From Qipengyuania sp. S6317L1 (GTDB lineage Bacteria > Pseudomonadota > Alphaproteobacteria > Sphingomonadales > Sphingomonadaceae): 64,000 nucleotides of DNA. The stretch spans positions 248,001 to 312,000 of the forward strand of contig NZ_JALKAJ010000002.1 of the NCBI RefSeq assembly GCF_023015615.1. The letters run 5' to 3'. Shown here one piece after another: positions 1-64,000 of this stretch. The position numbers and the translations under genes were made by a program. Under the pieces are notes generated by a model. It was not told the DNA's origin. It did no database searches and was given only the letters and a program-made list of their open reading frames with translations. Position 1 is the stretch's first letter; every line of letters begins with the position of its first letter.

Positions 1-476
1 AGTGCGAGCCGTGTCGCGCCATCATACGCCTCAAAACCTTCGGCGAAATAGGTGATCCCTCCTGACTGCGCTGTGATCTGGCTCCAGCCGAGCTGCGTTT
101 GATCGACTGTACAGCTTTGTTTTTGCGAGCCGGCAATCGGACCTTGCATAGACGCGGCACCGGCAGGACAGGTGACAGGCAGCCGTCGCATGGAGCGAAG
201 TGCCTCCCTCGTTTCTGAATTGAAATCCTCAAAAGCAAAAACTTCGGCGATCGGTCGCGGGCTGTCGCGACACACAACCGCCCACCGGCGGTCGAAAATC
301 GATTCGCTTGCCGGGTTGTCGGTGCTGCGATCCTGAACCTGACACAGTATCCCGTCAGGGTCGCCAATCGGGAAACTGTCCCTTGTCAGAACCGCGCCGT
401 CTTGAGCCGACACAGGCGACAAAGCCACAGCCAAGCCGACAAATACCAGTGACACCTTGGTGGAAAAATTCCCCAC
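1..476 (-). CDS. Secreted protein of unknown function, N-terminal part (cut by left edge)
   Basis: An open frame on the minus strand runs from a GTG at 476 to the left edge without a stop. A run of six G lies about 5 bases ahead of this GTG and could be its ribosome site; another in-frame GTG at 455 is possible. The first 25 residues form a signal peptide: a short basic start, a hydrophobic stretch (VSLVFVGLAVAL) and an SPVSAQ cleavage region. The mature part has several cysteines (ILCQVQD, AVVCRDS, PVTCPAG, QSCTVDQ), which suggests a disulfide-stabilised exported protein. The remaining domains lie outside the window. Proteins with a similar start in sphingomonads can be long TPR or CHAT-domain proteins, but that is only an impression and is not shown here. 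Confidence 0.6.
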   Translation of the reverse strand, partial: MGNFSTKVSLVFVGLAVALSPVSAQDGAVLTRDSFPIGDPDGILCQVQDRSTDNPASESIFDRRWAVVCRDSPRPIAEVFAFEDFNSETREALRSMRRLPVTCPAGAASMQGPIAGSQKQSCTVDQTQLGWSQITAQSGGITYFAEGFEAYDGATRLA

Positions 477-827
477 AATTACCCCCCATTTGCGTACAGG
501 ACACCCGCGCCCCAGCAAGGCCAAACAGCCTTCTCTCGCTCGCACGCGCCCTAACCATCTCCTACCCTAGGACCAGTAGGACCGGCAGGATAGTATAAAT
601 TGGACAGGAACGAGTGGCTCGTCGCTCTGCTGACCAATGTGAAAACAGACTAGGTAAACATGCGCAGAGGAGACTGCGCAGGAAAGTGCACTATATCACT
701 TTGGAACGAATATGTTCTGAGCGCCGATCGGTCCGACAAAGCGATAGAAACAGGAGTTGATGGATGAAGCGATCAATGGCCGCCGGTGCAGTGCTCCAAT
801 CCTGGAGGGGCGATAGGACACCAACCA
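477..827. other. Intergenic region with small hairpins, no convincing gene
   Basis: This gap holds no supported protein gene. It contains a TCCTA/TAGGA palindrome at 560-572 followed by GTAGGA at 576-581. A short hairpin ACGAG-tgg-CTCGT lies at 610-622. A perfect 7-bp stem TGCGCAG/CTGCGCA with loop AGGAGA is at 661-680, and an imperfect operator-like GAAC-N6-GTTC at 704-717. A good ribosome site (AGGAG) precedes an 18-codon reading frame at 760-816, which could be a leader peptide but has no gene behind it. The promoter of the left-edge gene should lie in the left part. A small RNA in 590-760 is possible but unproven. Confidence 0.4.
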
Positions 828-866
828 AGAAAAAAGCGGGCGGTGATTTTCATCCCCGCCCGCTCG
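828..866 (-). terminator. Rho-independent terminator of acnB
   Basis: On the minus strand, 30 bases after the acnB stop codon, a perfect 9-bp GC-rich stem (arms 856-864 and 835-843) with a 12-base loop is followed by a run of six T (830-835 on the plus strand as A). This is a textbook intrinsic terminator. On the plus strand the stem is not followed by T residues, so it should act only for acnB. Confidence 0.88.
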
Positions 867-893
867 TTATCATCGACGTGTCAAAACCGTAAC

Positions 894-3656
894 TTAGAAG
901 CCTTGGCTTGGCGGCGCGTAGCTGGTGAGGTTTATGCCTTCGACTGCGGCGGTGTACTCATCGATCGTTGGCGTGCGGCCAAGGATCGTTGAAAGCACCA
1001 CCACCGGGGTCGAGGAAAGCAGGCTTTCCCCTTTCTTATCGGCTGCGTCTTCGACCACGCGGCCTTGGAAAAGCCTTGTTGAGGTCGCCATCACCGTGTC
1101 GCCCTTCGCAGCCTTCTCCTGGTTGCCCATGCAAAGGTTACAGCCCGGACGCTCAAGGTAGAGCATGTTCTCATAATCGGTGCGCGCGGCGTTTTTGGGA
1201 TTGGTGTCGTCAAACTCGAAGCCTGCGTATTTGGCAAGCACGTCCCAATCGCCCTCTGCCTTCAACTCATCGACGATGTTGTAGGTTGGAGGCGCGACGA
1301 CGAGCGGAGCCTTGAACTCGACCTTGCCGTTCTTCTTTTCCATGTTCTGGAGCATTTCGGACAGGATCTTCATATCCCCCTTGTGCACCATGCACGAGCC
1401 GATGAAACCAAGGTCCACCTTCTTCTCTCCGCCGTAGTAGGAGATAGGACGAATGGTGTCGTGGGTATAACGCTTTGAAATGTCGTTATTGTTGACATCC
1501 GGGTCGGCGATCATTGGCTCGGCGATGATGTCGAGGTCGACCACCACTTCGGCCGCGTATTTCGCGTTCGGATCGGGGCGAAGCGCAGGCACTTCACCCG
1601 ACCGGATTTCGGCAATCCGCTTGTCGGCCTTTGCAATGAGGCCAGCGAGCACGCCTTTTGCATTGTCCATACCCTTGTCGATCATGATCTGGATGCGCGA
1701 CTTGGCGATCTCGAGAGATTCGATGAGCGTTTCATCCTCAGAGATGCAGATCGAGGCTTTCGCTTTCATCTCCGCGGTCCAGTCGGTGAAAGTGAAGGCC
1801 TGGTCAGCAAGAAGCGTCCCGATGTGGACCTCGATCACGCGGCCCTGGAAGACATTGTCGCCAAATTGCTTGAGCATCTGGGCCTGCGTCGCGTGAACGA
1901 CATCGCGGAAATCCATGTGGTCCTTGAGCGTGCCCTTAAAGGTCACCTTGACGCTTTCAGGGATCGGCATCGTCGCCTCACCCGTTGCCAGCGCCAGCGC
2001 CACCGTGCCCGAATCCGCGCCAAAGGCGACGCCCTTGGACATGCGCGTGTGGCTGTCGCCGCCAACGATGATATCGCGGTCATCAACCGTGAGATCATTC
2101 AGCACCTTGTGGATCACATCGGTAAGGGCAGGATAATCGCCCTCCGGATCGCGCGCAGTGATCAGGCCAAACTTGTTCATGAAACTCATGAGCTTGGGAA
2201 TGTTGGTCTGCGCCTTCGCATCCCAGACCGACGCCGTGTGGCAGCCCGATTGATACGCGCCGTCCACGGTTGGAGCGATGACGGTCGCCGCCATAGCCTC
2301 AAGCTCCTGCGCGGTCATAAGGCCGGTCGTGTCTTGCGAGCCGACAATGTTCACGCCCACGCGAACGTCTGAGCCTGCGTGCAGGACCTTGCCCGGCTCA
2401 GTGCCAAGCGCGTTGCGGTTGAAGATCTTCTCAACCGCGCTGAGGCCCTGCCCCTCATGGCTGATTTCACGATTAGGCGCGTAGGCAGATTCCAGCGGAA
2501 GGCCGAGCGTCGTCTGAGCAAAGCTTTGGAGCTTCTTGCCAAAGACCACCGCGTAAGAGCCGCCAGCCTTCATGAACTCCATCTTCTGCGCGGTGAATGC
2601 GCTGGAGACATCGGCGAGTTCAGTATCGCCTTCGTAAAGCTTCTTCTCACGGGTGTTGATCGTCAGCACCTTGCCGGTTTCAACCGAGTAAGCCTGCTCG
2701 AGCATTGGATCGCCATAGCCATCCTTGACGACTTCGCCGTTCTCGTCAGTCTTTTTGACCCAGTTTTTAAGGTCGAGGCCGATGCCGCCGGTCACGCCCA
2801 CCGTGGTGAGAAAGATTGGCGAGATACCATTGGTGCCCGCTACTACCGGTGCGATATTCACAAATGGCACATAAGGGCTTGCCTGCTTGCCCGCCCAAAG
2901 CGCAACATTGTTGACGCCCGACATCCGGCTTGAGCCGACGCCCATGGTGCCTTTTTCAGCGATCAGCATCACACGCGCATCGGGGTGCTTCTCCTTGAGC
3001 GCCGTGATCTCAGCCTGTGCTTCTGGCGTAATCATGCATTTGCCGTGCAGCTCACGGTCCGAGCGTGAGTGAGCCTGGTTGCCCGGTGACAGAAGGTCGG
3101 TCGAGATATCGCCTTCGCCAGCGATGTATGTGACGACCTTGATCTCTTCCTCGATGTCAGGAAGCTTGGTGAAAAACTCTGCCTTGGCATAGCTTTGAAG
3201 AATTTCTCTCGCGACCGCATTGCCGTCTTCATACGCCTTGCCCAGACGAGCGGTGTCGGCATCGTAGAGAAACACCTGAGTCTTCAGGACTTCTGCAGCT
3301 TTCGCGGCAATTTGCGCATCCTGGCCGAGTGCCAGATCGAGCAGCACCTCCACCGAAGGACCGCCCTTCATGTGGGAAAGAAGCTCAAACGCGAACTCTG
3401 GCGAAATTTCGGCGACGCTCGCCTTGCCAAGAATGATCTCTTTCAAAAACGCCGCTTTGACGCCAGCTGCGCTGGTCGTGCCGGGAAGCGTGTTGTAAAT
3501 GAAGAATTTAAGCGCGTCCTCGCGGTTCGCATTGCCCGTGTCCTCAATAAGCGCAATCAGCTCTACGATCAGCGCACCATCGTCGATGGGCTTTGGCGAG
3601 AGGCCTTGAGTGTGTCGGTTTGCGATTTCGGCGAGGTAGTCGTCGTATAGACTCAT
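894..3656 (-). CDS. acnB: Bifunctional aconitate hydratase 2 / 2-methylisocitrate dehydratase (aconitase B)
   Basis: This cytoplasmic [4Fe-4S] enzyme interconverts citrate and isocitrate in the TCA cycle; the family also acts on 2-methylisocitrate. The 920-residue protein starts MSLYDDYLAEI, as AcnB homologues do, so I use the ATG at 3656 rather than the open frame extending further upstream. The N-terminal part is the helical HEAT-like domain typical of AcnB. The catalytic part shows GGDSHTRMSKG and the three cluster cysteines in GSCMVHKGD and PGCNLCMGNQ. The length is slightly above the 865 residues of the E. coli enzyme, with extra sequence near the start. It is a single-gene unit with its own terminator downstream and a long upstream gap that holds an inverted repeat. 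Confidence 0.96.
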   Translation of the reverse strand: MSLYDDYLAEIANRHTQGLSPKPIDDGALIVELIALIEDTGNANREDALKFFIYNTLPGTTSAAGVKAAFLKEIILGKASVAEISPEFAFELLSHMKGGPSVEVLLDLALGQDAQIAAKAAEVLKTQVFLYDADTARLGKAYEDGNAVAREILQSYAKAEFFTKLPDIEEEIKVVTYIAGEGDISTDLLSPGNQAHSRSDRELHGKCMITPEAQAEITALKEKHPDARVMLIAEKGTMGVGSSRMSGVNNVALWAGKQASPYVPFVNIAPVVAGTNGISPIFLTTVGVTGGIGLDLKNWVKKTDENGEVVKDGYGDPMLEQAYSVETGKVLTINTREKKLYEGDTELADVSSAFTAQKMEFMKAGGSYAVVFGKKLQSFAQTTLGLPLESAYAPNREISHEGQGLSAVEKIFNRNALGTEPGKVLHAGSDVRVGVNIVGSQDTTGLMTAQELEAMAATVIAPTVDGAYQSGCHTASVWDAKAQTNIPKLMSFMNKFGLITARDPEGDYPALTDVIHKVLNDLTVDDRDIIVGGDSHTRMSKGVAFGADSGTVALALATGEATMPIPESVKVTFKGTLKDHMDFRDVVHATQAQMLKQFGDNVFQGRVIEVHIGTLLADQAFTFTDWTAEMKAKASICISEDETLIESLEIAKSRIQIMIDKGMDNAKGVLAGLIAKADKRIAEIRSGEVPALRPDPNAKYAAEVVVDLDIIAEPMIADPDVNNNDISKRYTHDTIRPISYYGGEKKVDLGFIGSCMVHKGDMKILSEMLQNMEKKNGKVEFKAPLVVAPPTYNIVDELKAEGDWDVLAKYAGFEFDDTNPKNAARTDYENMLYLERPGCNLCMGNQEKAAKGDTVMATSTRLFQGRVVEDAADKKGESLLSSTPVVVLSTILGRTPTIDEYTAAVEGINLTSYAPPSQGF

Positions 3657-4312
3657 GTCAGATCCCAAAAATTGCCTTGTGTGGTCCCGTGCCATCAGCG
3701 GGCATAGCGCAACGGGGCCGATTGTATGGATCAGGCCCGGCGTTGCTGCGCGCTCCATGCGCTGCTGCGCGTATTAGAGACTTCCCTCTGGCGCAAGGGC
3801 AATATCAACCGTTCGCCCTTGTCCCTTGCGCGCTAAAGTCGTGTGCTCCCAATGACCAAATGATGCCTGCCGCTACGGTTCGCTTTGGCCCACGCATTTG
3901 AGAGCGCAGATTCCCCACATCATCTGACGGCGCACGAGGAAAAAGCCATAAACTGCGGTTCGTGCAACAATGTCATTGCGAATACGCCGCGTTCAGCCCT
4001 GTTCGCCCTGTGGCAATCCTGCTGTCCAAAAATCGAACCGGCACCTTTGATCGGGCGCGAGTTTGAACGGGCCAGCAATCTTGCAATTATGAATGCTCAC
4101 CGCCTCAAAATGCCAGCGACCCTCACCATCCTTAGGCTCGACCGCTTTGACGCCCATCAAGATCGGAACCACTCGGAGTGTTCGCTTGTTGGTATCCTAA
4201 AGGCGCGCCGGAGAGCCATGTCGACCGCGACTGCGATTTCTTAGTGGATGGGATAGTTTTCAGCCAATTGGCCGGGAGCTACGAAAAGTCTAGCAAGTGA
4301 GAGGTCATCCCG
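3657..4312. other. Intergenic region between acnB and a divergent regulator
   Basis: This 656-base gap must hold the promoter of acnB (reading left) and that of the MarR-like gene (reading right). A perfect 9-bp inverted repeat, GCGCAAGGG at 3791-3799 and CCCTTGCGC at 3823-3831, sits about 135-175 bases ahead of the acnB start. A plus-strand open frame at 3885-4244 has no ribosome site, no family resemblance and odd composition, so I do not call it a gene. I see no RNA gene here. Confidence 0.5.
3791..3831. repeat. Inverted repeat upstream of acnB
   Basis: Arms GCGCAAGGG (3791-3799) and CCCTTGCGC (3823-3831) are perfectly complementary over 9 bp with a 23-base loop; an inner AGGGC/GCCCT pairing is also possible. 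There is no T-run on either strand, so it is more likely a regulatory structure or operator than a terminator. Its position is in the acnB upstream region. Confidence 0.55.
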
Positions 4313-4720
4313 ATGGGTCGAGACACTGTGCTGCGATCGTCAGCAATTGATCAAAATGCCATCATTCGCACTGCCCGCCGGCTGTTTGAAGAGCGCCAGT
4401 CGCGCAGCGATCATTTCCCTTTGCATGATTTGTTCGGTGAACCCGCTTGGGATATCCTCCTTCTCTTATTCATCGCCCAGGCAAAGGGCAAAGGCGCCAA
4501 GATCGAAAACCTTTCGATTACATCGAAGATACCTGCGAGACAGGCGCTGCGCTGGCTAGAAAAGCTTGAGAGCAGGCAAATGGTCTTTGCCTATCGCGAC
4601 GAGGACAATCCCGACGAAGTGTTTGTCCGCCTCACGTTCGAAGGGCGTTCGTCCATGACCCGATATCTCCAACAGATCTCGCGTCGCGAGAAGGGAAAGT
4701 ATCAGCCCTCGCCTTCGTAA
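4313..4720 (+). CDS. MarR-like winged-helix transcriptional regulator
   Basis: This 135-residue protein has a winged-helix fold pattern. A stretch at about 40-60 (GEPAWDILLLLFIAQAKG) is followed by an HTH-like part (ENLSITSKIPARQALRWLEKLES) and a wing ending in FVRLTFEGRSSMTRYL. This matches small MarR-type regulators common in sphingomonads, in which only the DNA-binding core is well conserved. GAGAGG lies about 8 bases before the ATG. Its last 19 bases overlap the end of convergent phoH. The ligand and target are unknown, and the gene lies where ybeY would commonly follow phoH. Confidence 0.75.
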   Translation: MGRDTVLRSSAIDQNAIIRTARRLFEERQSRSDHFPLHDLFGEPAWDILLLLFIAQAKGKGAKIENLSITSKIPARQALRWLEKLESRQMVFAYRDEDNPDEVFVRLTFEGRSSMTRYLQQISRREKGKYQPSPS

Positions 4721-5796
4721 GCCTCTACGATGCGCCCGACGATCGGGTGACGGACCACATCGCCTGCACCGAAGCGGATCGTGCCAAAGCCATCGACCCC
4801 TTCGAGCTTCTCGACCGCGTCAGCAAGGCCGCTCATGCGGTCGCCGCCCGGAATATCAACCTGACGCGGGTCGCCGCATATGACCATGCGCGAGTTTTGC
4901 CCGAAGCGGGTCAGGAACATCTTCATCTGTTCACGCGTGGTGTTCTGCGCCTCGTCCAAAATCACAAATGCGTCGGCCAAAGTCCGTCCGCGCATGAAAG
5001 CAATCGGCGCAATCTCGATCTCTCCGCTTTCGATCCGGCGCTCCACTTGTTCTGGCGGCATGCAATCGTAAAGCGCATCGTACAGCGGGCGAAGATAGGG
5101 ATCGACCTTGTCTTTCATATCACCAGGCAGGAATCCCAACTTCTCGCCCGCTTCCACCGCCGGACGCGACAGGATCAGCCGCTGGACGCTTCCGGTCATC
5201 AGCTGGCTAACCGCCTGCGCAACCGCGAGATATGTCTTACCTGTTCCAGCCGGGCCAAGCGCGAAGATGATGTCATCGCGTGCAAGACTGCGCATATAGG
5301 TGATCTGCGTGGCAGAGCGCGGGACAATAGTCTTGCGCCGCGTGCGGATCATGATGGGCGGCTCATTCTTATCGCCGCTGATGATCCCTTCCAAAGTGGG
5401 CTCGTTCGACATGGCGATCAGCGATTCAATGGCGCCAGCGTCCAGATCCTGACCCATGGCGAGACGGTCATACATCGTCATCAGAGTATCGCGCGCCCGC
5501 GCCACGGCGTCTTCGGTGCCTTCGATCAGGACCTGATCACCGCGTGCGTGAATATAGACGTTCAGCCGGTTCTCAACCTGCACCAGATTGGCATCGAATT
5601 GCCCGAAAAGCGTGCCCAATAGTGACTGGTTCTCAAAGGAAAGCTCGGCGGTTGCTTTTCCGTGAGTCGATCGCCCGCGCGTGCGAAGCGCATCGTCCGA
5701 ATTTATAGCGGCAGGCACAACGGAAGGATCGATTGCGCCAGCGGGGTTCGCTGTGGGTCTGCGTCCCATAGGGTCCTTTGCGGTTGGACCACTCAT
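4702..5796 (-). CDS. phoH: PhoH family ATPase
   Basis: PhoH-type cytoplasmic P-loop NTPase, linked to RNA metabolism and ribosome quality control in bacteria. The protein has 364 residues. An N-terminal KH-like region (about 50-120, including VQVENRLNVYIHARG) precedes the ATPase core. Walker A is GPAGTGKT (181-188) and Walker B is VILDEAQN (281-284 for DEAQ). The start is the ATG at 5796; the first 45 residues are low-complexity, so an internal start at 5769 is possible. It lies 97 bases downstream of miaB on the same strand, the usual order in alphaproteobacteria. The commonly following ybeY is absent: the gene ends against a convergent regulator. Confidence 0.92.
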   Translation of the reverse strand: MSGPTAKDPMGRRPTANPAGAIDPSVVPAAINSDDALRTRGRSTHGKATAELSFENQSLLGTLFGQFDANLVQVENRLNVYIHARGDQVLIEGTEDAVARARDTLMTMYDRLAMGQDLDAGAIESLIAMSNEPTLEGIISGDKNEPPIMIRTRRKTIVPRSATQITYMRSLARDDIIFALGPAGTGKTYLAVAQAVSQLMTGSVQRLILSRPAVEAGEKLGFLPGDMKDKVDPYLRPLYDALYDCMPPEQVERRIESGEIEIAPIAFMRGRTLADAFVILDEAQNTTREQMKMFLTRFGQNSRMVICGDPRQVDIPGGDRMSGLADAVEKLEGVDGFGTIRFGAGDVVRHPIVGRIVEAYEGEG

Positions 5797-5893
5797 GAAA
5801 AAAGCGGCCTTTACGAGTCGTCAAGGTAAGCCGCTTTTGACGCTTGGCAAGTTGCAGCCCTCACCCGAGCTGGGGAAAGTAACGGGACTGACT

Positions 5894-7231
5894 TCAAATG
5901 ACGCCGCGCACGGAGTTGGGGCCGGCTTCAACCAGCTTGACCTCAACCAGATCACCGATCTGCGCGTCGCCTTCAAACCACACGCTGGTGAGCCAGGGTG
6001 ATTTGCCCAGCCACTGGCTCGCAAGCTTGCCTTTGCGCTCGACCAATACGGAGCAACTCTTGCCCTCAATCGCCTTGTTGAACGCCATCTGGTCGCGGTT
6101 AAGGCGGGCTTGCAGGCGTTGAAGGCGATCATCCATCACATCGCGCGGCAATTGATTGTCCATCGTGGCCGCCGGTGTGCCAGGGCGCGGGGAATATTTG
6201 AAGCTGAACGCCTGAGAGTACCGCACCTCGTCCACAAGGGAGAGAGTGTCCTCGAACTCTGCCTCGGTCTCGCCGGGGAAGCCAACGATAAAATCGCCCG
6301 AAAGCGCAATATCAGGCCGCGCCTCGCGAAACCGTTCCAGGAGTTTGAGATAACTTTCCGCGGTGTGCGCGCGGTTCATCGCTTTCAGCACGCGATCATT
6401 ACCCGATTGCACGGGCAGATGCAGATACGGCATGAGCTTTTCAACCTCGCCGTGGGCCGCGATAAGATCGTCTTCCATGTCGTTGGGATGCGAAGTGGTG
6501 TAGCGGATACGCTCAACCCCATCGAGCTTTGCAAGCGCGCGTATCAGTCCCGCTAGACCCACTTTGTGTCCCTTTGTGTCTTCGCCGGACCAAGCATTGA
6601 CGTTCTGCCCAAGCAGCGTGATTTCACGTGCCCCTGCCTCGATGAGTTTGCGAGCTTCGCCAATCAAGTCATTGAAAGGTCGCGAAATCTCCGCGCCGCG
6701 GGTGTAGGGAACAACACAATAGGTGCAGAATTTGTCGCACCCTTCCTGAACTGTCAAAAAAGCGGTTGGAGAGCGGCGCTTGCGCTGTGGCAGCGCGCCG
6801 AACTTCGCGATTGCCGGCATATCCGTATCGGTCGCCCGCTCACCCCTTACCGCTTTGTCCAGCATATCAGGCAGGCGGTGATAGGCTTGCGGGCCCACGA
6901 CCATGGAAACCGCGGGCGCGCGCGACATGATCTCTTCGCCCTCTGCCTGAGCCACGCAGCCAGCGACCGCAATCATCGGTGCCTTCTTTTGCGTTTTGCC
7001 TTTGGTCAGCCGGCCAATGTCGGAGTAAATCTTCTCCGCCGCCTTCTCGCGGATGTGACACGTGTTGAGCACCACCAGATCCGCATCCTCGCCGTCGGGT
7101 GCAGGCGAAAGGCCTTTCTCGTCGAGAAGTTCGCCCATGCGCTCGCCATCATAGACGTTCATCTGACAGCCAAAGGACTTGACCCTGTAGGTCTTTGGCC
7201 CGGTTTTTAGGGAAGGAGTTTGCGATTTCAT
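5894..7231 (-). CDS. miaB: tRNA-2-methylthio-N6-dimethylallyladenosine synthase
   Basis: Radical-SAM methylthiotransferase that adds the 2-methylthio group to i6A37 of tRNAs reading UNN codons. The 445-residue protein has all three parts. The UPF0004 domain carries the auxiliary-cluster cysteines C22 (FGCQMN), C58 (NTCHI) and C92 (AGCVAQ). The radical SAM core has CxxxCxxC at C165, C169 and C172 (CDKFCTYC). A C-terminal TRAM domain occupies roughly the last 65 residues. The start at 7231 gives a normal N-terminus. phoH follows on the same strand, and the two are probably co-transcribed. Confidence 0.96.
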   Translation of the reverse strand: MKSQTPSLKTGPKTYRVKSFGCQMNVYDGERMGELLDEKGLSPAPDGEDADLVVLNTCHIREKAAEKIYSDIGRLTKGKTQKKAPMIAVAGCVAQAEGEEIMSRAPAVSMVVGPQAYHRLPDMLDKAVRGERATDTDMPAIAKFGALPQRKRRSPTAFLTVQEGCDKFCTYCVVPYTRGAEISRPFNDLIGEARKLIEAGAREITLLGQNVNAWSGEDTKGHKVGLAGLIRALAKLDGVERIRYTTSHPNDMEDDLIAAHGEVEKLMPYLHLPVQSGNDRVLKAMNRAHTAESYLKLLERFREARPDIALSGDFIVGFPGETEAEFEDTLSLVDEVRYSQAFSFKYSPRPGTPAATMDNQLPRDVMDDRLQRLQARLNRDQMAFNKAIEGKSCSVLVERKGKLASQWLGKSPWLTSVWFEGDAQIGDLVEVKLVEAGPNSVRGVI

Positions 7232-7266
7232 GATGTGCGCGCCCCTAGCTTAGGCGGGGCACAACA

Positions 7267-8244
7267 TCAATTGTTGTCGTCTTCTTCGTCAGACGGGCGT
7301 GCGATGTGCTCGCAAGGGAAATCCTCGCGCGTCATCACACCGGGATGCTCATCGTTTTCGCGCCTGCATTCGACGATAGGGCGCTTGATGGCATAAGGGT
7401 CTTCGTCCTTGTGCGCTTCGATCAATCTGCCCGCCTCACGATCGGCATACGCTGCGATCCAGATGAGACAATCGGCAAGCCTTCGCATCTTGTGCTTGGT
7501 CGCGGCATTAACGCCGGGGCTGCAGTTGAGCGTGAAGACTTCGCCTGCAGGCTCCGGCTTGTAGCGCGCGGGATAGCGCAGCCCCTCACCGCGCTCGTTG
7601 AACACGGTGCGTTTGTCGGCATTTTCATCGGCCTCGCCCGAGTAAAAGGGTGAGGAGTTGAACATGAATGCGGTCACGTCGCTGGATTTGACAGACACCT
7701 CCGTCGCTAGCGCCCCGCCCAATGAATGGCCTGTCACCACCCACGGCACATCATCGGAAAAGCGCGCAGCTTCAGCATCAAACGCCTGCATCGCAAGCTT
7801 TGCCTGATCGTCGGAGAGCGAACCGTAGAAGATGTCCCGCACGATCCCATTGCCAGCCGAATCCGTCCCGCGAAAAGACAGTATCCGTTCGAGCGGACGC
7901 GCCTGCTGCGCAACCGGCACACCGGGTCTGTACCGTTCCCATACTGTGTAGTGGAAGCCGGTTTTCTCCCTCTCTTCAGCGTCAATCGGCGGGTTCGTTT
8001 CCCATTCTTCGGGAGGATCAAGCTTGACTAGCCATTCGGGGGGAAAGGCATAAATGTCTTCATCCGCCTCATAAGTCTGAAGCGAGGTAATGGCGTAAGG
8101 GTAGGCTCTCACCGCCCCTTCGCGCACGAATTCGCACCACCCACCCGGCTCCATCCGGCATGGGCTGCGTGATTGGGAGATGTCGGGATAGGAGGCGCAG
8201 GCGGAGAGGGTAAGGAGCAGCGCGAGTGAAAGCCCTCTGATCAA
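7267..8244 (-). CDS. Lipase class 3-like lipoprotein, probable TTG start
   Basis: An alpha/beta hydrolase of the fungal-lipase (class 3) type; GHSLGGALA is the nucleophile elbow. The protein probably sits in an outer or periplasmic membrane as a lipoprotein, because it begins with a hydrophobic segment ending in the lipobox LTLSAC. I chose the TTG at 8244: it overlaps the TGA of the gene ahead (TTGA), has AGGAG ten bases upstream, and gives a clean lipoprotein signal. An ATG at 8289 would add 15 residues ahead of it. That makes 325 residues. The C-terminal part is rich in charged residues and cysteine pairs. The natural substrate is unknown. Likely co-transcribed with the small membrane protein and cyclophilin upstream. 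Confidence 0.78.
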   Translation of the reverse strand: MIRGLSLALLLTLSACASYPDISQSRSPCRMEPGGWCEFVREGAVRAYPYAITSLQTYEADEDIYAFPPEWLVKLDPPEEWETNPPIDAEEREKTGFHYTVWERYRPGVPVAQQARPLERILSFRGTDSAGNGIVRDIFYGSLSDDQAKLAMQAFDAEAARFSDDVPWVVTGHSLGGALATEVSVKSSDVTAFMFNSSPFYSGEADENADKRTVFNERGEGLRYPARYKPEPAGEVFTLNCSPGVNAATKHKMRRLADCLIWIAAYADREAGRLIEAHKDEDPYAIKRPIVECRRENDEHPGVMTREDFPCEHIARPSDEEDDNN

Positions 8245-8558
8245 TCCGCCACTTCTCCTGCTCCACGCCAGCGTTTCCAGCCGAACCATAGAACCATCCC
8301 AATATTCATGACCGCAAAGTAAAAGCCGCCCACGACAAGAACCAGCGACCCAACTATCGTTGCGGCGCCGCTCTCCCAGCTTTCATTCGGGCCCGCGACC
8401 AGCCTCATGTTCCAGTAAAGGATAAAAAGTGCCCAAAACCCAAAAGTGAAAAAAAGAACTATGCGTCCCCCACTCCTCTTCCGGGCGAGCCATCCACCAA
8501 GCCAACCACCTAAGGTCAGGAAAGCGAAAAACGATCCTATGCCTACCAGCCAGTCCAT
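8241..8558 (-). CDS. Small membrane protein of unknown function
   Basis: 105 residues with three predicted membrane segments: about 5-24 (GIGSFFAFLTLGGWLGGWLA), 33-50 (VLFFTFGFWALFILYW) and 68-92 (IVGSLVLVVGGFYFAVMNIG). A basic patch (ARKRSGGR) follows the first. I do not recognise a family. It begins 6 bases after the cyclophilin stop and its TGA overlaps the TTG start of the lipase-like gene, so the three probably form one operon. Confidence 0.7.
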   Translation of the reverse strand: MDWLVGIGSFFAFLTLGGWLGGWLARKRSGGRIVLFFTFGFWALFILYWNMRLVAGPNESWESGAATIVGSLVLVVGGFYFAVMNIGMVLWFGWKRWRGAGEVAD

Positions 8559-8564
8559 AGTGGT

Positions 8565-9026
8565 CTAGCCCACAGTCGCCTTCACGATCTTGCCGGGGCT
8601 CGCAGGTGGCTCGCCCTTTGGCAGGGCGTGGACATGTTCCATGCCGCTCTCGACATTGCCCCACACGGTGTATTGGCCATCGAGGAAGTGCGCGTCTTCG
8701 AAGCAGATAAAGAATTGCGAGTTTGCACTGTCAGGCATTTGCGAACGCGCCATCGAGCAGGTGCCTTCGACGTGCGGCTCAGAGTTGAACTCGGCCTTGA
8801 GGTCTGGCTTTTCCGAGCCGCCCATGCCAGTGCCGGTCGGGTCGCCGCCCTGCGCCATGAAACCTGGGATCACGCGGTGGAAGACAACGCCATCGTAGAA
8901 GCCTTCGCTGGCAAGCTCGGTGATGCGCTCAACGTGGCCCGGTGCCAGATCAGGACGCAGCTTGATCACAACATCCTTTCCCTCGCCATCGCCTGTATCG
9001 AGCGTGAAAGTCAGTTTATCGGCCAT
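8565..9026 (-). CDS. Cyclophilin-type peptidyl-prolyl cis-trans isomerase
   Basis: Catalyses cis-trans isomerisation of peptidyl-proline bonds. The 153-residue protein is a single cyclophilin domain without a signal peptide, so it is cytoplasmic (PpiB-like). Family signatures are YDGVVFHRVIPGFMAQGGDPTGTG, then CSMARSQMPDSANSQFFIC and LDGQYTVWGNV. I use the ATG at 9026 (MADKLTF), which has AGGAG upstream; a TTG two codons earlier is less likely. It heads a minus-strand group of three genes. Confidence 0.92.
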   Translation of the reverse strand: MADKLTFTLDTGDGEGKDVVIKLRPDLAPGHVERITELASEGFYDGVVFHRVIPGFMAQGGDPTGTGMGGSEKPDLKAEFNSEPHVEGTCSMARSQMPDSANSQFFICFEDAHFLDGQYTVWGNVESGMEHVHALPKGEPPASPGKIVKATVG

Positions 9027-9125
9027 TTTCAAAAAATCTCCTGAATGTTTGAAAGGCTCTTTAGCAGGTGATGCGCAGCTGTCACCCGGTTGCTTTTCGT
9101 GAAGCCGCTTCTAAACCCGTCATTT

Positions 9126-10574
9126 ATGGTCGATCCCTCTTCTCTCGATGAAATCCGCATGGCGTCTGACGTTGAGGAAACGGTGCGCCCGGACGACCGG
9201 ATCGATGATGAGCGCCACGATGAGGAAAACCGCCTAAAACGCTCCTATGTGAGTGCGGTCAAGGAGGCCTTGAGCGAGGGAGACACCAATGCGGTGTACG
9301 ACCTCGTCGAACCGCTCCACCCTGCGGATATTGCCGACCTTCTCGAACTGACCGAAGAAGAGGATCGCTCAAACCTCGCCGCAGCAATCACTGACCTCAT
9401 GTCGCCCGAGGTGGTGGCAGAGCTCAACGATCACGTGCGCGAATTGATGATGGAGGCGCTCGCCCCGCAAGACGTTGCCACCATCACGGAGCAGATGGAG
9501 ACCGATGACGCGGTCCAATTGCTCGAAGACCTCGACGAAGACGACCGACGAGCGATCATCGACGAACTTGAGCCTGAGACACAGGCGGCGGTCGAAAGCG
9601 CGCTTTCCTATCCAGAGGAGACCGCCGGGCGATTGATGAACCGCCATGTGATGGCGGTGCCAGAGCATCTGACGGTGGGCGACCTCATTGATTACCTTCG
9701 CGAAGAAGGCGATCTGGAGCATGATTTTTACGAAGTGTTTGTAGTCGATGCGTCGCATCATCCGGTTGGCACCTGCGCGCTCAACTGGATTTTGACGACA
9801 CCCCGCACCATCAAGCTTGTCGATGTGATGAAGCGCGACCAGACGCTGATCCCGGTCAACACCGATCAGGAAGAAGTGGCGCTGATGTTCCAGAAATACG
9901 CGCTCATCTCTGCCGCCGTAGTGGATGAAAGCGGGCGTCTGGTGGGTCAGATGACGGTGGACGATGTTGTGCACATCATCTCCGAAGAGGCGGGCGAGGA
10001 CGCTCTGCTTCTTTCAGGTGCGGGTGATGGTGATATCAACGAGCCAATCAAGGAAGCGTATTCCAGCCGCGTGCGCTGGCTTGTCGCCAACCTTGGAACG
10101 GCAGTCGTCGCCAGCGCCATCATCGCCTTTTTCGGTGCGGCGATTGAGCAATTGGTCGCGCTCGCAGTGCTGATGCCCATTGTGGCGAGCATCGGCGGCA
10201 ATGCCGGCACGCAGACGATGGCCGTTGCCGTACGCGCGATTGCAACCAACCAGCTGACGCGCGCGAACACCTGGCGCATTGTCTGGCGCGAACTTCGCGT
10301 GGCGCTCCTCAATGGCGCCACGGTCGCGGTGCTTATCGGGATTGCCGCTGGCATTTTGTTCAGCCCTGAAATGGGCGTTGTGATCGCGATCGCTATGGTG
10401 ATCAATATCGCCATTTCCGGCCTTGCAGGCGTGCTTGTGCCTGTGACTTTTGAGCGGTTGGGACAAGACCCTGCCGTCGCCTCGAGCGTATTTGTCACCA
10501 TGATCACGGACTCGATGGGTTTCTTCGCCTTTTTGGGCCTCGCAGTTGTGGCTGGATTGGCCCCGCTGGGTTGA
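9126..10574 (+). CDS. mgtE: Magnesium transporter MgtE
   Basis: Inner-membrane Mg2+ channel/transporter. The 482-residue protein has the family architecture. An acidic N-terminal superhelical domain (about 25-150) contains HPADIADLLE and LEDLDEDDR. A CBS pair (about 160-285, TAGRLMNRHVMAVPEHLTV) follows, then a membrane domain with five helices from about 310, including the pore motif PIVASIGGNAGTQT. The start at 9126 (MVDPSS) is preferred over an upstream TTG at 9090, which would add a non-conserved extension. Regulation in this family comes from Mg2+ binding to the N and CBS domains; I see no Mg riboswitch in the short upstream gap. Confidence 0.94.
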   Translation: MVDPSSLDEIRMASDVEETVRPDDRIDDERHDEENRLKRSYVSAVKEALSEGDTNAVYDLVEPLHPADIADLLELTEEEDRSNLAAAITDLMSPEVVAELNDHVRELMMEALAPQDVATITEQMETDDAVQLLEDLDEDDRRAIIDELEPETQAAVESALSYPEETAGRLMNRHVMAVPEHLTVGDLIDYLREEGDLEHDFYEVFVVDASHHPVGTCALNWILTTPRTIKLVDVMKRDQTLIPVNTDQEEVALMFQKYALISAAVVDESGRLVGQMTVDDVVHIISEEAGEDALLLSGAGDGDINEPIKEAYSSRVRWLVANLGTAVVASAIIAFFGAAIEQLVALAVLMPIVASIGGNAGTQTMAVAVRAIATNQLTRANTWRIVWRELRVALLNGATVAVLIGIAAGILFSPEMGVVIAIAMVINIAISGLAGVLVPVTFERLGQDPAVASSVFVTMITDSMGFFAFLGLAVVAGLAPLG

Positions 10575-10619
10575 ATTGCTCAGTAGAGTCATGGCAATGT
10601 CTTCACGAAGGAGGCTTTG

Positions 10620-10976
10620 ATGGCACTAGAAGTAAACGAAGTAATTACTCGTCACGGGAGCGTAATGTTTGATCACGGTGTGGAGCCGCGACCAGCATCA
10701 CGCGAGGTCAATGGCAACGTAACAATCAATACCGATGCAAGGCCTGGTATTCCGTCTCATTTTGAAGTGAGTCGAATGATCACCGCTCACTCTGAATTAG
10801 ACGGCATCAAATTCTCGAACACCTTTCACTTAAATACTGTCGTAGCGGCTGACGGGTCAGATAAAGAATACTATAGAATAGATGCAGCCTCGGTAGCTCA
10901 CTTGCCGGAATTGCTAAGGAAAATTGCAGACGAGGTTGAAAAGACATCTCAAAAATACTCGTCATCTGAAGACTAA
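10620..10976 (+). CDS. Hypothetical protein
   Basis: 118 residues, no signal peptide or membrane segment. A strong ribosome site (AAGGAGG) lies just before the ATG at 10620, which supports a real gene. The sequence is soluble and acidic at the end (EEVEKTSQ...SSED), and its A+T content looks higher than that of its neighbours, suggesting acquired DNA. I do not recognise a domain. It stands between mgtE and a DUF1489 gene, 10 bases from the latter. Confidence 0.65.
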   Translation: MALEVNEVITRHGSVMFDHGVEPRPASREVNGNVTINTDARPGIPSHFEVSRMITAHSELDGIKFSNTFHLNTVVAADGSDKEYYRIDAASVAHLPELLRKIADEVEKTSQKYSSSED

Positions 10977-10986
10977 GTTCTGAATA

Positions 10987-11379
10987 GTGCCCCTTCACCT
11001 CACGAAAATTGCCTATGGAGCGCAGAGCTACGCCGAGCTTGAAAGCTGGTATCGCGGAGGAACCCGCGCGCCCTATCTTACGACCAAGTATCGCCCGACC
11101 AAGTGGGAGCAATGCATCGGCGGATCGCTTTATTGGATCCACCAACATTCTATTGTCGCGCGCTCGGAAATCCTTGGCTTTTCGCAAACCGACAGCGGGC
11201 GTTGGCTGATTGAACTCAAACCCGAACTCGTTCGCGTTGAACCTCGACCAAAGCGCGCCCATCAGGGGTGGCGCTATCTCAAGGGTGAGCCCCCGCGCGA
11301 TCTAGAGGAGGGCGAGGACATTGGCGACGCGCTCCCCGGCAAGCTTGCAGCAAAGCTTGAAAAACTGGGTCTGGTTTAA
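10987..11379 (+). CDS. DUF1489 family protein
   Basis: 130-residue member of DUF1489, a family of unknown function found mainly in alphaproteobacteria. The typical opening (LHLTKIAYGAQS), the central RPTKWEQCIGGSLYWIHQHSIVARSEILGF and the basic region near PRPKRAHQGWRYL are all present. Start is a GTG at 10987, only 10 bases after the preceding stop. The family is conserved and cytoplasmic; no function can be given from the sequence. Confidence 0.85.
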   Translation: MPLHLTKIAYGAQSYAELESWYRGGTRAPYLTTKYRPTKWEQCIGGSLYWIHQHSIVARSEILGFSQTDSGRWLIELKPELVRVEPRPKRAHQGWRYLKGEPPRDLEEGEDIGDALPGKLAAKLEKLGLV

Positions 11380-11473
11380 GGGCCCTCCCCGCGCCAGAAC
11401 TCTCCTAGCGCGCGAGGGGCCCGTCACCAGAAACTGGAAACCTTCGACGGCTTCCGTATGTGCAAAAAAGCTA

Positions 11474-11716
11474 TCAAGGATTTCGAGGCAAGATCGGCGT
11501 GACTTCGCGATCAGCGTCACCGGCCATGGCTTCCTCAGCCGAGGCGAAGGTCGCCGCAGTCGTGACCCCTAACGAGGACAGCGCCTGAATGGCGGCCACA
11601 GCGATCAATGCCGCCATAAGCCCGTATTCAATTGCCGCTGAACCTCGCTCATCGCGCAGTAGGAGGGACAAGGCTCGGGGTGCTCTTTGGAGCGTAGCAA
11701 GAATGTGATGTGTCAT
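11474..11716 (-). CDS. Flp/Fap-type pilin, orphan
   Basis: 80-residue type IVb prepilin. The basic leader ends in RDERG, followed by the mature start SAAIEYGLMAALIAVAAI; the E and Y five and six residues after the cleavage glycine are the Flp hallmark. TadV/CpaA-type prepilin peptidase would cut after the glycine. ATG at 11716; an in-frame GTG lies four codons upstream. No tad/cpa assembly genes are nearby, so it must use machinery encoded elsewhere, or is a leftover. Confidence 0.85.
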   Translation of the reverse strand: MTHHILATLQRAPRALSLLLRDERGSAAIEYGLMAALIAVAAIQALSSLGVTTAATFASAEEAMAGDADREVTPILPRNP

Positions 11717-11857
11717 GGCGATTGTCACTAGGCACCGCGCCCTGACACAATGCTCACCAAGCTGGTGAAGTGCGCGAATTTCCGACCTACGGTTAAATAC
11801 GTAAGGCGCGCAACGAAGGCTGGCGAGTGCTCGCTTGGCGCCAGTTTTTCCTATGCC

Positions 11858-12526
11858 TTATGTGAGCGGTGGTGCGCCGGAATAAATCCAGAAAGTGATT
11901 CCTGTCGCCACTATGAGACAGGCGAGCGCCCTTACCCATTGTGTCGGCGAGTTATCCTCGACGTTCATCGCCTTCTCGCCCGATCCCGCGACCATCGGAC
12001 CAATCAGGTTTTGCGCCTGCAGAGCGCCGTAAAAACCAACTGCGGTGATGTGCAGGCCAATCATGCCGAATACCACCCAGTAAAACCATTTGTGCGTATC
12101 GGTCAGGAAATCAGCGTTCGCGACGCCGACGAGCGGGTTCAGTGGCCCGGTCGCGCCGTCAAAAGGATCGCCTGCAAAAAGCCCCATCGACACTTGCGCC
12201 AGGGTTAGGCCTAGAAGGGCTAAAACCGCCAATGCGCCAAGCGGCGTGTGGCCCTTATGCTGCTTATGCGGAAACTCGCCGCGCAGATAGCTGAGAACGG
12301 CGCCCGGCCCTTTGACAAAGCTTGTGAAACGCGCGGTTCTCGTGCCGACAAAGCCCCATAGAATGCGAAAGAGGATAAGGGCCAGAAGCACATGACCCAA
12401 TCGCATATGCGTGCCCCATTGCGAATTTTCGGCGGTGACCCACATGGCGGGCAGAAGCAGGACGAACGACCAATGCGTCAAACGCACTGGCCAATCCCAG
12501 ATCTTTACCGAATGTGTCGCCACCAC
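11858..12526 (-). CDS. Cytochrome b561-family membrane protein
   Basis: 222-residue inner-membrane di-heme cytochrome b of the prokaryotic b561 type. The N-terminal KIWDWPVRLTHWSFVLLL contains the first haem-ligand histidine region; further candidates are HMRLGHVLLAL, LTDTHKWFYWVVFGMIGLHITAVG. Four or five membrane segments can be seen, the last near the C-terminus (ACLIVATGITFWIY). It begins at a GTG (12526), 18 bases after the cytochrome c' gene, which points to a cytochrome c'/b561 electron-transfer pair at the periplasmic face, an arrangement known in other proteobacteria. Confidence 0.87.
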   Translation of the reverse strand: MVATHSVKIWDWPVRLTHWSFVLLLPAMWVTAENSQWGTHMRLGHVLLALILFRILWGFVGTRTARFTSFVKGPGAVLSYLRGEFPHKQHKGHTPLGALAVLALLGLTLAQVSMGLFAGDPFDGATGPLNPLVGVANADFLTDTHKWFYWVVFGMIGLHITAVGFYGALQAQNLIGPMVAGSGEKAMNVEDNSPTQWVRALACLIVATGITFWIYSGAPPLT

Positions 12527-12543
12527 CGCTGGCCCCAGCTAAC

Positions 12544-13068
12544 TCAGGCGTCGTCGTCGACGCGGTATTTGTCGTGGCACGCCTTGCAGCCGTTTGTGCC
12601 AAGATTGCCAACCTGACCGCCAACCGCCTCCGGGTCTCCGGTTTCGGCCGCTGCCATCAAATCCTCTGACGCGGCGATCGCGTTCTGGATTGCTTCATCG
12701 AAGCCTTGCGGATCTTCCCAGATCGCTGCGAGCGCCTCGGTGTCATAACCCGCTTCCATGCTTGTCCCATCGGGGAAAAGGCCGGGCAGGCGCTTCAGTC
12801 GTTCATTGATTTCAGCCGCGCTGGTTTGAATGATAGCCATATCTGGGCTGTCTGCTTCAAGCTGTTCACGCACAGCTTTGAAACTGTCGCCAATGGCCTC
12901 GAAATTGTCCTGACGCTCAGCGATTTCGGCTGGCGCATCACCAGCCGGCGCAGCGGTTTCATCACCCGCATCGCCAGCCCCGCCGCTACAGGCAGATAGC
13001 AGGGCGAATGCAGAAACAGCGGCGAAAACGGACGGTGCAGACGAAAACTTGAGGGGCATTCGGGCCAT
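12544..13068 (-). CDS. Cytochrome c' lipoprotein
   Basis: 174-residue exported c-type cytochrome. The haem-attachment motif CKACHDKYR is near the C-terminus, as in four-helix-bundle cytochromes c'. The N-terminus carries a hydrophobic segment and lipobox (FALLSAC), followed by a Gly/Ala/Asp-rich linker, so it is probably membrane-anchored by lipid, unlike classic soluble cytochrome c'. AGGAG lies seven bases before the ATG at 13068, which fixes the start. Partner of the b561-type cytochrome immediately downstream. The usual roles in the family are electron transfer or binding of NO. Confidence 0.9.
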   Translation of the reverse strand: MARMPLKFSSAPSVFAAVSAFALLSACSGGAGDAGDETAAPAGDAPAEIAERQDNFEAIGDSFKAVREQLEADSPDMAIIQTSAAEINERLKRLPGLFPDGTSMEAGYDTEALAAIWEDPQGFDEAIQNAIAASEDLMAAAETGDPEAVGGQVGNLGTNGCKACHDKYRVDDDA

Positions 13069-13141
13069 GAGGCTCTCCTTGTTCACTGACGATCCCTTGG
13101 CGAAAGGTCTATCGCAATCTCTTGAAATCGCAAATCATGTT

Positions 13142-14020
13142 TTAATCCGATGGCGGCTTTGGAAACAACACGGGCGTATTCTCGCGGTATTTCTGATATT
13201 CGGGATCATCGCCCCAACGCTCCTTCGCTTGCTCTTCCTGCAGATTGATCCCGCTGATCCGGGTGAGGAGGATGTAAACAAAGATCGGTGAAATCACGGC
13301 GAGCCATGAGGGTCCGGACAAAACCGGGATGGCAATCACAAGGATGCCGGTCCACAAGGTGATCTCGCCAAAATAGTTGGGATGGCGGCTCCATTTCCAA
13401 AGCCCCACGTCGATGAAGTCGCCTTCGTTCTGCGGGTCGTTTTTGAACGCACTCTTTTGTGCATCGGCAACGCTTTCAAACACGAAACCAAACAGCCAGA
13501 TCGCAGAGCCGATGAAGAAAAACGCGCCGATCGGTTCACGACTTTCAGCAGTGATAACCACAATCGCGGCCGAGGCGGTGAAGACCACCCAAAGAGCCTG
13601 AAGCGTCCAGGCAGCAAGGAAGCGGGCTGGCTTCGTTTTGATCTTCTCAAACCGGCTGTCAGAGCCGCCGCTGTTCTTGATGCGGATAAAGAGGAATGTG
13701 CCAAGCCTGATGCACCATACGACGACCATTGCGGCAACCACGAGACTGCGCGTGTCGAGATCGCCGTGGTAGGCAAAGGCGGCGTAAACGCTCAGCAATG
13801 TCACCGTGAAATAGGTGATCGCACCCATGGTATCGTAGAATTTGTCGCTCTGCGCGATGGCTGAGGGGATAAATGCAAGCCAGTTAAGGGCAAGCGCCCA
13901 AAGCCCTGCGACAAACATCGCCTTGAGCCCGAATAATGGAACACTGTTCGCGCCCGCATACCATGAAAAGGCCAATATGAGGGCGGCAACGATTACCACC
14001 ACGCCCAGACTTTTTCCCAT
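13142..14020 (-). CDS. DUF1295 / steroid 5-alpha-reductase-like membrane protein
   Basis: 292 residues with about seven membrane segments. The C-terminal half has the isoprenylcysteine methyltransferase/steroid reductase-like signature: GLWKWSRHPNYFGEITLWTG, then GDDPEYQKYRENTPVLFP at the end. DUF1295 proteins are inner-membrane proteins presumed to be NAD(P)H-dependent reductases of lipophilic substrates, but the bacterial substrates are unknown. It lies upstream of the cytochrome pair on the same strand, separated by about 70 bases. Confidence 0.85.
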   Translation of the reverse strand: MGKSLGVVVIVAALILAFSWYAGANSVPLFGLKAMFVAGLWALALNWLAFIPSAIAQSDKFYDTMGAITYFTVTLLSVYAAFAYHGDLDTRSLVVAAMVVVWCIRLGTFLFIRIKNSGGSDSRFEKIKTKPARFLAAWTLQALWVVFTASAAIVVITAESREPIGAFFFIGSAIWLFGFVFESVADAQKSAFKNDPQNEGDFIDVGLWKWSRHPNYFGEITLWTGILVIAIPVLSGPSWLAVISPIFVYILLTRISGINLQEEQAKERWGDDPEYQKYRENTPVLFPKPPSD

Positions 14021-14183
14021 AGCTAACCCCCTGCTTTTCTTATCTAACCCCGCCTGCCTTTGTCTTGGCGATTAACGGGCGAATATCAAATTTCACGCCT
14101 CATCTCATCGCACGGGCGTGTCAGAGTTAGAAGCGCGCAGCACATCTATTCGTTCCGATGCCGCCACTTATCGTTGCCAGACC

Positions 14184-14876
14184 TCAAGCGGCGGTCCTTG
14201 ATTTTTCGACCACCCGTCTCAGCACATTGACATAGGTGTCAGGCCCCTGCGCACCGGGCACCATGAATTTGCCATTGATGATCATCGCGGGGACGCCAGA
14301 GATATTGTGTTCCCATGCCTGGCGCTCCTCCGCTTCGACGCGGGCATTGATTTCCGGATCATCAAGCGCAGCTTTCGCAGCCAGTTTGTGCAGGCCGACG
14401 CCAGCCGCGATTTCAAGCAGGACTTCGCGGTCGGAGAGGTCGCGGCGCTCGTGGAAGTGGGCCTTGAACAAAGCCAGCTTAAGCGCGGTTTGAACCTGTG
14501 GCCCCGCCTCTTCAAGTGCAAAGGCGAGCAGGCAATGGCACTCCCTCGTGTTCCACATCATCGCTGGCGGTGCGGGGTTCTGATCACCCTGATAAACGAG
14601 CGATACGCCCGCTTCTTCAGCGATAGCTTTCATCTGTCCACGCACTGCCGCGCCTTCCTCGGCTGAGCGGCCATATTTGCGTTTCAGGTGTGCCTCTTGC
14701 TCCTCGCCTTCAGATGGCATGTCCGGATTAAGTTCAAATGGACGCCACCGGATCTGAGCTTCCACCTCTCCATCAAGCTTGCCCAATGCCTGTTGCAATT
14801 GCCCGTATCCGATAAGGCACCACGGACACATCACGTCGGAATAGATGTCGATTGTCAGCTTTTCGGGCGCGCTCAT
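14184..14876 (-). CDS. DsbA-family oxidoreductase, FrnE-like
   Basis: A thioredoxin-fold protein of the FrnE/2-hydroxychromene-2-carboxylate isomerase branch, 230 residues. It has the CPWC active site (DVMCPWCLIGY) and the cis-proline loop (NISGVPAMIING). No signal peptide is present, so it should work in the cytoplasm as a disulfide isomerase or oxidoreductase. The ATG at 14876 overlaps the nudC stop (ATGA), indicating translational coupling; a ribosome-like GGAG lies just upstream. Confidence 0.88.
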   Translation of the reverse strand: MSAPEKLTIDIYSDVMCPWCLIGYGQLQQALGKLDGEVEAQIRWRPFELNPDMPSEGEEQEAHLKRKYGRSAEEGAAVRGQMKAIAEEAGVSLVYQGDQNPAPPAMMWNTRECHCLLAFALEEAGPQVQTALKLALFKAHFHERRDLSDREVLLEIAAGVGLHKLAAKAALDDPEINARVEAEERQAWEHNISGVPAMIINGKFMVPGAQGPDTYVNVLRRVVEKSRTAA

Positions 14877-15763
14877 GCCTTTTTCTCCAGCCACCACTTC
14901 ATCAGATTAAACGCAATAGCATGGGGCGGCGGGGCGGCGAATGGACCATCGCCATTGAGAGAACTCGCCACTTCTTCGCGGGTGTACCAATTGATTTCGG
15001 CCATCTCCGTTTCATCAATTACAAGCGCATCATCATCGGCATAGGAATGACAGGCGATCATCAATTGGCTCGGGAATGGCCAAGGCTGGCTTGCGACATA
15101 TTCGACGTCGCGCACACGAACACCCGACTCTTCGAAAACCTCGCGTGCAACCGCCTCTTCGATGGTTTCGCCCGGCTCGACAAAGCCAGCCAGCGCCGAA
15201 AAACGTCCCTCGGGCCACCCCAGCCCGCGCCCGAGCATCAGCTTGCCCTGGTATTCGGCAAGCATGATGGTGACAGGGTCGGTGCGAGGGAAATGCTGTG
15301 CACCACAGGACGGGCAATTCCTCTGCCAGCCGCCTTTGGCGATCTCGGTCTTCGCGCCGCATTGGGCGCAATGGCGGTGGCGCGCATGCCAGTCGATCAG
15401 GCTCCTTGCGCCGCCGTATAACGCCAGATCGCCCGGATCGAGGTTCGCCATGAGCGCCCAGAGGCGCGGGTTCGCCATGCGCGGTGCGGCGTCGCCTTCA
15501 GCGGGAACGGCTGCAAAACACGCCTTCTCTCCGCCGTCCGCCCGGTCAATTCCAAGGAAAACGAGCTCCGCATCCTCCGGCGCATCGGCCAGAGTTCCCC
15601 AGGCAAGCCGCCCCGCATCGTCCAGCAGCGGCATGAGCTGGTCGAGCATCAGAAACTTTGCCTTCCAGTTCATGAGCGCACCAAGCGCCTCACGGTCGGC
15701 ACGGATATTGTCCGCGCGGTCGAGCGGAGAGCCTGAAAAGGCAATCGGCAATGGTTGAACCAT
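14873..15763 (-). CDS. nudC: NAD(+) diphosphatase (NADH pyrophosphatase)
   Basis: Nudix hydrolase that cleaves NADH/NAD+ and, in E. coli, removes NAD caps from RNA. The 296-residue protein has the NudC zinc site C132, C135, C150 and C153, the Nudix box starting at GFVEPGETIEEAVAREV (193 on) with REVFEESG, and the NADH-specific signature SQPWPFPSQ (225-233). The start overlaps the stop of the serine hydrolase ahead (TGATG) and its own stop overlaps the FrnE-like start, so three genes are coupled. Confidence 0.94.
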   Translation of the reverse strand: MVQPLPIAFSGSPLDRADNIRADREALGALMNWKAKFLMLDQLMPLLDDAGRLAWGTLADAPEDAELVFLGIDRADGGEKACFAAVPAEGDAAPRMANPRLWALMANLDPGDLALYGGARSLIDWHARHRHCAQCGAKTEIAKGGWQRNCPSCGAQHFPRTDPVTIMLAEYQGKLMLGRGLGWPEGRFSALAGFVEPGETIEEAVAREVFEESGVRVRDVEYVASQPWPFPSQLMIACHSYADDDALVIDETEMAEINWYTREEVASSLNGDGPFAAPPPHAIAFNLMKWWLEKKA

Positions 15764-17085
15764 CAGGCCGCTTTCTTGACGCGCATCGCCGAAATGTCAG
15801 CTTCGAGCGCCGCCATATATTCATCGCGGATGGGGTAAGCATCGCTGGGCATATATTGGGTGAACAATGCAGCGCGCAGACCTAGTTTGTAGTCCACGGC
15901 TGCAAGTGTGCCAGCAGCCCCGCCCCAGCCGAAAGTTCCATTGACCGAACGTCCACCAGCGCCGTGGCCCTGTCCTTCCATCCACGTGCCGGCGAGATCG
16001 ACGGTCTCGGGGAAGAGGTTGGAAACACCCTGACGGACGGCTGTCTCGCTGATCACGCGGGTTTCGCCCAATTTGCCGTAGCCAAGCAACATACGAAGGA
16101 AACGGTCATAGTCCCTTGGCGAACTGACAAGGCCTGCGCCGCCAGCGGGGAATGGCGCTTTGTCGAGGTAGATCGAGCTTGAGCCCATATCAATCGGAAG
16201 GGGGTTACCCTGGAGAATGCCGTAATTGTCGGTGAGGCGCGCCACCTGGCTCGACGGCACAGTAAAATAGGTACTTTCCATCATGCACGGCTCAAAGATT
16301 CGCTCGGACAGGAATTGCGCGAATGGCATGCCCGAGGCGACTTCGATCACGCGGCCCAGAAGGTCGAGGCTCATCGAATAAGAGAACTTCTCGCCCGGCT
16401 GTAGCACGAGCGGCATCTTGGCCAATCCATCGGCAAATGCCTCCAGGCTTCCTACTGCCTCGCCTCGGAAAATGCCGGGAATAGGCAGGCGGGTTACCCG
16501 GCCTGCAATAAGACCTGCCTCGTTATAGGCATCAGTGATCGGCCCCTTCTGGATAATGCCATAGCCGATGCCTGCCGTGTGGGTGAGCAAATGGCGCACA
16601 GTGATGTGGCGTTTTGCAGGCTCCAGATTGTCCTCGGTGATCGCGCCGTCATATTCGACCTGCACCATCATATCCTTGAACGCGGGCAATATCTCATGGA
16701 TCGGCTGGTCAAGCTCAAGCACGCCCTCGTCGATCAGGATCATCGCCGCCATCCCGGTGATGGGCTTGGTCATCGAGTAAATGCGATAGAGCGTGTCTTC
16801 ATTGACCTGCGTGTCGGAATTGAGCGCCAGAGTGCCCCCGCCAACATGGTGCGCGTGGTCTTGCTGCCCCCAACCAAAGGTCGCGTAAAGGTTCGCAACC
16901 TTGCGCTCGCTCACATATTTTTCGGCAAGCGCAGCCACGTTGGGCCAACTTTCCTCGACATTATGCGCAAGCAACTCGCGGCCAAACGGCAGGCTTCCAA
17001 GGGCGCCAATACCTGCTCCATATGCGGCCGTGCGAAACAGTGCGCGTCGGGACAGAACGGGGTCAATAAGCTTGCGGTTTTCCAA
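15763..17085 (-). CDS. Serine hydrolase, class C beta-lactamase fold
   Basis: 440 residues. The N-terminus has a twin-arginine signal (SRRALFRTAAYGAG, arginines 13-14), so export through Tat is likely. Catalytic SxxK is SMTK (104-107), and FSYSMSLDLLG corresponds to the YxN region with Ser in place of the usual Asn. Nearby HTAGIGYG and WGGAAGT also fit the family. These esterases, peptidases or penicillin-recognising proteins act on varied substrates; none can be assigned. First gene of a coupled group with nudC and a FrnE-like protein. Confidence 0.87.
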   Translation of the reverse strand: MENRKLIDPVLSRRALFRTAAYGAGIGALGSLPFGRELLAHNVEESWPNVAALAEKYVSERKVANLYATFGWGQQDHAHHVGGGTLALNSDTQVNEDTLYRIYSMTKPITGMAAMILIDEGVLELDQPIHEILPAFKDMMVQVEYDGAITEDNLEPAKRHITVRHLLTHTAGIGYGIIQKGPITDAYNEAGLIAGRVTRLPIPGIFRGEAVGSLEAFADGLAKMPLVLQPGEKFSYSMSLDLLGRVIEVASGMPFAQFLSERIFEPCMMESTYFTVPSSQVARLTDNYGILQGNPLPIDMGSSSIYLDKAPFPAGGAGLVSSPRDYDRFLRMLLGYGKLGETRVISETAVRQGVSNLFPETVDLAGTWMEGQGHGAGGRSVNGTFGWGGAAGTLAAVDYKLGLRAALFTQYMPSDAYPIRDEYMAALEADISAMRVKKAA

Positions 17086-17219
17086 GTGTCACTCTCCGAT
17101 ATGCGTGGACTTTGTCTTTTGGCGATCAATGGGGGAGCAAGGCTGAACCGTCAATTGCGTTGTCATTTAGAACCCAGTTCACTCTTGCAAATTTAAGGTG
17201 TCATAGCCATATAACACAC

Positions 17220-17441
17220 ATGTTCAATATCCTCAGCTTTCTCTTCGGGCTAATTAGCCTTTTGATCGTCATACCATCGACTATTCCCTTCCTTGGATGG
17301 GGCAATTGGATCGCCATGCCGGTGATCGTGATCGGGATCGTCTTGGGCGCGCTTTCGTCGAGCAATGGCGGGCGCAATTTCTGTCTGATCGTATTCCTGA
17401 TCGCGGCGGTGCGCCTGATGCTTGGTGGCGGATTTATCTAG
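17220..17441 (+). CDS. Small hydrophobic membrane protein
   Basis: 73 residues, almost entirely hydrophobic, with two or three membrane segments (LSFLFGLISLLIVIPST, MPVIVIGIVLGALSS, FCLIVFLIAAVRLMLG) separated by short loops including NGGRN. The gene is convergent with mutY and overlaps its end by 4 bases. Similar small proteins of unknown role occur in sphingomonads. No clear ribosome site is visible before the ATG at 17220. Confidence 0.65.
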   Translation: MFNILSFLFGLISLLIVIPSTIPFLGWGNWIAMPVIVIGIVLGALSSSNGGRNFCLIVFLIAAVRLMLGGGFI

Positions 17442-18481
17442 TTAAGCGCTAGCCGCGCGGCCTTGGCAAAGAGGGTAGGAAGCCCCGCTTCCTCAACAGT
17501 CTCGATAGGCCACCATTCGCCCATGCCTTGAGGCATCTCCGCCCCGTCAATCGCTATTACTTCGAGCGTCAAATGTGCGTGAGTGAAGGTGTGTCGCACC
17601 GCGCCCAGATCCGCGGTTTCGCCTTCGACCGGCGCCTTTCCAGAGCCATCTTCTCGCGCGCTCCATCCGTCGTCAGGAAGGCTGCGCATGCCGCCCAGCA
17701 TCCCGGTCCCGAGCCGTTTGACGAGCCAGACACATCGGCCTTCAGGTCGCTCGCGCTCGATCCAGAACGCGCGGCCTTTGCGCTCGGGCTTGGCTTTTTT
17801 GGGTGGCTTGACGGGCAGGCGCTCGGGCTCTCCGGCCGCCCTCCCCTCGCACAAATCGGACAGGGGACAAAGCAGGCAGCGCGGCGCTTTGCTGGTGCAG
17901 ACCTGCGAGCCCAGATCCATCATGCTCTGCGCAAAATCGCCCGCGCGCGCATCGGGCGTGATCGCATCGGCTTTCTCGCGGATGGTTTTGCGAGCAGCGG
18001 GAAGCGGCTGTTCGATATTAAACAGCCGAGAGACGACCCGCTCGACATTGGCATCGACCACCACCGCCCTTTGTCCAAAGGCAATGCTGACAATCGCCGC
18101 CGCCGTGTAAGCCCCCAGCCCCGGCAATTTCAAAAGCTCCGCCTCGGTTTCAGGAAAGCCGCCAAGCTGCGCCACAACGCGCGCACATTTCACCAGATTG
18201 CGAGCGCGGCTGTAGTACCCCAGCCCCGCCCACGCCGCCATGACGTCGTCTTCTGGCGCCTTGGCCAGATCGAAAACCGTGGGCCAGATTTCAGTGAACT
18301 TTGCAAAATAAGGCTTCACCGCCGCAACGGTTGTCTGCTGCAACATCACCTCTGACAGCCACACGCGATAAGGGTATGCAGGATCATTGGGGCGCGGCTC
18401 TTTTGGCGGCACCCGCCAGGGCAGAGAGCGCGCGTTGCGGTCGTACCAGTCCAAAAGTGTCTCAGAGATGGTGGCGGTCAC
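17438..18481 (-). CDS. mutY: A/G-specific adenine glycosylase
   Basis: Base-excision repair enzyme that removes adenine mispaired with 8-oxoguanine. The protein has 347 residues from a GTG at 18481; the frame stays open further upstream but that part has no conservation expected for MutY. The glycosylase core shows SEVMLQQTTV (catalytic Glu), the helix-hairpin-helix LPGLGAYTAAAI and VDANVERV (catalytic Asp). The [4Fe-4S] cluster is C-X6-C-X2-C-X5-C (CTSKAPRCLLCPLSDLC). A Nudix-like C-terminal domain recognises 8-oxoG. It is divergent from the DUF721 gene with only 29 bases between starts. Confidence 0.94.
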   Translation of the reverse strand: MTATISETLLDWYDRNARSLPWRVPPKEPRPNDPAYPYRVWLSEVMLQQTTVAAVKPYFAKFTEIWPTVFDLAKAPEDDVMAAWAGLGYYSRARNLVKCARVVAQLGGFPETEAELLKLPGLGAYTAAAIVSIAFGQRAVVVDANVERVVSRLFNIEQPLPAARKTIREKADAITPDARAGDFAQSMMDLGSQVCTSKAPRCLLCPLSDLCEGRAAGEPERLPVKPPKKAKPERKGRAFWIERERPEGRCVWLVKRLGTGMLGGMRSLPDDGWSAREDGSGKAPVEGETADLGAVRHTFTHAHLTLEVIAIDGAEMPQGMGEWWPIETVEEAGLPTLFAKAARLALN

Positions 18482-18510
18482 GCCCCGCCTATGGCATGGG
18501 CTATTGCACC

Positions 18511-19068
18511 ATGGGAACAGGTACCGAGAAAAAGACACCGAAAAAGCGCAGCCCCAAGGCGGGCAAGCCTTATGAAAGGCCAAGGGGTCGCGGTGCCAAG
18601 GCAATTGGCGATCTCATGCCAGATATTGGCCGCACCGCCTTTCGCCGCTTTGGCTTTGTGCAAAGCTCGGTTGTCACCCGCTGGCCCGAGATTGTCGGTC
18701 CGACGCATTCGCTGATTTGCGCGCCCGAAGCGATCCGTTTCCCGCCGGGCGAAAAGTCCGAAGGCATCCTGCAACTGGTGGTCAAACCCGCGCACGCGCC
18801 GCTGATCCAGCAAGTGCTCCCTGAGATTATCGAGCGGGTGAACCGCTTCTTTGGCTATAAAGCCGTTGCGCGTGCAAAAATCCGGCAAGGCGAGGTTAAG
18901 CCTCCACCGGGCAACAACCGCCCTAAACCACCGCCGACGCTCAAACCCATTCCAATGGAATTGGGCGATAGCCTTCGCGATATTGGCGATCCGGAACTGC
19001 GTACCGTCTTGGAATCGCTCGCGCGCAGCCTCGGTGATGAAGAGAAGAAAGACGACCAAGAGAGATGA
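18511..19068 (+). CDS. DUF721 domain protein (DciA-like)
   Basis: 185 residues. A basic start (KKTPKKRSPKAGKPYERPRG) leads into the DUF721 core (DLMPDIGRTAFRRFGFVQSSVVTRWPEIVG...), then a proline-rich linker (PPPGNNRPKPPPTLKP) and an acidic helix. DUF721 defines DciA, the ancestral loader of the replicative helicase DnaB in bacteria lacking DnaC, but many alphaproteobacterial members are annotated only as DUF721, so the role here is inference. Starts at ATG 18511 or 18496. Its TGA overlaps the next ATG (ATGA). The gene order mutY-DUF721-DsbA-smc is familiar in alphaproteobacteria. Confidence 0.86.
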   Translation: MGTGTEKKTPKKRSPKAGKPYERPRGRGAKAIGDLMPDIGRTAFRRFGFVQSSVVTRWPEIVGPTHSLICAPEAIRFPPGEKSEGILQLVVKPAHAPLIQQVLPEIIERVNRFFGYKAVARAKIRQGEVKPPPGNNRPKPPPTLKPIPMELGDSLRDIGDPELRTVLESLARSLGDEEKKDDQER

Positions 19069-19832
19069 AAACCCTCACATTCTTGAGCCTTGCGACAGCC
19101 AGCGCCCTTGGCCTTTCGCTGGCAACACCGGCATCGGCGCAAACGCAGGAATCGGAAAACCAGCTGAAGGACCCGCCTTCCGCGTTCATGGTCGATAAAC
19201 GCCGCGCTTCGTGGCACGCCGAGGTTGAGAAGACCGAGCGCGGTTACATGATCGGCAACCCGAAAGCCGAAGCCTCGCTGATCGAATGGATCAGCTACAC
19301 TTGCCCCGCTTGCGCCAACTTCGCGCGTGAGGGCGAAGGGGCGCTGGATCTGGCGCTGCTTGCCCCGGGCCACATGAACGTCGAAGTCCGCCCCGTTATC
19401 CGCAATGCAATTGACCTTACCGTCTCCATGCTCGTTCAATGCGGCGGAGAAGAGGACTTCAAAGAGCGCCACCGCATGTTCATGATGGGACAGCGCACAT
19501 GGCTGCCCAAAGTGCACAGCGCGCCGCAAACCCAGAAAGCGAGCTGGTCTTCGGGAAGCAAATCGGCGCGGCTGAGTATGGTAGCGGCGCTGGGATTTGA
19601 CGATATGCTCGCCAATCGCGGCGTATCGCGCATGGATATTTCCACCTGTCTAAGCGATGACGCAGCCGCGCAAAAGCTGGTCGAAAACAGCGCCGCGGAT
19701 CGCACCCAGTTTGCAGTCACTTCAACGCCAAGCTTTTCCCTCGATGGCGAGCGATTGCCTGACGTGTACAGCTGGGCGACGCTTTACCCCGTGATCGCGG
19801 AACGTTTCAAACCCGAAAACTCGTCTCAATAA
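19065..19832 (+). CDS. Periplasmic thiol-disulfide protein, DsbA family (first of two)
   Basis: 255 residues. A signal peptide ending in PASAQ exports it. The thioredoxin-fold core has the active site CPAC (SYTCPACANF) and a cis-proline loop (VTSTPSFSLDG). Its helical insert and overall layout match the DsbA-like 'thioredoxin domain' proteins found next to smc in alphaproteobacteria. Translation is coupled to DUF721 by an ATGA overlap. Probably introduces or reshuffles disulfides in the periplasm; partners are unknown. Confidence 0.9.
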   Translation: MKTLTFLSLATASALGLSLATPASAQTQESENQLKDPPSAFMVDKRRASWHAEVEKTERGYMIGNPKAEASLIEWISYTCPACANFAREGEGALDLALLAPGHMNVEVRPVIRNAIDLTVSMLVQCGGEEDFKERHRMFMMGQRTWLPKVHSAPQTQKASWSSGSKSARLSMVAALGFDDMLANRGVSRMDISTCLSDDAAAQKLVENSAADRTQFAVTSTPSFSLDGERLPDVYSWATLYPVIAERFKPENSSQ

Positions 19833-19968
19833 GGGGCAAATCAGGGGCCGACACAGGCTATTCCCACATAATCGACACATTTGTGCACAGGCACCGGGCA
19901 TTTTCCCTTCCCGTGCCAACGCTCCCACGTATAGTCTTTTTGCTTAGATCGAAGGATTCTTGATAGCC

Positions 19969-20712
19969 ATGACCGTTCGCAATTCTTTAAAATTCGCTCT
20001 CGCTGCTCCACTGGCGCTCGTGCTTGCCGCTTGCGGCGGTGATGCCGATGGTGAGGTGCAAGGCGATGCAATCGATCCGATCGAAGCGCCTGAAGGCGCC
20101 AATTGGACAGACACAGTCACAATCAGCGAAAGCGACGGTTATATCCTCGGCAATCCCGATGCGCCGATCAAGCTGGTTGAATACGCCTCGCACACATGCG
20201 GCGGCTGTGCGAGTTTTTCGGCATCGGCCAAGCCCGGCATCAAGGAATATGTCGAAACTGGCGTCGTCAGCTTCGAACAACGCAACCTTGTCCGCGACCC
20301 GATCGACCTTGCGGTTGCCACCCTCGTTCGTTGCGGTGCAAATGAGAACATGCAGGTTCTCTCGGATGAGGCATGGAGATACCTCCCGCAGATTTTCGAG
20401 AACGTTCAGCAGAATTCCGCCGCTTACGAAGCAGCGGGACAAGCTCCCGTTGACCAACGCTTCATCGGGATCGCTCAGGCTGCGGGCTTGATCGACTTTT
20501 TCGCCGCGCGCGGACTTTCCGCCGATCAGCAGCGCGCCTGCCTTGCCGACACGGCCAAGATTGAAGCGATCGCAGACAATTCTTCGGCACAGGCGAGCGA
20601 ACTCAATATCACTTCGACGCCGACCTTCATCCTCAATGGTAACAAACTTGATGCCATTGGATGGAACGATGTCGAGGCCGCTCTTCAACGCGCCGGTGCG
20701 CGTCAAGAGTAA
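19969..20712 (+). CDS. DsbA-family thiol-disulfide lipoprotein (second of two)
   Basis: 247 residues, paralogous to the gene before it: same layout with YILGNPDAPIKLVEYASHTC, active site CGGC and cis-proline loop (ITSTPTFILNG). The N-terminus has a lipobox (LVLAACGG), so this copy is probably membrane-tethered while the first is soluble. The ATG at 19969 is preferred to a TTG three codons ahead. A 136-base gap separates the two copies, enough for a separate promoter. smc follows 21 bases later. Confidence 0.9.
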   Translation: MTVRNSLKFALAAPLALVLAACGGDADGEVQGDAIDPIEAPEGANWTDTVTISESDGYILGNPDAPIKLVEYASHTCGGCASFSASAKPGIKEYVETGVVSFEQRNLVRDPIDLAVATLVRCGANENMQVLSDEAWRYLPQIFENVQQNSAAYEAAGQAPVDQRFIGIAQAAGLIDFFAARGLSADQQRACLADTAKIEAIADNSSAQASELNITSTPTFILNGNKLDAIGWNDVEAALQRAGARQE

Positions 20713-20733
20713 GAGGACGCAGCAAGACCGCCC

Positions 20734-23700
20734 ATGCAGATCAACCGGCTCAAAGTTTCAGGCTTTAAAAGCTTTGTAGAGCCGGCTGAACTGCGCATTG
20801 AACCCGGCCTCACCGGGGTTGTGGGGCCAAACGGTTGCGGAAAATCCAACGTGCTTGAGGCGATCCGCTGGGTCATGGGGGAAACCTCGGCCAAGTCCAT
20901 GCGCTCTGGCGGCATGGAAGATGTGATCTTCGCCGGGACCGACACAAGGCCGCAGCGCGCCTTTGCCGAGGTTGTGCTTCATGCCACCGATGACAAAGGC
21001 GAAGAACTCGTCGTCACACGCCGGATCGAGCGCGGCGCTGGCTCTGCCTATCGCGTTAATGGCCGCGATGTGCGGGCCAAAGACGTGGCCCTCACCTTTG
21101 CCGATGCTGCAACGGGCGCGCATTCGCCAGCTCTGGTGAGCCAGGGCAAGATCGCTCAGGTAATCGCCGCGAAGCCGGCCCAGCGTCGCATGATGCTGGA
21201 AGAGGCCGCCGGAATTGCGGGGCTCCACGTGCGGCGCAAGGATGCCGAAAGCAAGCTGCGCTCAACCGAGAAAAACCTCGAGCGGCTCGAAGACCTCATG
21301 GCGAATCTCGATTCGCAAATGGGTTCACTCAGGCGGCAGGCGAAGCAGGCCGAGCGATACACCAAGCTGACCGAGCAGATCAGTCACGCCGAGGCGCGGG
21401 TTGTCTTTGCCCGTTGGCGCGATGCGTCTTATGCCGCAAAAGAGGCCCGCGACGCGGCGCAAGCAGCCGAAGACAAGGTGACACTTGCGCAAACAGCGGC
21501 GACGCAAGCTCAGAAACAACAGGCCGAAGCGGCCGAGCAGCTGGCCGAAGCGCGTGAGGAATTGGCCGACCGCCGTGACGATGCAAGCGCGCATGGCCAC
21601 CGTATGGCGGCTCTTTCCGAAAAGCTTGAAGCGGCGGAAACGCGGCTGAAGGATCTGGAGCGCCAGAACACCCGGCTTGAGGAAGACCGCAAGGACGCAG
21701 ACCGTCTGACTAAGGACGCCGCAGAGGCCCTGACCCGCCTGGAGCGCGAGGTGGAGGCGAGCCAAGCGACTTTTGCCAAAGCCGAGGCTGATCGCCCTGC
21801 ACTTGCCAACCGAAGCGAGGATACAGAGCGCGCAAGCCGGGGCGCTGAGCTCGCTCTGGCGAAGGCAACTGCTGATCACGCAGGCGTTGAGGCCGAATGG
21901 CGGGTGGCGGAGGCCGCGATTGAGCAGGCAGAAACGCGCCTTTCGCGAGTTGAGCGCGAGGTCGAACGTATCGCGGCGGTGCGGGCCGAGCTTGCGGATA
22001 GCGGCGACCTGAAAACGGCTGTGGCCACCGCACGCGAGGCTGCAGACGAGGCAGCGGCTGACGTGGCGCGTCTGCGCACGAAGCTCGAAGAAGAGCGCGC
22101 ACGCAAGACCGAGCTACAAACCGCGCGCGATGAGGCCTCGACTGCGCTTGCCAGTGCAAAGGCAGAACTCGCCGGGATCGAGCGTGAATATCTGGCCCTT
22201 GTGCGCGACCGTGATGCGCGGACAAAACGCGAAAAAGGGCGTGCAGGATTACCCGCAGCACTCGACAAGGTCCGTATTGCGCCCGGCTATGAGCGCGCAA
22301 TCGCCGCCGTTCTGGGCCGCGATGCAAAATCGCCGCTGGGCCTGCCGGAGGACAACCCGGATGGGCGGTTCTGGAGCGGAGGCGCCGAGGGGCCTTCACC
22401 TGTGCCGGACAGCCTGCTCGAATTTATCAGCGATTGCCCCGAGGAATTGCGCGCAAGGCTTGCCCTTGTCCATGTCGCCGACAGCGACGATGGCCGCACA
22501 CTTAAGCCCGGCGAATGGCTCGTAACCAAAGCAGGGCATCTGCGCCGTTGGGATGGCTTTGTTGCGCGCGGGGAAGGCTCTGCCGAAGCCGCACGGTTGG
22601 AGGCCGCCAATCGGCTAGACGAGTTGGAAGGCCTGCTGCCGCCTTTGCGCGAAGCGGTGGAAAATGCGGGCATCCAAGAGGCGGCCGCGCGCGAAGAGCT
22701 TTCGGCATTGCAAACGTCTCTGGTGGCACAGGAACGTGAGATCGCGAGCGCGATTGAAGCAGAACGGTCCGCCTTACGCAGCCTCGATCAGGCCGAAGCG
22801 GCGCTCGAACGCAATGCCGCACGGCTTGAGGAGCTGAGCCAGTCGGCTAGCGATCTTGGCGAACAGCTCGCCAGCGCCAAGGACGAAGTGAACGCGGCAA
22901 AAGAAGCGCGCGCTTCGCTACCCTCGCCCGACACTGGCAGAGCCGCACTGGAAGCAGCGCGGGCAAAGCACGAGGCGGCGAAATCAGCCGTGCAGGCCGC
23001 CATGGCAGAGCTTGCGGCCCACGACCAAGGGCTTGCCGTGGCACGCGAGCGTTTGGCCGCGCAACAAGCGGACCGCACCAATTGGCAAGCCCGCTCTGGC
23101 GAGGCGACCAAGCGCGTGGCCGACGCGAATTATCGCCTCGAAGAGATCGAGGCCGAACACAAGGTCATGGCGGCAAAACCCGCCTCGCTGTTGGCCGAGA
23201 TCGAGCAGGGCGAGACGATCGCTGCGCGCCTGTCGGAACAACTCCAATCCGCCCAAGCAGTGATGGAGAGCCGGCAGGCCGCGATTGCCGATTGCGACCG
23301 CGAGCTTGCGCAGGCTCAGGAAGCCTTGGCGGTGGCTCGAGAAGGGCGCGCGACCCTTGCGGCAAGAGCCGAAAACGAGGAACAACGCCGCTCTGAAATG
23401 GCGCGCATATCGGGCGAGAAATTCCAGTGCCCGCCTCCGCTTTTGTCCGAACGCTTTGAATTTGACGAAGAAAGCGTCCAACCTGCCGCGACCGAAAGCG
23501 AGGAAATGGACCGCCTCACCGCTGCCCGCGAACGCATCGGGCCGGTCAATCTTGTCGCTGCCGAGGAACTTGCGCGGATCGAGGAAGAACACGGCTCAAG
23601 CGCATCCGAACAGGCCGAGCTTGTCGAAGCGGTCGGACGTCTGCGCGCATCCATCGGCAATCTCAACCGCGAAGGCCGCGAACGGCTGCGTGCAGCGTTT

Positions 23701-24159
23701 GAAGAGGTCGACGGCCACTTCCGCGTATTGTTCACGCGGCTTTTTCAAGGGGGGCAGGCGCATCTTGCGCTTGTCGATAGCGACGATCCGCTCGAAGCGG
23801 GTCTTGAAATCTATGCCCAGCCACCGGGCAAGAAATTGCAGAGCCTCTCGCTCCTGTCGGGCGGCGAGCAGGCGCTTACCGCAACCGCGCTGATCTTTGG
23901 ACTCTTCCTGACCAATCCAGCGCCGATTTGCGTGCTGGATGAGGTCGACGCGCCATTGGACGATGCGAATGTCGAACGCTTCTGCGATCTGCTGGAATCC
24001 ATGGTCGAGACGACCAACACGCGCTATCTTATTGTCACCCACAATGCAGTGACAATGAGCCGCATGCACCGATTGTTCGGGGTGACAATGGCGGAAAAAG
24101 GCGTCTCGCGCCTTGTGAGTGTTGATCTTGGCGAAGCGGAATTGATGGCAGCGGAATAA
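20734..24159 (+). CDS. smc: Chromosome segregation protein SMC
   Basis: Condensin ATPase that organises and helps segregate the chromosome. The 1141-residue protein has the full SMC layout. Walker A is GPNGCGKSN (31-39), followed by a long Ala/Glu-rich coiled coil. The hinge runs from about 505 to 645 (starting PAALDKVRIAPGYERA), then a second coiled coil. The C-terminal head has the signature LSGGEQAL (from 1041) and Walker B VLDEVDAPLDD (from 1067). Starts at ATG 20734, only 21 bases after the DsbA-like gene. scpA/scpB are not in the window. Confidence 0.97.
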   Translation: MQINRLKVSGFKSFVEPAELRIEPGLTGVVGPNGCGKSNVLEAIRWVMGETSAKSMRSGGMEDVIFAGTDTRPQRAFAEVVLHATDDKGEELVVTRRIERGAGSAYRVNGRDVRAKDVALTFADAATGAHSPALVSQGKIAQVIAAKPAQRRMMLEEAAGIAGLHVRRKDAESKLRSTEKNLERLEDLMANLDSQMGSLRRQAKQAERYTKLTEQISHAEARVVFARWRDASYAAKEARDAAQAAEDKVTLAQTAATQAQKQQAEAAEQLAEAREELADRRDDASAHGHRMAALSEKLEAAETRLKDLERQNTRLEEDRKDADRLTKDAAEALTRLEREVEASQATFAKAEADRPALANRSEDTERASRGAELALAKATADHAGVEAEWRVAEAAIEQAETRLSRVEREVERIAAVRAELADSGDLKTAVATAREAADEAAADVARLRTKLEEERARKTELQTARDEASTALASAKAELAGIEREYLALVRDRDARTKREKGRAGLPAALDKVRIAPGYERAIAAVLGRDAKSPLGLPEDNPDGRFWSGGAEGPSPVPDSLLEFISDCPEELRARLALVHVADSDDGRTLKPGEWLVTKAGHLRRWDGFVARGEGSAEAARLEAANRLDELEGLLPPLREAVENAGIQEAAAREELSALQTSLVAQEREIASAIEAERSALRSLDQAEAALERNAARLEELSQSASDLGEQLASAKDEVNAAKEARASLPSPDTGRAALEAARAKHEAAKSAVQAAMAELAAHDQGLAVARERLAAQQADRTNWQARSGEATKRVADANYRLEEIEAEHKVMAAKPASLLAEIEQGETIAARLSEQLQSAQAVMESRQAAIADCDRELAQAQEALAVAREGRATLAARAENEEQRRSEMARISGEKFQCPPPLLSERFEFDEESVQPAATESEEMDRLTAARERIGPVNLVAAEELARIEEEHGSSASEQAELVEAVGRLRASIGNLNREGRERLRAAFEEVDGHFRVLFTRLFQGGQAHLALVDSDDPLEAGLEIYAQPPGKKLQSLSLLSGGEQALTATALIFGLFLTNPAPICVLDEVDAPLDDANVERFCDLLESMVETTNTRYLIVTHNAVTMSRMHRLFGVTMAEKGVSRLVSVDLGEAELMAAE

Positions 24160-24182
24160 CTGCGCAACCCGACCTTGAAGCG

Positions 24183-24629
24183 TCAGGCTTCGATGGCCTT
24201 TGCCAGCCGGTCGCGAATGCTTTTCAGCTTGGCGATGCTTTCCGACAGATCAGGGCCACTGTTCTCAGGCAAAGGTCGATCCATTGCAGAGGCGCCGCTG
24301 TTGCCGGCATCAACGCCGGAGGCTCGCCGATCTCCGACACGCCGATCATTCTTGCGGCGTTCAGAGCCGGGCGCGCCATGCGAGCGCAGATAGGCTTCAG
24401 CGCCCTTGAGGGTATAGCCTTCGCCATTCACCAGCCGGTCGATTTCCTCGACCATTTCAATGTCACCTGGGCGATAAAGCCGGCGCCCGCCGCTGCGCTT
24501 CATCGGCTTGAGCAGCGAAAATTGCTGCTCCCAATAGCGCAGCACATGCGGCTTGATATTCAGCGCCTCGCTGACCTCGCCGATGGTGCGAAAGGCGCTT
24601 TTCGCCTTGCCGTCTGCAAATTCCGCCAT
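24183..24629 (-). CDS. MerR-family transcriptional regulator
   Basis: 148 residues. N-terminal MerR winged helix (FRTIGEVSEALNIKPHVLRYWEQQF, then GGRRLYRPGDIEMVEEI) is followed by a linker and a C-terminal helix (SESIAKLKSIRDRLAKAI). No cysteine-based metal site is present. Members next to ihfA in alphaproteobacteria are conserved but their targets are unknown. It follows ihfA by 35 bases on the same strand and is probably co-transcribed with it. Confidence 0.9.
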   Translation of the reverse strand: MAEFADGKAKSAFRTIGEVSEALNIKPHVLRYWEQQFSLLKPMKRSGGRRLYRPGDIEMVEEIDRLVNGEGYTLKGAEAYLRSHGAPGSERRKNDRRVGDRRASGVDAGNSGASAMDRPLPENSGPDLSESIAKLKSIRDRLAKAIEA

Positions 24630-24664
24630 TCTTGAAAATGTCCCGGGCCCGCCAGCACGGCGTC

Positions 24665-24967
24665 TTAGGACGCCTTGGCGATTTTCTCTTTAAGCAGCTG
24701 GCTTGCGCGAAACGTCAGGACGCGGCGCGGCGTGATCGGAACCTCGACCCCGGTTTTGGGGTTGCGACCGACCCGTTCGTTCTTGTCGCGAAGAACGAAG
24801 CTGCCAAAGCCGGAAATCTTGACGTTTTCCCCCTCGGCGAGCGCATTCGACATTTTGTCCAGGATCGCTTCCACCAGATCGAGCGATTCCGCCCGACTGA
24901 AACCCATTTTGCGATTAACTGTCTCGGCGAGGTCGGCCCGAGTAAGAGTGCCTGCAGAACGCATCAT
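24665..24967 (-). CDS. ihfA: Integration host factor alpha subunit
   Basis: Nucleoid protein that bends DNA as a heterodimer with IhfB. The 100-residue protein has the DNABII signature: [43 protein letters not shown] and [21 protein letters not shown] contains the proline that intercalates into the minor groove. Two ATGs in tandem begin the gene; I use the first (24967). Gene order fabH-ihfA-merR matches other alphaproteobacteria. Confidence 0.95.
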
Positions 24968-25033
24968 ATGCCTATCTCCACCTGTTGGCGCGAACCCATT
25001 AAGTCATGAGACTATAAAACTTTTTCGGCCCTC

Positions 25034-25046
25034 GCGCAAATTGCGC
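25034..25046. promoter_or_regulatory. Palindrome between fabH and ihfA
   Basis: GCGCAA-A-TTGCGC is a perfect 6-bp inverted repeat with a one-base centre, located between the fabH stop and the ihfA start. It lies about 67 bases ahead of the ihfA ATG and could be an operator for ihfA, or simply the downstream end of the fabH transcript. No T-run follows. Confidence 0.35.
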
Positions 25047-25090
25047 ATGGGATATCCCGCACATTTTCTGGGCCGACAAGTGCGAAACAA

Positions 25091-26068
25091 TCAAATTCGG
25101 AGAAGAGTAGCGCCCCAGGTAAAGCCGCCACCCATCGCTTCGAACATGACCAGATCGCCCGATTTGATCCGCCCGTCCTTGCGTGCGGTGTCAAAAGCCA
25201 GCGGCACAGAAGCAGCCGAGGTGTTGGCGTGGCTGTCGACGGTCACGATCACCCGTTCGGGGCCAATCTTGAGCTTGCGCGCGGTCGCATCCAGGATGCG
25301 TTTGTTCGCCTGGTGCGGCACGATCCAATCGATATCATCGGCAGAAATACCAGCATCTTCAATGACCTCGTGCAGAACGCTCGACAGGTTGACCACTGCG
25401 TGCCTGAAAACTTCGGGCCCGCGCATACGCAGATGGCCAACGGTCTGGGTCGAGGACGGTCCGCCGTCGACATAGAGCAAATCGTGCTGCGCTCCGTCAG
25501 CGTGAAGCCGGCTTGCGATAATGCCGGGACCACCATCCTCAACACGGTTCGAGGCATCTGGCGCTTCCAGCACAACCGCCCCTGCCCCGTCGCCAAACAG
25601 AACGCAGGTCGTGCGGTCTTCCCAATCGAGAATACGGCTGAAAGTCTCTGCCCCTATCACCAAAGCGCGGCGAGCCATGCCGGTGGTAAGCATCGAGTCG
25701 GCAGTTGCGATCGCATAAAGGAAGCCCGAACACACAGCCGCCACGTCAAAGGCAATTCCGCCATGGCAGCCCAGCGCATCCTGCACCTTCGTGGCGGTCG
25801 CTGGAAAAGTGTTGTCGGGCGTCGCGGTGGCAAGGACGATCAGGCCAATGTCGGCAGGTTCAAGCCCTGCATCATCCAACGCCGCGCGAGCAGCCTTGAT
25901 CGCAAGGGTTGCGGTCGTTTCGTCTTCGCCTGCAATGTGCCGCTGGCGAATTCCGGTGCGCTCGACAATCCATTCATCGGAAGTGTCGACCATCGTGGCC
26001 ATTTCGGCATTGGTAACGATGCGGTCAGGAAGGGCAGAGCCTGATCCCAACACTCTTGATCCTGGCAC
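25091..26068 (-). CDS. fabH: 3-oxoacyl-[acyl-carrier-protein] synthase III
   Basis: Condenses acetyl-CoA with malonyl-ACP to start type II fatty-acid synthesis. The 325-residue protein has the Cys-His-Asn triad C113 ([10 protein letters not shown]), H252 (HQANKRI) and N282 (HANTSAAS), and the C-terminal GGGFTWGA loop. It starts at a GTG (26068); no ATG gives the conserved N-terminus. Third gene of the rpmF-plsX-fabH set, 61 bases after plsX. Confidence 0.95.
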
Positions 26069-26129
26069 TAGAGGCGCACTCCGCTTGCTTTGCGTAACGA
26101 TACGCTGAAGCGCTTTCTACGCCTTTACG

Positions 26130-27176
26130 TTACGTTTCAAGGCCTCGACCATTAAAATCCGGGCCCAATTCGCCCAGATCCGCAGCGATCCGGTCGGTAA
26201 GACGGTTTTCCAGAAGCCGGGCCGCAACGGTCACGGCTTGCGCAACGCCCCTGGCATTGGCGCTGCCGTGGCTTTTGACGACGACGCCGTTAAGGCCGAG
26301 GAAAACCGCACCGTTGTGATTGTTGGGGTCAAGATGGTGCTTCAAGAGCTCGGTCGCGGGTTTCGAGACGAGAAACCCGAATTTTGAACGCAGCGAACTG
26401 GTGAACGCCTGCCGCAAAAGGTCGGTCACAAAGCGCGCCGAGCCTTCAATTGCCTTCAAGGCGATATTGCCGGAAAACCCGTCGGTCACGACCACATGGG
26501 TCTCGCCCCGATTGATCTTGTCGCTTTCAACAAAGCCATCGAAATTCATCGCAAGGCCCGTTGCGCTCTTGAGTTGAGCGGCGGCGTCGCGCAGCCTTTC
26601 AGTGCCCTTGATCATTTCAGTGCCGATATTGAGCAGGCGCACCGTCGGCCTCTCGAACCCGTTTACAATGCGCGAATAGGCTGCGCCCATCACTGCAAAC
26701 TGGACGAGGTTGCGCGCGTCGGCATCCGTATTGGCGCCAAGGTCGAGCATGACCACATCGTGCTGTTCAAGGGTCGGCAGAAGCGCCGCCAGGGCGGGCC
26801 GGTCAATGCCGGGAAGAGTGCGAAGCGCAAGCTTGCTCATCGCCATAAGCGCGCCGGTGTTACCAGCGCTTACCGCAGCGCCAGCCGCACCCCTTTTAAC
26901 CGCATGGACGGCTTGCCCCATGCTCGTGGTTTTGGCGCGGCGAATGGCTTTGGATGGAAGTTCATCCCCGCTGATCACATCATCGCAGTGCAGAATTTCC
27001 GAAGCACCAGCCATGCCGGGATGATCTTCGAGTGCGCGCTCAATACGCTGCTGGTCACCTACGAGAAGAAATTTGAAGCGGTCGTGCTCGCGCCGGGCGA
27101 GAGCAGCGCCCTCGACCATAACGCGCACACCTTCATCGCCGCCCATCGCATCAATGGCGATACGCGGGAGAGTCAT
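26130..27176 (-). CDS. plsX: Phosphate acyltransferase PlsX
   Basis: Makes acyl-phosphate from acyl-ACP for phospholipid synthesis; a peripheral membrane enzyme. The 348-residue protein has the family opening IAIDAMGGDEG, the central SAGNTGALMAMSKLAL and VTDGFSGNIALKAIEGSA. It follows rpmF by 26 bases and precedes fabH, the standard bacterial arrangement that links ribosomal protein and lipid synthesis. Confidence 0.96.
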   Translation of the reverse strand: MTLPRIAIDAMGGDEGVRVMVEGAALARREHDRFKFLLVGDQQRIERALEDHPGMAGASEILHCDDVISGDELPSKAIRRAKTTSMGQAVHAVKRGAAGAAVSAGNTGALMAMSKLALRTLPGIDRPALAALLPTLEQHDVVMLDLGANTDADARNLVQFAVMGAAYSRIVNGFERPTVRLLNIGTEMIKGTERLRDAAAQLKSATGLAMNFDGFVESDKINRGETHVVVTDGFSGNIALKAIEGSARFVTDLLRQAFTSSLRSKFGFLVSKPATELLKHHLDPNNHNGAVFLGLNGVVVKSHGSANARGVAQAVTVAARLLENRLTDRIAADLGELGPDFNGRGLET

Positions 27177-27202
27177 GCGCGAAATCCTTCTTTAGTGACG
27201 AG

Positions 27203-27385
27203 TTAGATGCCCTTGGGGGCAAGCACCAGACGGCCGTTGTAATAGCCGCAGTGGTGGCACATCGTGTGCGGGCGGTGCAATTCACCGCAGTTCGAGCATT
27301 CACCGAAAGCTTCAACTTTCAGCGAGTCGTGCGCGCGCCGATTGCCACGGCGATGCGGGGATACTTTTCTCTTAGGGACAGCCAT
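27203..27385 (-). CDS. rpmF: 50S ribosomal protein L32
   Basis: 60-residue ribosomal protein. It has the family opening [20 protein letters not shown] and a zinc-ribbon of two CxxC pairs ([18 protein letters not shown]). First gene of the rpmF-plsX-fabH group. In many bacteria a yceD/DUF177 gene precedes rpmF; none is visible in the roughly 290 bases upstream. Confidence 0.96.
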
Positions 27386-27678
27386 GGCTCAGCCATTTCC
27401 TCAAATCTAGTGCGTTGCAAAGGCGCGATTCTCACGAACCCTGCGTTGTGTTTCGGTGACGCCCTTAGGACATGGCCGCTAGCCACACAAGGTGAATAAC
27501 CCTCACGTGCCGGGTCCAAGCCTCAATTGGCGGGAAGCCGCGCGCTATAGCGAAAATTTCAAAGCATGCAAGCGTTGAAGCCATCACACTGCGCTTGGCC
27601 AAGAGCATTGCATCGCGGAAGTCCGTCGCCTAGCTCGGTTTCGGAACAAAACCAAATAAAGGTCGAGGGGAACGTCTG
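27386..27678. other. Intergenic region between rpmF and a divergent MAPEG gene
   Basis: The gap holds the rpmF promoter region (reading left) and the MAPEG promoter (reading right). Two perfect 10-bp palindromes occur, CGCTATAGCG at 27543-27552 and CTTGGCCAAG at 27594-27603, 41 bases apart edge to edge. A GGAAC occurs shortly before the MAPEG start, but spacing and the following sequence do not fit a stress sigma-factor promoter. No gene is visible. Confidence 0.4.
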
Positions 27679-28074
27679 ATGGAACTTTTGAGCGTAACGC
27701 TGTCGAGCGCAGCGGCAGCTGCGATATTGAACATCTGGTTGATGCTGCGCATTGGTGCGGTGCGTCAGGCTGAAAAGATTTCCGTAGGTGATGAAGACAA
27801 TGTAAATCTCATCCGCAGGATGCGCGCACAGGCGAATTTCGTAGAGAACGCCCCATTTGTCCTGATCCTGATTGGTGCGATTGAGCTGTCAGGCCGGGGT
27901 GAACCGTGGCTTGCATGGGTTGCCGGCGCATTCATCATCGGTCGCGTGGCTCACGCCTTCGGAATGGATGGCGGGTCAATGCAGATTGGCCGCATGATCG
28001 GCACGCTGGTTTCGATGTTGACGCTGCTTGGTCTTGCCATTGTGGCTGCGCTGATTGCAGCTGGGGTGATGTAG
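27679..28074 (+). CDS. MAPEG-family membrane protein
   Basis: 131 residues with four membrane helices in the MAPEG layout: ILNIWLMLRIGAVR, NVNLIRRMRAQANFVENAPFVLILIGAIE (carrying the conserved RxQxNxxE signature, here RAQANFVENAP), then two further helices. The eukaryotic family includes glutathione-dependent eicosanoid enzymes; bacterial members are inner-membrane proteins with mostly unknown substrates. Start ATG 27679 has GGGGAA upstream. Single gene, convergent with the MBL hydrolase. Confidence 0.87.
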   Translation: MELLSVTLSSAAAAAILNIWLMLRIGAVRQAEKISVGDEDNVNLIRRMRAQANFVENAPFVLILIGAIELSGRGEPWLAWVAGAFIIGRVAHAFGMDGGSMQIGRMIGTLVSMLTLLGLAIVAALIAAGVM

Positions 28075-28106
28075 CAACGATTTGGGGGACTTTTACGCCC
28101 CTCCTA

Positions 28107-28775
28107 TCAGCTCAACGCATAGTCGCTGACAAACGCATTGGTCTGGCGTTCGCGCCCGAACGTGCTGGTGGGGCCGTGGCCGGGGATGAAGGTGATGTCT
28201 TCACCCAATGGCCAGAGGCGCTTTGTGATCGAGTCGATCAGGTCCTGATGATTGCCGCGCGGGAAGTCGGTGCGCCCGATGGAACCCTGGAACAGGACAT
28301 CGCCGACAATCGCGAACTTGCTTGGGCCGTGAACGAAGACAACGTGGCCGGGTGTGTGGCCGGGGCAGTGGATCACATCGAGAGTCAGTTCACCAACCGT
28401 CACCGTGTCGCCATGCTCTAACCAGCGGTCGGGGGTGAAGCTTTTCGCTTCCATCCCATAGCGCGCGCCGTCTGAGTCGAGTTGCTCGATCCAGAAGAGG
28501 TCATCCTTATGCGGGCCCTCGATCGGCACGCCCATTTCCTCCGCCAATATTCCGGCCTGACCGCAGTGGTCCAGATGGCCGTGGGTGATGAGGATTTTCT
28601 CCAGGCTCACGCCCGCCTTGGCGATGCCGTCTTTCAGCTTGTGCAAATCGCCGCCCGGATCGGTCAGCGCAGCCTTCATCGTCTTGGTGCACCAAATGAG
28701 CGAGCAGTTCTGCTGCAACGGCGTCACAGGAATGATGGCGGCTTTCATCGGAGAGGTTTTAGGCGTGTCAGTCAT
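28107..28775 (-). CDS. MBL-fold metallo-hydrolase (glyoxalase II-like)
   Basis: 222 residues. The metal-binding signature is THGHLDHCGQAG, with later ligands in HCPGHTPGHVVF, IVGDVLFQGSIGRTDFP and FIPGHGP, the pattern of the glyoxalase II/YcbL subgroup. These are cytoplasmic zinc or iron hydrolases, often thioesterases. The ATG at 28775 (MTDTPK) is chosen over an upstream in-frame codon at 28820, which adds a basic extension. Divergent from the flavin oxidoreductase gene. Confidence 0.9.
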   Translation of the reverse strand: MTDTPKTSPMKAAIIPVTPLQQNCSLIWCTKTMKAALTDPGGDLHKLKDGIAKAGVSLEKILITHGHLDHCGQAGILAEEMGVPIEGPHKDDLFWIEQLDSDGARYGMEAKSFTPDRWLEHGDTVTVGELTLDVIHCPGHTPGHVVFVHGPSKFAIVGDVLFQGSIGRTDFPRGNHQDLIDSITKRLWPLGEDITFIPGHGPTSTFGRERQTNAFVSDYALS

Positions 28776-28880
28776 GGGAAGCGAAATGGCGCGGGAGCGG
28801 CGCAATTGCAAGCGGGGCACATTCGGGTTTCACAATGAAACGTGCACGCTATGGTGGGCAAAACGGGGAGAGATTTCACA

Positions 28881-30167
28881 ATGACACTTGCCAGCTCACT
28901 CACTCTGCCTTGCGGCGCGGTGTTGCCCAATCGGCTTTCAAAAGCGGCGATGACGGAAGGGTTGGCCGATCCGCAAGGCCTCCCCACGCCTGAGCTTACG
29001 CGGCTTTACAAGATCTGGGCTGAGGGCGGTGCAGGGATGCTGCTTTCGGGCAATATCCAGATCGATGCCGACCACCTTGAACGCCCCGGCAATGTGATCA
29101 TCGACCGAGAGCTGACCGAGGACGAGCGCGAGCGTTTCCGAGAGTGGACGGCTGCGGGGACGTCGAATGGCAACCACTTCTGGGCGCAGATCAGCCATGC
29201 CGGGCGGCAATGCTTCAAAATCGTCAACCCGCATCCCAAAGCGCCCTCTGCCGTCAAAGTTGGCATTCCCGGCGGCCAGTTTGGCGAGCCGGTCGCGCTT
29301 GAGGCCCACGAGATCGAAGAGGTCATCGCAGGCTTCGTTCGCGCGGTCAGGACTTGCAAAAAGGTCGGCTTTACCGGCGTCCAAATCCACGGCGCACACG
29401 GCTATCTCATCTCGCAATTCCTTTCCCCGCGCACGAATATCCGCGAGGACGAATGGGGCGGGAGCCTCGAAAACCGCGCTCGCCTGCTCCTCGAAATCAT
29501 CCGTCAGTCCCGCGAGGCTGTGGGGCCGGATTTCCCCATCAGCGTCAAACTCAACAGCGCCGACTTTCAGAAAGGCGGTTTTGCGTTTGAGGACAGCGTC
29601 ACGGTCGTCGGCTGGCTTGAGGAATTGGGCGTTGACCTGATCGAAGTCTCCGGCGGCACTTACGAGCAACCCAAGCTATTAGGTATTGATGGGATGGAGC
29701 CAGCCGACAACCCCGATGTGAAACCCTCCACAGCCAAGCGCGAGGCCTATTTCGTCGACTTTGCCAAAGCCATGAAAGACGCGTGCAAAGTGCCGCTGAT
29801 GGTGACAGGCGGCTTTCGCAGCAAAGCAGCGATGGAGCAAGCTTTGGAAAGCGGCGCGGCGGATTTGATCGGCCTTGGCCGGCCATTGTGCGCAGATCCC
29901 GATGGGCCGAAGCGGCTGCTTGAGGGCGAAGAGGCCCTACACCGCTACGAAGACGAGCTTTCACTTTTCCCCGCGCCCTTGCAGTTCCTCACCGGTATCA
30001 AAGCCCTGCGCGCAGCGGCAAGCTTTGCCGTGCAGTTCTGGTTCTACGGCCAAATCTACGCGCTCGGGCGGACGGGTAAGGCAGACAAGGACCTCTCTGT
30101 CTTCGCCGCATGGCGCCAGACCGAGGCGACGCATAAGGGTTGGCTCAAACGACGGCGGGGCGGCTAG
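28881..30167 (+). CDS. NADH:flavin oxidoreductase, Old Yellow Enzyme family
   Basis: 428 residues, FMN-dependent ene-reductase type (beta/alpha)8 barrel. Family motifs are ISHAGRQC, GVQIHGAHGYLISQFLSPRTN, REDEWGGSLENRARLLLEII, the late MVTGGFRS and DLIGLGRPLCADP. About 60 C-terminal residues extend past the barrel (AASFAVQFWFYGQIYALGR) and may form a membrane-associated helix. Start ATG 28881. Substrate unknown; typical ones are alpha,beta-unsaturated carbonyls. Single gene. Confidence 0.9.
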   Translation: MTLASSLTLPCGAVLPNRLSKAAMTEGLADPQGLPTPELTRLYKIWAEGGAGMLLSGNIQIDADHLERPGNVIIDRELTEDERERFREWTAAGTSNGNHFWAQISHAGRQCFKIVNPHPKAPSAVKVGIPGGQFGEPVALEAHEIEEVIAGFVRAVRTCKKVGFTGVQIHGAHGYLISQFLSPRTNIREDEWGGSLENRARLLLEIIRQSREAVGPDFPISVKLNSADFQKGGFAFEDSVTVVGWLEELGVDLIEVSGGTYEQPKLLGIDGMEPADNPDVKPSTAKREAYFVDFAKAMKDACKVPLMVTGGFRSKAAMEQALESGAADLIGLGRPLCADPDGPKRLLEGEEALHRYEDELSLFPAPLQFLTGIKALRAAASFAVQFWFYGQIYALGRTGKADKDLSVFAAWRQTEATHKGWLKRRRGG

Positions 30168-30236
30168 CACTCACGCGATCAGGCTGTAATCTGCGCTCGG
30201 GCGGAAGGCACCGATGGGCTAACACCCAGCATGGTA

Positions 30237-30854
30237 TCATTTGCGCACCAATTGGCCCGCAGGATACCAAAGAAACATGACCATCATCGGGATAATCAAG
30301 GCGAAAAAATCAACCACGCCACTAATCCGGCTCCAGAAGCCAAACTCACCGGCCCTTTTCAGCCTAGCGAAATCCGCTTTCGCGTGGAGATGTCCAGAGT
30401 TGATTGCTTTGGAAAAGTACTCAATCGACTTTGCGACGTCCCTCTCAACACCTTTTTCAGCCCAATAGTCTAGGGCAAGCCTGTACATTGCTGGCGAGTA
30501 GCCGCGCTTTGCGAGCTTGGCGTATTCTTCTTGAGCAGCGTTAAAGTCTCCTGTCTTCTCTAAGTACTCAGCTAAGAGAAAGCCGCCCTCGATCGACCCG
30601 TTTTGCGCGGCGTGTCTGGCCCAAGAAATTGCCTCTGGGATGTTACGCGATGCTCCATGACGACCATCAAAAAGGATGTCTGACAAACAGATCGCAGCCA
30701 AAGTGGAGCCTGCTTCGGATGCTTCTCTCAATCCGCACAAGGATTTCTCTAACCCTTCATCAATGTGCGTCATTAGCTCCCATACTTCTTGGTTGTACTC
30801 GTCGTTCTCCCACTCATATTTCATGGTCTCACCCATGTCTTCGAGGCTATACAT
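30237..30854 (-). CDS. Sel1-repeat protein with C-terminal membrane anchor
   Basis: About 205 residues; the start is uncertain (ATG at 30854, also 30836, 30824 and a TTG at 30881). An acidic N-terminus is followed by Sel1-like helical repeats (AAICLSDILFDGRHG...NIPEAISWARHAAQNGS, then MYRLALDYWAEKGVERDVAKSIEYFSKAINSGH). The C-terminus has one membrane helix (VVDFFALIIPMMVMFLWY). Sel1 repeats mediate protein-protein contact. Codon and base composition look more A+T-rich than the surroundings, suggesting transfer. It lies downstream of the S24 repressor on the same strand and may be under its control. Confidence 0.7.
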   Translation of the reverse strand: MYSLEDMGETMKYEWENDEYNQEVWELMTHIDEGLEKSLCGLREASEAGSTLAAICLSDILFDGRHGASRNIPEAISWARHAAQNGSIEGGFLLAEYLEKTGDFNAAQEEYAKLAKRGYSPAMYRLALDYWAEKGVERDVAKSIEYFSKAINSGHLHAKADFARLKRAGEFGFWSRISGVVDFFALIIPMMVMFLWYPAGQLVRK

Positions 30855-30938
30855 CTCTGAGAGAACTAGCTCACTTTTCAAAAAGAATAGAACTCTTCCG
30901 GTCGGATTTTATAGCCCGAAGGTCTTCCGGGAGGGAGA

Positions 30939-31610
30939 TTATATCCGCCCCCCCTTCCAAACAACCCGCCCGATCACTTCCATTTCGTCGGCCGCAACAT
31001 CCACCGGCGGGTAGGACAAGTTCTGACTAAGCAGCGACAAGCGCCCTGCCCCGGCTTGTGCAACCCGCTTCACCATTAGCGTATCGCCAAGGCGCACCAC
31101 GTGCACTCCGTCGCGAAAAGGGCGCTCGCTCGTGTCGATCAGGATTTCATCGCCATCGTTGAGGAGCGGCTCCATCGAGTCCCCCTCAACCGTGATCGCT
31201 TGAAGCTTTGCACCTTCCAGCCCCTGTTCTGAGAGCCAGCGGCGGGAAAACTGAAAGGTGTCGTAAGGCTCTTCGCCGTCGGGCAGTGCGCCCGGCCCTG
31301 CGGAGGCGCCGATATTGAGGCGGGGGACATCGATCCATCGCGTGCTGCGCTTTGGCCTCGCAGGATTGTAGGATTTTTCCTTAAATGTTTCCCCGGGTGC
31401 GCCAAGCTCGCTTTCCGCCACGCCGAAGAATTCCGCAAGCATCTTGCGATCGCCTTCCTCCAACTTCTTCGGGCTGCCCTTCTTGATGAATTGCTGGAGG
31501 TACGTGCCATTTCTGCCGAGCATTTCGGAAAGGCTCGCAAGGCTAGCGCCGCGCTCCTTAGACAGGGTGAGCAAGCGCCCGCGCGCGTCCTTTTGTATAT
31601 CATCACTCAT
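30939..31610 (-). CDS. LexA-like S24-family repressor
   Basis: 223 residues. The N-terminal HTH (SLASLSEMLGRNGTYLQQFI, about 23-42) is followed by a linker with an Ala-Gly (104-105) that fits the autocleavage site. The S24 peptidase domain has the nucleophile Ser145 (EGDSMEPLLNDGDEI) and Lys181 (LMVKRV). This is the arrangement of self-cleaving phage-type or stress repressors. Two TCCT/AGGA palindromes lie within 55 bases upstream of its ATG and are candidate operators for autoregulation. Related proteins are common in sphingomonads; the inducing signal is not known. Confidence 0.9.
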   Translation of the reverse strand: MSDDIQKDARGRLLTLSKERGASLASLSEMLGRNGTYLQQFIKKGSPKKLEEGDRKMLAEFFGVAESELGAPGETFKEKSYNPARPKRSTRWIDVPRLNIGASAGPGALPDGEEPYDTFQFSRRWLSEQGLEGAKLQAITVEGDSMEPLLNDGDEILIDTSERPFRDGVHVVRLGDTLMVKRVAQAGAGRLSLLSQNLSYPPVDVAADEMEVIGRVVWKGGRI

Positions 31611-31617
31611 GGCGTTT

Positions 31618-31664
31618 TCCTTACTAGGACCCCGATGGTTACCAAATCCTTCCTACACGTAGGA
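31618..31664. promoter_or_regulatory. Candidate operators of the S24 repressor
   Basis: Two palindromes lie just upstream of the repressor start: TCCT-TACT-AGGA (31618-31629) and TCCTAC-AC-GTAGGA (31651-31664), followed by another TCCTAG (31669-31674). All share the half-site TCCTA or its complement, as expected for a dimeric repressor controlling its own divergent promoter region. Not experimentally known. Confidence 0.5.
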
Positions 31665-31769
31665 TTTTTCCTAGACAAGCCCCGATTTGTGTGGAACATT
31701 AAGTGAACATTGAGCGATTCGCGGTGCAGGTGACGGCTCGGTGACACCGAATGGAACACCGAAAGGAAA

Positions 31770-32036
31770 ATGATGTTGCTTCGAGACGTTGAGAGATTCC
31801 TGCACACACACCAAATGGCCGCGACCAAATTTGGCCGCTTGGCCGCCCATGATCCACGCTTTGTGCTGGACCTTCGCATGGGACGTATTCCACGCCCTGA
31901 AACCGAGGCGCGCACGCTTGAATGGATGAAGGAATTCGAGGCCGGCAATCGCGCGATGGCACGCCCGCATTCCTTCCGCATTGCCGCCAACGATGAGCCT
32001 GCATTCGAGACGAAGGGGTTTTGCTATGCTGCTTGA
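31770..32036 (+). CDS. Small HTH-like protein of unknown function
   Basis: 88 residues with no signal peptide. The first part (VERFLHTHQMAATKFGRLAAHDPRFVLDLRMGR) looks like a short helix-turn-helix unit of a type seen in many small sphingomonad proteins; the rest is variable. Start at ATG 31770 with GGAAA upstream; a second ATG follows at once. Divergent from the S24 repressor, with a 160-base gap holding the candidate operators, so it may be a target. Overlaps the next gene by 11 bases. Confidence 0.6.
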   Translation: MMLLRDVERFLHTHQMAATKFGRLAAHDPRFVLDLRMGRIPRPETEARTLEWMKEFEAGNRAMARPHSFRIAANDEPAFETKGFCYAA

Positions 32037-32511
32037 TCGCCGCGCCCCCGCTCGTTCGCCTGCCCACACCCGTACGCGCCGACCGATCCTTGGTCCCACC
32101 TTTGGTCGCGCGAGGTTGGAATTCAAATCCATGAATGCGCCAGCGGCGAAAAGCCCTCACCCCATGCGCGCCCGAAAAACCACCGCCGACCGGCTGCGCG
32201 AGGCATTGTTCAAACTCACCGGAATTTCCTTCCCTGAACAGTGTCTCAAGTGTCTCAAGTGTCTCAAACATGAGGAAAGCGCCTGGAGTTCAATCACATT
32301 CTCCGGCACACGCCACGAGGTGACGCTGGTATTCGAAGGTGCAGAAGCTGTGGCGAAGGGCGAGGAGTTTATGGAGACTCTGCCCGAGCACGAATTCACC
32401 ATCCCCGGCCATTTGGTTGCCGATGCCAGTATCCGCGAAGTTGACCACCGATTTGGCCTACACGAGCGGTTGCAAGTGACAGCGGTGCTGCTGCTGTTGG
32501 AGGATAGTTGA
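32026..32511 (+). CDS. Hypothetical protein containing a CLK tripeptide repeat
   Basis: 161 residues, unrecognised. A basic N-terminus (LLDRRAPARSPAHTRTRRP) is followed by a helical region and then CLK-CLK-CLK, encoded by three copies of the 9-base unit TGTCTCAAG/A. The C-terminal half is a mixed alpha/beta stretch (WSSITFSGTRHEVTLVFEGAEA ... GHLVADASI) that looks conserved. Start ATG 32026 lies inside the end of the preceding gene, suggesting coupling. The repeat unit keeps frame, so copy number could vary without breaking the protein. Confidence 0.6.
   Translation: MLLDRRAPARSPAHTRTRRPILGPTFGRARLEFKSMNAPAAKSPHPMRARKTTADRLREALFKLTGISFPEQCLKCLKCLKHEESAWSSITFSGTRHEVTLVFEGAEAVAKGEEFMETLPEHEFTIPGHLVADASIREVDHRFGLHERLQVTAVLLLLEDS
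32241..32270 (+). repeat. 9-bp tandem repeat, three copies
   Basis: Three consecutive copies of a unit close to GTGTCTCAA, preceded by ACA, lie inside a coding region and encode CLK repeats. The first two copies with flanking bases are identical over 22 bases to a two-copy array at 49597-49618. Confidence 0.85.
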
Positions 32512-32622
32512 TACGTGACCAATCGAGCCGTAAGCTCGCGGGCGTGACCCCGCGCCCGCAGCGGCGACAGCTTGCCTGCCCGTCTAGCGAGGAGTTAGGC
32601 CCGGATGGGCCTAACCAGTCGA
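32512..32622. terminator. Convergent gap with two hairpins
   Basis: Between two convergent genes lie two strong stems: GCGGGCG (32538-32544) with CGCCCGC (32553-32559), and GTTAGGCCC (32594-32602) with GGGCCTAAC (32607-32615), a perfect 9-bp stem with a GGAT loop eight bases after the aldehyde dehydrogenase stop. Neither has a long T-run. They probably stop transcription from both sides, but with weaker evidence than the acnB terminator. Confidence 0.5.
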
Positions 32623-33999
32623 TTACGCATTGATCACGATCATCTTCTCGATGGTCATTTCGTGCATCGTGTAAGGGATGCCGCCGACGCCGTGGCCCGA
32701 GGTCTTGAGGCCGGCGAACGGCATCCAGTCCACGCGGAAGGCGGAGTGGTCGTTCACCATCACAGCCGAGGCGTTGATGTTACGATAAGTGTGCATCGCG
32801 CCCTTCAAGTCGTTGGTGAACACCGCCGCCTGAAATGACACGTCGAGCGAATTGGCCTGAGCAATCGCATCGTCGACATCGTCGTAGGAATAGACGCAAA
32901 CCACCGGGCCAAAGACCTCATGGGTCGAGACCTTCGCATCCTTGGGCGGGTTGAGCAGCACCGTGGGGGCGTAGGTCGTGTCGGAGAGTTTCTCACCACC
33001 GCAAAGGACCCCGGCCCCGCCCTCACGCGCTTCTTCGACCCATTCGGCCACGCGGTCGGTTTCCGCAGGCCTGATGAGAGGCCCGCATTCGGTGTCTTCC
33101 TGCGTCGCATTGCCGACTTTAAGCTCTTTTGCCGCCGCAGCCATGCGCGACGAAAGCTCCTCCACGACCGAGGCGTGCGCAAATATCCGCTGAACCGAAA
33201 CGCACACCTGGCCCGAGTGATAAAAGCCGCCCTTCATCAAAGCAGGAACGGCGGCATCGAGATCGGCGGTTGCATCGACGATCACCGGCGCAACCCCGCC
33301 ATGTTCGAGCGCGCAGCGTGTACCGGGCGAAAGCTTGGAACGAAGGCCCCAGCCAACACCCGCCGAACCGATAAAGGTGAAGAAAGCGACGCGCGGGTCG
33401 GTCACCATCTTCTCCGACGCCTCACGCGATGGTGCGACCGCTTTGGCCCATTCTTTTGGAAGGCCCGCCTCGTGCAAAATATCGATGAATTCAAAGCAGG
33501 ACAGCGGTGTGTCGCTGGCAGGCTTTACGATCACCGGGCACCCCGTTGCGACCGCTGGCGCGACTTGGTGAACGATGAGATTCAGCGGATGATTGAACGC
33601 GGAGACCGCCACCACAGGGCCGATAGGCTCGCGCGTGGTCCAGGCAAACCTTCCATCACCAGAGGCGCTCAAGCCCATCGGGATTTCGGTGCCGCGCACG
33701 TTGCCAAGGTCTTCGATGCAAAGCTCAACCCCCTTGATCGCCCGATCCGCTTCGACCCGCGCATCGATCAATGGTTTTCCGCCTTCATTGGCGATCTGGA
33801 AAGCGAGGTGGTCACGCCGCTCTTTCATGATCTTCACGACCTTCTCGAGGATGCCTGCGCGCTCATGCGTTTTCATCCACGTCGAGCGGTCTTCCGAAAG
33901 CTCATGCGCCCGCGTCAGGAACGCGTCGATTTCGTCCCATTCGGCCGTAGGCACCTGGCCGATTTCGGAAAGGTCGAACGGGTTGACGACTGTCTTCAT
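32623..33999 (-). CDS. NAD(P)-dependent aldehyde dehydrogenase
   Basis: 458 residues, aldehyde dehydrogenase superfamily. Conserved parts are AVSAFNHPLNLIVHQVAPAVATGCPVIVKPA, FIGSAGVGW, ALEHGG (catalytic Glu region), SGQVCVSVQRIF (catalytic Cys, about 275) and EVFGPVVCVYSY near the end. It resembles the lactaldehyde/succinate-semialdehyde branch, but the substrate cannot be assigned. Two ATGs in tandem; the second (33999) is better spaced from AGGAG. It follows the acetolactate synthase gene by 30 bases and is very likely in the same operon. Confidence 0.9.
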   Translation of the reverse strand: MKTVVNPFDLSEIGQVPTAEWDEIDAFLTRAHELSEDRSTWMKTHERAGILEKVVKIMKERRDHLAFQIANEGGKPLIDARVEADRAIKGVELCIEDLGNVRGTEIPMGLSASGDGRFAWTTREPIGPVVAVSAFNHPLNLIVHQVAPAVATGCPVIVKPASDTPLSCFEFIDILHEAGLPKEWAKAVAPSREASEKMVTDPRVAFFTFIGSAGVGWGLRSKLSPGTRCALEHGGVAPVIVDATADLDAAVPALMKGGFYHSGQVCVSVQRIFAHASVVEELSSRMAAAAKELKVGNATQEDTECGPLIRPAETDRVAEWVEEAREGGAGVLCGGEKLSDTTYAPTVLLNPPKDAKVSTHEVFGPVVCVYSYDDVDDAIAQANSLDVSFQAAVFTNDLKGAMHTYRNINASAVMVNDHSAFRVDWMPFAGLKTSGHGVGGIPYTMHEMTIEKMIVINA

Positions 34000-34029
34000 C
34001 ATTGTCTCCTGACGGGGTCGCGGGAAAGC

Positions 34030-35709
34030 TTAAAGCTCGGCGCTCAATTTCTTGATGTCGTGGTTCAGGATCTGGTCGTTCTCAGAATAGTCAACCGGAC
34101 AATCGATGAGATGCACACCCGGCGTGTCGCGGCAATGGGCGAGGAGTTCGGTCAAGTGCTCGCTGCTCTCCACCCGGTGCCCTTTTGCTCCGTAACTCTC
34201 TGCATATTGGACATAGTCCGGGTTCCCATAGGTGAGACCAAAGTCGTTAAAGCCCATGTTCGCCTGTTTCCAGCGGATCATGCCATAGGCATCATCGCGA
34301 AGGATCAACACAGTCAGATTGAGTCCCAAACGCACCGCGGTTTCCATCTCCTGGCTGTTCATCATGAAGCCGCCATCGCCGCAAATCGCCATCACGTGGC
34401 GGTCGGGGTAGAGCATCGCGCTCATCATCGCAGACGGAAGCCCTGCACCCATGGTCGCAAGCGCATTGTCGAGCAGCACGGTGTTTGGAAGGTATGCCGT
34501 ATAGCCGCGCGCAAACCAGATCTTGTAGACACCGTTATCGAGACAAATAATACCATCGTGCGGCACTGCCTCGCGCACCTGTTTCACCAGATGCGGCGGG
34601 AAGATGGGAAAGCGCGCATCGTCAGCAAGTTTGCCTGTGTGTTCGAGCTCGGCCTGGTGATATTCGAGCATATGCCCAAAATCCCAGCTGCGATTGGGCG
34701 AGATGTCTTCCTTGATCTGCCAGATCGCATTGCCAATATCCCCGATCACCTCGATTTGCGGGAAATAAACAGGGTCGACTTCGGCGGTGTTGGTCGAGAC
34801 GTGAATGACCGTCTGTCCGCCGGTTTTGGGATCATCGAAGACATTCTTCATGAAGAAGGGCGGCTTCTCGATCACGTCGTGGCCAACATTGATGATGCAG
34901 TCGCTTGCCTCGACCGCGCGGTGGACAAAATCGCCAGCCGACAAGGCTGCACAGCCCAGGAATTTGGGGTGGCGTTCGTCGATCACACCCTTGCCCATTT
35001 GTGTGGTGAGGAACGGGATGCCCGTCTTCTCGACCAGTTGCTCAAGCATGCGCCCTGCCGTCTTGCGGTTGGCCCCTGCGCCAATAACAATCACGGGGTT
35101 CTTTGCGCTCTCGATCGCTTTGACGGCCGCACGGACCGCTTTGTGTTCCGCCGACGGGCGGCGCGCGACGCTCCTGGGAAGCGGGTGCCAATCGGTCGTG
35201 GGTTCTTCGGCGATGTCTTCGGGCAGCTCGATCAGGGTCGCACCAGGCTTTTCTTCTTCGGCCAGGCGATAAGCCTCGCGTACGCGGCTGGGGATGTTGT
35301 CGCCCGCTGCAATCTGGATCGAATACTTCGTCACCGGCTCCATCAAAGAGACGATATCGACAATCTGGAAACGGCCTTGCTTCGACTTCTTGATCGGCTT
35401 TTGCCCGGTAATCATCAGCACCGGCATCCCGCCAAGTTGAGCATAGGCTGCGCTTGTTACAAAGTTGGTTGCGCCCGGACCAAGCGTCGCGACGCACACC
35501 CCGGTCTTGCCCGTGTGGCGGCCATAGGTCGCGGCCATGAAGCCTGCGCCTTGTTCATGGCGGGTGAGGATCAGCTTGATCTTGTCCGAGCGCCCGAGCG
35601 AATCGAGAAAGTCCAGGTTCTCTTCACCCGGCACGCCAAAGATGTATTCGCACCCTTCGGCTTCCAGACATTCGATGAAAACGTCGGACGCTTTTTTGGT
35701 ATCGGTCAT
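34030..35709 (-). CDS. Thiamine-diphosphate acetolactate synthase-type enzyme
   Basis: 559 residues, large-subunit acetolactate synthase family. The TPP-activating Glu52 is in RHEQGAGFM; the cofactor-binding motif MAICGDGGFMMNSQEMETA is in the C-terminal third. It forms acetolactate from pyruvate, or an analogous carboligation. No small regulatory subunit (ilvN/ilvH) is adjacent, and it pairs with an aldehyde dehydrogenase, so a catabolic role (AlsS-like) seems more likely than valine/leucine synthesis. Start ATG 35709 with a G-rich ribosome site upstream. Confidence 0.88.
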   Translation of the reverse strand: MTDTKKASDVFIECLEAEGCEYIFGVPGEENLDFLDSLGRSDKIKLILTRHEQGAGFMAATYGRHTGKTGVCVATLGPGATNFVTSAAYAQLGGMPVLMITGQKPIKKSKQGRFQIVDIVSLMEPVTKYSIQIAAGDNIPSRVREAYRLAEEEKPGATLIELPEDIAEEPTTDWHPLPRSVARRPSAEHKAVRAAVKAIESAKNPVIVIGAGANRKTAGRMLEQLVEKTGIPFLTTQMGKGVIDERHPKFLGCAALSAGDFVHRAVEASDCIINVGHDVIEKPPFFMKNVFDDPKTGGQTVIHVSTNTAEVDPVYFPQIEVIGDIGNAIWQIKEDISPNRSWDFGHMLEYHQAELEHTGKLADDARFPIFPPHLVKQVREAVPHDGIICLDNGVYKIWFARGYTAYLPNTVLLDNALATMGAGLPSAMMSAMLYPDRHVMAICGDGGFMMNSQEMETAVRLGLNLTVLILRDDAYGMIRWKQANMGFNDFGLTYGNPDYVQYAESYGAKGHRVESSEHLTELLAHCRDTPGVHLIDCPVDYSENDQILNHDIKKLSAEL

Positions 35710-35923
35710 GCTTGCAATTCCCCCCTGTTGGCGCGTGTCCGGCATGGTCAACGCAGCCGCAAAACTCGTGCGCCCCGAGGGAGAAAGTCACCTGCGACTG
35801 CAGGAACTTCAAAGAACCATTCCCCCAAACGGTTCGCGTCTAATCGGCCGTGTGGACCGGTTGCAGGTTCATGTATTGCAGGAATCCGTCAGAATCCAAG
35901 TGCACAATGCACATTTCGCAAGA

Positions 35924-36862
35924 TCAATAGCCCAGCTTCGGATCGAAAATCGGAGAGAGCGGCTCGCCGCGCTGGTACTTCGCAAGGTTCTCAAGGAAGC
36001 GTTGGGCGCTGCGAATGAACATCATGTTTTGCGCCCTGCCCGAAAGGTGCATCGAGATGTGTGCGTTGTCGAGCGTCCAAAGCTCATGGGTTTCCGGCAG
36101 GGGTTCAGGGGTGGTCACATCAAGAAACGCACCTTCGATGGAGCGGGTCTTGAGCGCCTCGATCAAGGCGGGCTGATCGACAACTTCGCCGCGGGCGATA
36201 TTCACGAGAACACATTCGCGCTTCATGGCGGCAAGTTCATCGGCGCCGATCATATTCTCGGTTTCTGGTGTTGCAGGGACCGCAAGGATTACCCAGTCAA
36301 ATTCGCCCAGTTTTCCGCGCCATTCGTCAGGCGAAAGTACACCTTCTCCGCCCGAACGGCGCACCACGGTCACATCGACATCGAACGCTTCGAGCCGTGG
36401 CTTGATCAGCTTGCCAATGGCGCCATAGCCAAGCAGCAGCGCTTTGGAGCCAGCGAGTTCGCGCTTGCCGGGGCTGTCCATCAGCCACTCGCGCCGCTCC
36501 TGCGCGCGCACAACATCGCGGTAGCCCTTTGCGATATTAAGCATACCCATGACGGTGTATTCGGCAATCGTGATCGCATTGATGCCAACGCCATTGGTCA
36601 CGGTGATCCCGCGCTCGATCAGAACGTCCATCGGCAGGAAATCGAGCCCTGCGTAGATGGAATTGAGCCATTTGAGGTCGGTCGCAGCGTGAAGCGCTGC
36701 TGCCATCGCGGGCTTCTCGTTCATATCGAACCAGCCGATTTCCGCGCTCTTCACCGCTTCGAGAGCTTCCTCATGGGTCATGAACCAACGGACATCGAGG
36801 TCCTTGGGCAATTGCGGTTCGAGCAGCGGGCGGATCAGGCCCGAGATTGCCAAAGTCGTCAT
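35924..36862 (-). CDS. D-2-hydroxyacid dehydrogenase family protein
   Basis: 312 residues. The NAD(P)-binding motif is LLLGYGAIGKLIKPRLEAFDVDV. Catalytic region: VLVNIARGEVVDQPALIEAL (Arg context) and ISMHLSGRAQ (His). GhrA/SerA-like fold without regulatory domain, so likely a glyoxylate/hydroxypyruvate-type reductase or similar; the substrate is not known. The ATG at 36862 overlaps the cysS stop (ATGA), an unusual partner for this enzyme type. Confidence 0.88.
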   Translation of the reverse strand: MTTLAISGLIRPLLEPQLPKDLDVRWFMTHEEALEAVKSAEIGWFDMNEKPAMAAALHAATDLKWLNSIYAGLDFLPMDVLIERGITVTNGVGINAITIAEYTVMGMLNIAKGYRDVVRAQERREWLMDSPGKRELAGSKALLLGYGAIGKLIKPRLEAFDVDVTVVRRSGGEGVLSPDEWRGKLGEFDWVILAVPATPETENMIGADELAAMKRECVLVNIARGEVVDQPALIEALKTRSIEGAFLDVTTPEPLPETHELWTLDNAHISMHLSGRAQNMMFIRSAQRFLENLAKYQRGEPLSPIFDPKLGY

Positions 36863-38298
36863 AGTTTCCACTCCCAACCCAATGGATCGCCGTCCATCAC
36901 ATCTACGCCTTTTGCGATGAGTTCATCGCGGATTGCATCCGAGGTGGCAAAATCCTTCTCTGCACGCGCGGCCTTGCGGCGGGCCAGCGCGTCTTCGATC
37001 TCATCCTCGGTGATTTCCGCAGAGACCGGACGAATGCGAAGTTCCTCGCGGGTCAGGCCAAACAGATTGAGGCCCAGAACCGCGTCCATATGCTCGATGA
37101 CAGCGCGCTTGATTTCAGGCGCGACTTTCTTGACCGCCAACGCTTCCTCAAGGGCCGTCAACGCGACCGGCGTGCCAAGGTCGTCCGAAATCGCTTCGTC
37201 GAACTTGGCAAGAGGCGCTGCAAATTTCTGATGCTCGGCCATCGGCTCGCTTACAACATCTTTAACACGCTCAACTGCGATCACCATGCGCTTCAATCGC
37301 GTAAGAGCCGCCTCAAGCCCCTCCCACGAGAACTCAAGCTCCGAGCGGTAATGCGCCTGCAAGCACATCAGACGATAGCTGAGCGGGTGGAAGCCCTTGT
37401 CGACCAGCAGCTGCAACCGCAGAAACTCGCCGGATGACTTCGACATCTTACCGGACCGCTCAACGAGAAAGTTGTTGTGCATCCAGATGTTCGCACCTGA
37501 ATTGCGCGCCTCGGACAGTCCTCCGCATCCGCAGAACGCCTGATTCTGAGCGATTTCGTTGGGGTGGTGGATTTCGCGGTGGTCGATGCCGCCGGTGTGA
37601 ATGTCGAAGGGGAAGCCGAGCAGCTTCTCACCCATGACCGAGCATTCAAGGTGCCAGCCGGGCGCGCCTTTGCCCCATGGGCTGTCCCATTCCATCTGGC
37701 GCGTTTCGCCTTCCGGGGTCTTGCGCCAAATCGCGAAGTCGCCCGCATTGCGCTTGCCTTCCAGCTTTTCAATCCGTCCCTCGCCTTCCTCGGTGACAGC
37801 ACGCGCAAGCCTTCCGTAATCAGCGACGGTGGAGATGTCGAAATAGAGACCGCTGTCGAGCTCATAGCAGTGTTTGTCCGCCATGGCCTTGCCCCACTCG
37901 ATCATCTCTTCGACATATTCGGTGGCGCGGGGATGCTGCTTCTTCTGGATTCCCAAGCGCGCGAGGTCGTTCTCGAAATCGGCCTGATAAAAGGCGGCGA
38001 TGTCCCATGCGCTTTTGCCTTGGGTCGCCGCCATTTTCTCCATTTTGTCCTCGCCCTCATCCGCGTCAGACGTGAGGTGCCCCACGTCCGTGATGTTGAT
38101 CACGTGGGTGAGCTTATAGCCCTTGTACTGAAGCGTGCGGCCAAGCGTATCGGCAAACACATAGGCGCGCATATTGCCGATATGCTGGTAGTTATAAACC
38201 GTTGGCCCACACGAATAGACCCGCGCCTCGCCTTCGTGGACGGGGACAAAGGGCTCAATTTCGCGGGTCAGCGAGTTGAAGAGTTTAAGCTCGGACAT
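36859..38298 (-). CDS. cysS: Cysteine-tRNA ligase
   Basis: Class I aminoacyl-tRNA synthetase charging tRNA-Cys. 479 residues, with YSCGPTVYNYQHIGNMRAY (HIGH-like signature and a zinc cysteine near residue 30), zinc ligands including CSVMGEKLLGFPFDIHTGGIDHREIHH, and KMSKS (GKMSKSSGEFL). The C-terminal DALR-like helical domain ends with MDGDPLGWEWKL. Its stop overlaps the start of the hydroxyacid dehydrogenase. It lies 49 bases after the nitroreductase on the same strand. Confidence 0.96.
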   Translation of the reverse strand: MSELKLFNSLTREIEPFVPVHEGEARVYSCGPTVYNYQHIGNMRAYVFADTLGRTLQYKGYKLTHVINITDVGHLTSDADEGEDKMEKMAATQGKSAWDIAAFYQADFENDLARLGIQKKQHPRATEYVEEMIEWGKAMADKHCYELDSGLYFDISTVADYGRLARAVTEEGEGRIEKLEGKRNAGDFAIWRKTPEGETRQMEWDSPWGKGAPGWHLECSVMGEKLLGFPFDIHTGGIDHREIHHPNEIAQNQAFCGCGGLSEARNSGANIWMHNNFLVERSGKMSKSSGEFLRLQLLVDKGFHPLSYRLMCLQAHYRSELEFSWEGLEAALTRLKRMVIAVERVKDVVSEPMAEHQKFAAPLAKFDEAISDDLGTPVALTALEEALAVKKVAPEIKRAVIEHMDAVLGLNLFGLTREELRIRPVSAEITEDEIEDALARRKAARAEKDFATSDAIRDELIAKGVDVMDGDPLGWEWKL

Positions 38299-38347
38299 GG
38301 TGGGGCGCTTTTATGAGCAAAGCGCGCCGGGTCAATGGCCGATGCGC

Positions 38348-39010
38348 TTACTCAAAGCCGTGGAAGGTCACGTGCTCATCAAGCGGCACGCGCTCGCGTT
38401 CAAAATTGTTGAGCGGCGCGTCGGGGTCGCGGTAGCCAATCGCCATGCCGCAAAACAGCATGTAACGCTCATGATCGAGGCCGAGGTGCTCGCGGATCGT
38501 GTTGGCGTAAATCGCCATGAATTCCTGATAGCAGCTGTCGAGCCCCTCTTCACGAAGGAGCAACGCCACGGTTTGCAGCCACATGCCAGTGTCCGACCAT
38601 TGCGGCTCTTTCATGAAACGCGGGAAGTAGGTGAACATGACGACAGGCGCATCAAAGCTGTTGGCGTTGCGCGCCATTGCAGCAGCGCGGCCCTCTTTGT
38701 CATCGCGCTCAATCCCCATCGCGCCAAACATGCCTGCTCCCACGGCGTGAAGGCGCGAGAGATAGGCCTCTTCCTGTTCGGGAGCGGTCCAGTCGTATTC
38801 GGGTTTTTCAGGGCCGTTCTTGGCAATCTTGGCCCGAAGCTCTTTGAGCGAGTCCCCGGTGACAACAGCGGCTTCCCAAGGCTGGAAGTTGCAGCCCGAT
38901 GCCGCCCAACGCGCCGTGTCGAGCACGCGGCGGATGGTGGCGAGTTCGACCTTTTGGTCAGTAAACATCCGCACAGAGCGGCGGCTGGTGACGGCTTCGG
39001 TTACGTTCAT
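38348..39010 (-). CDS. Nitroreductase family protein
   Basis: 220 residues, FMN-dependent nitroreductase fold. The opening AVTSRRSVRMFTDQKV, AARWAASGCNFQPWEAAVVTG and the C-terminal MLFCGMAIGYRDPDAPLNNFERER are characteristic. No tandem ferredoxin domain. It probably reduces nitroaromatics or quinones with NAD(P)H; the physiological substrate is unknown. Its ATG overlaps the stop of the barstar-like gene (ATGA), and cysS follows. Confidence 0.9.
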   Translation of the reverse strand: MNVTEAVTSRRSVRMFTDQKVELATIRRVLDTARWAASGCNFQPWEAAVVTGDSLKELRAKIAKNGPEKPEYDWTAPEQEEAYLSRLHAVGAGMFGAMGIERDDKEGRAAAMARNANSFDAPVVMFTYFPRFMKEPQWSDTGMWLQTVALLLREEGLDSCYQEFMAIYANTIREHLGLDHERYMLFCGMAIGYRDPDAPLNNFERERVPLDEHVTFHGFE

Positions 39011-39324
39011 TCTATGATTACCTCTACATCTACGTCATCGCCCCAATCGGGGTCATCAATCCTGTCTTGGCGCGCCTCGACAATCCAAGATGAGAATTCA
39101 CGGAGGAATTGCACAAGAGTACTCGGGGCCTTGGTCACAACCAACTTATAGGGAGGCTGCTCCCGATTGAAGTCGGTCAGATAAATCATTGTTTCAAGGA
39201 AAGCGTCGGCATTGCGACCATGCCCTTCGAAACTCCCAAGGGATTCCGCAAGAGCTTCATAGAAATCTGTCTTGCTATGCCAGCTCGAACCGTCGATCTC
39301 TATTCTCCGAGGCGCCTCACTCAC
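39007..39324 (-). CDS. Barstar-family protein (ribonuclease inhibitor-like), orphan
   Basis: 105 residues. [23 protein letters not shown] ... [16 protein letters not shown] matches the barstar family, in which the GxNxDAL helix carries the acidic residues that plug the barnase active site; here Asp40 and Glu44 correspond to barstar Asp35 and Asp39. Tail [21 protein letters not shown]...DVDVEVIIE matches the final helix and strand. It is coupled on both sides by ATGA overlaps (cobT ahead, nitroreductase behind). No barnase-like RNase occurs in this window, so its target is unknown. Confidence 0.78.
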
Positions 39325-41159
39325 CGCCGCCGTCCGCCCTTCTCATCTTCGAACAGCTCCGCAAGCTGCTCCATGATCGTGCCGCCTAGTTGCTCGACGT
39401 CCATGATCGTCACCGCGCGGCGGTAGTAGCGGGTTACGTCGTGGCCGATGCCGATGGCGACCAACTGCACGGGTGACACATTCTCGATCCAATCGATCAC
39501 GCCGCGAAGGTGGGCTTCGAGATAGCCAGCCGAGTTCACTGACAGGGTGCTGTCATCCACTGGCGCGCCGTCGGAGATCACCATCAGAATGCGGCGTTCC
39601 TCGGGGCGATAGACCAGACGCGAGTGCGCCCACAAAAGCGCTTCGCCGTCGATGTTTTCTTTCAACAGCCCTTCACGCATCATCAGGCCGAGATTGCGGC
39701 GCGCGCGGCGCCAAGGCTCATCGGCTTGCTTGTAGATGATGTGGCGCAGATCGTTGAGACGCCCCGGCCCTTGCGGCTTGCCATCGGCCAGCCATGCCTC
39801 GCGCGATTGCCCGCCCTTCCAAGCTCTGGTGGTAAAGCCGAGGATCTCGGTCTTCACCCCGCACCGCTCCAGCGTGCGCGCGAGGATATCGGCGCTAATC
39901 GCGGCGATGGAGATCGGACGCCCGCGCATGGAGCCCGAATTGTCGATCAGCAAGGTCACAATCGTATCCTTGAAATCGATATCGCGCTCGACCTTGTAAG
40001 AGAGCGCCGTGCCCGGCGACACGATCACGCGGGACAGGCGCGCGGCGTCCAGAACGCCCTCTTCCTGATCGAAGTCCCAGCTGCGGTTCTGCTGCGCCAT
40101 CAAGCGACGTTGCAACCGGTTGGCAAGCCGCGTCACCACACCCTGAAGCCCGGTCAGCTGGCTATCAAGATAGGCGCGCAGGCGGTCCAATTCTTCAGCA
40201 TCGCAAAGCTCAGGTGCTTCGATTTCCTCGTCGAACTTTTCGGTGAAGGCCTTGTAATCGAGGCCTTCGGGAATGTCGGCTTGCGGACGGTTCGGGCGCG
40301 TGGGCGCGTTGGAGGCATCGCCGTCTTCGCCCGGCTCGCCTTCCTCAAAGTCCTCATCGCCCTGCATTTCGGCCTCGGTATCACCCTCAGCCTCGCCCTC
40401 CTGCATTTCGCCAGCAGCTTCAGCAGTGTCGGGTTCGGCCTCGCCCTCTTGCTGCTCGTCGCCCGCGTCCTCTTCATCCTGACCATCGTCTTCGTCAGAA
40501 TCGTCGTCTTCGGTCTGGTCCTGTTCTTCAGTCGGACGGGTCAGATCAAGGTCGCGCAGCATGTCGAGCGCGAGTCTTTGAAAGGCTTCCTGATCGCCAA
40601 GACTGTCTGTGAGGGCAGAGAGATCATTGCCGACCGCCTTCTCAATCGCCTCACGCACAAGGCTAAGGCCAGTGACAGCGCGCTCGGGAATAGGTTCGCC
40701 GGTAAGCTCCTCGCGCACCATCAGGGCAAGCGCGGTTTGCAGCGGCACTTCGGAAGCGTTTTGCGCACGGGTGATGCCGTCTGAATTGAGCCGCATCTCG
40801 GTAGCATCGTCGAGGTTGGCCTTGATCCCGTCAAAACGGTTCGCGCCAAGCGCCTCGTAACGGACCTGCTCGATCGCATCGTAGCAAGCCCGCGCAACGG
40901 GTTCAGGCGGCGCATTCACCGCATGAAGCCCCGCATCATGGTGGCGCAGCTTCAATGCAAAACTGTCAGCGAACCCGCGCGCTTCGCTCACCTGCTCCGC
41001 GGGCAAATCGCGTCCGGGCAATGGCACGCGAAAACGGTTGCCAGACGCGCCCGGCACGTCCGCGCTCCACGCAACCTCGACTTCCGCATCGCGGGAAATG
41101 GCGCGAGAGGCTCCGGTCAGGGCCTGCTTGAATTTATCGAGAGGTGTTTCTTCAGACAT
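39321..41159 (-). CDS. cobT: Cobaltochelatase subunit CobT
   Basis: 612 residues. CobT with CobS forms the AAA+/VWA part of the aerobic cobalt chelatase that inserts Co2+ into hydrogenobyrinate a,c-diamide. The N-terminal helical domain is followed by a very acidic Asp/Glu linker (about 195-285), then the VWA domain with the metal-ion site DNSGSMRG (about 404). Its own stop overlaps the start of the barstar homologue. cobS, the usual neighbour, and all other cobalamin genes are absent here, so CobT may serve another ATPase partner in this organism. Confidence 0.9.
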
Positions 41160-41223
41160 TACCGGTTGCCGTTAGCAACCCATGAGCCGTGGCGGCAAGG
41201 CGTATCTGATCAAACGATGCCCA

Positions 41224-41877
41224 TTATACAATCGACTGCCCCGTGGCTTCCCAGTCCTTGAGGAAGCCTTCAATGCCCTTGTCGGTCAGCACGTGGTTGA
41301 ACAGCGCATGGATCACCTTGGGCGGCGCCGTCATGACATCTGCGCCGATCTTCGCAGCTTCGAGCACGTGGGTGACGTGGCGAACGGACGCGACAAGGAT
41401 TTCGGTATCGAAACCATAGTTATCATAGATCAGACGGATGTCCTCGATAAGGTCCATACCTTCAAAGCCGTTGTCATCATGGCGCCCAACGAACGGCGAG
41501 ATAAAGGTTGCACCCGCTTTCGCCGCAAGCAGCGCCTGGTTCGCCGAAAAGCACAGCGTCACATTGACCATCGTGCCATCGCCCGTGAGCGCCTTGCAGG
41601 TCTTGAGCCCATCGACCGTCAGCGGGACCTTGATGCAGACATTGTCCGCGATCTTGCGAAGAACTTCGGCCTCTTTCATCATCGTCTCGTGATCGAGGGC
41701 GACGACTTCTGCGGACACGGGGCCATCGGTGATGCCGCAAATCTCGCGTGTCACTTCCATGAAGTCGCGGCCCGACTTGTGGATCAGCGACGGGTTGGTC
41801 GTAACCCCGTCCAAAAGGCCTGTTGCTGCGAGGTCCTTGATCGCATCAATCTCTGCAGTGTCGGCGAAGAATTTCAT
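41224..41877 (-). CDS. Transaldolase-like aldolase (fructose-6-phosphate aldolase type)
   Basis: 217 residues, the short single-barrel transaldolase subfamily. [16 protein letters not shown] and GVTTNPSLI open the barrel; the Schiff-base lysine is K83 (NVCIKVPLT). Later motifs are [28 protein letters not shown] and [26 protein letters not shown]. Members act as transaldolase or as fructose-6-phosphate aldolase; the length of about 215 residues fits either. It is the first gene before cobT on this strand, 64 bases away. Confidence 0.92.
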
Positions 41878-41987
41878 GGGCGGGGCCTTTCAATCGAGTC
41901 TCTCTTTCGACGCTGATTGCCCGTGTGGAGGGAGATTCGCAACCGGAGAGGTTCGTTGTTTCGGGGATGCCTTGTGCGCGATCAGCC

Positions 41988-42695
41988 CTAGAGCGACCTT
42001 CCAAGCCCAAAGACGCCGATCAGAAGCGGGTCGTTGGTTCCTTGCGGGTTGGCGCGAATGAGCGCTTCTTCATTGCCGATTTCGCTCCAGATCACATCGT
42101 CGATATTGCCCGCAAAACCCTGCACAATACCGCTGATATCTGACCCGCTTACTTCGCGCAGAAGTTCGGAAACCGCCGGGTCGGACGCAATGCGTAGCGC
42201 ATCGCCTAGCTCTGGCACCATCTCGTCGATCAACCGTCCGCCCAACTCCCCGCGCAAGGCAGTGGTTGCCGCCTTTGGGCCCCCGCGCACCAGCTGAACC
42301 GCATTGGCAAAGCCGATGGTCCGCACCGCTTCGGTCACGATGGGCGCGGCCTTGAACGAGGCATCAATGGCAAAGTCGGCAAAAGCATCCTCCAACTGGG
42401 CCTTCACCAGCGTCGAGGTGAGAACCCTCGTCAGGACATTGCCACGCGATCCGAGCATGTCGCCAAGACCAAGCTGAGCCACTTGATTATCCCAGAACCC
42501 GCCGTCCGCGGTAAGCCTTGCAAAAGCATTCTCGCTTGACAGCAGAAGCAAACGCCGCACCGCTTCGGTCAGACTGAAACCGGACGTGCCGGCGCAAGCT
42601 GGAAGGCTGAGCGCTGCCGAAAGCGCGAGACCTCCCCCGATAAACTGACGGCGCGCGACCGGCGTATTTGCAGATGTGTGCGGGGATTTGTGCAT
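41988..42695 (-). CDS. DUF4197 family exported protein
   Basis: 235 residues. The N-terminus has RRQFIGGGLALSAALSLPAC, a twin-arginine-like signal that ends in a possible lipobox, so it is exported and probably lipid-anchored. The rest matches DUF4197, a family of unknown function: DGGFWDNQVAQLGLGDML, then helical repeats and DISGIVQGFAGNIDDVIWSEIGNEEALIRANPQGTNDPLL. GAGGAGG lies six bases before the ATG at 42695, which decides the start over two upstream ATGs. Divergent from priA. Confidence 0.85.
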   Translation of the reverse strand: MHKSPHTSANTPVARRQFIGGGLALSAALSLPACAGTSGFSLTEAVRRLLLLSSENAFARLTADGGFWDNQVAQLGLGDMLGSRGNVLTRVLTSTLVKAQLEDAFADFAIDASFKAAPIVTEAVRTIGFANAVQLVRGGPKAATTALRGELGGRLIDEMVPELGDALRIASDPAVSELLREVSGSDISGIVQGFAGNIDDVIWSEIGNEEALIRANPQGTNDPLLIGVFGLGRSL

Positions 42696-42752
42696 ATGTG
42701 CCTCCTCATTGACTGGCATATTCGCCTCACGCGGCATAGTTGTAGCCCTGCG

Positions 42753-44921
42753 ATGAACCGCGTCCGAATTCTTGTCCTGAATGCAGCACTGGGGCCGCTT
42801 GATTACAAGCTGGCCGAAGCAATGGCTGTGGAAGCCGGGAGCGTCGTGGTCGCGCCCCTGGGCCCGCGCACCGTAACGGGCGTGGTGTGGGACGAAGGGC
42901 GATTACCGGGAGCAGAGGTTGACGCCTCGAAGCTTCGGGCGCTTCGCGAGGTCGTGCCGGTGCCGCCAATCTCAGCGCCGCTGCGTCGCCTGATCGAATG
43001 GACTGCCGACTATTACTGCGCCCCCCTTGCAAGCGTTGCCCGCATGGTTTTGTCAAGCGGCGGCGCATTGGGTGGGCCAACCACAACAACCGAATATCGG
43101 CTGGTCGAAGGGGCCGTGCCTGAACGTATGACCCCGCAGCGCGAGGCGGCGATTGAACTCTTGCACGGCGAGCAGGGCATTTTACGCGAACTATCCGAGA
43201 TTGCAGGGGTTTCGACCGGCGTGCTTAGAGGTCTTGTGAATCAGGGCGTGATAGAGCCGGTGACGGTGGCGATTGATCGGCCCTATCCCCCTAGCGATCC
43301 TGATTTCCATCAGCCAGCATTGTCAGACGATCAAATGCGCGTTGCCAAGACGCTGGTAAAAGCGGTTGAGGCGCGCAAGTTTGAGCCATTCCTGCTCGAT
43401 GGTGTCACAGGTTCGGGCAAGACGGAGACCTATTTTGAACCCGTCGCCGAGGCGCTGCGCATGGGGCGGCAGGTGCTGGTCTTGCTCCCCGAAATTGCGC
43501 TGACTGAGAATTTTCTCACACGGTTTGAACGACGCTTCGGCACAGCGCCGGTGCAATGGCACTCGTCGCTCAAATCCACCGAGAGGCGCCGAGCCTGGCG
43601 GGCGATCAGTGAGGGTTCGGCGCAGGTCATCGTGGGTGCGCGCTCGGCACTGTTCCTGCCCTATGCGAACCTTGGCCTGATCGTCGTCGATGAAGCGCAT
43701 GAGATCAGTTTCAAACAGGATGACGGAGTGCGCTATAACGCGCGCGATGTGTCAGTCATGCGTGCGCGGTTCGAGAAGATCCCCGTGGTGCTCGCCAGCG
43801 CAACGCCTGCGCTTGAAAGCCTGCATATGGCGAACAGCGGGACTTACACAAAGCTTGAACTGCCCAGCCGATTTGGCGGGGCTGAATTGCCTGAAATCAA
43901 GCTCGTCGACCTTACAGAGCATAAGCCGGGGTCGGGATGCTGGCTGGCTGAGCCTTTGGTTGAGGCGCTTGGAAAACGGCTGGAGGCGGGCGAGCAATCG
44001 CTCCTCTTTCTCAATCGGCGGGGCTATGCGCCCCTCACCTTGTGCCGCAATTGCGGGCACCGTTTCCAATGCCCCAATTGCAGTGCGTGGCTGGTCGAAC
44101 ATCGGCTCTCACGCCGCCTTTCCTGCCACCACTGCGGACTTGAGGGACCAGTGCCCGACAGCTGCCCAGAGTGCGGCGAGGCGGATTGCCTGGTCGCCTG
44201 CGGGCCGGGTGTGGAGCGGATTGCCGACGAGGTTGCCGAACGCTTCCCCGATGCGCGCGTTGCGGTGGCGACCTCCGACACGCTTGGCTCGCCCGAACGC
44301 GCCGCCGAATTTATCGCCAAGGCCGAAGCCAAAGCCATCGACGTGATAGTTGGCACGCAGTTGGTGACGAAAGGCTTTCACTTTCCTGACCTTACCCTAG
44401 TGGGCGTGGTCGACGCAGACCTTGGCCTTGAGGGTGGAGATTTGCGCGCGGCAGAACGCACTTATCAGCAGGTCGCGCAGGTCGCTGGACGCGCAGGTCG
44501 CGGGTCGAAACCGGGAGAAGTGCTGATCCAAACGCGCCATCCGGAGGCGACTGTAATCGCGGCGCTAGCCGATGGCGACCGCGACGGGTTCTACGAGGCC
44601 GAAACCGAAGCGCGCCGCGATGCAGGGGCCCCGCCCTTTGGCAGATGGGCCGCGATCATCCTGTCGAGCGAGGACGAACGCGAAGTGCGTGATGTCGCGA
44701 CGCGCATGGGCCATTCGCGCCCGCATCTGGACGATGTGATGATCCTTGGCCCAGCGCCCGCCCCAATGGCGCTCCTTCGCAACCGCTACCGCTACCGCTT
44801 CCTCATCAACGCGCGGCGCAGCGCCAATCTGCAAGGCGCGCTTCGTGATTGGCTCGCCACACAGGAATTCCCCCCCGGCGTACGCGTTGGCGTCGATATC
44901 GACCCATACAGTTTCGTCTAA
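42753..44921 (+). CDS. priA: Primosomal protein N', replication restart helicase
   Basis: 3'-5' helicase that reloads the replisome at stalled forks. 722 residues. The N-terminal DNA-binding domain (about 1-200) precedes the helicase core with Walker A GVTGSGKTE (about 217-225) and DEAH (from 312). The zinc-binding insert has eight cysteines from about 431 (CRNCGHRFQCPNC ... CHHCG ... CPEC). Conserved DTLGSPERAAEF and QVAGRAGRGSKPGEV follow. Start ATG 42753 gives a standard PriA N-terminus; the open frame upstream is not conserved. Confidence 0.95.
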   Translation: MNRVRILVLNAALGPLDYKLAEAMAVEAGSVVVAPLGPRTVTGVVWDEGRLPGAEVDASKLRALREVVPVPPISAPLRRLIEWTADYYCAPLASVARMVLSSGGALGGPTTTTEYRLVEGAVPERMTPQREAAIELLHGEQGILRELSEIAGVSTGVLRGLVNQGVIEPVTVAIDRPYPPSDPDFHQPALSDDQMRVAKTLVKAVEARKFEPFLLDGVTGSGKTETYFEPVAEALRMGRQVLVLLPEIALTENFLTRFERRFGTAPVQWHSSLKSTERRRAWRAISEGSAQVIVGARSALFLPYANLGLIVVDEAHEISFKQDDGVRYNARDVSVMRARFEKIPVVLASATPALESLHMANSGTYTKLELPSRFGGAELPEIKLVDLTEHKPGSGCWLAEPLVEALGKRLEAGEQSLLFLNRRGYAPLTLCRNCGHRFQCPNCSAWLVEHRLSRRLSCHHCGLEGPVPDSCPECGEADCLVACGPGVERIADEVAERFPDARVAVATSDTLGSPERAAEFIAKAEAKAIDVIVGTQLVTKGFHFPDLTLVGVVDADLGLEGGDLRAAERTYQQVAQVAGRAGRGSKPGEVLIQTRHPEATVIAALADGDRDGFYEAETEARRDAGAPPFGRWAAIILSSEDEREVRDVATRMGHSRPHLDDVMILGPAPAPMALLRNRYRYRFLINARRSANLQGALRDWLATQEFPPGVRVGVDIDPYSFV

Positions 44922-44957
44922 ACGCACGCACGCGGCACTTTTCGCACACTCACGCGT

Positions 44958-46532
44958 ATGAAGGCCATGCCCAAAGCCACAACCCTAATTCCCGTTCTCG
45001 GTGACCAGCTCACGCGCAGCCTTCCCTCGATAATGGGGGCCACAAAAGATGGCAGTGTGGTCCTGATGATGGAGGTCTGGGGCGAGGCGACCTACGTCAA
45101 ACACCACAAGCAGAAGATCACGCTGATCTTCTCCGCCATGCGCCATTTTGCGCAGGAACTTCGCGATGCCGGCTGGCAGGTCGACTATGTGAAACTGGAC
45201 GATGAGGACAATTCGGGCAGCTTCACCGGCGAAGTCGCCCGTGCGATCGAACGCCATGATCCCGACACCATCCGAGTAGTCGAAGCGGGCGAATGGCGGG
45301 TGCAGCAATCGCTTGAGGAATGGGCGGACAAATTCGACTGCGAGGTCGAAATCCTGCCCGACAGCCGTTTCCTATGCTCGCATCAGGAGTTTCGCGACTG
45401 GGCCGAGGATCGCAAGCACCTCACCATGGAGCATTTCTACCGCGAGATGCGCAAGAAAACCGGCATCCTGATGAAGGACGACGGCAAACCTGTCGGCGGC
45501 GACTGGAACTACGACAAGGACAACCGCGAACCGCCAAAAGACGAGATGGACCCGCCGCCCGTCCCTAAATTCGAGCCCGATGAAATCACCAAAGAAGTGA
45601 TGAAATTGGTCGAGGACCGCTTTGGCGACCACTTCGGCAATCTTGATAGCTTCCAATGGCCCGTCACCGCCACCGAGGCCGAGAAAGCCGCCGATGCCTT
45701 TTTCGCCCAGAGGATCGAGAAGTTTGGCCCCTATCAGGACGCGATGGTCCACGGGTCAGACGACCTCTATCACTCCATGCTGTCCACCAGCATCAATTGC
45801 GGCCTTCTGGACCCGATCAAGCTGTGCGAGAGAGCCGAGAAAGCGTACGAGGACGGCCGCGCACCCATCAATTCGGTTGAGGGTTTCATTCGTCAGATTA
45901 TCGGCTGGCGCGAATACATTCGCGGTTTTTACTGGCTCAAGATGCCGGACCTGCAGACGGATAACAAACTGAACGCACAGCGCGTACTTCCTGAGTTCTT
46001 CTGGACCGGTGAAACCGATATGCGGTGCCTGTCTGACTGTATCCGCTCAACCCACGAAAACGCGCACGCGCACCACATTCAGCGGCTTATGGTGCTCGGC
46101 AATTTCTGCCTCCTCGCCGGTATCAATCCGAAGGATGTGCAGGATTGGTATCTCGCCGTGTACGCCGATGCCTATGAATGGGTGGAACTTCCCAATGTCT
46201 CTGGCATGATCCTCTATGCCGATGGCGGAAACCTTGCGACCAAGCCCTACGCGGCAAGCGGCAATTACATCAACAAGATGTCCGACTACTGCAAGAAATG
46301 CACATACTCGGTCAGCAAGAAAACGGGCGAAGGTGCGTGTCCGTTCAACCCGCTCTATTGGCATTTCATGGACCGCCATCGCGACCGGCTGGAAAGCAAT
46401 CACCGGATTGGCCGCATCTATTCCAACTGGGACCGCATGGATAAAGAAAAGCGGCGCGATTACCTTGAGAGCGCGCAGCACTTCCTCGACAGTCTTGAGC
46501 CTGCCGACAAAAGTTGGGCGCGAAACGGCTAA
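44958..46532 (+). CDS. FeS-type (6-4) photolyase/cryptochrome-like protein
   Basis: 524 residues of the FeS-BCP family (PhrB/CryB), light-driven DNA repair flavoproteins that carry a [4Fe-4S] cluster. The cluster cysteines are C357 (DMRC), C445, C448 (DYCKKC) and C461 (GACPFN); spacings of 88, 3 and 13 equal those of Agrobacterium PhrB. The N-terminal Rossmann part binds the antenna chromophore in the family; HENAHAHHIQRLM and VSGMILYADGG are conserved FAD-domain parts. 36 bases after priA on the same strand. A repair enzyme for (6-4) photoproducts is likely; a sensory role is possible. Confidence 0.93.
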   Translation: MKAMPKATTLIPVLGDQLTRSLPSIMGATKDGSVVLMMEVWGEATYVKHHKQKITLIFSAMRHFAQELRDAGWQVDYVKLDDEDNSGSFTGEVARAIERHDPDTIRVVEAGEWRVQQSLEEWADKFDCEVEILPDSRFLCSHQEFRDWAEDRKHLTMEHFYREMRKKTGILMKDDGKPVGGDWNYDKDNREPPKDEMDPPPVPKFEPDEITKEVMKLVEDRFGDHFGNLDSFQWPVTATEAEKAADAFFAQRIEKFGPYQDAMVHGSDDLYHSMLSTSINCGLLDPIKLCERAEKAYEDGRAPINSVEGFIRQIIGWREYIRGFYWLKMPDLQTDNKLNAQRVLPEFFWTGETDMRCLSDCIRSTHENAHAHHIQRLMVLGNFCLLAGINPKDVQDWYLAVYADAYEWVELPNVSGMILYADGGNLATKPYAASGNYINKMSDYCKKCTYSVSKKTGEGACPFNPLYWHFMDRHRDRLESNHRIGRIYSNWDRMDKEKRRDYLESAQHFLDSLEPADKSWARNG

Positions 46533-46909
46533 CCCGGCTGAAGCGCTTTCAACAACCCTGCAGCCGCTCTGGTATCGACATACTCTCGAAACCGCGTAAT
46601 CTTGCCATCCTCAATCTCGCCGACAACGCACAAGATAAGCTTGAACGGTGCGCCATCAGGCAACGTTCCGCACACGTCGTGCTCCTCGATGAAGCCGGTG
46701 TCCGTGGCTTGGCGTACCGGATTTTCATAGCGAAAATCGGGCACCACCTTGTGCACCAAGGCGGTGAAACCCATCAGTGTTTCGGCATCCATCGGCGCAC
46801 CGCCGTTTTGTGTCCCTTGGAAAGTGTCAGCGCAAAGGCTTCGCGCAGTCTCCAGGTCCGCCACTTCGAGCGATGTAAAAAAAAGGCTGGCGATTTTGAC
46901 GTTGTCCAT
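46529..46909 (-). CDS. SnoaL/NTF2-like protein
   Basis: 126 residues with an NTF2-like cone fold pattern: an N-terminal helix with VADLETARSLCADTFQG, then strands ending FKLILCVVGEIEDGKITRFREYVDT, which is the SnoaL-like signature. Such proteins are ketosteroid-isomerase-like enzymes or binding proteins; no catalytic identity can be given. Start at ATG 46909; the frame extends further but upstream residues are not family-like. Convergent with, and overlapping by 4 bases, the photolyase. Confidence 0.78.
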   Translation of the reverse strand: MDNVKIASLFFTSLEVADLETARSLCADTFQGTQNGGAPMDAETLMGFTALVHKVVPDFRYENPVRQATDTGFIEEHDVCGTLPDGAPFKLILCVVGEIEDGKITRFREYVDTRAAAGLLKALQPG

Positions 46910-47047
46910 GGGAGCGGACGCTACGGCTTTAGCGTAAGCATTGGAAGAGGTTTCGCAGCCACACCAATGCGCTTTCGACAAATCACTCGACATTCAGCAC
47001 AAGCACCGCAAAAGTCCTGAAAAACTTACACTCAGGAGAGAGCCCAC

Positions 47048-47680
47048 ATGCTGACCGTACACCACCTTCGTATTTCGCAATCAGAGCGTATCGTCTGGCT
47101 GTGTGAGGAGCTGGGGCTCGAATACGATCTCAAGCTCTATAACCGCGATTCCGAGACGCGCCTTGCTCCGCCAGAATTGAAAGCGCTCCACCCGATGGAG
47201 ATCGCGCCGGTCATCACCGATGGCGACTTGGTTCTCGGCGAAAGCGGCGCGATCATGGACTATATCGTGGGCAAATATGCGCCCGATACGGACTTGGTGC
47301 CCGGCCCCGACAGCCCCAATTTTGCGCAGCATCTGTATTGGTATCACTTCGCCAATGCGACGCTGATGACCAATGGCATGATGAGCATTGCGGTGAATGC
47401 CGTCGGCGCACAGATGCCACCCCCGCTTGCCAAACGTATCACCAATGCCTGGGCGCATATCGAAAAGGCGTTGGGCGAGCACGAATATTTTGGCGGGACG
47501 CAGTTTTCGACCGCCGACATCATGCTGGGCTTTTCTCTCACAACGGCGCGCGCGTTCAGCGATATGAGCATCGAGGGCATGCCGAATTTGCAGGCCTATC
47601 TGAAACGCATCGGCGCGCGGCCCGCTTATCAGGCGGCGATGGCCAAGGCTGAACCGGGTTTTCCGCCCAAACTCGACTGA
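47048..47680 (+). CDS. Glutathione S-transferase family protein
   Basis: 210 residues. Thioredoxin-like N-terminal domain (LTVHHLRISQSERIVWLCEELGLEYDL, with the GSH-binding loop APVITDGDLVLGESGAIMDYI including the ES pair) and an all-helical C-terminal domain (STADIMLGFSL). Cytoplasmic; conjugates or reduces small molecules with glutathione. Ribosome site AGGAGAG is close to the ATG. First of a same-strand run with dodecin, OsmC and an SDR. Confidence 0.92.
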   Translation: MLTVHHLRISQSERIVWLCEELGLEYDLKLYNRDSETRLAPPELKALHPMEIAPVITDGDLVLGESGAIMDYIVGKYAPDTDLVPGPDSPNFAQHLYWYHFANATLMTNGMMSIAVNAVGAQMPPPLAKRITNAWAHIEKALGEHEYFGGTQFSTADIMLGFSLTTARAFSDMSIEGMPNLQAYLKRIGARPAYQAAMAKAEPGFPPKLD

Positions 47681-47780
47681 TCGTCCAACCTCTCGCCTCA
47701 TCTTTGGAACAATCTATTCTCCCGCCAGTAGGTGAGGGAAGGACACTGGTGTCAAAAGGCAATTCAAGGAGAGAGCCAAA

Positions 47781-47987
47781 ATGTCAGATCACATTTACAA
47801 AGTCGTCACGGTCGTGGGCAGCTCGACCAAGTCGGTCGAAGATGCCATTCACGGCGCGGTTGCAAAGGCGAATGAGAGCATTCGCAACATGAACTGGTTC
47901 AAGGTCGTCGAAACACGCGGTCACATCGAAGATGGTTCAGTTGCCCATTTCCAAGTCACATTGGACATCGGTTTTACACTCGATTGA
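47781..47987 (+). CDS. Dodecin family flavin-binding protein
   Basis: 68 residues, the size of dodecins, which assemble as dodecamers that store or scavenge flavins. Family motifs are IYKVVTVVGSSTKSVEDAI and NMNWFKVVETRGHIEDG, with the aromatic Trp that stacks on flavin. GGAGAG precedes the ATG. A GGAAC box lies about 70 bases upstream but its partner element is not a good match to a stress sigma promoter. OsmC follows 23 bases later. Confidence 0.92.
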   Translation: MSDHIYKVVTVVGSSTKSVEDAIHGAVAKANESIRNMNWFKVVETRGHIEDGSVAHFQVTLDIGFTLD

Positions 47988-48010
47988 TCGGGTCAAAGGA
48001 GCAACAATCC

Positions 48011-48442
48011 ATGAAAACGACCAATTCCGCCTCCGCCCGCTACGAAGGTCTGGGCAAAACCGGAAAAGGGCATGTCTCCACCAAATCCGGTGCGCTCGAC
48101 AATCCTTATGGTTTCAACACCCGCTTTGAAGACGCGGCGGGCACCAATCCCGAAGAGATGATCGCCGCAGCGCACGCCTCATGCTTCACGATGGCAACCA
48201 GTTTTCAACTGGCAGAAGCCGGGCACGAGGACGGCGAACTTCATTGCGATTGCGATGTGACCCTCGAAGATGATGGCGAAGGCGGCTTTGTCGTCACGAA
48301 AAGTGCATTGAAATTAAAGGGCAAGTTACCCGGTGTCTCAAAGGGCACGTTCGAGGAGCTTGCGAACAAAGCAAAAGAAAATTGCCCTATTTCAAAGCTT
48401 CTCGATTGTGAAATAACGCTCGAAACCGAGTTTGAAGGGTAA
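48011..48442 (+). CDS. OsmC-family peroxiredoxin-like protein
   Basis: 143 residues. OsmC/Ohr fold; the peroxidatic cysteine lies in AAHASCFTMATSFQLAEAG and the resolving cysteine in ENCPISKLL. Reduces organic hydroperoxides or peroxide, in the cytoplasm. AAGGAG precedes the ATG at 48011, which decides the start. Organised with dodecin upstream and an SDR downstream, a plausible oxidative-stress set. Confidence 0.92.
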   Translation: MKTTNSASARYEGLGKTGKGHVSTKSGALDNPYGFNTRFEDAAGTNPEEMIAAAHASCFTMATSFQLAEAGHEDGELHCDCDVTLEDDGEGGFVVTKSALKLKGKLPGVSKGTFEELANKAKENCPISKLLDCEITLETEFEG

Positions 48443-48466
48443 GAGCGCAAGCAGGGCGGGACGACG

Positions 48467-49252
48467 TTGGAACCTTATCAGCCACTCAGCCGCTCTATTT
48501 CAGGCCACAAGGCGGTCGTGACCGGCGCCGCCAGCGGTATGGGCCGGGCGACCGCGCATCTCTTCGCCTCTGAAGGGGCGTTGGTCGCGGTCACTGACCT
48601 TGAGCAGGCGAAATGCGATGCGGTGGCAAGCGAGATCAACAAAGCTGACTATTCGGGCCGCGCTTTTCCCCTTGCTGTTGATGTGAGCGATGAGGCCGCG
48701 ATCAATTCTGGCGTTGAGCGTATCGCTGATGAATTCGGCGGGCTCGACATTGTCGTGAACAACGCAGGTTTCGCGCGCCACGCGCCCATCGAGGATGAAA
48801 GCTATCCCGGTATCTGGGACGCGAGCATTGCCGCAATGCTAACCGGGCAGCAAAGGATGATCCGCGCTGCCATGCCGCATCTTCGCAAAAGTGACTGCCC
48901 GCGCATCGTCAATATTGCTTCGACCGAAGGGCTTGGCGCGACGCCCGGCAATTCGCCCTATGTCGCGGCGAAGCACGGGGTGATCGGGCTTACACGGGGC
49001 CTCGCCGTGGATCTGGGCCGCGATGGTATAACGGTCAATTGCATCTGCCCCGGCCCGATACGCACCGGCATCACGCAAGGCATCCCTGAAGAGCACAAGG
49101 AAATCTACGCCAAGCGCCGCGTGCCTTTGCGCCGCTATGGCATCCCGGAGGAAGTCGCGCATATGACGCTCTCACTGGTGCTGCCTTCGGCGAGCTTTCT
49201 GACAGGTGTCGCGATCCCCGTCGATGGCGGGCTTACAATCAAAAACGCTTGA
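48467..49252 (+). CDS. SDR-family oxidoreductase, TTG start
   Basis: 261 residues, classical short-chain dehydrogenase. Cofactor motif TGAASGMG, NNAG (VVNNAGFARH), catalytic Ser region NIASTEGLG and YVAAKHG (YxxxK), ending in GVAIPVDGGLTI. It begins with TTG at 48467; no ATG lies in a position that keeps the cofactor motif, so the start is judged by homology. Substrate unknown; 24 bases after the OsmC gene. Confidence 0.88.
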   Translation: MEPYQPLSRSISGHKAVVTGAASGMGRATAHLFASEGALVAVTDLEQAKCDAVASEINKADYSGRAFPLAVDVSDEAAINSGVERIADEFGGLDIVVNNAGFARHAPIEDESYPGIWDASIAAMLTGQQRMIRAAMPHLRKSDCPRIVNIASTEGLGATPGNSPYVAAKHGVIGLTRGLAVDLGRDGITVNCICPGPIRTGITQGIPEEHKEIYAKRRVPLRRYGIPEEVAHMTLSLVLPSASFLTGVAIPVDGGLTIKNA

Positions 49253-49559
49253 GATGCGCGCTCTGGTCGGTCACATAGGAGCGATCCAGCACCACAAAGT
49301 CGCCACAAGTGTAGCTGACGTTGCTATGCGTTTTAGTGCGTATCCGAGAGGCCGCGTTGCGAATATAGCTCGAAGTGACATCGTGGGCTGGCGTTTGAGC
49401 GTAAATACTCGACGAGTTCATCCAGCCAAGAATGTCGAAGGTCCATTTCGGGTAAGGCGTATTGCCCGGGTCCCCCGATTTCCTACTGCGCGCGCGCTTG
49501 TTATCGCAGGCCGATGCTTCAGATGGCGCACCACACGATAGATCGTCTTCCTCGATCAA
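49239..49559 (-). CDS. Hypothetical protein, possibly real
   Basis: A minus-strand frame of 106 codons, convergent with and overlapping the SDR gene by 14 bases. Its C-terminal half (SSSIYAQTPAHDVTSSYIRNA...NVSYTCGDFVVLDRSYVTDQ) has protein-like composition and reasonable codon use; the N-terminal half is less convincing, and an internal start may be correct. No family is recognised. This is the only candidate in the gap before the glycosyltransferase gene. Confidence 0.4.
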   Translation of the reverse strand: MIEEDDLSCGAPSEASACDNKRARSRKSGDPGNTPYPKWTFDILGWMNSSSIYAQTPAHDVTSSYIRNAASRIRTKTHSNVSYTCGDFVVLDRSYVTDQSAHLKRF

Positions 49560-49681
49560 AGAGGTCTTTATTGATCGATTTGATTTAAACTCCTGTACAG
49601 TGTCTCAAGTGTCTCAAGCGGCGAAAGCGACGCGCAAAAGATTGACACGAAGCACGGCCCATACGCATGGGAGGGCCCACC
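49560..49681. other. Upstream region of the GT2 gene with a TGTCTCAAG repeat
   Basis: This short gap contains two tandem copies of a 9-bp unit (TGTCTCAAG, at 49597-49618 with flanks) that also occurs in three copies at 32241. A TTGACA-like -35 box is near 49643, and a GGGAGGG ribosome site precedes the ATG. The repeat sits just ahead of the possible promoter, so it could influence expression. Confidence 0.5.
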
Positions 49682-50707
49682 ATGCTTCTTGATCGTAAAC
49701 CCCCAGCAAAAACGAGCGCCGAGATGAGCTCCTCGATGTTGTCAGCGACCGTGCCCGAGATTGCGGTGCTTCTGCCGTGCTACAATGAAGCGGGCGGGAT
49801 AGCGAAGGTGATCGCGGATTTTCGCAAGAGTCTGCCCGCGGCCAAAATCTACGTTTATGATAACAACAGCTCCGACGGTACGGTGGAGATAGCGCGCGAG
49901 GCAGGGGCAATCGTGAGGCGAGAGCCGCGACAGGGCAAAGGCCATGTGGTGCGCCGGATGTTTGCTGATATCGAAGCCGATATTTACGTCATGTGCGACG
50001 CCGACGACACTTATGACGCAGGCGCGGCAGGCGTATTGGTCAGCGCGCTCCAAAGCCAAGGTCTCGACATGGTGGTGGGCGCGCGTCAGCAGGAAAAAGC
50101 GGGCACTTACCGCCCGGGCCATGAGTTCGGCAATTGGATGCTCAGCGTGCTGGTGCGCAAGATCTTTGGCGACCAATTCCGCGATATGCTGAGCGGCTAC
50201 CGCGTTTTTTCGCGCCGCTTCGTGAAGTCTTTCCCGGTGATGTCGGGCGGCTTTGAGATCGAAACCGAGCTTACCATTCACGCGCTTGAGCTGGAGATGC
50301 CAGCGAGCGAAATGCCTATCGCGTTCAGCGATCGCGCGCCGGGTTCTGAAAGCAAGTTGCGCACATTTCACGATGGTTTTCGAATCCTTGGCACCATAGT
50401 GAACCTGCTCAAGCAAGAGCGGCCTATGCAGTTTTTTTCTGCCTTCGCCGGGCTGCTGGCGCTCGTGTCCGTGGCCCTCGCTGTGCCTATACTGGGGACC
50501 TATCTCGAAACCGGGCTCGTGCCGCGTTTCCCGACAGCCATCCTATCGAGCGCTTTGATGCTTCTGGCGTTCCTGTTCCTATTTAGCGGCTTGATCCTGC
50601 AAACCGTCACACGCGGTCGGCAAGAAGCAAAGCGGATGCGGTATCTCGCGGTGCCCGGTGTCCATGCGACCCTGGGGGACGGCGAGCCAGGCGAGAGCGA
50701 CGCCTGA
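49682..50707 (+). CDS. Family 2 glycosyltransferase with C-terminal membrane helices
   Basis: 341 residues. The GT2 domain starts IAVLLPCYNEAGGIAKVI; DAD is in VMCDADDTYDAG and the substrate-handling loop in LSGYRVFSRRFVKSFP. Two or three membrane helices close the protein (FSAFAGLLALVSVALAVPI and AILSSALMLLAFLFLFSG). This matches dolichol-phosphate-sugar synthase-like proteins such as GtrB or DPM. A GtrA flippase gene begins one base after its stop, so the pair probably makes and flips an undecaprenyl-phosphate sugar. Confidence 0.9.
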   Translation: MLLDRKPPAKTSAEMSSSMLSATVPEIAVLLPCYNEAGGIAKVIADFRKSLPAAKIYVYDNNSSDGTVEIAREAGAIVRREPRQGKGHVVRRMFADIEADIYVMCDADDTYDAGAAGVLVSALQSQGLDMVVGARQQEKAGTYRPGHEFGNWMLSVLVRKIFGDQFRDMLSGYRVFSRRFVKSFPVMSGGFEIETELTIHALELEMPASEMPIAFSDRAPGSESKLRTFHDGFRILGTIVNLLKQERPMQFFSAFAGLLALVSVALAVPILGTYLETGLVPRFPTAILSSALMLLAFLFLFSGLILQTVTRGRQEAKRMRYLAVPGVHATLGDGEPGESDA

Positions 50708-50708
50708 C

Positions 50709-51104
50709 ATGGAAATGCCGCGCTTCCTGCGCTTTGCCCTTGTTGGCGCAACAGGCTTCCTCGTGGATATCGCCGCGCTTTATGCAAGCTTTGCGCTTGG
50801 AGCGGGGCTCTATACCGGGCGCGTCATTTCGTACCTTTGTGCGGCAACCTTTACATGGGGGGTGAACCGACGCTTCACGTTTGCCAGCGAAGTGCCGCCC
50901 AGCGTGAGCGAATGGCTGAAATTCCTGGTCGCAAACGCTGGTGGCGGGCTGGTCAATTACGCGACCTATGCGGCGCTGGTTTCGTGGGGTACCGGTTTTA
51001 TAGGGCATCCGGCATTGGCCGTGGCCTGCGGGTCGATAGCGGGGCTGGTGGTGAACTATCTGGCAAGCAGCCGCTTCGTCTTTAATGAGAAGATACCAAA
51101 CTAA
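50709..51104 (+). CDS. GtrA-family membrane protein
   Basis: 131 residues with four membrane helices: FLRFALVGATGFLVDIAAL, LYTGRVISYLCAATFTWGVNRRFTF, FLVANAGGGLVNYATYAALV and ALAVACGSIAGLVVNYLASSRFVF. GtrA proteins are thought to translocate undecaprenyl-phosphate-linked sugars across the inner membrane, together with a GT2 enzyme. Starts one base after the GT2 stop. Its 3' end overlaps the convergent GT4 gene by 23 bases. Confidence 0.9.
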   Translation: MEMPRFLRFALVGATGFLVDIAALYASFALGAGLYTGRVISYLCAATFTWGVNRRFTFASEVPPSVSEWLKFLVANAGGGLVNYATYAALVSWGTGFIGHPALAVACGSIAGLVVNYLASSRFVFNEKIPN

Positions 51105-52224
51105 GCTGCTGTTCAAAAAGTGTTATATACGCATCGAGAGTGTTCTGAAGAGAGAACTCTCTAGCTCTTGCGGTAAGCGCGTCGGAGCCTCTTGGTAGGG
51201 ACAAGCGCCGCGTCATAGCCTGCGCCAAAGCCGATGCGTCGCCGACGGGCACAAGGTTCTCCTCGCCCAGCGGTGCGAGCACCTCGGCAATGCCCGTTGG
51301 TGCTTTTGTGGCAACAATCGGGGTTCCGCAGGCCAGCGCTTCGAGAACGACATTGCTCGCCCCTTCCCACCGTGACGAGGAGACAAACAGATCAGCCTTC
51401 GCCAGATGCTTTGCGACATTGTCGACATGACCAAGGAGTTCGACCCGTTCGCTTACCCCCTTGGCTTCAGCATGGCCCCGAAGGCGCATCATCCAGGCCT
51501 GGCTGCCGCGCCCCAAGATCCGCAAAATCGGTTTTGGCTGGGTGCTTATAAGCGCGAGAGCGTCAATGAGGGTCGCAAAGTCCTTCTGTTTGGAGAGGCG
51601 GCCAATGCCAAGGATCACGGGGCGCTCATTTTCCGGAGTTTGCAGGCTGGTGCTTGCAAAACGCGCGGCGTCGATGCCATTGGGAATGACCGACAGCTTG
51701 TCGGCGGAAATGCCAAGCCCGCTTTCAATTTGCTCCCGCAACTCCTCCGAGACCGCGACGACATGATCCATCGCGCGATATTGCAACGCCTCTTGGCTCG
51801 CGATCGCTTTGCGGATCAACCAGTTCGATTGCCCTTGCGAGACAACCGCATTGCTTGCTCTGGCAAGAGACCGCGGTCGCTTGCTGTCGGACAACGATCC
51901 AAGCGCTTTTGCCACATGCCAGTGCATCTGATTGCCAGCGGAGAAGATGAGCGCAGGGGCGCGGGACTTGAACGCCTCGGCAAGAGCGCCCTGATGCCTC
52001 AGAGAATCCCAATCGCGTTGCGCTGTGGTCTGGTCTGCGAGAATGGGGTTGAGCGGCGCACACTCTCGCGCCTCCTCCAAGAACTCGCCCTGCCCTCGCA
52101 GCGGCCAAAGCTCGAAATCAAGGCCCGCAGAGCGCGCGGCTCTGGCGATGCGAAGGAGGTTGCGCACCACCCCGCTTGCCCGAAGGTCATAGACAATAGC
52201 GCCGATCACGCGGCGGCTCGTCAC
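51082..52224 (-). CDS. Family 4 glycosyltransferase
   Basis: 380 residues, GT-B fold. The C-terminal half has the GT4 signature: VIPNGIDAARF, VILGIGRLSKQKDFATLIDAL, then SSSRWEGASNVVLEALACGTPIVAT. Begins with a GTG at 52224 overlapping the stop of the upstream membrane transferase (GTGA), so the two are coupled. The sugar donor and acceptor are unknown; in context it likely builds a cell-surface glycan or glycolipid. Confidence 0.9.
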   Translation of the reverse strand: MTSRRVIGAIVYDLRASGVVRNLLRIARAARSAGLDFELWPLRGQGEFLEEARECAPLNPILADQTTAQRDWDSLRHQGALAEAFKSRAPALIFSAGNQMHWHVAKALGSLSDSKRPRSLARASNAVVSQGQSNWLIRKAIASQEALQYRAMDHVVAVSEELREQIESGLGISADKLSVIPNGIDAARFASTSLQTPENERPVILGIGRLSKQKDFATLIDALALISTQPKPILRILGRGSQAWMMRLRGHAEAKGVSERVELLGHVDNVAKHLAKADLFVSSSRWEGASNVVLEALACGTPIVATKAPTGIAEVLAPLGEENLVPVGDASALAQAMTRRLSLPRGSDALTARAREFSLQNTLDAYITLFEQQLSLVSSH

Positions 52225-53822
52225 CGACCGTCTCGCAGCCAGATCACGGCGTTGCCGTAAGGGCTCTCCAATCGGCGGTACCCAGCGTTCCGAGCAAATT
52301 CCTCGATCGGCACTTCGAGACCAAGTGCATCGACATGGTCGAAGTTCTCATAGCCCGTCACTATCGCATCAGGCCGGGTCTGAGCGAGATACTCGGCAAC
52401 GGTGCTGTGCGTGGTTATGCGCAAAACATCCCGGTCCGCTTCTGCGATCATATCGCCGGTGCGGTAGGCAAAGGGGCCGGTAGCGAAGGTGGGATCGAGG
52501 GGAAGGCCGCTTGCAAGCACCACTTCGGGGCTGAGGCTCGCGGCGAGGCCATCAAGCCCGGCTTTTGCAGCTTCGCGAGCGAGAAACGCGCCCTCGGACT
52601 GGATGACCAGCGGGTTGGCATCATCACTCATGGCGCCCTTCCAGATCTGAAACACCGGCTGCCCAACCCCTACGACGGCGGCAAGGATAAAGGCGTATTT
52701 GGCAAAACTCGCGACCTTGCCGCCCTTCTCGCAGTGCTCCTGCCAGACGAGGCCAAATCCCACGAACAGCGGCGGCAGAAGAGGCATGGCGTATTGCCGC
52801 CAGGTGGGTGTGGGAGCGACAGTGGCGACAAGCCCGGCGAACACCAGAACGTCGATCAGAAGCAAGATGGGCCGCTGCGCCTCACGTGCTCGCACAGATG
52901 CCAGACGCAGCCACACGTACACCACCAGAGCAAACAGCGCAGGCCCCCTGATCAGCGTCAAGAACACGTCGCGCAACTTGGCGAAGAAGGTCAGACGATC
53001 CTCAAGTCCATTGGCCGCGTACCATGCAAGCGGAGCTTGGGCATGATAGCCGAAGTTGCCATAATCGAAAGCGAGAGGCGCTGCTTCCCGAAACCAAAGG
53101 AGCGGGGCAAGTGCGAGCGCGAGCCCGATGGTCGCGGCGGCGGACCACAGAATTGCGGTGCGCCACGGCATCGCTCTCACAAGTGCGGCCCAGACGGGAA
53201 ATCCAGCAAGGCAAAGCGCAGGCGCAAGGTAGGATATTTTGGTTCCCGCTGCCATCCCAAGCACAGCGCCAGCAATCGCCCATACCCAAAGCCGCCCCGC
53301 GCTCCGGCGCGTCTCGGCAAGCTGAATGGCGGCCAACAATATCGCTCCGCTCAAAAGAAGCGCTGGCAGCGCGTCATTGCGCACCACCGTCACGCTAAAC
53401 GCAAAAGTGTGGCACAGCGCGAGCAAGATGCAGCAAATCGCAGCGCGGCCCGCATCCAACCGAAGCCTGCGCAACGCCGCATAGGCGAGCACCAAGGCGC
53501 CTCCTCCCGAAAGCGCGGTGACCACACGCGAGGCGAGAAAGCCATATCTTTCGAACAGTTCAAACAACGGTGCGAAGAAATATATCTGATAAGGCGTTTG
53601 TAGGTAAAGAAAATCGCGAAACGGGACGAAGCCATCACTCGTCAGTTGAGCCGCCGCGATATACTGCGTCTCATCGTGGTTGATGGGCGAAATGAGAGCC
53701 AGGAGGGGCAACAACACGCACGCCGCAGCAAGCCAGCCCAAATGGGCTTGCTGTGGTGTATCAGCGGCCCCTTCTCCGGGGACCGGGGGTGAAATGCCCA
53801 TATCGCTCATCGCCTTGCTCAT
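52221..53822 (-). CDS. Multi-pass membrane glycosyltransferase (GT-C type)
   Basis: 533 residues with about ten to eleven membrane segments. The N-terminal loop SPINHDETQYIAAAQLTSDGFVPFRDF carries the acidic DE motif of GT-C transferases (ArnT/PMT-like), and a large soluble C-terminal part follows. Such enzymes take sugars from polyprenyl-phosphate donors at the periplasmic face. It precedes the coupled GT4 gene and is divergent from the flippase gene with about 50 bases between. Confidence 0.82.
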   Translation of the reverse strand: MSKAMSDMGISPPVPGEGAADTPQQAHLGWLAAACVLLPLLALISPINHDETQYIAAAQLTSDGFVPFRDFLYLQTPYQIYFFAPLFELFERYGFLASRVVTALSGGGALVLAYAALRRLRLDAGRAAICCILLALCHTFAFSVTVVRNDALPALLLSGAILLAAIQLAETRRSAGRLWVWAIAGAVLGMAAGTKISYLAPALCLAGFPVWAALVRAMPWRTAILWSAAATIGLALALAPLLWFREAAPLAFDYGNFGYHAQAPLAWYAANGLEDRLTFFAKLRDVFLTLIRGPALFALVVYVWLRLASVRAREAQRPILLLIDVLVFAGLVATVAPTPTWRQYAMPLLPPLFVGFGLVWQEHCEKGGKVASFAKYAFILAAVVGVGQPVFQIWKGAMSDDANPLVIQSEGAFLAREAAKAGLDGLAASLSPEVVLASGLPLDPTFATGPFAYRTGDMIAEADRDVLRITTHSTVAEYLAQTRPDAIVTGYENFDHVDALGLEVPIEEFARNAGYRRLESPYGNAVIWLRDGR

Positions 53823-53873
53823 GGCGCGTCAAACCTTTAATGGCCAGCGCCGTTCGCAAATTTGAGAAGTTTG

Positions 53874-55193
53874 ATGCGCATTTGGCTCAAAGATGATGTC
53901 TTGAGGCGCGTCATGCGCAACACCGGCATGCTCGGCGTTGGCAAAGTGGGAGGTGCGGTTCTGCACCTTGCCTCAATTGCCGTGACTGCGCGGGTTCTCG
54001 ATCTCAATGAGTTCGGCCTCCTGATGCTTTTTCGCAGCCTTGCACAAGGGCTTGCCGCTTTCGCCAAGTTCCAGTCATGGCAAGCCATGGTCCATTTCGG
54101 CGCCGCTTCCTATGAAGCGAACCATATGGGAGAGGTGCGCAGCCTCTGGTTTCGCCTTGCGACTATCGACTTCGTCGTCGGGTTCGTAGCCATGGCACTT
54201 GGTGGTGTACTGGCCTTTGGCGCGGGTGAAACGCTCAGCATTCCAGCCGAATTCGCCTCTGTCGCGGCCCTCTACTGTCTCATCGTGCCCTTACAGGTGG
54301 CAGGCACGCCCACAGGCATTCTTCGCCTCGCCGACCGCTTTGACCTGATGGCTTGGCAAAGCCTTGTGACCCCGGCAGTCCGCTTGATCGGGGTGAGCAT
54401 CGCCTATTTATTCGGCACACCGCTTTGGGCGGTGGTCCTCGCTTGGGTCTTATCCGACATATTGGGCGACGCGTTTCTCTGGGTCTGCGCCATTATTGTC
54501 GCCAAAGCGAAGGGCATTATCTCAGCAGGAGGATCAACTGCGCCAACCACGATCCCCTCGAACCTTTTGTGGCGCTATCTCCTCGGCACCAATTTCAACG
54601 CCTCGCTTCAACAAGGGGCCTTGCCGCTCTTGACGCTCGTTATCGGAGGGGCTCTCGGAGCTTCGGCGGCCGGAACTTATCGCCTTGCCCAGACCTTGCT
54701 CGAAGCCGTGTTCGCCCCTGTCGAACTCGCCATGCGCAGTCTTTTTCCGGAGATATCCAAACTGCAGGCGGCAACGGGCGCACGCTTGAAAGAGGTCATG
54801 CGCCATGTGGGCTCGACCCTGCTGTTCGTCTCCATCCCGGCGAGCCTCGTCCTGTATTTCGGAGCCGACATCATCGTTGCCCTCATCGCAGGTGAAGCCT
54901 ATTCGGGAGCCGGACAGCTTTTGTCTCTCCTTGCATGGACACTTCCTGCGCTTTTCCTCGCAGCGATTTGCGAAACCTTCATGCTGGGAAGCGGCAGATC
55001 GCTTGCACCGGTCCTATCGCGGATCACCATTGTCGGGTCGGTGCTTGCGGTTATTTTTCTCAGCGCAAAAGAGTTGGATCTTGCTGGTCTGGGATCAACG
55101 ATCCTGCTTGCTAGCTATGCAGGGCTGCTCGTGCTTCTTGTGCCGACCGGTCTTGCTCTTCTTGGCAAACGGCAGACTGGGGCTCAGAAATAG
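53874..55193 (+). CDS. Polysaccharide flippase (Wzx/MATE-like)
   Basis: 439 residues, about twelve to fourteen membrane helices of the O-antigen/teichoic acid export type: RVLDLNEFGLLMLFRSLAQGLAAF near the start and repeated Gly/Ala-rich helices. Likely flips lipid-linked oligosaccharide to the periplasm. ATG 53874 chosen over an upstream in-frame TTG. Its final 83 bases overlap the convergent nucleotidyltransferase gene, an unusually long overlap that deserves checking. Confidence 0.88.
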   Translation: MRIWLKDDVLRRVMRNTGMLGVGKVGGAVLHLASIAVTARVLDLNEFGLLMLFRSLAQGLAAFAKFQSWQAMVHFGAASYEANHMGEVRSLWFRLATIDFVVGFVAMALGGVLAFGAGETLSIPAEFASVAALYCLIVPLQVAGTPTGILRLADRFDLMAWQSLVTPAVRLIGVSIAYLFGTPLWAVVLAWVLSDILGDAFLWVCAIIVAKAKGIISAGGSTAPTTIPSNLLWRYLLGTNFNASLQQGALPLLTLVIGGALGASAAGTYRLAQTLLEAVFAPVELAMRSLFPEISKLQAATGARLKEVMRHVGSTLLFVSIPASLVLYFGADIIVALIAGEAYSGAGQLLSLLAWTLPALFLAAICETFMLGSGRSLAPVLSRITIVGSVLAVIFLSAKELDLAGLGSTILLASYAGLLVLLVPTGLALLGKRQTGAQK

Positions 55194-56016
55194 CGGGCTT
55201 GGCGGGGCGTTCATCGTGCAGGCGTTGCGCCAAGATTTGTCTGACCAGTTCAAGATCCTCGGGCTTATCGACGTCAATCGGCGCTTCGGCATCCAGTACA
55301 ATGGGTTTGGCAACCAGCCCCATTTTACGGCTTGCCATGCCAAGGCCTTTCTCAAAACCAACCCGCCGGAGTAGAAATGCCAGGAAGAGCGAGGGGCCAA
55401 AACTGGCAATCAGTTTGATGCCCTTCTTTCGATCCTGTTCGACCTCGCGCCAGTGGTCGATTGCGGGCAGACATAGATCGCTGTTGAAGGCGAACAGGTT
55501 CGCGCCCGAATAATGCCCATCCCTGAATTTGAGCCATGTGCGCCGTGTACCGGGAAAGCGGCTTTCAACGACAGAACGCTCGCTCACGCCGACACCAATG
55601 TCGCAACCTCCTGCGCATGACAAGAAACTCTGCACCCTTCGCCCAGTCAAAAGGGCATTGTCCGCCGTGGTTACCAGAACCGGCCAAGGTGCGTCAGGGG
55701 TCCCGAGTATGGATCGCAGACTGCTGGCAATGCCATTGCCGCTGGTCATTAGTGCAATCCTTGGGTCGCTCAAAAGATCGGAAGGCTCACCGCTTGATAT
55801 GAGGCCGGTGTCCTGCGCAAGGACAACCACCCTCGCAACGCGATCACTGTCGAGCAGCGCACGCACCACCCGCGATAACATCGTACGACCTTCAATTTCG
55901 ATCAGAGCCTTGGCGGGCACGCCAAGCCCCTTTGCCAGCGGATCGCCGTCCGGGCGCTCGCCTGCGAGAACGATCGCTGTCCAATCGCGCATTTTGGCTG
56001 GGTCTATGTCTTGCAT
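55111..56016 (-). CDS. Nucleotidyltransferase (MobA-like NTP transferase)
   Basis: About 301 residues. Rossmann-like fold with TAIVLAGERPDGDPLAKGLGVPAKALIEIEGRTMLSRV, the NTP-binding loop and lysine of nucleotidyltransferases; later TTADNALLTGRRV and APIDVDKPEDL resemble the metal-binding region. It could make a sugar-nucleotide or CDP-type donor for the glycan cluster. The C-terminal tail lies in the overlap with the flippase gene. ATG 56016 (also 55992) chosen. Confidence 0.78.
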   Translation of the reverse strand: MQDIDPAKMRDWTAIVLAGERPDGDPLAKGLGVPAKALIEIEGRTMLSRVVRALLDSDRVARVVVLAQDTGLISSGEPSDLLSDPRIALMTSGNGIASSLRSILGTPDAPWPVLVTTADNALLTGRRVQSFLSCAGGCDIGVGVSERSVVESRFPGTRRTWLKFRDGHYSGANLFAFNSDLCLPAIDHWREVEQDRKKGIKLIASFGPSLFLAFLLRRVGFEKGLGMASRKMGLVAKPIVLDAEAPIDVDKPEDLELVRQILAQRLHDERPAKPAISEPQSAVCQEEQDRSAQEARAALHS

Positions 56017-56273
56017 TCTGGGTGACAAAACTTTGCTCCGAATGGTTCGCTACCGAAACAAAGACGAATAGGCTGACGAGTTCCCTTTGCCATGGCCTAA
56101 AACGAGAGGCTATCCAAGTGGCGAAGGCGTTTCCGCGATGAATAGCCCCGCCTTGGAGACAAAAGAGAACCGCGTGGCCGAGCGAGATGAGGCGCTGATT
56201 GATCAACAATAGGCAAGGCGCGAAATAGCCTGGCGCGGTGAAACCGCCACCAACCGGTTCGATGAGACCCGTT
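56017..56273. other. Intergenic gap
   Basis: 257 bases between the nucleotidyltransferase and topoisomerase genes. A 24-codon plus-strand frame (56139-56213) has no good ribosome site and is not called. A weak hairpin, GCGGT/ACCGC, lies after the topoisomerase stop without a T-run. Nothing else is evident. Confidence 0.35.
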
Positions 56274-57326
56274 CTACTGCACCAGTTCCAATCCTTGCGC
56301 CTTGGCGAGATAGCCCAGCATTGCTGTTTCCGTCTTTGTGAGGTCAGGCGCGCTCTGCTCTACGCTCCCCACGGCTTGGCGTTTTTTATATGATGCGTCT
56401 CGCAAGGAAATGACGGCTGGGTGGATATAGCTGTTTCTGGCAATGGTGGGGGTGTTGCGCAGCACGTTCGCTGCTTCTTCGCTCATTGCTTTGATGGTCG
56501 GTTTTTCGACGCTGATACACAGTTCGAAGGCAGCAAGCGTCCCTGCCCAGGTGCGAAAAGTCTTGGCGGTGATGTGCTCGCTATCTGCAACATCCTGAAG
56601 CCAGTCGTTCACATGTTCAGAACGCGCGCAATAGATTTCGCCATCAGACCCGATGTAGCGGAAAAGTTCCTTTCCCGGCAATTCATCAATCTTCTCAAGA
56701 ATTTGGAGCAGCCGGCGATCACTGATCTGGCGACGAACCCGCTTTCCACCCTTCGCGGTGTAATCCAGGCGAATAGCGTCATCAGTCATTTTTACATTGC
56801 GTTGTTCAAGCGTGCAGGCGCCGACCACATCGCCCTCGCCCGTGCTGCTCCCAATACGCAAAGGCGCGTTGTCGAGCAGCCGAACGAGCGCTGAGATAAC
56901 AAGCTCTTTATCCGGTTCACCAACTTCGCGAAAGACGCGCCGCACCCGGCGCCGGATTCTCGGCAAGGCGGCTCCAAATTCGACTAGCCGGTTGAACTTG
57001 GTTTGCTCCCGGAATGCGCGCCAGTTGTCGTGGTATCTGTATTGTTTGCGGCCAGCATCATCCACGCCGGTCGCTTGCAAATGGCCGTTAGATTGTGGGC
57101 ATATCCACACCTCACGCCACGCGGGCGGCAAGCCCAAAGCTTTCACCCGAGCCAGTTCGGTTTCGCATTTCAAAGCGCGACCGTCTGTATTGAAGTAAAC
57201 GAAGTCGTCCTTTTTGCGTTTTCGCGCAATACCGTTGTCGCTTTCCTCGACGTAAATCAGGTCATCGGGCAGCTGTTTGTCGCCTGCCGTAAGATCCATC
57301 ATTTGCAAGGCAGCGACAACGGTCAT
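56274..57326 (-). CDS. DNA topoisomerase IB (poxvirus type)
   Basis: 350 residues. Relaxes DNA supercoils by forming a 3'-phosphotyrosyl link. The N-terminal DNA-binding part precedes the catalytic domain with the Arg/Lys/His pentad region (ALVRLLDNAPLRIG, YTAKGGKRVRRQI, TAKTFRTWAGTLAAF) and the catalytic Tyr300 in NSYIHPAV. The start at ATG 57326 may be slightly upstream of the true one. It lies downstream of the host-attachment gene in a group of stress-associated families. Confidence 0.92.
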   Translation of the reverse strand: MTVVAALQMMDLTAGDKQLPDDLIYVEESDNGIARKRKKDDFVYFNTDGRALKCETELARVKALGLPPAWREVWICPQSNGHLQATGVDDAGRKQYRYHDNWRAFREQTKFNRLVEFGAALPRIRRRVRRVFREVGEPDKELVISALVRLLDNAPLRIGSSTGEGDVVGACTLEQRNVKMTDDAIRLDYTAKGGKRVRRQISDRRLLQILEKIDELPGKELFRYIGSDGEIYCARSEHVNDWLQDVADSEHITAKTFRTWAGTLAAFELCISVEKPTIKAMSEEAANVLRNTPTIARNSYIHPAVISLRDASYKKRQAVGSVEQSAPDLTKTETAMLGYLAKAQGLELVQ

Positions 57327-57377
57327 GTAGTTGGCTCATACGTAAAGGGTCTCAGGTTCATGAGGCCCGAAATCGAC

Positions 57378-57863
57378 TTAGGCGTTTTCGGCGATGATCT
57401 TCTCGATATCTGCCATGTCATGGTTTGTGAGATCCTTGTCGATCTCGGCCACGATGCGCTTTTCGACCTCCTGGTGCCATTCCTTGCGCAATTCACCCAA
57501 GGTCGAAGGGTCGGCCGCGACAATCAGCTCGTCAAATTCGCCGCGATGCGCCCGCTTGTAAAGCATATCGGCAAGGTCGTGCGCGAAGCGATCCTTGGCG
57601 AGCTGGTGCCAATCGGTATCGTCCACGGCGGACTTGTGACCTGTGCCGTCGAACATGCGCCCGCGGCGGTTGGCCGCCTGTTCGCGTGTTGGCGGATTAT
57701 CCTGTTCCTTCTTACGCTCAACATCGAGGTGGGGCGTCTTGGCATCGCCGATATTGCGCATGAACAATGCCTTTTCCCCATCTGCAACCAGGACAAGGCA
57801 GCCTCTTGCGATGTTGCTTGAATCATCGTTCAAATCGGGAAGCTTTTGCGTTTCATAGACCAT
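57378..57863 (-). CDS. Host attachment / baeRF-like protein
   Basis: 161 residues matching the 'host attachment protein' family (AtsE-like): CLVLVADGEKALFMRN near the start, RGRMFDGTGHKSAVDDTDWHQLAKDRFAHDLADML, and FDELIVAADPSTLGELRKEW, which is the archaeal/bacterial eRF1-like (baeRF) core. The name came from Agrobacterium attachment work; the actual role is unclear and may be RNA or translation related. Topoisomerase IB follows 51 bases later on the same strand. Confidence 0.85.
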   Translation of the reverse strand: MVYETQKLPDLNDDSSNIARGCLVLVADGEKALFMRNIGDAKTPHLDVERKKEQDNPPTREQAANRRGRMFDGTGHKSAVDDTDWHQLAKDRFAHDLADMLYKRAHRGEFDELIVAADPSTLGELRKEWHQEVEKRIVAEIDKDLTNHDMADIEKIIAENA

Positions 57864-58245
57864 TGCGGATCTCCTTTTCCTGTGTGTTACAAATCGATAG
57901 TGCGCGGGTCGCGCGCCCCGGCGTTAGCGACCGGTTCGGAACAAGCGTTCAAGAAAGCCCGGCTCTTCAAGTGGTTGAATTCGGCCGTACTTCATATACC
58001 GCAGCGAGGCGTCGCTATAAGGGCGCGGAGCAGTCCATTGATCAGGTTTACTGCTGTGAATCGATGCCGGTGTCATAGAGTAATTCCTTTAATAGTCAGG
58101 CTCATGCAGCGCCCCTGTTGAGGCCCATGCCACGCTTCGCCCGGTTTCCCCGTCTTGTAATAAGATCAATCAATCGACGTGCGATTGGTTCCAAATATCG
58201 CAAGAGAAATGACAACCAACGCCCGTTGCTTGCATCGTACGCAGC
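57864..58245. other. Intergenic gap without a clear gene
   Basis: 382 bases between the DUF2945 and host-attachment genes. The right-hand gene ends here and the left-hand gene starts here, so only the host-attachment promoter is expected. Short plus-strand frames around 57767-58121 overlap each other in several frames and look non-coding. No tRNA-like or terminator-like structure is obvious. Confidence 0.4.
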
Positions 58246-58461
58246 TTACGCCTTGCGGACCTCCGAATGGCTCTTGAAAACCTCCTGCCCGTCGTTCTGC
58301 TCGATCTTGTATGACGGGCAATCTTCGCTGGCATCGCGCGTTACTTCGTTGCCATCGATCTTAAGCGTGCGCTTCTGCGTATAGACCTGCTTGACCTCGC
58401 CGCTGGCTGTCCCATCGCCCCAGTCCCACTGGACCTTGGTTCCTTCCGAATATCCACTCAT
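58246..58461 (-). CDS. DUF2945 (HVA1/TUDOR-like) protein
   Basis: 71 residues. Entire protein is a small DUF2945 domain: GTKVQWDWGDGTASGEVKQVYTQKRTLKIDGNEVTRDASEDCPSYKIEQNDGQEVFKSHSEV. Fold type is a TUDOR-like barrel found in 'hypervirulence associated' proteins; the function is unknown. Its ATG is preceded by AGGAAGAGAG. It follows the NAD(P)-binding protein gene by 32 bases on the same strand. Confidence 0.88.
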   Translation of the reverse strand: MSGYSEGTKVQWDWGDGTASGEVKQVYTQKRTLKIDGNEVTRDASEDCPSYKIEQNDGQEVFKSHSEVRKA

Positions 58462-58493
58462 ACTCTCTTCCTTTCCGACTTGATTGGTTGGAG

Positions 58494-59171
58494 TTAAACG
58501 ATTTCCTGAACGACGGCTTTGACCGAGGTGTGTTCGTCATCTTCGGGTGACGCCACCGCCGGCTTTTCATTGATCCATTGGTCATTCTCGACTGCGTCGA
58601 GCATAAGTTTTGCGATGTCGCCTGTTCTGCTGCGGATCAGATCCTCGCGAATAACGCGGTCGGTGATGACGGCATCGGGCGACGGGTCTGCATCCATGAT
58701 CCAGCCGGGGCGAACCGCGGTCCAGCGCAGGTTATCAAGCCGCGTCAGCTGCGCCTCCATATCCTCCATCTGTTTGAAGACCATCGACAAAGCCGGAAGC
58801 GTTGCCTGAAAATGCGCAGGGCCACGGTCGAGCGTTTCAACAAAGGTCGCTGAAACCACTATCAGGCGATCGATGGACGCTACTTTCATAGCGCCCGCGA
58901 TGCGCAGCGTGCCTTTGGTATAAAGGGGCGGAGGGTCAAACAAGGTCGCAGGATCATTGCCAACCCCAAGGCACGAGACAACGGCGCTCGATCCTTCAAG
59001 CGCGTCTGTCAGGTCGTCTTTGAGGACATCAGCCTGAACAGTGGTCACCTTGGAGTGGGCATGGCTCGTCCCGTTATGTGAAATCGCCTTTACATCGAAG
59101 CCGCGCTGCGCGGCTTGATCCACAACGCGCGAACCCACGCGGCCGGTGGCTCCGAAAACGGTGATCTGCAT
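58494..59171 (-). CDS. NAD(P)-binding (NmrA/SDR-like) protein
   Basis: 225 residues. Rossmann opening QITVFGATGRVGSRVVDQA is followed by the atypical-SDR layout (VVSCLGVGNDPATLF, IDRLIVVSATFVET, WTAVRPGWIMDADPS). No full catalytic YxxxK is apparent, so it may be a reductase or a redox sensor as in NmrA. ATG 59171 preferred to a TTG two codons earlier. Upstream of DUF2945 on the same strand. Confidence 0.86.
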   Translation of the reverse strand: MQITVFGATGRVGSRVVDQAAQRGFDVKAISHNGTSHAHSKVTTVQADVLKDDLTDALEGSSAVVSCLGVGNDPATLFDPPPLYTKGTLRIAGAMKVASIDRLIVVSATFVETLDRGPAHFQATLPALSMVFKQMEDMEAQLTRLDNLRWTAVRPGWIMDADPSPDAVITDRVIREDLIRSRTGDIAKLMLDAVENDQWINEKPAVASPEDDEHTSVKAVVQEIV

Positions 59172-59248
59172 GCTCAATATCTTTCTATGCTTGTCGCACC
59201 ATCGAAGCGGTGCGTTTAAATTTTACGCTTGCTCCGCCCCAGTGACGT

Positions 59249-59650
59249 CTATCCGGTGATAGCCTTTGTGATTGCGATCGAGGCCGCGCTTGCCGTGCCG
59301 GTTGCAAATGCGCCCCAAAGGATGTCGATAATGCTGACTTTGGTGGACCAGGTTTTCAGCACACCCTGGCTGGTGAGATCATAGGTCGCATAACACAGCC
59401 CGCCCAGCAGCAGCCCGTCGAGAAGCGCCGCTCCAACGCCGCCTTGCACAAGCGCGGGGGCAAGAACGAACCAGGCCATCCCCGCAAGATAAATGAAATA
59501 GAAGATAAGAGCCGGAGCCATCCGGAAATCCTCTGCCATCACTTCGCCGATATTCGGGCGGTAGAGATTTGAACCTGCCCAACTCAGCCAGAGCGCATCC
59601 AAAGCTCCAAAAATGATAGCAGCACAAAGGATGGCGATAGCCAATTGCAT
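59249..59650 (-). CDS. DUF2177 family membrane protein
   Basis: 133 residues with four membrane segments: LAIAILCAAIIFGALDALWLSWAG, APALIFYFIYLAGMAWFVLAPALV, AALLDGLLLGGLCYATYDLTS and SIIDILWGAFATGTASAASIAITK. Matches DUF2177, an inner-membrane family of unknown function. The ATG at 59650 has GGAGA eight to ten bases upstream. A GGAAC box about 67 bases upstream is a weak candidate for a stress sigma-factor -35 element. Confidence 0.85.
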   Translation of the reverse strand: MQLAIAILCAAIIFGALDALWLSWAGSNLYRPNIGEVMAEDFRMAPALIFYFIYLAGMAWFVLAPALVQGGVGAALLDGLLLGGLCYATYDLTSQGVLKTWSTKVSIIDILWGAFATGTASAASIAITKAITG

Positions 59651-59762
59651 GTCGGGGTCTCCTGATCGGTGTTCCCCGTATTTACCGCAAGCCGGCGCTT
59701 TCGTTCCCAACACTAAGCATTGCAGGGCCCGGTGCATCGTAGCCTGGCATCATGCGCCAAAG

Positions 59763-61022
59763 CTATTTTTGCACTTCTTGCTCGCGCTCCACAGTGACGC
59801 GCGCGATATGGTTTGTGCCTGACTGATGGATCAACAACGATTGGCCATCCAATGAGGTGCGCATGTGGCGTAATATCCCGCCGAAAAATTCGCCGCTCGA
59901 AGGGGTACCAGAGGGTATCGGCCAGCTTTGAAACGTTTCGGTTTCGGGCTCAAACCGGACCAGCATATCGGGCCGCACACCGCTTTCATTATACCACACC
60001 GCGCCATCAAAGATTGCGATGGCATACGGGTGAGATTTGGGGCCACTGGGCGATGGCCATTCCTTGATTGCACCGGTTTCGGGGTCATAGCGCCCTAGAC
60101 GGCCCAGCCCCGAATTGACCCACCAGATCATGCCGTTTTCATCGATATCGAGGCGACGCACCGTGGTCCCTTCTTCGGGCAGAGTGACCTCGGTGACTTC
60201 CATCGTCTCCGGGTCCGCTCGCAAAAGGCAATTGGCACCGTTGCACGCGACCCATATCGTTCCGTCACGGGCGATCTTCACGCCGTATGGACGGGAATTC
60301 TCGCGCGGGCTGGGAACGAGCCTGACTTCGCCGCTCGCCGGATCGAGGCGACCGATCATATTGCTGCCCTGAAGGCTGAACCACATTATCCCTTCCGCAT
60401 CGAATTCTGCCGTGTGCGGGTCGCGCGCGGCGGGATCGGGCATGGGAAATTCCGTGATTTCAGTTGTTTCGGGATCAAACCGGCCAATGGTTGCATTGCG
60501 GTTGCCGGTGTACCAGGCATAGCCGTTGGGCCCGATATTGACAGAGTGCGGCTTTGCCCCTGTGGGGAGGCGAAACTCCTCCATCCGGCCCGACTGGGGA
60601 TCAAGCCTTCCGAGGATATCGCCCCATTGGCCCACCCACCAGATTTTCCCATCCGGCGCTTCGACCGGGTCGCGCGAGCGTTGGCCCAACGTTGGCACCT
60701 GCCATTGCTCGAACCGGATCGAGATATCCCCGTCCACCGGGGTCGATGCCCGGTTGCCGCTTGGCGGAAAATTGCCAGCGAGATAGTCGAGAATTTGCCC
60801 TTCCATCTCGCGATTGCGCGAAAGGTCGATCATGGTCGCGGTAAGCGCCTGCCAATCCTCGCGGCTATAGCCAGAACTGCGCTCAATCAGTTGCGGGCTA
60901 TGGCACGTGCCGCACACCGCTTCGACCAGAACCTTGCCCTCCCCATCGGGCAAGGCATGCGCGCTTGGAGAGAACGCAAACAGGGCAAGAACAAAAAGCG
61001 AGCGAACAGCGTTGCGGAGCAT
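59763..61022 (-). CDS. Cytochrome c fused to a virginiamycin B lyase-like propeller
   Basis: 419 residues. After a signal peptide (ending SAHALP), a CGTCH haem motif (C37, C40, H41) forms a small c-type cytochrome domain (about 25-90). The rest is a beta-propeller whose repeats read like DGKIWWVGQWGDILGRLDPQSGRMEEF, NGYAWYTGNRNATIGRFDPETTEITEF and so on, the pattern of streptogramin/virginiamycin B lyases. Start ATG 61022 (MLRNAVRSL) has a clean signal; the frame extends upstream without one. Periplasmic. Vgb family members are C-O lyases, but with a haem domain the role is probably different and unknown. Confidence 0.82.
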   Translation of the reverse strand: MLRNAVRSLFVLALFAFSPSAHALPDGEGKVLVEAVCGTCHSPQLIERSSGYSREDWQALTATMIDLSRNREMEGQILDYLAGNFPPSGNRASTPVDGDISIRFEQWQVPTLGQRSRDPVEAPDGKIWWVGQWGDILGRLDPQSGRMEEFRLPTGAKPHSVNIGPNGYAWYTGNRNATIGRFDPETTEITEFPMPDPAARDPHTAEFDAEGIMWFSLQGSNMIGRLDPASGEVRLVPSPRENSRPYGVKIARDGTIWVACNGANCLLRADPETMEVTEVTLPEEGTTVRRLDIDENGMIWWVNSGLGRLGRYDPETGAIKEWPSPSGPKSHPYAIAIFDGAVWYNESGVRPDMLVRFEPETETFQSWPIPSGTPSSGEFFGGILRHMRTSLDGQSLLIHQSGTNHIARVTVEREQEVQK

Positions 61023-61123
61023 GGCGATGCCTTTGGTTGCAAGGGGTCTTTGCGACGATAATTGCAGGCAATCGCAATGCAAGGCCCAACCCACCTGCGG
61101 GGCGGTGCAAGCCCAGCGGAAAG

Positions 61124-62158
61124 TTACTCTCCCCGCCCAATCGCCTCGAGAATGGCTTGCCATGACACCAGCTTGAAGTTTTGCGCTTCGGGCCGGTTGT
61201 CGCCGTCCTGAGCCACGAACAATCCCTCTGGGTAAGACGGGCCAAAATTGCCCAGCGCAAGTTCAATCCCGTCCGTCTCTTCGGCGGAACCAATGGCGCT
61301 TTCGCCAATGCGGAAGCGGCCAAGCGCGGTCATGGCAGGCAGGGCGTAAACCGCATAGGCGTTGTCGCCCTGGCTCGATGCCACGAGATAGCCGCCATCG
61401 CTGCCGGCAGGTGCAAGAGCGAGCCCCTCCACATCAGCAACCAGCTGCTTATTGTCGATTGCCGCAACAAGACTGCCTCGCCCAGTGACGGTGTCAAAGC
61501 GCCAGATGCCGGCAGCTTCCTCGCCGACGTAAAGCGAGCGCGTGCGCGGATCGAACACGCAACCTTCGGGCTGCGTGGGAACGCTGGCAAAGGTGCTCGT
61601 GACGTTCGACCAACCATCGCCGTCGCGTTGCACAATGTTCAGTGCAATACGCCCGTCCTTGATCGGGCTGTACATGGTGACAGAGCCATCTTCGAGGGTC
61701 TCCCCCATGCAAAACCCGTAAGCTTCACCCGGCCCTGCATCGACCCTTGTGATCTCGCTCAAATTCCCGGTCGTCGTATCCAGCGACGCAAGCAAAATCT
61801 GGGCATTCACGGGATCGCCCCGGTCACTTGCCGCGACCAGAACCATGCCATTATCAAGCGTGATGAGATCAACGTTGTTGAGAAGCCCGGCCCGCAGGAA
61901 GCTGCGCACAGTGCCCTCAAGGTCATAAACGTAAAGCCCCGCCTTCTTGTCAGTTGCAACGATCAGGCTTGCCGCTGGATTGCTTTCATTACGCCAAATT
62001 GCAGGGTCATCGGCTGCATCCTCATTCGCGGTGCCCACAGGCTCGGTCTGTGCAAGGGCGCTAACCGAAACTGCAGGATCACCGTAAATCGGGGCGTTTG
62101 CGCATGCGGAAACCAGCCCCAAGGCCGCGATGGAAAGTACTCTCAAACTGCTCATCAT
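61124..62158 (-). CDS. Beta-propeller phytase lipoprotein
   Basis: 344 residues. The N-terminus has a lipobox (LGLVSAC, C19), so it is a cell-surface or periplasmic lipoprotein. The remainder matches Ca2+-dependent beta-propeller 3-phytases: DDPAIWRNESNPAASLIVATDKKAGLYVYDLEG, GEAYGFCMG, QPEGCVFDPRTRSLYVGEEAAGIW and ADVEGLALA. Removes phosphate from phytate. Its ATG overlaps the stop of the TonB receptor gene (TGATG), so receptor and enzyme are coupled. Confidence 0.92.
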   Translation of the reverse strand: MMSSLRVLSIAALGLVSACANAPIYGDPAVSVSALAQTEPVGTANEDAADDPAIWRNESNPAASLIVATDKKAGLYVYDLEGTVRSFLRAGLLNNVDLITLDNGMVLVAASDRGDPVNAQILLASLDTTTGNLSEITRVDAGPGEAYGFCMGETLEDGSVTMYSPIKDGRIALNIVQRDGDGWSNVTSTFASVPTQPEGCVFDPRTRSLYVGEEAAGIWRFDTVTGRGSLVAAIDNKQLVADVEGLALAPAGSDGGYLVASSQGDNAYAVYALPAMTALGRFRIGESAIGSAEETDGIELALGNFGPSYPEGLFVAQDGDNRPEAQNFKLVSWQAILEAIGRGE

Positions 62159-64000
62159 CAAAATGTCACCCGCGCGCCGAATTTTATTGTCCAGTTATAC
62201 TCTTCATATTGCAGAAGGTTTTCTTGTCCGCCAAGCCGGTTGAACGCGAAATATTCCGCATCGTTGATGTTCACCCACTCATAGTACAGCTGGATCTTGT
62301 CGGTTACGCGGTATTTCGCGCTGAGGTCCAGTTGAAAGTGGTTGTCGACATAGCGGTCAAGGTCGGCCTCATCGGCAAGCTCGTCCAGATAGCCATCGCG
62401 GTAAGTGCCCGACAGGCGAATATCGAAAGGCCCCTTGTCATAGCCGAGCGAGAAATTCGCCGTGTGCTTTGATGTGGCAGGCAAATCAATGTCGCGCGGG
62501 CCATCGCTTTCAACCGTGGTGATCGTCCCGCTGGCATCGGTAAAGGTGTAATTTGCTTGCACCACGAAGCCGTCGAGCGGATCGGTAAAGGCCTGCGCAA
62601 AACCAATCTCGGCCCCGAAAATCTCGCCCTGGTCGCCATTGGCAAAGATCGTCGCCTCGTCAAAGTCGACGCCGTTGAACGTGCCACCATTGTCGAAATT
62701 CTGCTCGACGATGAAATCATCAATGCTCTTGTAGAAAAGCGATGCGAAGATCGCGCCGTTATTGGGCATGTAATATTCGATCGCCGCATCGATGTTCCAC
62801 GCCTCTGTCGGGCGCAGCGACGGGTTGCCGAACTCGCCTTCGCGCTCGCCATCGTCGGCTTCTTCGACAGTGATACGCGGCGCCTGCTGGAACGGGCCGG
62901 GACGCACGAGGCTACGATAACCGGCAAAGCGCAGGATCAGATCGTCAGCCGCTTCGTAGCGCACATTGACGCTCGGCAACCAGTGATCATAGTTGCGCTC
63001 GGTCACGGTTGGCGTCACGATTACAGTGTCGTCGGTGGCCACCGCGCCGTTTGGCAAAAGCCCGTCTTCTTCCACCAGCAGAACATCATTACCTGACAAT
63101 GTGTTGGAGGTGTCTTCATAACGAACGCCCGCGATCACGGTCACATCGCTGCTTTCCCAGCGGCCCATGAAATAGCCTGCGAGAATGTCCTCTTCGACCG
63201 CAAAGTCGGAGACGGCTGAATCGAACTGGCTATCGATTTCCTGAAGCTCGAAAGCGGCAAAATTGCTGTTGAAGAAGGAGGTTGCCTCGGTAAGGCCAGG
63301 CAGCGGTGCAATGTCGGCGAGGCGATAGGTCGGCCCAACCCCCAGAGCATTAGCAACGGAGAAATCGTCGATCTCGTAAAACTCGACCTCGCCATTGAAG
63401 CTCTTTTCGCGCCAGCGCCCTTTGAACCCGGCCTGAAGCGTCAGAGTGCCAGCATCGCCATAAATCCTGCGACCAATGTCGAGCTGTGTTGCATACTCTT
63501 CGTCTTCGCTGTCGGACAGGGCGGTAAACTCGATATCGTTGAGTTCATATGCTGCTGCATCGAAGAAATCGCCGGTTGGATCGGCAAGCACCGAATAAAG
63601 CGGCACGCGCGGGTCGGAATAGTCAAAGCCCACTTGCAGGCCCTCGGCCTCAAACTCGCGCTCGAATGTTGCCGGGTCCACGCTGCCATTCTCGAACTCG
63701 GTCGATTTGGCATAGCTTACCGAATAATCGGCAAACCATTCGCCCCAATCGCTTTCCCCGCCAAAGACAACAGAACGGATACGCTGACGCTCGAAACGGT
63801 CTTTCACATCGCGCTCAACGGTGATGGCTTCATCATCGTTGTAAACAGGCGCGGCGCTTGTGCCGTCAACGCCCGCATCGCCCAGATCAAATGTCAGGCG
63901 GCGACGGAATTCCTGATCGTCAAACTGGCTCCAGATGCCCTTGACGTAGAGCTCGGTACTGTCCCCTGCGCGGATGTCGAAGCCCAGCGTTGCGCTGATG
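62158..64000 (-). CDS. TonB-dependent receptor, C-terminal part (cut by right edge)
   Basis: The frame runs from the window edge to a TGA at 62158, giving about 613 residues of the barrel. The upstream edge is still in frame (ISATLGFDIRAGDSTELYVK). Long beta-strand stretches such as ADDLILRFAGYRSLVRPGPFQ, RPTEAWNIDAAIEYYMP and NFSLGYDKGPFDIRLSGTYRDGY are typical, and the protein ends in an aromatic residue (VTF), as outer-membrane barrels do. The plug domain and TonB box lie outside the window. With the phytase it likely imports phosphorylated inositols or their products. Confidence 0.9.
   Translation of the reverse strand, partial: ISATLGFDIRAGDSTELYVKGIWSQFDDQEFRRRLTFDLGDAGVDGTSAAPVYNDDEAITVERDVKDRFERQRIRSVVFGGESDWGEWFADYSVSYAKSTEFENGSVDPATFEREFEAEGLQVGFDYSDPRVPLYSVLADPTGDFFDAAAYELNDIEFTALSDSEDEEYATQLDIGRRIYGDAGTLTLQAGFKGRWREKSFNGEVEFYEIDDFSVANALGVGPTYRLADIAPLPGLTEATSFFNSNFAAFELQEIDSQFDSAVSDFAVEEDILAGYFMGRWESSDVTVIAGVRYEDTSNTLSGNDVLLVEEDGLLPNGAVATDDTVIVTPTVTERNYDHWLPSVNVRYEAADDLILRFAGYRSLVRPGPFQQAPRITVEEADDGEREGEFGNPSLRPTEAWNIDAAIEYYMPNNGAIFASLFYKSIDDFIVEQNFDNGGTFNGVDFDEATIFANGDQGEIFGAEIGFAQAFTDPLDGFVVQANYTFTDASGTITTVESDGPRDIDLPATSKHTANFSLGYDKGPFDIRLSGTYRDGYLDELADEADLDRYVDNHFQLDLSAKYRVTDKIQLYYEWVNINDAEYFAFNRLGGQENLLQYEEYNWTIKFGARVTF

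Follow-up and report, generated by a model that had tools for sequence, protein, structure and literature searches.

A possible composite cis-regulatory element of Sphingomonadaceae built around a dispersed repeat

Introduction

Rickettsia palindromic elements are alphaproteobacterial dispersed repeats that are able to sit in frame within a gene. The element described here resembles them, being a dispersed alphaproteobacterial repeat that lies in frame within a gene at one of its sites, but most of its copies are intergenic, contain promoter-like parts, occupy positions common to several species and have mostly non-palindromic units. In upstream ORFs and leader peptides with translational coupling, a short ORF precedes a gene and its stop codon often overlaps the next start codon. 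The short ORF of the element is placed in the same way, whereas its nucleotide core falls in all three frames, its start is seemingly leaderless and copies between convergent genes are open antisense. A third comparison is offered by regulons with co-evolving operators, as exemplified by the specificity shifts of ParB/Noc or LexA. Like such operators, the site is uniform per genome and shifted in a relative, with shared neighbouring genes; unlike them, it is very long, nearly invariant and also present between convergent genes, and its factor is putative.

Strong gyrase sites are a further related system. PMC6379681 describes a 36-bp centre, 47-bp arms and a G+C periodicity of 10.75 bp for E. 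coli gyrase sites, and PMC12324340 a G+C periodicity of 10–11 bp for the gyrases of three species. With strong gyrase sites (phage Mu SGS, BIME-2 and the E. coli motif of PMC6379681) the element shares a G+C phasing of ~11 bp, a ~36-bp centre and a mostly intergenic location, and its arms possibly match the phage Mu SGS post hoc. It differs in its promoter-like box and ORF and in a highly specific, asymmetric core that changes between sister species.

The element was not found among the listed open-licence PMC papers on Erythrobacter intergenic motifs, Novosphingobium leaderless promoters and conserved upstream ORFs, and six core strings were absent from open-licence PMC literature. A comparison of 10 loci with 4227 Rfam families gave eight matches up to E 10, all under the gathering threshold; the best (anti-hemB, locus L148) lay ~650 bp off the locus centre, and nothing was matched at the element itself.

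The repeat in the window

The window, i.e. the whole stretch of DNA that was analysed, comprises 64,000 nucleotides of Qipengyuania sp. S6317L1; the genome carrying it is referred to as G000. A sequence-only reading had reported a 9-bp tandem repeat at two distant places in the window. The repeat is real and lies on the + strand at both, with TGTCTCAAG TGTCTCAAG TGTCTCAAA at 32242–32268 (site 1) and two copies of TGTCTCAAG at 49601–49618 (site 2); the reported places were right and the positions off by 1–4 bp. Tandem Repeats Finder placed the arrays at 32240–32267 and 49599–49618, in a different register. The 22 identical bases that had been noticed are ACAGTGTCTCAAGTGTCTCAAG, and ATGCTnCTTGATCG is also found at both sites. 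That the pair exceeds chance, as claimed, agrees with a window search for an 18-mer with at most three mismatches, which gave three matches compared to 0.02 expected. The features of both sites are listed in Table 1.

Table 1 Features of the two sites in the window.
Feature	Position	Strand	Remarks
Site 1 host gene	32164..32511	+	115 aa from ATG at 32164
Site 1 TTT tract	32225..32227	+	-11 to -9 from core
Site 1 core GAACAG-TGTCTCAAG-TGTCTCAAG-TGTCTCAAA	32236..32268	+	within conserved reading frame
Site 2 upstream box TTTCCTAC	49479..49486	+	-35-like; family form T[T/G]TCCTAC
Site 2 TG-n-TATCGC	49499..49507	+	extended -10-like, 17 bp after first six bases of box; read from sequence
Site 2 short ORF	49514..49588	+	24 codons, ATG 35 bp past box start
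Site 2 TTT tract	49584..49586	+	-11 to -9 from core; T tract conserved there in family
Site 2 core GTACAG-TGTCTCAAG-TGTCTCAAG	49595..49618	+	family consensus starts GGACAG
Site 2 downstream gene	49667..50707	+	family-2 glycosyltransferase; PF00535, E 1.2e-17

At site 1 the array is read in frame as CLK-CLK-CLK, as had been proposed, and lies within a conserved gene. The frame of this host gene is open from 31981; the gene matched no Pfam family at E 0.1 and had matches in 47 of the 80 genomes searched, G000 among them. The core is missing in all 29 aligned orthologues, and the alignment indicates an in-frame gain of net eight codons. Judged from this comparison, site 1 is a core gained within a conserved gene, and its strand carries no T[T/G]TCCTAC box. 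Site 2 precedes a gene that is indeed a glycosyltransferase gene by its Pfam match. The window contains a single exact TTTCCTAC, compared to a chance expectation of 0.61, so that the weight of this box rests on its place. In the family as a whole, the spacing of box, -10-like sequence and ATG would be compatible with a leaderless transcript. The short ORF of site 2 does not end at the start codon of the next gene; it stops at a TAA ahead of the core, which gives this copy of the element a decayed appearance.

Genome-wide copies and layout of the family

In G000, 20 places matched a 17-mer with at most one mismatch, compared to none in the reversed control, and 17 of the 20 classed loci were intergenic. 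The full core layout consists of a T tract, TGGACAG, two 9-bp units and AAAC. Genes near elements, named by their protein starts, include ilvA, lpd, queE, ybeY, ispG, gltA, purA, chpT and ctrA. The string is thus not limited to the two window sites, and in related genomes the element is kept at orthologous positions. Among the earlier suggestions, that of a dispersed element therefore goes in the right direction, while that of a phase-variable tract is unsupported. The window sites do differ in copy number (3 vs 2), but two units are present at all but two of 21 G000 sites, which have three; the unit belongs to a longer layout that is itself fixed, and it is the unit, not the copy number, in which species vary. 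Given also the 20 genome places, the common positions and the reversed controls near zero, it is extremely improbable that the repeat is simply a phase-variable tandem tract or arose by a chance duplication.

We compared the layout of 144 sites. The box T(T/G)TCCTAC was present in 114, mostly 104–119 bp upstream, and an ATG followed 32–49 bp past the box start in 100 of these (35–37 bp in 91). The remaining 30 sites lack a recognised box, which counts against a regulatory reading; site 1 illustrates that a core can exist without one. The frame of the ORF usually passes through the core, either to the start of the next gene or antisense between convergent genes. In 88 of 98 cases no stop interrupted it between the third codon and the core, compared to 60 of 98 in shuffled sequences; frames +1 and +2 were open in 71 of 98 each, so openness is partly a matter of composition. 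Where a same-strand right-hand gene lay at most 70 bp away (n = 42), the ORF stopped at -6 to +4 of the gene start in 20 cases, compared to 3 and 1 for the other frames; an upstream ORF that is open to the next start codon and ends there is therefore a tendency of the family. At 21 non-redundant convergent sites, read to ~118 bp past the core start, the frame was free of stops to the end of the stretch in 20, the other frames in 6 and 8. Apart from this convergent test, the frame counts take in orthologous sites. A conserved short peptide was ruled out, as the core falls in all three ORF frames (42, 33 and 25 of 100).

The fixed place of the T tract could also indicate the U-tract of an intrinsic terminator or a roadblock, with the core boosting termination, and a few clear hairpins exist (e.g. 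at L106 and L083). Furthermore, tandem sites were co-directional with both genes in ratios of 11:0 in G000 (20 loci), 4:0 in G003 (from 20 of 26 matches), 8:0 in G069 (from 13 of 22 matches) and 2:0 in isolate 2-490-G (7 loci). However, the mixed remaining set, which contains many short and some repeated loci, was less one-sided (37:12, or 31:10 without identical windows), and sites are present between divergent genes too. Stems abutted the T run in 69% of the 144 sites compared to 62% in shuffles and folding energies were near those of shuffled sequences, so that a hairpin before the T tract is unsupported, single sites excepted. The frame bias, moreover, indicates continued translation and not an end. 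Taken together, we regard a terminator as very unlikely. A Rut-like C>G skew was weak.

Phasing and similarity to gyrase sites

Across 136 sites, G+C content was phased at 11.2 and 11.4 bp on the two sides of a ~36-bp centre, with a power of 0.174 and 0.076, above all 300 circular-shift controls (maxima 0.026 and 0.020). In 89 ORFs the phase was about equal at all three codon positions; as the wobble positions share it, the signal does not stem from an alpha-helix periodicity of the short peptide. Upstream phasing was absent in sites of the '-|-' class (9 after filtering) and helical phasing of the box-to-core distance was not significant, both of which count against a regulatory reading. With G000, G069 and 2-490-G left out of its training, an arms profile gave a mean z of 1.04 for 17 G000 sites; only three of them exceeded the background 95th percentile, which likewise counts against it.

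This periodicity on both sides of the centre resembles that of gyrase sites. In the main rival reading, the copies are strong chromosomal gyrase sites: gyrase would sit on the core, wrap ~70–85 bp on each side and, downstream of the element's own promoter, absorb supercoils. In 12 kb of phage Mu, the fourth-best peak of an arms-only profile lay 5 bp from the annotated gyrase cut centre, for which a 4-bp stagger was assumed. The peak falls exactly on the cut if the motif centre is set to +9.5, and the arms permit symmetric centres at +3.9 or +9.6; at the first-assumed centre of +4.5, however, the z at the cut was only 1.11, so the match requires a post-hoc centre. The core also lacks symmetry and is much more specific than the gyrase motif described in PMC6379681 and PMC12324340, and its uniformity within a genome together with its difference in sister species is not easily explained by gyrase alone. 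In 30 genomes, ten GyrA columns are constant inside each of the T, P and S unit types but not from one type to another; these columns track the tree, and nothing beyond it pointed to GyrA as specificity determinant. GyrA could still play this role, since the test was confined to these ten columns of GyrA and 55 of its 907 positions differ between G000 and G069. Overall, we consider this reading unlikely.

Exchange of the unit between relatives

The identical layout occurs with other units, namely TGTGTC, TGTTCC, TGTCTC-ATG and the palindromic GGACCGTGTAACATGCGGTCC; most unit types are non-palindromic. Among 114 genomes of the same genus, the generic pattern was found in 65 and the palindromic pattern in 36, and the layout with other units in 26 of 96 sampled genera. 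Each genome uses one unit throughout and sister species have different ones, and at orthologous positions the element is retained with a different unit. G000 and G069 come out as sisters in a 30-genome GyrA tree drawn without support values. They have at least five loci in common, which we named by reading protein starts (lpd, ybeY, queE, pdxH and a uracil-DNA-glycosylase-like locus), with CT units in one genome and GT units in the other. Read from these sequences, many sites changed in concert, which is an unusual situation.

The element is absent in some close relatives: its patterns all have zero matches in some genomes, compared to at least 20 matches in neighbours in the GyrA tree (e.g. 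G095 vs G003). At ilvA, it is present in 12 of 29 genomes, where the intergenic stretch measures 197–303 bp, compared to 59–78 or 131 bp in 16 of the 17 genomes without it. This patchiness, the length difference and the in-frame gain at site 1 would suit a selfish or mobile repeat, either MITE-like or similar to the Rickettsia elements, with insertions both between genes and, in frame, within them. Yet the aligned sites share box and core and little in between, unlike MITEs, whose copies are alike over their whole length; the G000 sites, too, share little between box and T tract and thus do not resemble recent copies made from one master. At a given locus, the copies of different species agree in position and, at ilvA and queE, also in the sequence near the box. 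Terminal repeats or target duplications were not established in the ilvA flanks, inspected by eye. Nor was a carrier found: in 31 viral contigs matching a loose pattern, a TTT near the right place occurred in three, equal units in six and both in none, which resembles chance; the palindromic type had no viral match, and one of 72,556 plasmid records contained the element. A mobile origin therefore seems decidedly unlikely.

Discussion

The explanation we favour, at about an even chance, is that Sphingomonadaceae possess a composite cis-regulatory element with the repeat as its recognition core. This element would combine a promoter, a leaderless short ORF and the site of a putative co-evolving DNA-bending factor. 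The nearly invariant T(T/G)TCCTAC box and the extended -10-like sequence would form the promoter, with transcription probably starting at or beside the ATG and yielding a leaderless mRNA. A short C-rich ORF of ~25 codons would lead up to the core, preceded by the T tract; the core itself, GGACnGTGTnnCAnG(T/C)GnnnC(A/C), usually lies 67–85 bp past the ATG. A putative sequence-specific factor may bind it, bend or wrap the DNA on both sides and thereby control transcription from the box. The sequence-only reading had pointed in this direction with its suggestion of a protein-binding site, the binding itself being what we infer. With a gene close downstream, the stop of the short ORF often falls at that gene's start codon, and the translation of the two is probably coupled; between convergent genes, the antisense-open frame suggests a need for uninterrupted translation beyond the core. 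The factor would co-evolve with its sites, a shift in specificity moving all cores of a genome together.

Against this explanation count that no factor emerged from the candidates weighed, GyrA and a small-terminase-like HTH gene, and that for copies between convergent genes no target of regulation is apparent. The HTH gene, which lies behind a TTTCCTAC-type promoter (L382, L394 and L397), was set aside, as two of the genomes that carry it, G024 and G077, match no element pattern. A related view, which we hold to be doubtful, is that the copies are chromosome-wide DNA-wrapping stations for gyrase or a gyrase-like factor, each targeted by a leaderless promoter of its own and kept translated, whose recognition sequence was exchanged in concert at some 20–30 places between sister species. 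Such stations would constitute hard-wired elements, topological or regulatory, of a novel type.

If the regulatory element is real, a bacterial family would use a dispersed promoter-ORF-core element near core genes that some close relatives do without, and would offer a clean set of natural variants in which factor and sites shift specificity together. The unit types would provide ready species pairs for identifying the factor and its specificity-determining residues, and both the reading-frame rule and the DNA phasing would be directly testable.

Copies and unit types

The sequence-only reading had picked out a 9-bp tandem repeat at two distant sites of the window and proposed a dispersed element, a protein-binding site or a phase-variable tract; the copy numbers bear out the first of these proposals. 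The repeat is matched three times in the window, against 0.02 expected, and 22 bases are common to the two sites. In the source genome (G000; 3.14 Mb, containing the window), a 19-mer with up to 3 mismatches was matched 25 times and its reversed control never, while a 17-mer with up to 1 mismatch gave 22 matches at 20 separate places, since two three-unit arrays each match twice. Alignment of 21 G000 sites revealed a motif spanning about -17 to +19, consisting of a T tract, pyrimidines, TGGACAG, two 9-bp units and AAAC (the core).

Seven exact 25-mers are present in a relative, the uncultured Erythrobacter isolate 2-490-G. Among 114 same-genus genomes, TCNGGACAGTGTCTCAAGTGTC with up to 3 mismatches was matched in 42 (control 0), GGACAGTGTNNCANGTGTNNCA with 1 mismatch in 65 (control 2 hits) and a palindromic pattern with 1 mismatch in 36 (control 0), counts that overlap because the last includes some TGTTCC-type genomes. 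The family sample gave matches in 56 of 298 genomes and 26 of 96 genera (control 1 hit). A Qipengyuania citrea plasmid (L283, NZ_CP098495.1) carries one palindromic-type core, flanked by convergent genes.

Among the matches listed, the unit is mostly uniform inside one genome and different between species (see table), with mixed units in G063 and G079. Different units occupy equivalent positions from species to species at loci that include ilvA, queE, lpd, chpT, ispG, pdxH and rplK, and further at ctrA, gltA, purA, rimO, moaC and a uracil-DNA-glycosylase-like convergent locus, all locus names being read off protein starts with no search behind them.

Repeat arrays of the window and unit types in the source genome and its relatives (G numbers)
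Feature	Genome	Window position	Strand	Remark
Site 1 unit array	G000	32242-32268	+	three copies, AAA at end of last copy
Site 2 unit array	G000	49601-49618	+	two copies
Unit TGTCTCAAG	G000			
Unit TGTGTCAAG	G069			
Unit TGTTCCAAG or -ATG	e.g. G002, G062, G067			
Unit TGTCTCATG	e.g. G003, G071			
Unit GGACCGTGTAACATGCGGTCC	e.g. G018, G074			

Layout of the element

The left part of the element was revealed by comparing the intergenic region of the divergent genes at ilvA in 29 genomes. Spacing is 197-303 bp in the 12 genomes with the element and 59-78 bp in the 17 without it, except for three at 131 bp and G003 at 271 bp, which bear another repeat. In ilvA upstream regions (e.g. loci L318-L320, L322, L328), a different palindrome-like repeat, CCGAAAAGTGGGAACCGGTTTTCGG, is present as one copy, and as three in G003 (L322). 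Immediately 5' of the extra DNA, a recognisable short-form end (AAAnnGATC-like) is present in 9 of the 12 genomes, the others being G021, G074 and G108.

The box T(T/G)TCCTAC is present in 114 out of the 144 sites, in most cases between -119 and -104, and an ATG lies 35-37 bp downstream of the box start at 91 of these 114; an extended -10-like TG-n-(C/T)A between the two is part of the element. Of the 114 genus genomes, 69 contain the composite pattern (box, 80-110 bp, TTTT, GGAC), with at most 21 matches in one genome (control 0-2 hits per genome). Loci L134, L229 and L234 carry repeated (G)GTGACACTTT-type units up to about 75 bp 5' of the core, and L148:2178-2261 (-) gave a below-threshold match to Rfam anti-hemB (31.9 bits, gathering 49.5).

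At site 2 every part is in place, from the box, -10-like sequence and ATG to the TTT and the core. The last of these starts GTACAG, however, and the short ORF terminates ahead of it; the site is probably a decayed copy 5' of a glycosyltransferase gene. Window 49562-49585 and four G069 loci (L114, L119, L121, L122) have in common an ATCGATT...TTGATCGA(T)-like stretch 5' of the T tract. The conserved gene that hosts site 1 was matched in 47 of 80 genomes, including G000. In all 29 aligned orthologues, the best of the 46 other matching genomes, the core is absent and the protein 8 residues shorter there, which indicates that the core can arise alone, in frame. Close to both arrays (window 32026 and 49682 regions), the reading frames contain ATGCTnCTTGATCG (MLLDR).

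Short ORF and gene context

The frame set by the ATG is open from the third codon to the core at 88 of 98 sites, compared with 60 of 98 in shuffles and 71 in either of the other frames, and its stop lies at -6 to +4 of the gene start for 20 of 42 same-strand downstream genes within 70 bp (other frames 3 and 1), both counts including orthologous sites. At 20 of 21 convergent sites, a set that is non-redundant under an identity filter, no stop interrupts it before the stretch read ends (other frames 6 and 8). The core was found in all three frames, so a conserved peptide is ruled out.

Site classes come from a simple gene caller that scores codon usage and had the window and the loci as its training set. 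Tandem sites are co-directional with both flanking genes at 11:0 in G000, 4:0 in G003, 8:0 in G069 and 2:0 in 2-490-G; the mixed remainder, with many short loci and some repeats, gave 37:12 (31:10 without identical windows). Divergent and convergent placements are likewise common, and in G000 the caller placed 3 of 20 loci within a gene.

DNA phasing and comparison with gyrase sites

G+C content oscillates with a period of about 11.2 bp between about -80 and -14, and of 11.4 bp downstream of +23; the signal is coherent across 136 sites and exceeds every one of 300 controls. Farther upstream, between -195 and -110, the best-fitting period was 8.8, at an uncontrolled power of 0.0075. Upstream phasing exceeded controls at ++, divergent and convergent sites and did not at 9 '-|-' sites; downstream phasing exceeded them at ++ sites and the 9 '-|-' sites (12.2 bp in the latter) and did not at divergent or convergent sites. 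The phase is common to codon positions 1, 2 and 3 (89 ORFs).

The phasing pattern resembles that of the E. coli gyrase motif, as given in PMC6379681, and the elements might accordingly be gyrase sites, which we consider unlikely. In phage Mu, the fourth-best profile peak lies near the annotated cut, and exactly on it with the centre at +9.5; this is suggestive only, as the match is poor with the centre first assumed and the arms permit either +3.9 or +9.6. A profile trained without G000, G069 and 2-490-G gave a mean z of 1.04 on 17 G000 sites, 3 of them above the background 95th percentile; z was 0.96 at window site 2 and -0.57 at site 1.

Interpretation

No binding factor for the core was identified in this analysis. 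Loci L382, L394 and L397 encode, from about 1535 onward, a terminase small subunit-like HTH protein of 220-224 aa (E 1.3e-12 against phrog_4044, run for L394 alone). A TTTCCTAC-type promoter lies ahead of its gene, including in genomes that match no element pattern (G024, G077).

The element was not found in Rfam or in the open-licence PMC literature searched here; its single parts are of known kinds. The sequence data themselves establish the copies, their layout, the frame bias, the phasing and the differences in unit. Judged from its sequence, the element would combine a promoter and a leaderless translated ORF with a core that a binding factor may recognise and through which this factor may exert its effect.
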